A DNA stretch of 28,897 nucleotides, taken from a virus. The translations under genes were made by a program, and so were the position numbers. The stretch covers positions 1 through 28,897 of IMG/VR virus record IMGVR_UViG_3300015360_000153; one strand, given 5' to 3'. The first letter of the stretch is position 1. Each line of letters begins with the position of its first letter. This document shows, piece after piece, positions 1 to 28,897 of the stretch. The notes under the pieces were generated by a model. The model did no database searches, was not told the DNA's origin, and worked only from the letters and a program-made list of their open reading frames with translations.

Positions 1-197
1 AATTCGTAAAGGTTGGTTTCAAGTCTTCTGGTTTCGTCCCACTTGAAATGCCAATTTTGTTCTAATTCGCTTTCCGACTTGGCGAAAAGCTCTTCGTCAA
101 AGCTTTTCGATAACCCCGTGATTGCCTTGGCAATGTCGTCTTGCGTGATGTTCGTTTTTTCAAGCTCTTTTATGCTTATTCTTTCGTTAGTGCTCAT
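1..197 (-). CDS. Small protein of unknown function, cut by the window edge
   Basis: The minus strand reads open from an ATG at 197 to the left edge, giving 65 codons that begin MSTNERISIKELEKTN. The 3' end lies outside the window. The ATG overlaps the TGA of the DNA polymerase gene (ATGA), the usual sign of translational coupling in this phage, so the start is fairly safe. The visible part is charged and looks helical, with no cysteine or membrane segment. I do not recognise a family. Its place directly after the polymerase suggests a replication-arm accessory protein, but that is only context. Confidence 0.6.
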   Translation of the reverse strand, partial: MSTNERISIKELEKTNITQDDIAKAITGLSKSFDEELFAKSESELEQNWHFKWDETRRLETNLYE

Positions 198-2092
198 TTT
201 AAATCCCAATTTTCTCCCATTTTTAAGTCTGCCACTATAGGCACACTCAGGGAATAAACCGCTTCCATCGCGGCTTTGGCTTCATGCCCTCTTTCAGGGT
301 TCGCAACCGATAGGCCAAGTTCATCGTGAACTGTAAGCAATGGTATCGTTCCGTAAAGATTGTAAAGATCTATTATCGCCCGTTTTATCATGTCGGCAGA
401 ACCGCCCTGAATCAATGCGTTCAGTGACTTGTGAGTGTTAGCTCTTTTGATGGGAACATTTCCCCATTCCTCTTTGGCCCTGTGTTCGTATTTGACGGGA
501 AAAACTGACTTGCCTACGGGGTTCCTGTTCTTGTCGCATAGCTCCCAGGAATCAAAACGCCTACGTCTGCCCGATAAAGTGACTATATAACCCCGGTGTG
601 CCGCCCTTCTTCCGACATCATAGGCCAACTCGGAAACAAACGGGACTCGGCTGAAATATTTATAGCGTAAATCTTTGGCAGACTCCACGCTGATTCCCAG
701 CATATCCGCCAGCTTTGCAATTCCCATACCATACATGAGAGCGAGGTTCATGGTCTTGGCCGTGGTTCTTGTGACCCCTGCCAAATCCGCCACCATTTGA
801 TGAAAGTCTGTGTTGGGATTGTTTCGGTATGCTTCCGCAGCACCTTGCGCCCCTTCGTATCGTTGTCCATATGCGTAATGCACAAGCAAACGTGGCTCTT
901 GCTGGCTATAGTCCAGCATGGCCCACTTTTCGCCGTCTTCTGGCAAGAAACATCGTCTGATGATGTGGGAAAGATCAGACCTTGCCGGAATCTGTTGCAG
1001 GTTAGGGGTGTCACAAGAAAACCTTCCCGTTCTTGTTCCCCCTTCATCCGATATGGTAGGCCGATAGTTGCAAAAAATTCTTCCCGATTTTCCGCACTCC
1101 AAAATAGTTCCCTTAACGAAAGTTTCTCTAAGCCTATCTATTTCCCGTAAAGTTACTATATCGCGAAAAAAAGGAACGTCTTGAGACTTCAGCCATTCCT
1201 TCGTGAATGACGGATTCCCTTTGCCTGTTCGCGGAAAATAAATGGAGTTGTCGTTACAATAACGGGCAATGTCCGCACCGCTGTACTCGTTCAGTCCAGG
1301 ATAATTCAAAGCAACTTCCTTTTTGGCTACACGTAATTTTTCGTAGGCAAGTTCAGCCTGTGGTATGTCAACCCTAACACCTTGCATACGCATCTTGTGA
1401 AGTATCCAGGTAAGCTCTATTTCCAAAGCCATTACAGAATCCAAGGACATGCTTGCCAAAAGGGGTTGCTGGCAACGCCACACTGACAACGTATCTTTGG
1501 CATCAGACTCCGAATAGGGGCCAACATACTTGGATGGAAACCGCCAAATATTTCCCTTGACATTATCCCCGCAACTATATTCAGCGGCAATTTGTTTTAG
1601 TAAAGTTTCGTTTTTCTTTCGGCCCAGATATTTAAGGGCGCAAGCGTCCAGGCTGTAACCGCCTTCAAAAGCTTTGTCTTTTTCTTCGTCAATCAAAGCT
1701 TCAGCCGATTGCACGTCAATCCACTGACCCGTTCCCTTCAAATCAACGCCTGAAGAAGCCAACCATTCCATGTCGTACAATATATTTGCGCCAACCTTGG
1801 GTTGCCTATCCCGCCTAAGTTCACGTCCGATCCAATCCAACACGGTAGCTTTGTCAAAATTAAATCCGTTCTCGTGTCCAACGGGAAAGTATCCGCTAAA
1901 AGAATCTGTGGCAACCGCTATACCTACCAGCCTACCGTTACCCGTCACGCCCCCCGGCCCCTTTGTCAAAAGGTCAGGATCGTATGTTTCAACATCGATA
2001 CTTAGCGTGGAATCATTTGCCAGGCAAGGAAACGATGACGGCTTTTGCCATTCGCTGACAACTGTGGTAAATAAGGGGGGCTGAATTATCAT
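194..2092 (-). CDS. Family A DNA polymerase with 3'-5' proofreading domain
   Basis: Replicative DNA polymerase of the Pol I/T7 gp5 class, 632 residues from the ATG at 2092. The N-terminal proofreading exonuclease shows DVETYD near residues 33-38 (Exo I Asp/Glu), NILYDMEW (Exo II) and YSESDAKDT (Exo III). The polymerase domain shows motif A LDYSQQEPR near 390 (usual form DYSQIELR, here QE for IE), motif B KTMNLALMYG near 447, and motif C TVHDEL near 589. No 5'-3' exonuclease domain is present, as in T7-type enzymes. An upstream TTG at 2098 is an alternative start. A copy of the phage start motif lies just upstream (2101-2114) but ends ATATC instead of ATATG, so here the real start sits about 10 bases downstream. 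The gene overlaps the next ORF by ATGA. Confidence 0.95.
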   Translation of the reverse strand: MIIQPPLFTTVVSEWQKPSSFPCLANDSTLSIDVETYDPDLLTKGPGGVTGNGRLVGIAVATDSFSGYFPVGHENGFNFDKATVLDWIGRELRRDRQPKVGANILYDMEWLASSGVDLKGTGQWIDVQSAEALIDEEKDKAFEGGYSLDACALKYLGRKKNETLLKQIAAEYSCGDNVKGNIWRFPSKYVGPYSESDAKDTLSVWRCQQPLLASMSLDSVMALEIELTWILHKMRMQGVRVDIPQAELAYEKLRVAKKEVALNYPGLNEYSGADIARYCNDNSIYFPRTGKGNPSFTKEWLKSQDVPFFRDIVTLREIDRLRETFVKGTILECGKSGRIFCNYRPTISDEGGTRTGRFSCDTPNLQQIPARSDLSHIIRRCFLPEDGEKWAMLDYSQQEPRLLVHYAYGQRYEGAQGAAEAYRNNPNTDFHQMVADLAGVTRTTAKTMNLALMYGMGIAKLADMLGISVESAKDLRYKYFSRVPFVSELAYDVGRRAAHRGYIVTLSGRRRRFDSWELCDKNRNPVGKSVFPVKYEHRAKEEWGNVPIKRANTHKSLNALIQGGSADMIKRAIIDLYNLYGTIPLLTVHDELGLSVANPERGHEAKAAMEAVYSLSVPIVADLKMGENWDLK

Positions 2093-2100
2093 GGGCAAAA

Positions 2101-2114
2101 GATATAGTTACTTT
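2101..2114 (-). promoter_or_regulatory. Start-motif copy lacking its ATG, before the polymerase gene
   Basis: Minus strand AAAGTAACTATATC matches the recurring AAAGTAACTATATG except for the last base. The TAA inside it is the stop codon of the upstream 108-residue gene. The polymerase ATG follows 9 bases after the motif. This copy shows that the sequence can be kept when it does not supply the start codon. Confidence 0.6.
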
Positions 2115-2434
2115 TTGCTGTGCTGTAGGACGTAGACTTTGAAAAGCTCTTCCAGGATAAGAGTTATTTTTCCTTCCGGCGATGCAAGAAGATAATCAGG
2201 GTGGGTCAAAAGATCGTATGTGATTCGATCCGGTGTTCTGGGTTGTGTTGTTGCACCTTCTTCTTTTCTGGATTCCAGAATATCCTTGATAATAGCAGTG
2301 CCAGTCTTAGTAGGTTCTGACTCGTTAACTCTGACAGTCGTGGTGTCATAGTTGGTAGGTTCCTGCTTGGTAGGTTCCTGCTTGGTAGGTTCCTGCTTGG
2401 TAGGTTCCTTGGATTTTTTATTGAACTGTAGCAT
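2108..2434 (-). CDS. Small protein with EPTKQ repeats, function unknown
   Basis: A 108-residue protein. I place the start at 2434 because the minus strand there reads GGACAACTATATG, a variant of the phage start motif; a longer reading from 2485 would run through a terminator stem. The N-terminus is a lysine-rich MLQFNKKSK followed by three exact copies and a partial copy of a 15-bp unit coding EPTKQ. The rest is acidic/basic and helical (ILEELFKVYVLQHSKK at the end) and has no motif I recognise. Its TAA stop lies inside the motif that precedes the DNA polymerase gene, so the two are tightly linked. Possibly a replication accessory protein with a flexible N-terminal tail (inference from position). 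Confidence 0.7.
   Translation of the reverse strand: MLQFNKKSKEPTKQEPTKQEPTKQEPTNYDTTTVRVNESEPTKTGTAIIKDILESRKEEGATTQPRTPDRITYDLLTHPDYLLASPEGKITLILEELFKVYVLQHSKK
2354..2410. repeat. 15-bp tandem repeat inside the EPTKQ gene
   Basis: Three exact tandem copies of GGTAGGTTCCTGCTT (2354-2398) followed by a partial fourth (2399-2410). The period is a multiple of three, so the repeat expands the protein in units of EPTKQ. Perfect identity between copies points to recent slippage or conversion. Confidence 0.9.
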
Positions 2435-2465
2435 ATAGTTGTCCTTGTTAATTTTCACCGAAAAG

Positions 2466-2492
2466 CCCCGCCATGTTATTAGCATGGCAGGG
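2466..2492 (-). terminator. Rho-independent terminator after the ParB-like gene
   Basis: The arms are 2483-2492 and 2466-2475 (CCCTGCCATG / CATGGCGGGG on the minus strand), ten pairs with one mismatch and a 7-base loop, followed on the minus strand by CTTTTC. It lies 22 bases after the ParB-like stop codon and 22 bases before the start motif of the next gene. Confidence 0.7.
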
Positions 2493-2514
2493 TATCTCGG
2501 TTAAACTATTAGGC

Positions 2515-3525
2515 TTATGCCTTGGCCCCATCCTTGGCTTGCTTGACCGCAAGCTTGACTTCATCCTTGGCCATCTTACCTAGTAGATTGACCTCATTTA
2601 AGATGTCCTTGTAGGTAATGTTCCCGCCCTTGATATGGCCGATGATGGATTGCAGGATGGCAATGGATTGCTTGTCAATATCCGTTTCACCTTGCAGAGA
2701 CTCCGAAGCTGCCTGCAACTTTTCAACTCTTGCAATCAGCTTCCGCCCTTCCTTCAGCTCCTGCTTTTCTTCTTCCCGGCGAATCTTGGCCGCAACTTCG
2801 GCATCGCTCTCTTCCTTTTTCTTTTCCACAACTTCTTTGACTTCGCGGGATTTGACTTTAGCCCCTTCGCCGTTCGCCTCTTCCGCTTTGAGAACTGCCT
2901 TGGTCACTTTTTCTTCCACCTTCAGCCGGACTTCTTCCATGATGGGGTTCTTCTTTCCGGCTTTGACTTCATAGACCAGTTCAATGACCAGGGAAGCAGC
3001 AATTTTGTTGCGCCGGACATATCGCTTGGTAAGTTCGGTTTGCGCCCAAAGCTCTTCCAGGTTGTAGATGGCATTGAGGGTTTTTCCCACCCTTGCGGCA
3101 ACTTCCTTGCGTTTGATGACAATTTCCTTGGCGTCATCAATGCCAAAGAATTCCCGGCTGATGACTTCGGACTCTTCCAACATGGTGAGAGGCTTGCCGT
3201 TGTTCAGGGTGATAAGTTCCAGGTTTCTTTCACTGTCGCTCAAACCGTCTTCTTCAGCGTAGAGGGGAAAGTCCAAGAGGCTTTTCCCGTTGTTCGTTTT
3301 TTCGTTGCCTTTTTCGATCAGTTCCAGAACAGCGCGGAGCCGTCTGTGTCCCTGACTGCCAAGCAATGCCGTTCCTGCTTTTTCATCGATGATTGCTGGC
3401 ATTGGCACTTTCACGCCCTCTGCCAAGATTTGATCTTTGAATTCTGCCATGTCGCCAAATTCGGCGCGTGTGTTGAACCTTTCGCGGACTGTGATTTTAC
3501 GTGGATCTATGCTTACTATTTTCAT
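2515..3525 (-). CDS. ParB-like nuclease/CTPase-fold protein with HTH and charged C-terminus
   Basis: A 336-residue protein. The N-terminal third carries the ParB-family signature GSQGHRRLRA at residues 56-65 (compare the GERR box that binds nucleotide in ParB). A helix-turn-helix-like stretch EVAARVGKTLNAIYNLEELW follows near residues 139-158. From about residue 190 the protein is a long Lys/Glu-rich, probably coiled-coil segment, ending in a helical tail (LAVKQAKDGAKA). ParB-fold proteins bind and slide on DNA; in phages they serve partition, replication or transcription control, and which applies here is unknown. No ParA gene is visible. The start ATG follows an A-rich leader with no phage start motif. 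A 17-bp palindrome lies 39 bases upstream and may be its operator. Confidence 0.8.
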   Translation of the reverse strand: MKIVSIDPRKITVRERFNTRAEFGDMAEFKDQILAEGVKVPMPAIIDEKAGTALLGSQGHRRLRAVLELIEKGNEKTNNGKSLLDFPLYAEEDGLSDSERNLELITLNNGKPLTMLEESEVISREFFGIDDAKEIVIKRKEVAARVGKTLNAIYNLEELWAQTELTKRYVRRNKIAASLVIELVYEVKAGKKNPIMEEVRLKVEEKVTKAVLKAEEANGEGAKVKSREVKEVVEKKKEESDAEVAAKIRREEEKQELKEGRKLIARVEKLQAASESLQGETDIDKQSIAILQSIIGHIKGGNITYKDILNEVNLLGKMAKDEVKLAVKQAKDGAKA

Positions 3526-3563
3526 TTTTATTTTTTCTTTCTTTTTGTTGGTTCTTAGGTTCT

Positions 3564-3591
3564 TGAATAGTAACTATTCAGTCACTATTCA
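3564..3591. promoter_or_regulatory. 17-bp palindrome plus extra half-site, putative operator or parS-like site
   Basis: TGAATAGTAACTATTCA (3564-3580) is a perfect palindrome around a central A, and a third half-site ACTATTCA follows at 3584-3591 after GTC. It lies between the RHH gene and the ParB-like gene, so either protein could bind it. The centre AGTAACTAT is also the core of the phage start motif, but no ATG follows, and here the palindrome is the main feature. Confidence 0.5.
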
Positions 3592-3629
3592 AAAACTTTA
3601 GCAGACTATTACGATAATGTCAAACTATT

Positions 3630-3854
3630 TTATTTCCAGAGTTTTTGGGAATCACCCTTAATTGCTTCCAGGCCTAGCTCCATAAGCCTTTCGATGACCT
3701 CCGTTTTTGCATGGGGCTTGGCAGGCTGGCTATTTTTTGAGATGTAATTAGCCATGGACTGGCTAAAACGGCACGTGATGGAAACCTTCAATTCTTCCGG
3801 CTTTTTTGGAGGACGGCCCCTTGTTTTTCTGACTTCTTTGGTGTCTGTGCTCAT
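3630..3854 (-). CDS. Ribbon-helix-helix DNA-binding protein with AT-hook-like N-terminus
   Basis: A 74-residue protein starting at the ATG at 3854, 13 bases after the stop of the upstream gene; a longer ORF reading would run back into that gene. Residues 12-19, RGRPPKKP, match an AT-hook. The segment KVSITCRFS is a predicted beta strand, followed by helix SMANYISKNS and helix TEVIERLMELGLEAI. That order and length fit the MetJ/Arc/CopG ribbon-helix-helix fold, which binds DNA as a dimer through the strand pair. The start context GCAATATTATG resembles the GCAACTATATG form of the start motif. It is probably a phage transcription regulator; its target is not known. Confidence 0.7.
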   Translation of the reverse strand: MSTDTKEVRKTRGRPPKKPEELKVSITCRFSQSMANYISKNSQPAKPHAKTEVIERLMELGLEAIKGDSQKLWK

Positions 3855-3867
3855 AATATTGCAATTA

Positions 3868-4917
3868 TTACAGGAATTTGTGCCAATCGTCAATAAATTC
3901 CGTTGGTTGTACTTCGTTATTCTTATATAGGGGGGACCAAAAATCATGGGAATGATCATTTAGCCAAAAGTCCTTTTTCGATTCTCCTGGACTATAAATT
4001 TGAAAAACTCTGTGAAGTGCAACCCACTCCATTGCACGGTCAGCCGCTTTTTGGTCAAAGGTGTACGTTGTTGCCAGTTGCATGCTTCCTTTTTCTAACA
4101 AACCGTTAGGAAGTGATTCCTTGGTTTGCCAGATATGTTGTTGGGCGGAGGCCATATTGAGTACAGGCCAACTGATGCCGCGCAAGTTTGCGTCATATTC
4201 GCCGAAGTATCTGGGACATAGATCAACTATTTCCGAATACATTGGATCTACTCTATGCGCCAAGCCGCCCATGGGGTAGAGGTAGACCCAAAAATGGCAT
4301 GAAGGAATATTCAAATCCTTAAATCCGTACTTATTATCCCCGAAGTTTTCATAATGCGTCAGCGTCGTTAGCTCTCCATCGTCCTCTTCCGGTGTCACCA
4401 TGGGAAAACGAACAGAACCCGCACCCAGGCAACAGCGGCGGTTGAAGCTTTTCAGGATGGCCATGGTATGGAGTGCGGAAAATAACGATCCTCCAGGAGT
4501 GTGCATGGCCACATTCGGAAATTTGTATGATTCAATAAACGTGTTTTTTAGGTTGATTAGGTGCAAAATATCCGTTTTAAGTATGTCCTTCTTCTCTTCC
4601 TTCTTCTCTTCTTTCTTCTCTTTCTTCTCTTCTTCGCGGAATCCACCCATCTGATTGTTAAGCCTTGCCCGTATCAGCCAATTAGCGGGGCCGGACGTGT
4701 AAGGGCAAATTTCCACGATTAAATCAGGAAATTCTTCCATAAGGTGCTTGGCAACTCCGTCTGCCTGTGCAATGTCCCCGGCTGGTACTTCAAAATCCCT
4801 TGGCCGTATCATGCTAGTTAATACATTGTCGTTAGGGATTCCTCCTATGCAGGCATGATGCAAATCCCTGCGAAGTGCTAAAACCAACTGTCTTAGTTTT
4901 TCATTTACAAAGGTCAT
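3868..4917 (-). CDS. 349-residue protein of unknown function, next to the AAA+/VWA pair
   Basis: Not recognised. The start at 4917 is fixed by a perfect copy of the start motif (4915-4928), and that motif contains the TAA of the VWA-like gene. Residues 94-110 form an almost pure Glu/Lys tract, a likely flexible or helical linker. It divides an N-terminal domain of about 90 residues (with CPYTSGPANWLIRARL) from a C-terminal domain of about 240 residues rich in aromatic residues, His and Cys (HTPGGSLFSALHTM, RRCCLGAGSVRFP, SCHFWVYLYPMGG). The gene sits third after the AAA+ ATPase and VWA-like genes, so it could be their substrate or a third subunit (inference). Confidence 0.75.
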   Translation of the reverse strand: MTFVNEKLRQLVLALRRDLHHACIGGIPNDNVLTSMIRPRDFEVPAGDIAQADGVAKHLMEEFPDLIVEICPYTSGPANWLIRARLNNQMGGFREEEKKEKKEEKKEEKKDILKTDILHLINLKNTFIESYKFPNVAMHTPGGSLFSALHTMAILKSFNRRCCLGAGSVRFPMVTPEEDDGELTTLTHYENFGDNKYGFKDLNIPSCHFWVYLYPMGGLAHRVDPMYSEIVDLCPRYFGEYDANLRGISWPVLNMASAQQHIWQTKESLPNGLLEKGSMQLATTYTFDQKAADRAMEWVALHRVFQIYSPGESKKDFWLNDHSHDFWSPLYKNNEVQPTEFIDDWHKFL

Positions 4918-4921
4918 ATAG

Positions 4922-5833
4922 TTACTTTTTGTAGAGCGTCACTCCAAATTTTTCGGCTTCTTCCCGTATCCCTTCCAGTCCCATTCGGCTACTTCCAGAA
5001 AAAACAATATCCCCTGTTGCGTTTAAAAGTGGATCAATGCATGGCCGCATCTGATGATACCCGCCTGCCCAGGCACTAAGCCCTATTTTATCCCTTACTG
5101 ACCACATCAGACGGCGGACAAAGGCAGTGTTGGCCAAGACGTATGCCATTGCAGGCAGATTTAGGGGTTCTTGATGTCTTTTTACCAAAATTCCTGTGGT
5201 GTTCGCAAACATGTAGGCTGATCCGTTTTGACCCGCCAAGCTTGAGATGTAGACCAGGACTTCACAACGGATGTTTGCCGCCTCTAACTTGTCAATAAGC
5301 ACCGCTAAAGCAGCTCCACGGCTGAATAGATATTCCGGCGTCATTCTGGATGATTGCCCTATGTCGGCAACCACGCGAATGAACTTAGGCTGATTACCCC
5401 TTGCCTTGCGCTTCCTTCTCCAACATTCCGGCTCTTCCTCTACATATCTTCCCATGTTCAAACTTCTTCCAACAAGGTCGTGATAAATATGAGTAGTAGT
5501 GCCTACTAGTTGATTGTTATACTCCGCAAAATAGGTTAGGAGCTTTTCCACGCCATTTTTCCAGCCGTATTTTATATTTTTATTTGCCTGATCCCAGGAA
5601 TCCATGGCAGAATGGCCCTCAAAAACTCTTGAGTAGTCCGCTGTTCTGGCCGTCTTTCCACTATCGCTTGGAAAGAGGTCAACACAAGACTCCAAGGGAG
5701 CGTCTTGGATATACTTCTGGAAACTAAACAAACTTGGAAAAAGCAAGGATGTTTTTTTCCATTGCCCTACGCGATGTTCCAAATCTTCCGCCTTATCCCC
5801 GTAAAAGAACCGGCTATTTATTTTCCAATTCAT
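4922..5833 (-). CDS. VWA-like (CobT-type) partner of the AAA+ ATPase
   Basis: A 303-residue protein that overlaps the AAA+ ATPase stop by ATGA at 5830-5833. Around residue 155 it has a hydrophobic strand ending in an acidic residue, VVADIGQSSRMTP, which fits the metal-site pattern D-x-S/G-x-S of von Willebrand A domains (D157, G159, S161). It is followed by a helix and a second strand CEVLVYISS, as in the Rossmann-like VWA fold. MoxR/CobS-type ATPases are typically encoded beside VWA proteins, and such pairs also occur in some other podoviruses. Predicted role: adaptor that brings a target to the ATPase. The VWA assignment rests on one motif plus context, so it is moderate. A divergent family cannot be excluded. 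Confidence 0.6.
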   Translation of the reverse strand: MNWKINSRFFYGDKAEDLEHRVGQWKKTSLLFPSLFSFQKYIQDAPLESCVDLFPSDSGKTARTADYSRVFEGHSAMDSWDQANKNIKYGWKNGVEKLLTYFAEYNNQLVGTTTHIYHDLVGRSLNMGRYVEEEPECWRRKRKARGNQPKFIRVVADIGQSSRMTPEYLFSRGAALAVLIDKLEAANIRCEVLVYISSLAGQNGSAYMFANTTGILVKRHQEPLNLPAMAYVLANTAFVRRLMWSVRDKIGLSAWAGGYHQMRPCIDPLLNATGDIVFSGSSRMGLEGIREEAEKFGVTLYKK

Positions 5834-7068
5834 GGTTGTTTGCCTCTTGAAAGAAAGGCGGATATTTGAGTTGATGGTGCTGAATTTTTACGGTTTTCTT
5901 TGTCGCCCTCTAGCTGTTCTTTCGTTTCCTCTGAACAGCCTTTCCAGACTACTAGATCCTTGATATGTTCCCACCCTATACCCACAAGAGATAATTTATA
6001 TCCATGAATTGTTGCACGTGGACTAACAAGATGCCGGATTTGCATCTCTTCAGCGTTTGCCCGATAGTGCCGGACGTGATTCAAAATTTCCTGTGGTTCT
6101 GGAATTCCTCCGAAGTCCAAGGGAAGTTCTTTTTGTGCTATTGAAATACCCAAAAAGGAAGCTTCCAAAGCTTCGTCAATGGGCCATTCGATAAATGCAA
6201 ACCTGTCAAGTGTTGCGGCGTCAAGCTGATTCCTTCCTACATACATACGGTTTGAACCTGTACCATAAGTGTTACCGCCAGCCACAAAAATAAAGTCCTT
6301 GTGTTTCTTCACCATTTTATCGGGAAAGCCCATAATATTATTGGCTAGTAGAGCGTTAATGATAGTTAGGACATTGGCGTTTGCGGCGTCAACTTCATCC
6401 ATGAGATAGACGCCCCCATGTTCGTAAGCGGTTCTTAGAAACGTAGGGCAATAGTCCCCGCTTCCCGTCATGTAGCCGATTAAATCGCTCTTGGAAGTTT
6501 CTTCTCCCACACTTGACATATAAAAGGGCAAGCCAAAAGCTTCCGCCAGTTTTTCGCCAGCCGTTGTTTTTCCGCCCCCGGCTGGCCCGACAAGCATGGT
6601 AACAATTCGCGCTTCGCCTGCTACTTTTAGAAGTAGGGGAAATTTATAGTGTTGAATTCCCATGTCCAAGGTTTTTGGACTATCGCCTATCTGCACAACT
6701 GTGGGCGAGGGCTGAACGATGTTTTCCAGGGCAAGGACAACTTTTTCATGGACTTCATGGGCAAGTTCATTCTGCCTTTTGAAAAGAGCAGCAAAATGCA
6801 TGTCAGATGATTTGCTTGTTTCATCTGCTATCATTTTTTTGGCCTGTGCCAGGGTTAGCGGCCCTAGGCTTACAGGTGCTTCAGGTTTGTAGGCATCGTC
6901 ACAGGAAGCCAAAATGGTATTGCACTCCGTCATCGTGAGCAGGGAACAGTCTGCAATATCATCTACACCAAATGCGTCCAAGACTGCCTTTGGAATTTTG
7001 TTGTTGTGCTTTAGGCTGTTTATTAGTGACCGTTTTTCATGGATCGTTTCAGCTTTTTTGGATGTCAT
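5830..7068 (-). CDS. CobS/MoxR-like AAA+ ATPase
   Basis: A 412-residue protein starting at 7068 with the motif GAAAGCAACTATATG (a longer reading from 7179 would run through a terminator hairpin). The N-terminal 150 residues are helical. The AAA+ core shows Walker A GPAGGGKTT (161-169), Walker B GVYLMDEVDAAN (219-230), sensor 1 FVAGGNT near 265, and an arginine-finger region LDAATLDRF near 290. The acidic residues after Walker B and the overall pattern fit the CobS/MoxR branch, which remodels or inserts cofactors into partner proteins together with a VWA protein. The next gene is such a candidate partner and overlaps by ATGA. In a phage the target is unknown; assembly chaperone, metal-centre insertion or takeover of a host protein are all open. 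Confidence 0.85.
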   Translation of the reverse strand: MTSKKAETIHEKRSLINSLKHNNKIPKAVLDAFGVDDIADCSLLTMTECNTILASCDDAYKPEAPVSLGPLTLAQAKKMIADETSKSSDMHFAALFKRQNELAHEVHEKVVLALENIVQPSPTVVQIGDSPKTLDMGIQHYKFPLLLKVAGEARIVTMLVGPAGGGKTTAGEKLAEAFGLPFYMSSVGEETSKSDLIGYMTGSGDYCPTFLRTAYEHGGVYLMDEVDAANANVLTIINALLANNIMGFPDKMVKKHKDFIFVAGGNTYGTGSNRMYVGRNQLDAATLDRFAFIEWPIDEALEASFLGISIAQKELPLDFGGIPEPQEILNHVRHYRANAEEMQIRHLVSPRATIHGYKLSLVGIGWEHIKDLVVWKGCSEETKEQLEGDKENRKNSAPSTQISAFLSRGKQP

Positions 7069-7115
7069 ATAGTTGCTTTCTGTTGGTTCTTTAAGTTCTT
7101 TTTCAGCTCTGACAG

Positions 7116-7129
7116 TCCCATAGATGGGA
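7116..7129. promoter_or_regulatory. Short palindrome in the ATPase leader
   Basis: TCCCATAGATGGGA: 6-bp arms around AG, in the leader between the terminator hairpin and the ATPase start. It could be an operator or a small RNA hairpin, and there is no direct evidence for either. Confidence 0.25.
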
Positions 7130-7133
7130 ACGG

Positions 7134-7166
7134 AAAAAGCAGATACGTGTAAAGTATCTGCTTTTT
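7134..7166 (-). terminator. Strong hairpin terminator, possibly an attenuator of the ATPase operon
   Basis: Perfect 13-bp arms AAAAAGCAGATAC (7134-7146) and GTATCTGCTTTTT (7154-7166) with a 7-base loop. The A/T runs at both ends make it usable in either direction. It lies downstream of the 76-residue gene and of a pair of TATAAT boxes, and upstream of the ATPase start at 7068. Confidence 0.8.
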
Positions 7167-7190
7167 GCCTACCTGTCAAAGGTTTGTTGT

Positions 7191-7218
7191 AGTATTATAG
7201 TATTATAAGAGGCCTCTT
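7191..7218 (-). promoter_or_regulatory. Tandem TATAAT boxes with an adjoining palindrome
   Basis: On the minus strand TATAAT occurs at 7207-7202 and again at 7199-7194, made by an 8-bp direct repeat AGTATTAT on the plus strand. Immediately upstream, and overlapping by one base (7207), is the perfect palindrome AAGAGGCCTCTT (7207-7218). No clear -35 box is spaced correctly, so this may be an activator-dependent or palindrome-regulated promoter. It would transcribe through the terminator at 7134-7166 into the ATPase operon. Confidence 0.4.
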
Positions 7219-7279
7219 TCCAGGTATCTTATGATGCCGGACTGTGGGTTAAGACGCTTTCTAATCTTTAGGAAGGTGC

Positions 7280-7510
7280 TCACTTTGTCTTTTTCCTGAC
7301 CAGCTTTGCGCCATTGATGAAGCAGCCCCTTGCCAAAACAAGGAATTCACTCCTTGTTTCGGTGTATTCCTTTTTAGTGACGCCGTTTGAGATCACGTAA
7401 ACAACGTGATTTTCGCTAATCATCGTAACGGTTGCCGTTAGCTTTTTGAGTTTGCCTTTGGCTTTCCCGTGGAAGGCATCTCCTACTTCTGGTTTGTATT
7501 CTGTTGTCAT
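7280..7510 (-). CDS. 76-residue basic protein of unknown function
   Basis: Begins MTTEYKPEVGDAFHGKAKGK and ends in RKKTK. It is lysine-rich, with alternating hydrophobic stretches (ATVTMISENHVVYVIS) that suggest a small beta-rich, SH3-like or nucleic-acid-binding fold (inference from composition only). The start codon follows an A/C-rich leader ending AAAGAACCAAAGAACC, without the ACTATATG motif and without a Shine-Dalgarno sequence. It lies in the early arm between the 141-residue gene and the ATPase operon, and is separated from the latter by a terminator. Confidence 0.6.
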   Translation of the reverse strand: MTTEYKPEVGDAFHGKAKGKLKKLTATVTMISENHVVYVISNGVTKKEYTETRSEFLVLARGCFINGAKLVRKKTK

Positions 7511-7555
7511 GGTTCTTTGGTTCTTTCTTTTTGTTATTGGTTTGTTGGTTATTGG

Positions 7556-7981
7556 TCAAATCCACTGGTCACAGTTTATGATGTCTTGCCGTGTTGCACC
7601 CATGGCAATAGCTTTTGTAACTAGTGGATCGGCATAGTGTAACCAAGAACATTTTTCTTCTAGAGTGTAAGGGTAATAACCGGAAAGACTAAGACATTGC
7701 TTGTGCATTAGCTCCCTTCCAGTCTTGAAAAGGCTTTCTGCATCTAACATGTGGATTATCTTAGGCAAAATTTCCCTTGTGAAAAGCTCCTTGTTCTTTT
7801 CGTAAATATTTTTGTTGCGTGTCGCATGTCTTGCTTCCGCGGACTTTCCACCTTTTCCCCATGCTGGTCTATACCTTAAATATTTGATAGGACGGGGGAA
7901 GGTGTCCAATAGAGTTTCGCAAGGCGCTGTTGCGGGTATCATCTGATTCTCCCAGTCCTGGAACGTGTAAGTGTGTTTCAT
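7556..7981 (-). CDS. 141-residue protein of unknown function
   Basis: The start at 7981 is given by GAAAGCAACTATATG. The protein has basic tracts (RPAWGKGGKSAEARHATRNKN), several aromatic residues and a C-terminal part with two cysteines (KQCLSLSGYY, EEKCSWLHY). There is no transmembrane segment and no family I recognise. The gene is preceded by a leader of seven 7-bp repeats (8002-8050). Being second in the leftward transcript from the putative early promoter, it is probably an early host-takeover or accessory protein (inference from position). Confidence 0.65.
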   Translation of the reverse strand: MKHTYTFQDWENQMIPATAPCETLLDTFPRPIKYLRYRPAWGKGGKSAEARHATRNKNIYEKNKELFTREILPKIIHMLDAESLFKTGRELMHKQCLSLSGYYPYTLEEKCSWLHYADPLVTKAIAMGATRQDIINCDQWI

Positions 7982-8001
7982 ATAGTTGCTTTCTTTCTTT
8001 T

Positions 8002-8050
8002 TGTTGGTTATTGGTTATCGGTTATTGGTTATTGGTTATTGGTTATTGGT
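8002..8050. repeat. Seven tandem 7-bp repeats in a gene leader
   Basis: Read on the minus strand, seven units of ACCAATA in a row, with one ACCGATA and a last ACCAACA. They fill the gap between the stop of the 91-residue gene and the start motif of the 141-residue gene. The period is not a multiple of three, so it is not coding. Related A/C-rich stretches precede the genes starting at 3525, 7068, 7510 and 8327. Confidence 0.9.
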
Positions 8051-8051
8051 T

Positions 8052-8327
8052 TTAGACCCAGAAGTTTCCGGTTTCAAAAACCTTTTCGCAAATGTCCTGG
8101 ATCACGTCATGCGTTTCGATTGTACAGTTGCCCGTGACACGTGTTGAATATGTCGTATCAGTGCCGCTGAAATCAATTTCAGCGTCTGGATATTCTGCCA
8201 ATATTGCAGTTTCATATTCATTTTCTAGGGATTTTTTTAATACGGCAAACTGTTCATCCGTATAGAGTGACGCTGGATCAATGCTGTCTGCATTGTGGCT
8301 AATTGTGATTTGCATTGTCATTTTCAT
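8052..8327 (-). CDS. 91-residue acidic protein of unknown function, first gene of the left arm
   Basis: Begins MKMTMQITISHNADSIDP; the start at 8327 is fixed by AAAAAGTAACTATATG. The sequence is acidic (EYPDAEIDFSGTD) and ends in GNFWV. It is likely a mixed alpha/beta soluble protein with no signal peptide, and I recognise no family. It is the first gene downstream of the putative leftward promoter at 8386-8414, which suits a small early protein, possibly one that acts on the host (inference). Confidence 0.65.
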   Translation of the reverse strand: MKMTMQITISHNADSIDPASLYTDEQFAVLKKSLENEYETAILAEYPDAEIDFSGTDTTYSTRVTGNCTIETHDVIQDICEKVFETGNFWV

Positions 8328-8383
8328 ATAGTTACTTTTTCTTTTTGGTTCTTTGTGGAATGCTTAATTGCCGTCCACGATTA

Positions 8384-8490
8384 ATACAATAATCCAAGGG
8401 CCGGAAACTGTCAAGAATTATTATCATACAATAATTAAATAATGAGTTAGCATATAACGTGCCATGATTGCATCAATCGATTTATTGTAT
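8384..8490. repeat. Iterated ATACAATAA sequences
   Basis: ATACAATAAT occurs at 8384-8393 and 8426-8435, 42 bases apart, and ATACAATAA occurs inverted at 8482-8490. The first copy overlaps the -10 box of the leftward promoter and the second lies just upstream of its -35 box. Plausible as operator sites or origin iterons. The A/T-rich composition lowers confidence. Confidence 0.4.
8386..8414 (-). promoter_or_regulatory. Putative sigma70-type promoter for the left (early) arm
   Basis: On the minus strand, a perfect -35 TTGACA (8414-8409), a 17-base spacer, then -10 TATTGT (8391-8386, four of six consensus bases). It faces the 91-residue gene whose start is about 50 bases beyond the expected start site. 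Two copies of ATACAATAAT overlap or flank it, as regulator sites often do. Confidence 0.6.
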
Positions 8491-8566
8491 GACCAAAAGG
8501 TATTTATCATCACACAAGGTTTTTTTTACGTTGTTATAAAATCATATCCACCCCATGTTATGTCCT

Positions 8567-8652
8567 TCAGCATCAGCATGTTATATCCAAGAGCTTCCAT
8601 CTGATAATTAGCTACTATGGAAGATTATTTGATGTAAGTTGCTGATGCTGAA
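8567..8652. other. Long imperfect hairpin, possible structured RNA or replication element
   Basis: TTCAGCATCAGC (8567-8578) and GCTGATGCTGAA (8641-8652) are perfect 12-base complements. Inside, ATGTTATATC can pair with GATGTAAGTT over most positions, and CTTCCAT (8595-8601) pairs with ATGGAAG (8618-8624), closing a 16-base loop. The whole folds as one interrupted stem of about 86 bases. No T-run follows, so it is not a simple terminator. Confidence 0.45.
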
Positions 8653-8872
8653 TAGTTTGAAGAGGTAAAGATGCTTTTTAGGATTCAGATATGTCTAACG
8701 TAATTTGAAAGGGTGCTCGGAGCTAACTGCATTTTGCACTGTTCATAGTTCAGGTGACTTAAGTATGGTTTTAGGGTAATATATGTAGTAAGTTGCTTGC
8801 TTACATGGAGTTATATCAAAATCTGGCATATTTTGGCTTCAGGTGGGAGGTCTTGGATGTAAGTTGCTGATG
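8631..8872. repeat. 17-bp direct repeat with degenerate relatives
   Basis: GATGTAAGTTGCTGATG is exact at 8631-8647 and 8856-8872. Related words occur at 8784-8797 (TGTAGTAAGTTGCT), 9183-9195 (GATGTAAGTTTGT) and 9264-9275 (TTATGTAAGTAG). All are on the same strand in the divergent region. Confidence 0.7.
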
Positions 8873-9239
8873 GTAAGTACTATAAGAGGTACTGGATGTT
8901 TTTCATTTTTCCTAACTTGAGGACTTTCCCTAGGCATCTTACTTTTGGCATTTTTGTAAAAGTCTTTACATAAATGGTCATTTTTTGGCTTAAATAATGT
9001 TGCCGGGATGTCTTGGCAATGACGGTTTGCGCTAACTATTTGCACCCGGGATTTCTTTGGGTTGATACCCTGGCAAGTGTGGGAGCGTCTCCTGTCGTTC
9101 AAAATTCCGTAAACATGCAATATTCTGGGCCACTCTCTCACCTGTCATCATACCCTAACGTATCACTAGCCAACATGTAAATGATGTAAGTTTGTGCAAT
9201 GCAACGACATAGCTTAGGATACTTCGCACAATATTAGTT

Positions 9240-9286
9240 GTATCAACTTTGTATCATAAAACTTATGTAAGTAGCACAGTATCAAC
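9240..9286. repeat. GTATCA(AC) repeats upstream of the late arm
   Basis: GTATCAAC at 9240-9247, GTATCATA at 9251-9258 and GTATCAAC at 9279-9286, with a further GTATCA at 9160-9165. Short, but clustered just before the packaging genes. Possible binding sites of a regulator. Confidence 0.3.
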
Positions 9287-9331
9287 ACGTTAGGACCCCT
9301 ACGCCCCTATATTATACACAGTCAGGCATGA

Positions 9332-9387
9332 GACGGGGGGGAGGGGGGATTCCAGGTTCGACTATTATATTCCCATCCCACCCCGTC
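9332..9387. other. G-run/C-run stem-loop upstream of the terminase genes
   Basis: GACGGGG (9332-9338) pairs with CCCCGTC (9381-9387). GGG, A and GGG then continue to pair with the C-runs through two single-base bulges, making about 14 pairs and a 26-base loop. The left arm itself is G7-A-G6. It is by far the most G/C-biased spot of the intergenic region. It could form a very stable RNA hairpin or a G-quadruplex. Confidence 0.5.
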
Positions 9388-9437
9388 CGTGGAAGAACCA
9401 TTCCTTTATTGTAGTAAGCGTAATATTGCAATAACCC

Positions 9438-9450
9438 GTATAGTTACTTT
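9438..9450 (-). promoter_or_regulatory. Minus-strand copy of the phage motif without ATG
   Basis: Minus strand AAAGTAACTATAC, facing left inside the divergent region and away from the terminase genes. No start codon is adjacent. The nearest leftward ATG, at 9401, opens a 29-codon ORF to 9312 that runs through the C-rich stem; I do not trust that ORF as a gene. Confidence 0.45.
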
Positions 9451-9487
9451 ATTGACTAAAAAACGTAATATTCCTATTATTCCTTTC

Positions 9488-9907
9488 ATGGCTATAGAAA
9501 CACGTCCGGCAATACCAGCAAAAGTTGCTTCCCGCAGGGAAATGACCGAACTGTTAAAGCACACTCTGTACAATGCCCGGTATGACCCTGTACTAGAGCT
9601 TGTGGAAATTGCACAAGATCCAGCTACGGACGTATCTATGCGTGTGGACATAGCCATGTGTCTGACTGGCTTCGTCTATCCAAAGCTTAAGAGTGTGGAC
9701 TTGGAGCACAGCACTGAAGGGGGCTTGGCCATCCAGCTCATAAAGTTCACGGATGCCCCCCCGCAGAAAAAAGGAGAACCCCAAAAAACAATCGACATCA
9801 CGCCAAAAGGCCAGAAGGCTCTTGGGCAATCAGTCCCAGAACCTGAGCCTCTGGGACAGGGCGGAATACCCAACATGCCAATAGAAGATGATTTAGGAGA
9901 GACATGA
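9488..9907 (+). CDS. Probable terminase small subunit
   Basis: A 139-residue protein from the ATG at 9488; an in-frame extension back to 9389 is A/T-rich, hydrophobic and crosses the divergent regulatory region, so I reject it. The N-terminal half is helical (ASRREMTELLKHTLYNARYD, VSMRVDIAMCLTGFVYPKL), and the C-terminal third is Pro/Gly-rich and acidic. It lies immediately upstream of the large terminase and overlaps it by ATGA. Small terminases recognise phage DNA and form a ring that regulates the large subunit. The assignment rests on position, size and composition, not on a diagnostic motif. Start context is poor: no Shine-Dalgarno sequence and no start motif. Confidence 0.65.
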   Translation: MAIETRPAIPAKVASRREMTELLKHTLYNARYDPVLELVEIAQDPATDVSMRVDIAMCLTGFVYPKLKSVDLEHSTEGGLAIQLIKFTDAPPQKKGEPQKTIDITPKGQKALGQSVPEPEPLGQGGIPNMPIEDDLGET

Positions 9908-11391
9908 GCAAAAACCCCACAAGTAACTTAAAGTCCTCCATGTTGGAAGAACCACCGGGGCCGCTGAATGAGGATGGAAAAGCCAACCCGTCCAGAACCA
10001 TAAAGATTCCGGTGGATTGGGTTCCCCGCTGTTACCAGATTCCGCTGATTGAGTACATGGAGGCGGGAGGAAAGAGGGCGGCGGTAGTGTGGCACCGAAG
10101 GGCGGGAAAGGATTTGTTCGCCATCAACTATATTGCGAAGAGCATGATGGAGCGGCCAGGCGTCTACTGGCATGTATTCCCCACCTACAGCCAGGGCCGT
10201 AAGGTTGTATGGGATGGGTTCACCAAGTCGGGAAAAAGATTCACGGAAGCCTTTCCTCCTGAACTTGTAAAGTCCAAGAATGACCAGCAGCTAAGGATTG
10301 AGTTGCACAACGGTTCGATCTATCAGGTTGTGGGTGCTGATGATCCTGACAACTTGGTGGGGGCCAACCCTTTTGGCATCGTGTTTTCAGAATGGTCTTT
10401 GATCCATCCCCGCGCATGGACGCTTCTACGGCCAATTTTGCGGGAAAATGGTGGGTGGGCCATTTTCATTTACACGCCAAGAGGAAAGAACCACGGATGG
10501 ACTTTGTACTCCATGGCGCAAAAACTTGCAGCACAGGGAAAGCGTTGGTTTCATCAGAAGCTATCTGTGGCGGATACGGAAAAGATGACAAGGGAATACG
10601 CGGAAACATTGGAGCACGAAAAAGACAGGGCTTATGCCCTTTCCCAGATACCCATGGATTCCGAGGCCATTGCTGAAGAGCGTGAAGAGGGAATGTCTGA
10701 CGAGATGATCCAACAGGAATACTTTGTTGATTTCAACGCGCCCTTGGTGGGTGCGTATTACGGTGATTATATGAACAGGGCGGAGGATCAGGGAAGGATA
10801 CAGAAGCGGATTCCTTACGATCCGCTTCTTCCTGTGGATACTGCTTGGGATATTGGTATTGATGACCAGACCTCCATATGGTTTACACAACAACACGCCA
10901 AGGAAATTCGTGTTATTGATTACGTGGCCAAGTCAGGGGAGGGGTTGCCTTTTTATGTTGACATCGTCAAGAAAAGATTGCGGGGCTTCGTGGAGGGATA
11001 CCATTACTTTCCCCATGACGTGGCGGCCAGGGAGTGGGGGACGGGAAAGACACGAATTGAACAGTTGAAAGCTTTGGGCATAACACCCCGCTTGGTCAAA
11101 CGCCAGGACGTGGCGGACGGGATTGAGGCGGTAAGGGCCATTCTGCCAAGATGTTATTTTTCGTTGGAAACCTGCGAAGAAGGAATACAGGCGTTGCGGG
11201 AATACTCAAAGGACTACGACGAAAAAGCCCGAACCTTTCTGGCCCGTCCGCTACACAACTGGGCATCCCATGGCGCGGATGCGTTCCGAACCTTTGCCAT
11301 GGGTTTCAGGGACAAGAGCCGAAAGGGAACGGAAAAGGAACGGGATAAACGTCAACCCGATTCAGCAGATGGAGGGTTTAACGTGTTATGA
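9904..11391 (+). CDS. Terminase large subunit
   Basis: DNA-packaging motor ATPase and nuclease, 495 residues. Walker A variant WHRRAGKD at 63-70; Walker B with catalytic Glu in FGIVFSEW (157-164); coupling motif YTPRGKNH (190-197). The C-terminal RNase H-like nuclease shows acidic residues in DTAWDIGIDDQT (312-323) and HGADAF near 456-461. The start overlaps the small terminase stop (ATGA) and is preceded by a good Shine-Dalgarno sequence, AGGAGAGAC, so this phage uses classical initiation as well as the special motif. The HRRAGKD form is shared by several podovirus terminases. Confidence 0.95.
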   Translation: MSKNPTSNLKSSMLEEPPGPLNEDGKANPSRTIKIPVDWVPRCYQIPLIEYMEAGGKRAAVVWHRRAGKDLFAINYIAKSMMERPGVYWHVFPTYSQGRKVVWDGFTKSGKRFTEAFPPELVKSKNDQQLRIELHNGSIYQVVGADDPDNLVGANPFGIVFSEWSLIHPRAWTLLRPILRENGGWAIFIYTPRGKNHGWTLYSMAQKLAAQGKRWFHQKLSVADTEKMTREYAETLEHEKDRAYALSQIPMDSEAIAEEREEGMSDEMIQQEYFVDFNAPLVGAYYGDYMNRAEDQGRIQKRIPYDPLLPVDTAWDIGIDDQTSIWFTQQHAKEIRVIDYVAKSGEGLPFYVDIVKKRLRGFVEGYHYFPHDVAAREWGTGKTRIEQLKALGITPRLVKRQDVADGIEAVRAILPRCYFSLETCEEGIQALREYSKDYDEKARTFLARPLHNWASHGADAFRTFAMGFRDKSRKGTEKERDKRQPDSADGGFNVL

Positions 11392-11855
11392 GCGTCAAAG
11401 TTTCCATAGCTACTATACACGATCTTGAGGCGGTGGCGGATATGGCCAGGCACCACGCTCAGGAACATTCGGCGGTAAAGGAATACGATCCTGACAGGGT
11501 TATGTCGGCACTTTTCAAGTTCACCTTGTACGGCCATCCTGATTACATCCTTTTGGTTGCGAAAGAATCCGACACAGGAAAGCTTTTGGGTTACGTGGCT
11601 GGCTATCTTTCAGGATATGTCCATAACCACTATAAAAGAGCTAACCTTGAAATGATATACTGTCACCCAGAAAACAGGGGTTGGAGTGGAATCAAATTAA
11701 TCAAGGCTTACAAGTCGTGGGCTTTGCAAGATCCGCTTGTGAGGGAGGTCTATGTTGGGGTGGACTACGAAGAGAGCTGGCCGGAGCTTCTAAAATTTTA
11801 CGAATCATTTGGCTTTACAAGATCGGGAGGTTTATGCAGGTTGATACGCACATGA
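11388..11855 (+). CDS. GNAT-family N-acetyltransferase-like protein
   Basis: A 155-residue protein overlapping the terminase stop (ATGA), with GGAGG 12 bases upstream of the start. The order is that of GNAT enzymes: N-terminal SIATIHDLEAVADMA, central strands YILLVAKES and LLGYVAGYLSG, then LEMIYCHPENRGWSGIKLIKAY, where the usual acetyl-CoA loop is R/QxxGxG/A, and finally VYVGVDYEESWPELLKFYESFGF, typical of the C-terminal FYxxxGF. Small GNAT-like proteins between terminase and portal are found in several podoviruses; their substrate is not known. A second gp13-like GNAT fold is encoded at 19983-20414. Confidence 0.75.
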   Translation: MSVKVSIATIHDLEAVADMARHHAQEHSAVKEYDPDRVMSALFKFTLYGHPDYILLVAKESDTGKLLGYVAGYLSGYVHNHYKRANLEMIYCHPENRGWSGIKLIKAYKSWALQDPLVREVYVGVDYEESWPELLKFYESFGFTRSGGLCRLIRT

Positions 11856-12121
11856 AAAAGCAAGCTTATTCCTCTTTCCAGCCACGCCAATGTACAATGC
11901 TTCAGGAGCAACATCAGGGTGGAGGTAAGGGTGGCGGGGCAAAGCCTCCTGCACCCGTTCCCGCCCCAAAGGTTGTGGACGCCCAGCAGAAGGCAGACGA
12001 TGGCCGAAGACGTGACGCTGCCAGGAGTGACGTTATGCGACAACAGGATACGATCCTAACGTCTGCCAAAGGAGATGCAGCCCCCAGCACGAAAAAGAAA
12101 TATCTCTCTGGTGCTGCTTAA
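11852..12121 (+). CDS. Small Pro/Lys-rich phage protein before the portal
   Basis: An 89-residue protein. I use the ATG at 11852, which overlaps the GNAT stop by ATGA; an in-frame ATG at 11834 with a close GGGAGG is possible. The middle is low-complexity (Gly/Lys then Pro/Ala: PPAPVPAPKVVD), followed by RRRDAARSDVMRQQDTILTSAKGD and the end STKKKYLSG. The combination of a basic patch, a DTILT-like segment and a Lys-Lys-x-Leu-x-Gly tail resembles small conserved proteins often found beside portal genes in podoviruses. Function unknown, perhaps head-tail assembly. Confidence 0.65.
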   Translation: MKKQAYSSFQPRQCTMLQEQHQGGGKGGGAKPPAPVPAPKVVDAQQKADDGRRRDAARSDVMRQQDTILTSAKGDAAPSTKKKYLSGAA

Positions 12122-12148
12122 GCTTACTTTTTTCCGTAAAGCAACTAT

Positions 12149-13840
12149 ATGGCCAAATCATACAAACAGCTAAAAGGCGACATACTTGCCGACAGCACCG
12201 GACACGCGGGGTATGGCAGTTCCAAAAAGGCTCTGGGCGAAACCACTTGGCAGGACTATGAAAAAGCCAAGTCCGCCAGAAACAATTTTAACACGTTGTT
12301 TCAGGATTGCCGGGACTACGTTCGGCCTAACGCTTCCGACTTTAACCGTTCCGAATCCACAGGACAGGCCAGGACACAAAAAATTTACGATTCCACGGCA
12401 CCATGGTCTTTGACTCAATTTGCTGGTGGACTTCATTCGCACCTGACCAACCCAACAGAGCGTTGGTTCGGACTTTCCACAGTGGACGGCGGAGTTATGA
12501 ATGACCCCGAAGCTCTGGCATGGATGGAAGTGACCTCTGACCTTATCTATCATGTCTACTGCCAGCCGGATGTTAGGTTTCACGCACAGATTCACGAAAC
12601 GTATCTTGACCTTGGCGGGTTCGGCACAGGGGTTCTTTATCAGGATTGGGGCCACAAGGCCAAAGCTCCACGGTTTCGTTCCATTCCCCTAGCGGACTGC
12701 TATATTCAGGAAAATTTTGAGGGCATTGTTGACACGGTCTATAGAAAAGTCATGTGGAATAAACGCCAACTGATGCAACGCTTTGGCCAAAAAGCAACAT
12801 ACCCCAAAGCGGTAATGGAGTGCAAAGAGCCCTCGAAAATGTTTGAAGTGTGCCACTGTGTTCGGCCAAATAGCGACTATAACCCACTAAAGTCCCGTTC
12901 ACAGGACAAGGAGTTTTCCTCCGTATGGGTGATTAATGAGGAAAAGTGCGTTCTTGAACACAAGGGCTATTCCGCCCTTCCCTACCACATCACTAGATGG
13001 AATAAGATGGCAGGGGAAGCGTATGGACGCTCGCCCGGCATGGATTGTATGCCGTCCATTCGCATGTTGAACAAGATGAAGGAAGTCTGCATCAAAGCAG
13101 CCCAGCTTGCCATTGCTCCCCCCATGATGCTTCCTGATGAAGCCTACATGAAGCCGATTAAAACCACTCCTTTCGCCCTGAACTACTACGATGCTGGCCG
13201 GGATTCGGGTGGCATCGAAAAACTTCCCATTGATGCACAAGGCGCACAGATGGGGTTGGAGTACATGTCTTATGAAAAAGAGGACATAACAAAAGCATAC
13301 TTCGTTAACTACATACTAGCGACAAGAAAAAAAGAAAGACAGACTGCCTATGAAGTGGCGGATGACAGGGATGAACAGTTGCGGATGATGGCCCCAATGT
13401 TGGGTAGAACAACCAGCGAGTTGATTGGGCCAACCATAGCCAGGACTTTTGATTTGATGTGGGAAGCCGGACAAATCCCTATTCCGCCACAGAACTTACA
13501 GGGGCGCAAGCTTAAGGTTGTCTACATGTCACCAGCTAGTCAGGCACAGTTGGCAAGCAAGGGCATTAATATTCAACGGTTCTTGCAAGCCATTATTCCA
13601 GCCGCCCAGGTAGATCCTACAGTTTTTGACGGTGTGAATTTTGATGCATTGGCGGCAGAACTGGCTCTTTACAGTGGTGTGACCAGAAAAATTATCCGTT
13701 CGCCGGAAGAGCGGGATGGCATCAGGCAGCAAAAAGCACAACAGCAAATGTTGATGCAGGGGGCGGCAGCAGGCAAAGACATTGCCAGCGCAGCCAAAGA
13801 CACAGCGCAGGCTCAGGCAATTTCAGCCGGATCAGAATAA
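12149..13840 (+). CDS. Portal (head-tail connector) protein, T7 gp8-like
   Basis: Forms the dodecameric portal ring at the capsid vertex. 563 residues, close to T7 gp8 (about 536). The N-terminal region RNNFNTLFQDCRDYVRPNAS followed by IYDSTAPWSLTQFAGGLHSHLTNP is the family hallmark, then a central domain with MPSIRMLNKMKEVCIKAAQLAIAPPMM and a C-terminal helical, Gln/Ala-rich tail. The start is given by AAAGCAACTATATG, with no Shine-Dalgarno sequence. It follows the small basic protein after 27 bases and precedes the Bbp19-like gene. Confidence 0.93.
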   Translation: MAKSYKQLKGDILADSTGHAGYGSSKKALGETTWQDYEKAKSARNNFNTLFQDCRDYVRPNASDFNRSESTGQARTQKIYDSTAPWSLTQFAGGLHSHLTNPTERWFGLSTVDGGVMNDPEALAWMEVTSDLIYHVYCQPDVRFHAQIHETYLDLGGFGTGVLYQDWGHKAKAPRFRSIPLADCYIQENFEGIVDTVYRKVMWNKRQLMQRFGQKATYPKAVMECKEPSKMFEVCHCVRPNSDYNPLKSRSQDKEFSSVWVINEEKCVLEHKGYSALPYHITRWNKMAGEAYGRSPGMDCMPSIRMLNKMKEVCIKAAQLAIAPPMMLPDEAYMKPIKTTPFALNYYDAGRDSGGIEKLPIDAQGAQMGLEYMSYEKEDITKAYFVNYILATRKKERQTAYEVADDRDEQLRMMAPMLGRTTSELIGPTIARTFDLMWEAGQIPIPPQNLQGRKLKVVYMSPASQAQLASKGINIQRFLQAIIPAAQVDPTVFDGVNFDALAAELALYSGVTRKIIRSPEERDGIRQQKAQQQMLMQGAAAGKDIASAAKDTAQAQAISAGSE

Positions 13841-13853
13841 GAATAGCAACTAT

Positions 13854-14186
13854 ATGTACGAAGACACAATAACTCAGGTGGAGGATCTTAAGCAGAGGAT
13901 TGAGATTGTACGGGTCAAAGAAGCCTTGCGGATGAAGTACGTTGTAGTCTTCGGTAGCCCAGCAGGGCAGGAAGTCTTGCAAGACCTTTTGGACAGGGCT
14001 GAAATTCATAAATCCGCCTTTACGGGAGAAACCAATTCGACCAATTTTAATCTGGGCCGACAAGATTTTATGCTTGGCATTTTAAGATTCATGGAGCAAG
14101 AACCGCGCTATAACTTTTTACAGAAGGTGGGAATTAAAATTCAGACCATCTGGGAACGAAACAAAACAAGAAAACAAGAACAATGA
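13854..14186 (+). CDS. Bbp19-like phage protein
   Basis: A 110-residue protein from the ATG in AATAGCAACTATATG; the longer open frame back to 13782 overlaps the portal gene and is rejected. The stretch VVFGSPAGQEVLQDLLDRAEIHKSAF, followed by NFNLGRQDFMLGILRFMEQE, matches the pattern of the Bbp19 family (FGxPxGxxVLxDLxxR ... F.EGxRxxxL), named after a Bordetella phage protein encoded in the same place next to the portal. The biochemical role is not established. The C-terminus is basic ([10 protein letters not shown]) and overlaps the scaffold gene by ATGA. Confidence 0.7.
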   Translation: MYEDTITQVEDLKQRIEIVRVKEALRMKYVVVFGSPAGQEVLQDLLDRAEIHKSAFTGETNSTNFNLGRQDFMLGILRFMEQEPRYNFLQKVGIKIQTIWERNKTRKQEQ

Positions 14187-15175
14187 AAAAATATAACATC
14201 AATATGCTCACATGCTTTTTTTACTCGCCGGATACCGGTGCGCCTTCAGGCGGAGTGGAATCAACAATAATCGGGGAAGTGAAAGCTCCAGCGGCACCAG
14301 TGGCACCAACAGCACCTGTGGCACCAGTGGCACCTGTGGCACCTGTGGCACCTGTGGCACCTGTGGCACCTGTGGCACCTGAAATGCCATCTTGGATGAA
14401 AGATCTTCCAGACGAACTGAAGGTCAACAAATCGTTGTCCCGTTACAAAGAGCCTAATGCCGTCTTTAAGGCATATACGGATCTTGAGAAAACCATGGGT
14501 TCCAGGGTGGCGATTCCTGACGACGCATCCACGGAAGAAGTAAAGAACGAATTTTTCACAAAGTTGGGCCGTCCAGAAAGCCCCGAAAAGTACGTTCTTC
14601 CTGTGATCGAACTTCCTCCAGGTTTGCCCTACGACGAAGGGTTGAAGACAGAAGCTTTGAAGGGAATGTTTGCGGCAGGGCTGAACCAAAAGCAGGCTTC
14701 AGCACTGTACACTATGCACATGTCGGGTGCGGTTGCGTCCTTCAATGCAATGAGCAACAACCGCAAGGAGCAGAAAGAACAGTCTTTGCTAACACTCAAA
14801 TCCGAGTGGAAGGGTGACTTTGAAAAGAAGGTTGATCTGGCAACCCGCGCAGTTCTGCACTTCGGAGGCCAGCCCTTCATTGAGTGGCTGAAAGAAACCG
14901 GATATGGCAATGACGCAAACTTCATCAAGATGTTCTCGAACATTGGGGACGCGATGGGTGAAGATTTTGCGGACGGGGACGGGGACGGCATGAACGGCGT
15001 AACTGAAGAGCAGGCCAAGCAGCAGCTTGCAGCCATGAAGAAGGATCAGGCCATAGTGGATATTCTTTTCACGGACGCAGGAAAAAACCACAAGTTGTAC
15101 AAGGAGACTCTGGAAACATGGCACGCGCTCCACAAGATAGCCGCAGGAAAAAATGAACGTGTTTCGGACACCTGA
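14183..15175 (+). CDS. Capsid scaffolding protein with Ala-Pro-Val repeat
   Basis: A 330-residue acidic, helical protein directly before the major capsid gene, the place and character of a T7 gp9-like scaffold. Residues about 37-67 are a ten-unit repeat of mostly Ala-Pro-Val. After it comes a conserved-looking segment [20 protein letters not shown] and [18 protein letters not shown], as in many podovirus scaffold/assembly proteins, then a helical middle and an Asp/Gly loop [11 protein letters not shown]. The C-terminal helical end would contact capsid protein (by analogy). The start overlaps the Bbp19-like stop. A strong terminator follows 25 bases after the stop. Confidence 0.85.
14293..14382. 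repeat. Ten 9-bp tandem repeats in the scaffold gene
   Basis: Units of GGCACCTGT; the five from 14329 to 14373 are identical, and the outer ones vary (GGCACCAGT, GGCACCAAC, AGCACCTGT, GGCACCTGA). It encodes an Ala-Pro-Val stretch, a rigid extended linker. Identical central copies and divergent edges are the usual mark of slippage. Confidence 0.95.
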
Positions 15176-15200
15176 AAATACTTTTACATTTTACTTGCAT

Positions 15201-15238
15201 AAAACCTGAAAAGAGAATATATCTCTTTTCAGGTTTTT
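15201..15238 (+). terminator. Strong rho-independent terminator between scaffold and capsid genes
   Basis: Perfect 16-bp arms AAAACCTGAAAAGAGA (15201-15216) and its complement (15222-15237) with a 5-base loop, ending in TTTTT. It is symmetrical enough to act in both directions. The capsid gene downstream therefore needs read-through or its own promoter. Confidence 0.85.
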
Positions 15239-15264
15239 GTTTGGGCACCTGACTTTGTCAATCC

Positions 15265-15342
15265 AAGGCACCAAAAACTTCGCTGATGAGCGTAAAAACT
15301 AGGTGAATCCCGTTACCGGGGGACTTCCCGAAAAGAAACCCC
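15265..15342 (+). ncRNA. Structured 5' leader of the major capsid gene
   Basis: CACC (15269-15272) pairs with GGTG (15302-15305) around a symmetrical internal loop carrying AAAAACT on both sides, and an inner CGCT-GATG-AGCG hairpin (15281-15292). Next comes CCCG-TTAC-CGGG (15309-15320), and GGG-ACTT-CCC (15320-15329) offers an alternative. It contains CTGATGAG, the hammerhead core word, but I could not form the rest of that ribozyme. Likely a stabilising or processing element for the most abundant mRNA (inference). Confidence 0.4.
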
Positions 15343-15356
15343 GATAGTAACTATAC
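15343..15356 (+). promoter_or_regulatory. Phage motif without ATG, upstream of the capsid gene
   Basis: GATAGTAACTATAC: the motif core, but followed by CAAAAGGAAACATCT and the true start ATATG at 15371. The copy lies 17 bases upstream of the capsid ATG, and a Shine-Dalgarno-like AAGGA lies between them. This suits a promoter with its start near the final A of ACTATA better than a ribosome-binding role. Confidence 0.55.
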
Positions 15357-15372
15357 AAAAGGAAACATCTAT

Positions 15373-16260
15373 ATGTCTTTTCAAGTCGATACAGCAATGG
15401 TCGAAACTTTCCGCTCAAACGTGGAAATTAAGTTTCAGCAAAAAGGTTCTCGTTTGCGCTCCTGCGTTCGCAACGAAACCCAAAACTCCGAATTCGATTT
15501 CTATGATCGAATCTTGGCCACGGCGGCTACCAAGTCCGATACCCGCCACTCAGACACCCCACTGATTAGCACCCCGCATGATCGTCGGCGTGTCGGTCTA
15601 AACAAGTACCATTGGGCGGATTTGATCGACAATTACGACAAAGCTCGTATGTTAATCAATCCTGACAATGCGTACGCAACCAACGCATCCCTTGCCTTGG
15701 GTCGTTCCATGGATGATGAAATTATTCTGGCCGCAACGGGGCCAGCGTATGCAGGCAAGCAGGGCAATGATGTCATTGCTCACCCAGCAGGACAGCGGGT
15801 TGCGGTCAACTTCACTTACAGCTCACCCGCCAATACCAACTTGACCATTGATAAGTTGTTACGGGCGAAAGACATTCTTGGGACGGCGGAAGCCTTCCAG
15901 GAAGGCGATGAGCTGATTTGTGCTTTGACGCAATCACAGCTAACCTCGTTGCTTCGCACAACCGCGGTCACCAGTGCCGACTTTAATACGGTCAAGGCTC
16001 TGGTCAACGGAGAAGTTGATACCTTCGTGGGTTTCAAGTTCGTCCAGACTCAGCGTTTGCTCAAAGCTGGAAACAATCGCTCCATCCTTTGCTACGTAAA
16101 GCCTGGAATCCTGCTTACCATGAATTCGGATATTGCTGTTCGGATGACTGAACGGGCGGACAAAAACTATTCCCTGCAAGTGTACGTCGAAGGCACCTTC
16201 GGCGCAACCCGCATGTGGGAAGAGCAGGTTGTGGAAGTCCTCTGCGACGAAACTGTTTAA
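15373..16260 (+). CDS. Major capsid protein
   Basis: A 295-residue protein, shorter than T7 gp10A (345) and probably a reduced HK97-type fold. Placed after the scaffold and before the tail tubular genes. It shows typical capsid features: N-terminal helical segment with charged residues, RRVGLNKYHWADLIDNYDKARMLIN (the usual domain leading to a long helix), ASLALGRSMDDEIILAAT, and a C-terminal half with strands ending SLQVYVEGTFGATRMWEEQVVEVLCDE. The start is the ATG after AAAAGGAAACATCTAT, with a weak Shine-Dalgarno sequence and a partial start motif. It is framed by terminators on both sides (15201 and 16764) and by a structured leader, consistent with separate, high expression. Confidence 0.88.
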   Translation: MSFQVDTAMVETFRSNVEIKFQQKGSRLRSCVRNETQNSEFDFYDRILATAATKSDTRHSDTPLISTPHDRRRVGLNKYHWADLIDNYDKARMLINPDNAYATNASLALGRSMDDEIILAATGPAYAGKQGNDVIAHPAGQRVAVNFTYSSPANTNLTIDKLLRAKDILGTAEAFQEGDELICALTQSQLTSLLRTTAVTSADFNTVKALVNGEVDTFVGFKFVQTQRLLKAGNNRSILCYVKPGILLTMNSDIAVRMTERADKNYSLQVYVEGTFGATRMWEEQVVEVLCDETV

Positions 16261-16306
16261 TTTTAATTGAACAAAAAAGAAAACAATTTAAAAAGGAAAT
16301 ACTACT

Positions 16307-16741
16307 ATGGCCAGATTCAATTCAATTCAGTATAACTTACAGGCAACGCCAGGCTCGCGCCTGCTGAAGCCCAACGAAAAACAAGGGCGCAAGCGCATCG
16401 CTTTCGCAGAATACACCATTCCGGCTACAGGGTTCGCGGATGGTGACTCCATCGACCTCTTCACCATTCCGGCAGGTGCTCGGTATTGTCGTGGTCAAAT
16501 GGTCTTCGATGACATGGGCGTACTTGTAGTGGCTAGTGTGGGAGACAGTGTGGTGAATAACCGCTTTGCTACAGCGGTTGACGTTGCCACGGCAGCGGGT
16601 TCGGTGGAGATTGGGTCGCGAACAGCGGCCTTGAGCTTCAACGAAACCACGAAAGAAGAGTTGATTTCTGTAACTCTGTCTGGGGGAACTCCCTTGGCTG
16701 GTGCGGTTATCAAGGTCGAGCTTGAGTACACTGTGGACTAA
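16307..16741 (+). CDS. Putative head decoration/stabilising protein
   Basis: A 144-residue protein, beta-rich, beginning MARFNSIQYNLQATPGSR and containing repeated short strands (AEYTIPATGFADGDSIDLFTIPAGARY, GVLVVASVGDSVV, LISVTLSGGTPLAGAVIKVELEYT). It is encoded between the major capsid gene and the terminator, so it would share the capsid transcript. Small beta-rich proteins at this position usually cement or decorate the head. The Shine-Dalgarno AAGGAAAT lies at normal distance and the start context ACTACTATGG is a weak echo of the start motif. No specific family is recognised, so the role is inferred from position and composition. Confidence 0.55.
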   Translation: MARFNSIQYNLQATPGSRLLKPNEKQGRKRIAFAEYTIPATGFADGDSIDLFTIPAGARYCRGQMVFDDMGVLVVASVGDSVVNNRFATAVDVATAAGSVEIGSRTAALSFNETTKEELISVTLSGGTPLAGAVIKVELEYTVD

Positions 16742-16763
16742 TGTTTTAGTCTCGACACTACGG

Positions 16764-16801
16764 AAAGCAGGGAGCAGACTAAAAGCTGTTCCCTGCTTTT
16801 T
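16764..16801 (+). terminator. Rho-independent terminator after the capsid genes
   Basis: Arms AAAGCAGGGAGCAG (16764-16777) and CTGTTCCCTGCTTT (16786-16799), 14 pairs including one G-U, an 8-base loop, then a short T-run. Only 24 bases separate it from the ATG of the tail tubular protein A gene, and 14 of those are the phage motif. Confidence 0.8.
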
Positions 16802-16825
16802 CATTTTCAACCAGAAAGTAACTAT

Positions 16826-17413
16826 ATGACATCATGGGTAGATATTGCAAATAATGCGCTGACGAGATTGGGATCAAGAAACATAATATCCCTAAACGAA
16901 GAAAAACGATCAGCCCGACTTTGCAAGGTCAACTATAAACCAGCGGCAGAGATTATTTTACGATCCTTTCCATGGTCGTGCATAGGTGGCCGCACACAGT
17001 TGGCCCCCGTTGTTGCAGCCCCTCCTTTTGGCTATACTCATGCCTTTGAACTTCCAGCGGACTGCATACGTGTGAACTTCGTTAACGGTACCACCTTTGG
17101 CTACAAGGTGGAGGGCAAAAGAATACTGGCAAACACAACCTTGTTAGAGTTGGAATATAACATCAATCAGACAGATCCGGCTCAGTATGATGTCTTGCTT
17201 ATCGAAGCCATTGGCTTGTCTCTTGCGGTCAAGATATGTCTGGCCCTAACCAACGACAAGGGAATAAATGACAGGCTTGAAATGTCTTTGGCCAAGGCAA
17301 TGCGTATGGGCAAATTTGTTGATTCCTGCGAAGATGCTTCGGGCGAGTTGGAAATTACCACTTTCACAAATGCCAGGCAGGGACAAGGACAAGAGAATCT
17401 TTACCGTCAATGA
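16826..17413 (+). CDS. Tail tubular protein A, T7 gp11-like
   Basis: A 195-residue adaptor protein that joins the portal to the short tail. It begins MTSWVDIANNALTRLGSR and continues RSARLCKVNYKPAAEIILRSFPWSC, the hallmark of T7 gp11-type gatekeepers, with a typical AFELPADCIRVNFVN segment and a C-terminal helix. The start is fixed by AAAGTAACTATATG directly after a terminator. The stop overlaps the next gene by ATGA. Confidence 0.93.
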   Translation: MTSWVDIANNALTRLGSRNIISLNEEKRSARLCKVNYKPAAEIILRSFPWSCIGGRTQLAPVVAAPPFGYTHAFELPADCIRVNFVNGTTFGYKVEGKRILANTTLLELEYNINQTDPAQYDVLLIEAIGLSLAVKICLALTNDKGINDRLEMSLAKAMRMGKFVDSCEDASGELEITTFTNARQGQGQENLYRQ

Positions 17414-19959
17414 AAGCAAACCCCATTACACCCAACTTCTCCACAGGAGAAGTGACGCCAAGGCTTGCGGCTCGTGTTGACCTTACCCGCTACACTTCTT
17501 CTCTCAGGAAGTTGCAAAATTTTATCATCATGCCGCAAGGTGGTGTAACCAGAAGGCCAGGAACGTATTTTGTAGCTTCCACAAAAAACCCGACACAACA
17601 AAGCCGTCTTGTTAGGTTTGAGTTCAGTGTTCTGCAAGCTTACATCCTTGAGTTTGGGCACTTGTACTGTAGATTTTACAGAAATGAAAGCCGAATTGAA
17701 TCATCTCCAGGTGTTCCGTATGAGATAGTGACTCCGTACACCGAAAGCCAGCTTTTTGAAATAAACTTCATTCAATCGGCGGACATTCTTTTTCTGGTTC
17801 ATCCCAGCCACAGACCCGCCCAGCTTTCACGGACAGGCCACACTAGTTGGACGCTTGCGAACATTAGTGTGTTGGATGGGCCATATCTTTCTGAAAACAC
17901 AGGGGCAACAACGCTGACTTCCGCTTCTGCCACTGGATCGGGTGTTGCCGTAGCGGCCAGTTCCACGGCAGGTATTAACAATGGTGTGGGGTTTGTTGCT
18001 TCTGATGTGGGACGAACATTGAGAATTAGAAATGATGGAGGCACAATTTTCAGCTCTACGGGGGCCATAGATACCGTTAGGGATGCTGGCGCGGGTGGTG
18101 CGGGATTTGTGGGCTTTGATGGTATAGTTGCTTTTCAGAAGAATGATCACGGTCTTTCCACTGGACAGGCTATAACAATTTCAGGAGACGCCACGCCAGC
18201 CTATACCGTGAATGGCGTTTGGACAATAACCGCGCTAAACTTGGACTGGTGTTTGTTGCAGGGAAGCACCACAAGAAAGTTAGTTACTGCTTGCGTTACG
18301 GGTTCACCCAACATCAGGATGACTATAGACAATCACGGATACACTTCGGCGCAGCAAGTACGTGTTGCCGGGTTAACGGGTGTAACTGGATGGAGCAGCA
18401 CAACAACCTACAACTTGATTATTGTTGACATCAACACGGTGGAACTGTCGGGAACTACCTTCGGGGGAACATTCACGCCAGGGCCGACATCCTTATGCAG
18501 GGTGGTAAGTGTTTTTAATTCTGCGGGGGAATACGAAACTTCGGGCCTTGTCGGGTGGGGAACGATAGCAACTGTTGTAAATTCAACCAACATTACCCTG
18601 AATATTGCCGGAGCGGTTCCCGCAACAGCTTCAAGAAATTGGCGATTGGGGGCATGGTCTTCGGCTCTTGGATACCCGTCTGTTCTCTGCTTTTTCGAGC
18701 AGAGACTTGTTTTTGCAAATAGCGTATCGCAACCGCAAACTTTCTGGATGTCCAATAGTGCGGAATTTAATAACTTTGGCCCAACGAACGCAGAGGGTGT
18801 TGTGGGTGACGCCAACGCAATCACGTACACCATTGCAGCAGACAGCGTCAACTCCATTGTCTGGCTAAATCCAGGAAGAACTTTGCTTGTGGGGACAGCG
18901 GCGGCAGAATGGGAGATAGGCGACTTTGACAGCTCAGAAGCCATCAGTGCGACGAACATAAAAGTGAAAAGGCATACCGCATGGGGCAGCAGATCGGGAG
19001 TATCCTCGGTAAGGGCAGGCTCGTCCGTCTTGTTCGCCCAAAGAACAGGCAGGGCTTTGCGGGAAATGACCTACAGTTTTCAAATAAACGGGTATGAATC
19101 GCAGGACATTTCCTTACTTTCTGAACATTTTTTCCGGCGTCATCCTATTAAGGAAATTGTACACGCGCCCGAACCTTTCAGGCTCTTGTGGATAATTACT
19201 ACCACAGGGAAACTTGTTGCCGTAACCTACATTAAGGAGCAGGAGACTATTGGCTTTCAGGGCCACTTGTTAGGGGGTGCAAATGTGTTTGTTGAATCAA
19301 TACAGGTGATTCCTTCACCTACCACAGACTACGATCAGGTTTGGATGATAGTTCGCAGGACAATAGGCGAAGCTACCACGCGCTACGTCGAATTTTTAAC
19401 GCAACCCTTTTCGCCGGAAGACGAAAACGACAAGAATGATGCTTTTTTCGTGGACTGCGGACTAACGTATGATGGAGTTGAAACGTCAACTATCACAGGA
19501 CTTAATCATTTGATCGGGCAGACGGTTTCCCTGCTATCAGAGGGCAGTGTTCAGCCTAACGCCATAGTGAATAATGCTGGACAAATCACGTTACAGCATC
19601 CTACAACCTATCTTCATGTGGGCTTACCCAGCCTTGCGGCCTTGAGTACACTTCCCTTTGATGTGGGTGCAAGTTTCGGCACGGCACACGGACAGGTTCA
19701 ACGTATCCACGCGATAAATATTGAGCTTCACGAGACGATGGGCGGGAAACAGGGGCCGAACTATGAAGTTCAGGATTACATATTAGAGAGGGAGGATTAC
19801 ATGCCTATGGATGATTCCCCTCCACTGTACACCGGGATACAGCCGTGCCCCTTTGAGGGGGATTACGGGACAAGAGAAGTTATCGTGATAACTCAGGATC
19901 AACCGCTACCTATAACCATTCTCGGCATCATGCCGGAAATGATTACAAACGACAGTTAA
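17410..19959 (+). CDS. Tail tubular protein B, T7 gp12-like
   Basis: Forms the distal nozzle of the short tail. 849 residues, against 794 in T7. It opens with NFSTGEVTPRLAARVDLTRYTSSLRKLQNFIIMPQGGVTRRPGTYF, then VRFEFSVLQAYILEFG and the usual beta-rich body, with LPGYPSV-like LGYPSVLCFFEQRLVFANS near residue 415 and QTFWMSNSAEFNNF following. The middle has extra glycine/serine/threonine-rich strands that may make up the added length. It starts four bases inside the tail tubular A gene (coupled). Confidence 0.93.
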   Translation: MKANPITPNFSTGEVTPRLAARVDLTRYTSSLRKLQNFIIMPQGGVTRRPGTYFVASTKNPTQQSRLVRFEFSVLQAYILEFGHLYCRFYRNESRIESSPGVPYEIVTPYTESQLFEINFIQSADILFLVHPSHRPAQLSRTGHTSWTLANISVLDGPYLSENTGATTLTSASATGSGVAVAASSTAGINNGVGFVASDVGRTLRIRNDGGTIFSSTGAIDTVRDAGAGGAGFVGFDGIVAFQKNDHGLSTGQAITISGDATPAYTVNGVWTITALNLDWCLLQGSTTRKLVTACVTGSPNIRMTIDNHGYTSAQQVRVAGLTGVTGWSSTTTYNLIIVDINTVELSGTTFGGTFTPGPTSLCRVVSVFNSAGEYETSGLVGWGTIATVVNSTNITLNIAGAVPATASRNWRLGAWSSALGYPSVLCFFEQRLVFANSVSQPQTFWMSNSAEFNNFGPTNAEGVVGDANAITYTIAADSVNSIVWLNPGRTLLVGTAAAEWEIGDFDSSEAISATNIKVKRHTAWGSRSGVSSVRAGSSVLFAQRTGRALREMTYSFQINGYESQDISLLSEHFFRRHPIKEIVHAPEPFRLLWIITTTGKLVAVTYIKEQETIGFQGHLLGGANVFVESIQVIPSPTTDYDQVWMIVRRTIGEATTRYVEFLTQPFSPEDENDKNDAFFVDCGLTYDGVETSTITGLNHLIGQTVSLLSEGSVQPNAIVNNAGQITLQHPTTYLHVGLPSLAALSTLPFDVGASFGTAHGQVQRIHAINIELHETMGGKQGPNYEVQDYILEREDYMPMDDSPPLYTGIQPCPFEGDYGTREVIVITQDQPLPITILGIMPEMITNDS

Positions 19960-19982
19960 CAACTAACAAGTAAAGAAGAACC

Positions 19983-20414
19983 ATGAGAACAAAAATAGTG
20001 CCATTCAGAATAAAACATGCGGAGGAAGTTTTTCCCCTCATGGTTAGCGATACCACAAGGCCGGAGATTGAGGGCTTCAAAATGATTGAAAGAAGCAATC
20101 TCGCAATAACCCTTTTGGTTGATGAAAAAGCTTTGGCCTTTGGCGGAATTCAACCAATGTATCCAGGGGTGGCCGAAGTCTGGTCATTCATTACCCCCGA
20201 AGCCAAAAAGTATCCTCTGGCACTGCACAAGGCCGTTACTCAATTTATTCGTTTGCACCACAAAGCTCTCAATGTTCATCGAATTCAAACCAATGTTGAA
20301 TTTGGGCAGGAAGCGCATCTTAGATGGGTGGAAAGATTGGGCTTTCAATGCGAAGGTTTAATGTATAAATTTGGTCCGAACAAAGAAGATTACTTCAGAT
20401 ATTCTTTGACCTAG
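19983..20414 (+). CDS. GNAT-like internal/assembly protein, T7 gp13-like
   Basis: A 143-residue protein (T7 gp13 has about 138). The N-terminal RIKHAEEVFPLMVSDTTRPEIEGF and the central LLVDEKALAFGGIQPMYPGVAEVWSFITPEA are characteristic of the phage gp13/DUF2833 group, a GNAT-fold family. The end VERLGFQCEGLMYKFGPNKEDYFRYS matches the GNAT C-terminus with GF. In T7 the protein is needed for assembly of the internal core although it is not certain to be catalytic. It is encoded between the tail tubular B gene and the gp14-like gene, the same place as in T7. Start after AAAGAAGAACC; TAG stop just before the motif of the next gene. Confidence 0.85.
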   Translation: MRTKIVPFRIKHAEEVFPLMVSDTTRPEIEGFKMIERSNLAITLLVDEKALAFGGIQPMYPGVAEVWSFITPEAKKYPLALHKAVTQFIRLHHKALNVHRIQTNVEFGQEAHLRWVERLGFQCEGLMYKFGPNKEDYFRYSLT

Positions 20415-20425
20415 AAAGTTACTAT

Positions 20426-20923
20426 ATGGCTCCTGCGATACCAATTATCATGATAGGCTTGGCTTTGGCCTCTACCGCTTTTGGCGTGGTAAGTTCCATT
20501 CAACAGGCTTCCGCGCAGTCCAAGGCTTCGGAATACAATGCAGAGGTAGCGACGAATAATGCTCAAGCTTCCCGCGATCAAGCAGGATTTGAGGCCATGC
20601 AAAAAAGAACCCAGATCTACCGTGCTTTGTCCTCTCAAAAGTCTTCAGCGGCAAAGTCTGGAATTCAACTGGATGGAACTTATGATGATGTGGCTTTCGA
20701 TTCGGCCATTGAATCCCAAAAAGATTTGTTAGCCATAAAATACCGTGGGGATATAGAGGCTAACAGGTACATGGGCGAAGCTGGCCTCAACATGATGGAA
20801 GCAAAAAACGCCAGGTCACAGGGAACATTTAACGCCGTTGGTTCCATCATCGGAGGCGCAAGTAATGTTTTCGGCATGGGCATGAAAATGTACGGCGGGG
20901 CGAAACCCAAAGTGACAGGTTAA
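20426..20923 (+). CDS. Internal virion protein, T7 gp14-like
   Basis: A 165-residue protein (T7 gp14 has 196). The N-terminus is hydrophobic, MAPAIPIIMIGLALASTAFG, followed by a long Gln/Ala-rich helix and a glycine-rich hydrophobic end (VGSIIGGASNVFGMGMKMYGG). This fits the core protein that is ejected first and forms a pore in the outer membrane. The start comes from AAAGTTACTATATG. The order gp13-like, gp14-like, gp15-like supports the assignment. Confidence 0.85.
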   Translation: MAPAIPIIMIGLALASTAFGVVSSIQQASAQSKASEYNAEVATNNAQASRDQAGFEAMQKRTQIYRALSSQKSSAAKSGIQLDGTYDDVAFDSAIESQKDLLAIKYRGDIEANRYMGEAGLNMMEAKNARSQGTFNAVGSIIGGASNVFGMGMKMYGGAKPKVTG

Positions 20924-20924
20924 T

Positions 20925-23219
20925 ATGCCAATCAAAACTTTCAGAAGCCAAGAGGGGTCAATACGGACAGGATCGACAGGGACTCAGGCAAGTGCCTCTG
21001 CCTTTCAGCAAGGTGCGGGGCCGGAAGCAACCGCCCGAATTCAGCAGGGTGTTGGAAAACTGATTGATAATCTTGGCGATGTCCTGGAAGATCAGGAGAA
21101 TGTTTGGGCAACGGATAGCAATATCCAGATGCAGAAGGACATTGCTGTTAAACAAAAAGAATGGCAGGCCACAGGAGCTAATTCTTCACAGGTGGCGGCA
21201 GAGTTTAAATCTTACACGGAAAAGGTTTATAAATCCGCTCCTACTCCACGCGCCGGAAATTCTTTTCTTGCATCCGCGCAACCCATGAGCGTCTCATTGT
21301 TTCGCGGTGCTTTGTCGAATGAGGCCAGAAAAAGAACATCGGACTACGTTGGGCAGTCCCAGAAAAATATTGACACCATAAACGACATGGTCAAAGAAGA
21401 TCCAACATCTTTGGCGCAAGCTCTTAATCTTATCGTGGACTCCACGCAAACCTATGCGAAAAATACGCCAGTTTTGAACCCTGTGTTTGAGCAACAGTCC
21501 AACACAGCCCAGCAGGTTGCTGTTGTTACGGCGGTGGATTCGGCTTTGTCTAAGGACGCTTTCATGGCCAGGATGATTTCCGCGCCGGGACATCGGCCAG
21601 GCGACGGAATATTTGACGATTTTCACAACGAATCTCCTGTGACTGTCACAGAGGACAGTCCTCTGTCTTTGTTAGACCCCAACATAGCGCAAGCCAAGGC
21701 GGAACAGATTAACAAAGCGGTAGGAACTCAACGGGCGGCTACGCAACAGCACTGGACAGACTTAAGAAAAGCAAATCTCAAATCTGTTTCTGAAACCGGA
21801 ATAATGGCGGATGGTTATTCGGTGGATAGGGATGCAGCTTTCAACTCCAAGACAGGCGAGAAAGCCGTTGCTTTAAAAATGAAGCTGAACGATCAACTTC
21901 AGGAAGCAAAGGAAGCCTACAGTCTTAAATCCGCCCTTTTTGGCGTTAACCATGCAGATGCGGAAAGCAGGCTGGAAGCAGCCAAGCCGATAGCTGGTGA
22001 TCCTAATTTTGATAACAAGCTACGAACATACAAGGCAGGTAAAAAAGCCCTTGATGTCATGCGTAAGTCTCTGGCAAAAGATTCTTACGAATATACCATG
22101 CAAAGCCCCGTTGTATTGGGGCATCAGGCAAGGGCAAATAGTTACTTTACAGAAGCGCAAGAAGCCCAGAACCCACAAGCCAAAGCCCGTCTCATGTCGC
22201 AGGGACAGGAAGAGTTAAGCTTTGGGCTTAACGCATCGATAGACATTCAGACCAGGGCAGGGGTTCCCCCAGCTCAAATTTCCGTCATGTCAAAGCAGAT
22301 GGCTTCGGACTACGCAACCACGATCAGGGAGGGACTGTCAAAAGAAGGTCTTTCGGCTCTGGCCAATGTGGAGCAAGCATATGGGCAACACGCAGACAAG
22401 GCCTTTTCAGATATGCAGCGTCTACCATCTGACGGGGCCAAGTTAGAGCCTAAGTACATGGCAGTTGCGGCACACTTGGACAACCCAGCCGTGGCCAAGG
22501 TTCTTTTGGATTCAATGAAGTTGGATACCACAAAAAAGGGTGATAAAGAATCACTGACTAATTCCCGTCTGGATGCCAGTACGGTGACTAGCATCTCAAA
22601 AGCAACCTTTAACGATCCTATTTTTCGCAGTTACATGGGAGCTACAGCAGGATCTTCGGGAAACACAGAGTATGCAGTTGGTGTGAGGGAAGCCATTAAT
22701 TCCTACGCCAAGCATTTGTTCGCTACGGCGGCACCGGGAAGCGATACGCCGGAGGCGGCGGCGGCACAAGCTTCCAAGGTTATCATTGGTTCTCTGTATG
22801 CTTTTGATACATCCCCTAACGGTGCGGAGTACGCCATACCGAGAAAGGGTTTGTCAGACGAAGAGGTGGAACTTACACAGGAAGGGCTTAAGCTTATTCA
22901 CAGCGACATGGAAGAGGGGGATGCGTTTTCTGCGGACATTGTAAAAGACAACCCCAATGTTCCAGATAGTTACTTTCTGAACGGCTTGCGCCAAAAAGCG
23001 TATTGGGTTAATTCCCCTGACAACTCTGGCGTATTCATGTATGTCAACAGCCCCGAAGCCATGGCGTTGGGAATGGCAGGGCTACCACTCAAACGAAAAG
23101 ATGGGGGAAGAGTTTTTGTCAGTTTTGACACGGCGCGGGAAAAAGGAAAGTCGAAGCCCAGCGGGTTCATGATGTTCCTTTTGCCATCCATAGGTATGCC
23201 GGGAGGAATGGCACCATGA
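20925..23219 (+). CDS. Internal virion protein, T7 gp15-like
   Basis: A 764-residue protein, about the length of T7 gp15 (747). Soluble, predominantly helical, Ala/Lys/Gln-rich, with N-terminal SASAFQQGAGPEATARIQQGVGKLIDNLGD. It starts one base after the gp14-like stop. T7 gp15 forms part of the tube spanning the periplasm during ejection. The identity is by length, helical composition and order rather than a short motif. The last part (RVFVSFDTAREKGKSKPSGFMMF) is beta-like. Confidence 0.75.
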   Translation: MPIKTFRSQEGSIRTGSTGTQASASAFQQGAGPEATARIQQGVGKLIDNLGDVLEDQENVWATDSNIQMQKDIAVKQKEWQATGANSSQVAAEFKSYTEKVYKSAPTPRAGNSFLASAQPMSVSLFRGALSNEARKRTSDYVGQSQKNIDTINDMVKEDPTSLAQALNLIVDSTQTYAKNTPVLNPVFEQQSNTAQQVAVVTAVDSALSKDAFMARMISAPGHRPGDGIFDDFHNESPVTVTEDSPLSLLDPNIAQAKAEQINKAVGTQRAATQQHWTDLRKANLKSVSETGIMADGYSVDRDAAFNSKTGEKAVALKMKLNDQLQEAKEAYSLKSALFGVNHADAESRLEAAKPIAGDPNFDNKLRTYKAGKKALDVMRKSLAKDSYEYTMQSPVVLGHQARANSYFTEAQEAQNPQAKARLMSQGQEELSFGLNASIDIQTRAGVPPAQISVMSKQMASDYATTIREGLSKEGLSALANVEQAYGQHADKAFSDMQRLPSDGAKLEPKYMAVAAHLDNPAVAKVLLDSMKLDTTKKGDKESLTNSRLDASTVTSISKATFNDPIFRSYMGATAGSSGNTEYAVGVREAINSYAKHLFATAAPGSDTPEAAAAQASKVIIGSLYAFDTSPNGAEYAIPRKGLSDEEVELTQEGLKLIHSDMEEGDAFSADIVKDNPNVPDSYFLNGLRQKAYWVNSPDNSGVFMYVNSPEAMALGMAGLPLKRKDGGRVFVSFDTAREKGKSKPSGFMMFLLPSIGMPGGMAP

Positions 23220-24715
23220 TAAACATGTGGCCACAGAAGGAAGCCGAGACAATGGATTTTGAAACGAGGCAAGTTTCAGAAACTCCTTTCAGTGAATCTT
23301 TGGATGCATCGTGGGATTCTGCACTGGACAAGACGCCATCCAAGACTTTCATGGACTGGTGGGACAAGGGAGACGCAAGAGAAGACACTAAGTTGTTATC
23401 GATTGCTGAAGCAAATGAAAAATACGGTTCGGAGAATCTGTACTTCACTGACCCCATTTATGAGGGAGAAGCAAACTGGATGTCCAAAAACAAAGCGAAA
23501 GAAGCCAAGCGGGAAATGGCCCTCGCGTATTCTTCAGGTTCCGGCGTGCAATCTTTCACCAACGGAGCGGCGGGGCTTTTGGCCAATGTCATCGATCCGC
23601 TGAACATCGCGGCTTCTTTCATTCCTGTGGCCGGACAAATAAGGGCTGGTTCTTTGGCCGTTGGTATGCGTTCGGTTTATGCGGCGAGAGCGGCAAGAGG
23701 CGCGGTCGAAGGGTTTGTGGGACAAATGGTGGTAGAACCCATCGTTTATTTTGGCTCTCAGGATCAATCAGAAAATTACACCGTGGAAGATTCCATGGTG
23801 AACATGGCTCTTGCTCCTGTTATGGGAGCGGGTTTTCATCTTGGCTTTGGGGCCATCGGTGACGCTTTGGCCAAGTGGAAAGGAAAAGGCACCCCACAGG
23901 GGTTTTTAAAAGATGGTGAAGCCTTAATGCGCGACACGTTAGCACCAGATACACAGGTAGCCGCCAACGCTGCGGCTTATTCGCAGGTTATGGAAGAGGG
24001 AGCAAGAATTACCCCCGAACAAGTGGTGTCTGTGGACAAGCGTTTTGTGCAGCAGGAAATTACAGAAAAATTTGATTCACAGTATAGGGTGGACAAAGAA
24101 AGCCCCACTATCAGCGTCAAAAAGGGCAAAGACTTTCAAATGGAAGGAGTTTATGATGTTGTTATAAAAGGTTCGGACGGACAGGAAACAACTCACGGCA
24201 TTTTTCGTAACCCCGATACAAAGTATTGGATGGAAGCACCTGTGGAAGGTGTTAAGGATTGGAGTGCAAAAGATAACATTCTTTCCACAACCACACGAAA
24301 AGAAGCTATTAATGCGTTAGCTGAAAGAAGTTACGGAAAGAAAATAAACGGGCCGTGGAAAGATGACAGTCTTTTAAGATCAAAGTTCAACGATGAAGTT
24401 GAAAAAACAATCAAAGATAGAACAGAGAAATATCGGCAGGAGGCTTTGAAGCCACTTGTGCGGACGGAACCTGTAGCAAGAATTTCCGAGACGATAAAGG
24501 ATTCTCCTGATCCTGTGACCTTGGACGAATCAAGAAAGTTTTTAGAAGAAGATGCCCTTGCCATTGAAAAAGATTTCATGGCAAGGGCAACCCCTGAACA
24601 GATGGAGTTTTTTAAAAGTGAAATGTCGAACCACAGGGAACTTGAGGTCGTTACGGCAAAAAAGAACAAGGGTGTAAAAGCTGCTTTGGATTGCCTTCTC
24701 ACGAACTCCCTATAA
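23216..24715 (+). CDS. Internal virion protein with hydrophobic segments
   Basis: A 499-residue protein overlapping the gp15-like gene by ATGA, with GGGAGG at a normal distance. Residues about 110-160 are Gly/Ala-rich and hydrophobic (SFTNGAAGLLANVIDPLNIAASFIPVAG), with a further stretch near 190, likely membrane-active. The C-terminal half is charged and helical. I see no lytic transglycosylase signature such as the T7 gp16 N-terminus. With the next gene (876 residues) it occupies the place of T7 gp16, so the gp16 function may be divided over two proteins (inference). Confidence 0.65.
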   Translation: MINMWPQKEAETMDFETRQVSETPFSESLDASWDSALDKTPSKTFMDWWDKGDAREDTKLLSIAEANEKYGSENLYFTDPIYEGEANWMSKNKAKEAKREMALAYSSGSGVQSFTNGAAGLLANVIDPLNIAASFIPVAGQIRAGSLAVGMRSVYAARAARGAVEGFVGQMVVEPIVYFGSQDQSENYTVEDSMVNMALAPVMGAGFHLGFGAIGDALAKWKGKGTPQGFLKDGEALMRDTLAPDTQVAANAAAYSQVMEEGARITPEQVVSVDKRFVQQEITEKFDSQYRVDKESPTISVKKGKDFQMEGVYDVVIKGSDGQETTHGIFRNPDTKYWMEAPVEGVKDWSAKDNILSTTTRKEAINALAERSYGKKINGPWKDDSLLRSKFNDEVEKTIKDRTEKYRQEALKPLVRTEPVARISETIKDSPDPVTLDESRKFLEEDALAIEKDFMARATPEQMEFFKSEMSNHRELEVVTAKKNKGVKAALDCLLTNSL

Positions 24716-24724
24716 AGTAGCTAT

Positions 24725-27355
24725 ATGGCATCACCATTGGACAAATGTATCAAGCTTGTTAAAGCTGCTTCGGAGGGAATCGTATCAGATTCTCAAGCTG
24801 AACAGCTTCTAAAGAATCTAAAAGACATAGACGACAACGGAAAGTTGTCAGGACTTGATGAAGCAGCAAGGAAGGCACTTCTAAAAAAGTCATCCCAGGA
24901 CATACAGGACTTCAGCGAACTTAAGCTTATCATTGAGCGAAGAAACAAGGTTCTGGAAGCAGCCAAGCTTAGGGATACAACTGATTTTATTTTTCGGTTC
25001 AAGGAGGCATCATCAGGCTTGAAGGCTTGGCTTGGCGGAATTGAATCTCCAATACAAGGCTCGCGTTCCTCTGTTGATGCCAGAGTAGAAGCTATCAAGG
25101 CAGAGTTGATTTCTGAATTTGAGGGCGAACTTCGTTCGGCTGGTGTCATGGATTTTCTGGCCAAGGGATTTGATGAAGACGGTTTGGCCATGGAGTTGGC
25201 CACGATGAAAACGAAGGACTATGTTCCATCCAAGAATCCTTCAGTGGTAAAAGCTGCCAAAGTAATCAAGAACTTGCAGGGCAAGATACGTGATCGAATG
25301 AACAGGGCGGGTGCTTGGATACAGGAGCTTGACGATTATACAGTGAAGAGTACACACGATGCCGGACGTATTGTGGGCGAAGGAAAAGATGCATGGATAG
25401 CTTTCATGAAGGGTGCGTTGAACCCTTCGACATATGACGGAGTAGCTCCTGACAAATTTCTGGCGTCCGCTTACGATGCGGTGGTTACTGGATACCGCAA
25501 ATCAAGGCCCAGCGAAACCGGAGCTTTTGGCATCGTGGAAAACAACTATGGCCCCTACCAGAATATTGCTGCCAGGTTGGGAGAACATAAGGTTTTTATA
25601 TTCAAGTCACCTGAAGCGGGGTTGGCATATAACAAGAAGTTCGGCAAAGGAACGCTAAGAGAAACTTTCATGACAACCATTGACAGCGCATCGCGTGACA
25701 TTGGTTTGATGGAAAAAATGACAGTTAAACCAGAAGAATTTTTTAACAAGGTGATGCGCGAAGTGGAGACAGGCATACGCAACAAGTTCGCTAAAGACGA
25801 AGTTGGATTGATTGCTGCCAAAAAAGATTTGGACAACTACAAGAACGAAGCCAAAAACATTTTTAAAACTTTGTCGGGGCATACCCGGCTTGTGGACAGT
25901 GTTGGTGTGGCCAATGTTATGCAGACAGTACGGGCCGTGCAGGTAATGGCAAAACTCGGTGGATCAACACTTTCGGCAACCCTGGACACTCAGACGATTA
26001 ATTTTGAAATGCGCTATCAGGGTGGGAGGTTCGTGGAAAGTATCGTTCAGCCCTTCAAGTCAATCCTGAATTTTGCCACGGCATCGGAAGCGAAGAAAGA
26101 AGTCTGGGGCATGACGGGCGCGATGGCCAACGGGGTTCTTCGAGACATGCAAAGTATCCTATCGGCCACGGACACTTTTAACGGAAAGACAGCTAAAGCG
26201 GTGGAGTTATTTTTTCGTTTCAATTTGAATTCCTTTTGGGACAACGCCCAGCGTTCAGGTATGGCGGAATGGATGGCGCAAAGGTTGGCTTCCTATGCGG
26301 ATAACAAATGGGACTTGGCTACATTGGCCAAGGAAAACCCAGATGCCGCAAGAGTGTTGGGTTTGTACAACATAGACGCGCCACGGTGGGAAGCTTTGCG
26401 CGGGGCGGTCACAGACACAGATGCAGGTTACAGGGTGCTGACAGGCAGGCAGGTTGATTCAATACCTGACGAATCAATAGCAGAAATAGTAAAAAGCCAG
26501 GGTAAAAAAGTAACGGAGAGTAGCATAATCAGGGAACGCGATGAGCTTAGAACAGCGGTCTATATGTACTATCAGGATAGATCATATCATGGAGTGTTCA
26601 AACCAACCGCCATCGAAACGTCCATGATTACTAGGGGAACAAAAAAGGGCAACTTTGAAGGGGAACTTTTTCGGGCAATAGGCCAGTTCAAAAGCTATCC
26701 GCTTACGATGATCCAGAAGGGTTTCTTGCGCGAGTATCAGGGCAGGGGGGAAAGCTGGCCCATGGGCGCGGCAAGGGCGGCATTGTTCAGTTTTCAGCTT
26801 GGCGCGGTAGGTGCGCTAGTGTATCAATCCAAGCAGGTGCTGGCGGGAAAAAATGCATTGGAGTGGAACGATCCAAAGTTATTCGCGGCAGGCATGATGC
26901 AGGGCGGTGGGTTGGGTTTATACGGCGATTTTATCATCGGAGACTATTCCCGTTTTGGCCGTTCGGCTTTGGCGTCTCTTGCGGGGCCATCATTGGGACA
27001 GGTTGACAATCTATTTCAAATTAAAGGCGATGTGGTTGACGCAACAGGAGGCAAGGGGGATAAGACAAGGAACAGGGTTGCTGCGGGTATGGTTCGGGTG
27101 GCGCGGGAAAACGCACCCTTCGCAAATCTTTTTTATGCCAAGCCCTTCGTGGATAATTTAGTCTGGAATCAGCTTGAAGAATCTTTAAATCCCGGCTACC
27201 TTAAGCGGAAAGAAACAACTTTGAAAAGAAACACAGGACAAGAATTTAGATTACCTCCATCCACCTTCGTCAAGCCGTCCAGCGATCCTGTGGAGTTCAT
27301 GGGAAATATGCCGGAACTCGCGGCAAAGACATTGGAATCTGCCAACATAAAGTAA
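24725..27355 (+). CDS. Large internal virion protein, possibly gp16-like
   Basis: An 876-residue protein that starts from the variant motif AAAGTAGCTATATG nine bases after the previous stop. Mainly helical and charged, with a later region containing hydrophobic patches (GAARAALFSFQLGAVGALVYQSK near 680-710 and GGGLGLYGDFIIGDYSRFGRSALASLAGPS after it) typical of the C-terminal membrane-inserting parts of ejected proteins. The stop TAA lies within the motif that starts the tail-fibre gene. The position between internal core genes and fibre matches T7 gp16, but it is much shorter (T7: about 1318). Confidence 0.65.
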   Translation: MASPLDKCIKLVKAASEGIVSDSQAEQLLKNLKDIDDNGKLSGLDEAARKALLKKSSQDIQDFSELKLIIERRNKVLEAAKLRDTTDFIFRFKEASSGLKAWLGGIESPIQGSRSSVDARVEAIKAELISEFEGELRSAGVMDFLAKGFDEDGLAMELATMKTKDYVPSKNPSVVKAAKVIKNLQGKIRDRMNRAGAWIQELDDYTVKSTHDAGRIVGEGKDAWIAFMKGALNPSTYDGVAPDKFLASAYDAVVTGYRKSRPSETGAFGIVENNYGPYQNIAARLGEHKVFIFKSPEAGLAYNKKFGKGTLRETFMTTIDSASRDIGLMEKMTVKPEEFFNKVMREVETGIRNKFAKDEVGLIAAKKDLDNYKNEAKNIFKTLSGHTRLVDSVGVANVMQTVRAVQVMAKLGGSTLSATLDTQTINFEMRYQGGRFVESIVQPFKSILNFATASEAKKEVWGMTGAMANGVLRDMQSILSATDTFNGKTAKAVELFFRFNLNSFWDNAQRSGMAEWMAQRLASYADNKWDLATLAKENPDAARVLGLYNIDAPRWEALRGAVTDTDAGYRVLTGRQVDSIPDESIAEIVKSQGKKVTESSIIRERDELRTAVYMYYQDRSYHGVFKPTAIETSMITRGTKKGNFEGELFRAIGQFKSYPLTMIQKGFLREYQGRGESWPMGAARAALFSFQLGAVGALVYQSKQVLAGKNALEWNDPKLFAAGMMQGGGLGLYGDFIIGDYSRFGRSALASLAGPSLGQVDNLFQIKGDVVDATGGKGDKTRNRVAAGMVRVARENAPFANLFYAKPFVDNLVWNQLEESLNPGYLKRKETTLKRNTGQEFRLPPSTFVKPSSDPVEFMGNMPELAAKTLESANIK

Positions 27356-27359
27356 CTAT

Positions 27360-28364
27360 ATGCCAATTACCACGCCATACGAACTAACCAGATACACAGG
27401 AAACGGCGTCACCCTTGCCTTTCCTACGGTGTTTGTTTTTATTGACCTTACGGACATTATTGTTACCCGTACGGTTATCGCAACCGACATCAGCACAGTT
27501 CTTGCTATAACAACAAACTACACTGTTACGGGAGGCAACAACAGCAACGGAACAGTGTCCTTGCTTGTGGCACCCACAGCAGGGGAGCGGATAACGATAG
27601 AGCGAAACATTCCCCTGACACAGGAGCTTGCCATCGTCGAGAATGATGCTTTTCCATCGGATTCGGTACAGGATGCTTTTGACAAATCCACACTGCTTCT
27701 TCAACAGGTTTCGGAAAAACAGAGTAGAGCTTTGACTGTTCCTGCTTCCTCTCTTCTTAGTCCCGCTGTATTTCTACAAACTTTCATTACTGCTGCTGCC
27801 ACGGCCACGGCTCAGGCTGTTATTGCCACGGCGCAGGCTGTTATTGCCACGGCGCAGAAGGTTATTGCCACGGATCAAGCCGCCATTGCCACGGCTCAGG
27901 CTGTTATTGCCACTAGTGGAGTTATGAATATTAACGGGCTGACGGAGAGCGCTGCTGACGGTGATTCGGATTGGATTCCGTTCTTCGATGTGTCGGCTTC
28001 CGTCAATCGCAAAACACTTATTCAAGATTTGTTGCGAAGCCTGGCGGCGTTGGGTTCGATCAACACGAATCAGACTATTGATCTGGCATCACGAGCACTC
28101 AGTCATCTGGTGACAGCCACGCTAACGGGGCCAGTGATATTCACCCTAAGCAATCCGCGCGAGGGGCAAATGGTGACACTGCGTGCGACGGCCAGCGGAG
28201 GTGCGAGGAATTTTAGTTTCCTCAACAACACGGATTATCTGGTGCAAAATGATGAGTATGCACCCGCGACAGGTGAAAGTATTCCAAGCGGACAGACTTG
28301 GATATATACGTGTCTTTACATGGGCGGTATTTGGAACATTAATCGCGGCAAGAATTACGCCTGA
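27360..28364 (+). CDS. Tail fibre / fibre adaptor with T7-type N-terminal domain
   Basis: A 334-residue protein started by AAAGTAACTATATG. The first 150 residues, with RYTGNGVTLAFPTVFVF, NYTVTGG...GTVSLLVAPTAGERITIERNIP and VQDAFDKSTLLLQQ, match the tail-binding domain of T7 gp17-type fibres. Then comes a heptad array (ATAQAVI) of five 21-bp units, probably a trimeric coiled coil, then a beta domain ending TWIYTCLYMGGIWNINRGKNYA. It is too short to be a complete receptor-binding fibre. The following gene overlaps by TGATG and is lectin-like, so this protein is probably the anchor. Confidence 0.88.
   Translation: MPITTPYELTRYTGNGVTLAFPTVFVFIDLTDIIVTRTVIATDISTVLAITTNYTVTGGNNSNGTVSLLVAPTAGERITIERNIPLTQELAIVENDAFPSDSVQDAFDKSTLLLQQVSEKQSRALTVPASSLLSPAVFLQTFITAAATATAQAVIATAQAVIATAQKVIATDQAAIATAQAVIATSGVMNINGLTESAADGDSDWIPFFDVSASVNRKTLIQDLLRSLAALGSINTNQTIDLASRALSHLVTATLTGPVIFTLSNPREGQMVTLRATASGGARNFSFLNNTDYLVQNDEYAPATGESIPSGQTWIYTCLYMGGIWNINRGKNYA
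27804..27914. repeat. Five 21-bp tandem repeats in the fibre gene
   Basis: Units of GCCACGGCTCAGGCTGTTATT from 27804 to 27908, then the start of a sixth. Units 1 and 5 are identical, unit 2 differs by one base, and units 3 and 4 are more diverged. Each codes one heptad (AQAVIAT register), so the repeat sets the length of a coiled-coil shaft. Confidence 0.92.
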
Positions 28365-28897
28365 TGTATGCTTTTTTTCATAGTTTGATGGGGTCTGGTG
28401 TATTGGCACCCGTAGAACCCGCGCTTACCAATCTCTGGGGCTGGTGGAATGCCGGTGAAGCTTACTCTGACACGAGTTGCCTAGTGCGGCAGACGACGAA
28501 CGGGGGATCTATCGCCGGACTTCTGGATTTATCAGGCAATGGCCGAAATTTTACTCAAGGCACAGGATCTCTACAACCCGTTTTGGACGTGGCGCGGAAC
28601 GCTATAGATTTTGATGGGACGAATGATTTTTTTGAGCGGTCAGGCCCAAACCTGCCTCTCACTACTTACGTAGTCGTGGAGTTTGATACGTGGGCAAACC
28701 AAAACACAGTCTTAAATCATCGTGGTGGGGGTGATGAGTTAGGGACAAGGCAGGTGGGGTCGTCTCCGCAAGTTGGTATTGACTACAACGGCGGCCCAGG
28801 GGCTTATGTAAATGCAACTCTTGGAAGCAAGAGGCTGATAGGCTCTAGCTACAATTCAACTACGGGGGTAGGCACATTAATAGTCGATACCACATCC
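28364..28897 (+). CDS. LamG/concanavalin-like tail protein, cut by the window edge
   Basis: Open from the ATG at 28364 (TGATG overlap with the fibre stop) to the end of the window, 178 codons. Key segments are LWGWWNAGEAY, LDLSGNGRNFTQG, NAIDFDGTNDFFER and YVVVEFDTW. The order 'W...A, D-SGNG, F-DG-ND' is the recognised beginning of LamG/concanavalin A-like lectin domains used by phage tail and surface proteins to bind glycans. It is most likely the receptor-binding or glycan-binding tail component, carried by the upstream adaptor (inference). The C-terminus is not visible, so chaperone or peptidase domains cannot be excluded. Confidence 0.75.
   Translation, partial: MYAFFHSLMGSGVLAPVEPALTNLWGWWNAGEAYSDTSCLVRQTTNGGSIAGLLDLSGNGRNFTQGTGSLQPVLDVARNAIDFDGTNDFFERSGPNLPLTTYVVVEFDTWANQNTVLNHRGGGDELGTRQVGSSPQVGIDYNGGPGAYVNATLGSKRLIGSSYNSTTGVGTLIVDTTS

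Follow-up and report, generated by a model that had tools for sequence, protein, structure and literature searches.

Which step of gene expression, if any, is served by a short sequence that runs into the start codons of genes on both arms of a phage genome? The IMG/VR record IMGVR_UViG_3300015360_000153, all 28,897 bases of which form the window analyzed here, is an incomplete podovirus genome from a T7-like phage, a virus of bacteria. Genes of the left arm, read leftward, specify a family-A DNA polymerase (polA), a ParB-like protein, an AAA ATPase and its DUF7192 partner, and small proteins. On the right arm, where transcription runs rightward, lie the genes for TerL, portal, capsid, tail tubular, and internal virion proteins, along with a tail fiber.

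The repeated word at gene starts

The initial annotation described a 14-base motif ending in the ATG of eleven genes. This unit was misdrawn, as the conserved part ends before the ATG; the enriched unit is AAAGYAACTAT(A), 11–12 letters, with about 22 copies in the window. The pattern A[AT]AGYNRCTAT gave 26 matches in 21 places, where a second-order Markov (trinucleotide) model predicts 0.37, and the 14-mer at three or fewer mismatches gave 21 matches versus 2.0 in shuffles. De novo enumeration of 9-mers in the window returned the same motif as the top enriched word. Ten matches of the pattern finish exactly in a start ATG, and an eleventh start-coupled copy is diverged.

All eleven copies originally listed are present and each ends in the ATG of an open reading frame, with one coordinate amended (13843–13856 rather than 13842). 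On the minus strand these are the diverged AGGACAACTATATG at 2432–2445, which has an AAGGA Shine-Dalgarno inside; AAAGTAACTATATG at 4915–4928, whose TAA also serves as stop codon for the gene upstream; AAAGCAACTATATG at 7066–7079 (AAA ATPase gene) and 7979–7992; and AAAGTAACTATATG at 8325–8338, at the left arm's first gene. On the plus strand, AAAGCAACTATATG is found at 12138–12151 (portal gene), ATAGCAACTATATG at 13843–13856, AAAGTAACTATATG at 16815–16828 (tail tubular A gene), AAAGTTACTATATG at 20415–20428 (internal virion protein), AAAGTAGCTATATG at 24714–24727 (virion structural protein), and AAAGTAACTATATG at 27349–27362 (tail fiber), where the TAA is again the upstream stop codon. PHROG profile alignments independently support the starts at 16826, 20426, 24725, and 27360, and favor the start at 13854 against a longer ORF. 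The zero register is exact at 11 genes (the ten close matches and 2434), including those with upstream gaps of 27 to at least 300 nt.

The claim that motif genes have no Shine-Dalgarno sequence held for ten of the eleven, with duplex energies of −0.1 to −1.5 kcal/mol, and failed for the 2434 gene, where AAGGA lies seven nt before the ATG (−5.1 kcal/mol). Mean pairing was −1.2 kcal/mol for motif genes versus −3.6 kcal/mol for other genes (P = 0.045). Pairing of the motif itself with 16S rRNA was computed and is negligible, in agreement with the initial annotation, and an Rfam search gave no match. Conserved promoter hexamers were looked for in the flanks of the aligned copies and none were seen. 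The flanks of the copies at 7066 and 16815 have eight further bases in common (P = 0.035 versus column shuffles). These two start modules (7061–7082 and 16812–16833), one from an early ATPase gene and the other from a late tail gene, are 95% identical over 22 nt, a stretch that extends past the motif.

Copies away from start codons

The motif had also been thought to sit always at an ATG with zero spacing. Five of the 12 exact copies of AAAGYAACTAT have no following ATG (2101–2114, 9437–9450, 18121–18134, 22135–22148, and 22963–22976), and with variants counted about 11 of 22 sites are away from start codons, so that roughly half of the sites were missing from the original list, along with the near-palindrome and even spacing described below. 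In the non-start copies the ATG part is replaced by ATC, ACG, ACC, TTG, CTG, or ACA, which indicates that the motif is independent of the start codon. In the alignment, position 12 is A in 8 of 11 non-start copies.

Four of these places are outside genes. AAAGTAACTATATC (2101–2114, minus) is not start-coupled, its position 12 being 11 nt from the polA ATG downstream, and ATAGTAACTATACA (15344–15357, plus) lies 18 nt before the ATG of the major capsid gene, which has its own Shine-Dalgarno. Between the arms, AAAGTAACTATACG (9437–9450, minus) faces no gene start and is one base from the TTGACT −35-like hexamer of a rightward promoter. The tandem pair GAATAGTGACT and GAATAGTTACTATTC (3565–3590, minus) consists of palindromic sites directly downstream of the sigma-70-like promoter of the ParB-like gene (minus strand, −35 at 3623 and −10 ending at 3595). 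Seven further copies are within genes. AAAGTGACTATATA (576–589, plus) and AAAGTTACTATATC (1149–1162, plus), both in polA, are antisense, as are AAAGCAACTATACC (18121–18134), AAAGTAACTATTTG (22135–22148), and AAAGTAACTATCTG (22963–22976) on the minus strand; ATAGCTACTAT (11406–11416) and ATAGCGACTAT (12870–12880, portal gene) are palindromic. All five asymmetric in-gene copies are therefore antisense.

Antisense in-gene matches number seven, compared with 0.5 in synonymous-codon shuffles (P < 0.001), and exact antisense copies number three, compared with 0.12. A weight matrix was built from the start copies, as the initial annotation proposed, and scanned blind to the in-gene copies; it recovered 6 in-gene copies versus 1.0 expected, and 4 versus 0.4. 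Since a signal read only in mRNA could not explain the antisense excess, the element acts as DNA, making it a control site at the DNA level and not a new ribosome signal. It is a real, unusual, phage-specific DNA element with partial precedents.

Promoter and regulator-site readings

Two close rivals, which are not exclusive and could both apply, account for a DNA-level site. We tentatively favor the first, with somewhat less than even confidence: the element AAAGYAACTATA may serve as a phage-specific promoter, with transcription starting at or next to the A of position 12 to give leaderless or short-leader mRNAs. Where this A is the A of the ATG, transcription beginning at or beside it would yield a leaderless mRNA, while for capsid and polA the same promoter would leave leaders of about 18 and 11 nt. 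In-gene copies would be antisense or internal promoters, and phage AR9 provides a precedent for both (PMC5312081). The recognizer could be a phage polymerase, a sigma factor, or a protein that binds the host polymerase, none of which was seen in the incomplete genome. We infer both the transcription start at the element and its recognition by a phage factor.

Several features point to a promoter. The exact zero register is kept even in roomy gaps, which leaderless mRNA demands and other DNA sites do not; Shine-Dalgarno pairing is missing from motif genes compared with other genes; between the capsid copy and its gene there is a leader that has its own Shine-Dalgarno; and the retained A at position 12 is as expected for an initiating nucleotide. 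All four strong, intergenic, sense-oriented intrinsic terminators are also upstream of motif genes, 23–135 nt from the ATG, an association that is not statistically strong alone (about 0.06 by hand-calculated hypergeometric). Two are on the minus strand, at 2465–2492 (−17.6 kcal/mol, T tract starting 30 nt before the motif ATG) and 7137–7163 (−12.5 kcal/mol, T tract starting 68 nt before), and two are on the plus strand, at 15202–15236 (about −20, 107 nt upstream of the copy that precedes the capsid gene) and 16765–16798 (−22, with about 16 nt separating it from the copy at 16815). Between this last terminator and the downstream gene there is no sigma-70 promoter match and no room for one.

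Other features argue against a promoter, which does not explain the near-palindrome, the even spacing, or the five antisense in-gene copies. The motif is similar to T7 and SP6 promoters in its ACTATA end, its many copies, and its use at middle and late genes, but T7-type promoters have a conserved AT-rich block at −17 to −13 and a +1 G, and it has neither; in the T7 record, annotated promoters are separated from genes by leaders. A search for single-subunit RNA polymerases (PF00940), in which T7 served as the positive control, detected none in the window fragment, from an incomplete genome, or among 22 kin records. Leaderless promoters with a TANNNT −10 element, known from Deinococcus-Thermus and other bacteria, do fuse a promoter element to the start (PMC12340547, PMC3160421). 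Here, however, TANNNT is about 12 bp before the start in only 2 of 10 close start copies and off −12 in most copies, and the 11–12 bp motif instead covers −11 to +1. A parallel with the phiKZ TATG promoter was rejected, as G14 is not retained in non-start copies and the phiKZ transcription start is a G.

Two promoter-like sequences of other types were also observed. At 9452–9490, a sigma-70-like promoter (TTGACT-17-TATTAT) has its −10 end 7 bases upstream of the ATG at 9488; leaderless expression, here from a host-type promoter, is thus probable for the first gene of the right arm as well. On the minus strand at 7137–7222, a promoter-like TGGAAA-17-TATAAT has a strong terminator about 30 nt downstream and would give a very short RNA.

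The second reading, possible but more doubtful, is that a phage DNA-binding regulator, ParB-like or other, binds the element, which would be used genome-wide in the manner of L5 stoperators or KorB operators. Protein bound at gene boundaries would block or control transcription, with the in-gene copies filling the gaps. The core A-W-A-G-Y-N-R-C-T-A-T is near-palindromic with a free center, and five copies are perfect palindromes. The approximately 22 sites are evenly spaced across both arms (CV 0.49), with P values of 0.0006 versus uniform placement, 0.0015 versus random gene starts, and 0.003 with the start sites fixed. The excess of in-gene copies over synonymous shuffles also fits a regulator site, as do the tandem palindromic sites just downstream of the ParB-like gene's promoter and the intergenic copy adjoining the −35 of the rightward promoter. 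The ParB-like DNA-binding protein (2515–3525, minus; phrog_1033, E = 3e-16) is a candidate motif binder. Pfam and PDB searches with this protein gave no match, and its single-sequence AlphaFold model is poor (pLDDT 46) and does not resolve the fold; the corresponding model of the small 3630–3854 protein was not usable either. KorB of plasmid RK2 is a ParB-family protein with many short palindromic operators and long-range repression (PMC11790492). In contrast to the element here, none of those operators is described as start-codon-coupled, and the phage protein, ParB-like by its PHROG profile, is at most a putative KorB counterpart.

A regulator site also does not require an exact ATG register in roomy gaps, and the 30 stoperator sites of D29 have no fixed start-codon register. 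In addition, the sites overwrite the ribosome-binding region of ten genes. Because only a leaderless promoter requires the exact register, we place the promoter slightly ahead of the regulator site. One 12-bp near-palindrome could combine transcription start, regulator site, and start codon, evenly tiled on both strands, such that a single phage protein sets gene 5' boundaries and primes leaderless translation, but we consider this improbable.

The initial annotation had offered either a promoter giving leaderless mRNA or a translation-initiation signal; the promoter survives as our lead. An RNA-level signal used in place of the Shine-Dalgarno, similar to a role suggested for the Cluster K repeats discussed below, would suit the exact ATG coupling and the ten genes lacking Shine-Dalgarno pairing. 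It is disfavored by the antisense in-gene copies, which exceed expectation, by the copies 11 nt before polA and 18 nt before a capsid gene having its own Shine-Dalgarno, and by the intergenic copy that faces no start; about half of all copies are off start codons, and a purely translational role is unlikely. The flank shared by the copies at 7066 and 16815 would suit a start module spread by recombination that now does no more than provide a workable start. This is very improbable, as the other copies share no flank, and neither antisense in-gene copies nor even spacing would be expected.

Known repeats, relatives, and other features

The initial annotation knew of no system fusing such a sequence to start codons. 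This overlooked Cluster K Start-Associated Sequences (SAS) and L5 stoperators as precedents, though each of them differs in a tested feature. SAS of Cluster K mycobacteriophages, the closest description, are 13-bp asymmetric repeats with 11–19 copies per genome and an unknown mechanism; they lie beside ATG starts in one orientation, sometimes including the upstream stop codon (PMC3203893). They contain AGGAG, are placed 3–7 bp (up to 9 bp) ahead of the start, occur only in the non-structural half, and are seldom found in genes (PMC3203893). Both are start-linked repeats, but here ten copies have no Shine-Dalgarno pairing, the spacing is zero, both arms are used, and about 11 of 22 sites are off starts. 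L5-type (Cluster A) stoperators comprise more than 20 asymmetric 13-mers genome-wide, in short intergenic spaces and promoters, are bound by the phage repressor, and follow transcription in orientation (PMC9283540). The roughly 22 scattered sites here, 15 of them intergenic or at starts, are comparable, and no repressor was identified in the incomplete genome. In contrast to stoperators, all five asymmetric in-gene copies are antisense while the intergenic ones are oriented with the genes, and the start register is fixed, which is not seen in D29. Cluster O mycobacteriophages have 17-bp palindromic repeats with more than 30 symmetric sites, intergenic and in genes; these phages also encode a ParB-like protein and show no obvious sign of being temperate (PMC4351075). 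Site placement and a ParB-like protein are thus shared, but the Cluster O repeats are perfectly symmetric and have no start-codon link.

Phage repeats linked to gene starts (Cluster K SAS, T1-like repeats, Cluster O palindromes) are long known but have no proven function. To these the present case adds, from a T7-like podovirus, a version that keeps exact register and lacks a Shine-Dalgarno, and in which non-start copies separate DNA-level from RNA-level function. A leaderless promoter, if true, would offer an orthogonal signal for expression in a compact format of about 12 bp; a regulator site would represent a genome-wide silencing system that overlaps start codons, outside the actinobacteriophages.

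Kin were searched in viral contigs with portal, tail, polA, ParB-like, TerL, and AAA ATPase proteins, in bacterial genomes with capsid, and in phage records with portal, capsid, polA, and ParB-like proteins. The nearest, MW202510 (capsid 55%, portal 38%) and the HTVC010P-type pelagiphages, are only distantly related. The initial annotation had suggested looking for the motif at starts in relatives, and none of those scanned (MW202510, HTVC010P, Baldr, BcepC6B, 30 TerL kin, and others) carries it or any other start-fused word. The exact 14-mer occurs in at least about 117 stretches of viral contigs; the loci examined look like chance, with at most 5 matches, at a locus rich in AT. No left-end overlap that could extend the fragment was found. 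MW202510 has its own enriched word, AGTCCCTGT, with 28 matches at one or fewer mismatches versus 4.9 expected, scattered within genes on both strands and not at starts.

Several further features were noted in the window. The 1.1-kb noncoding divergent region at 8328–9436 contains four TGTAAGTTGCT-type repeats, a G-rich run, and a 25-nt inverted repeat (8566–8590/8628–8652), and is a possible origin or control region. Left-arm genes have in common A/C-rich leaders (AACCAATAACC repeats, AACAAAAAGAAAG) with no Shine-Dalgarno, on the minus strand at 3525–3560, 7510–7556, 7981–8050, and 8327–8360. Short in-frame tandem repeats are present at 14276–14392 (9-bp, Ala-Pro-Val type) and 2337–2413 (15-bp, Gln-Glu-Pro-Thr-Lys type).
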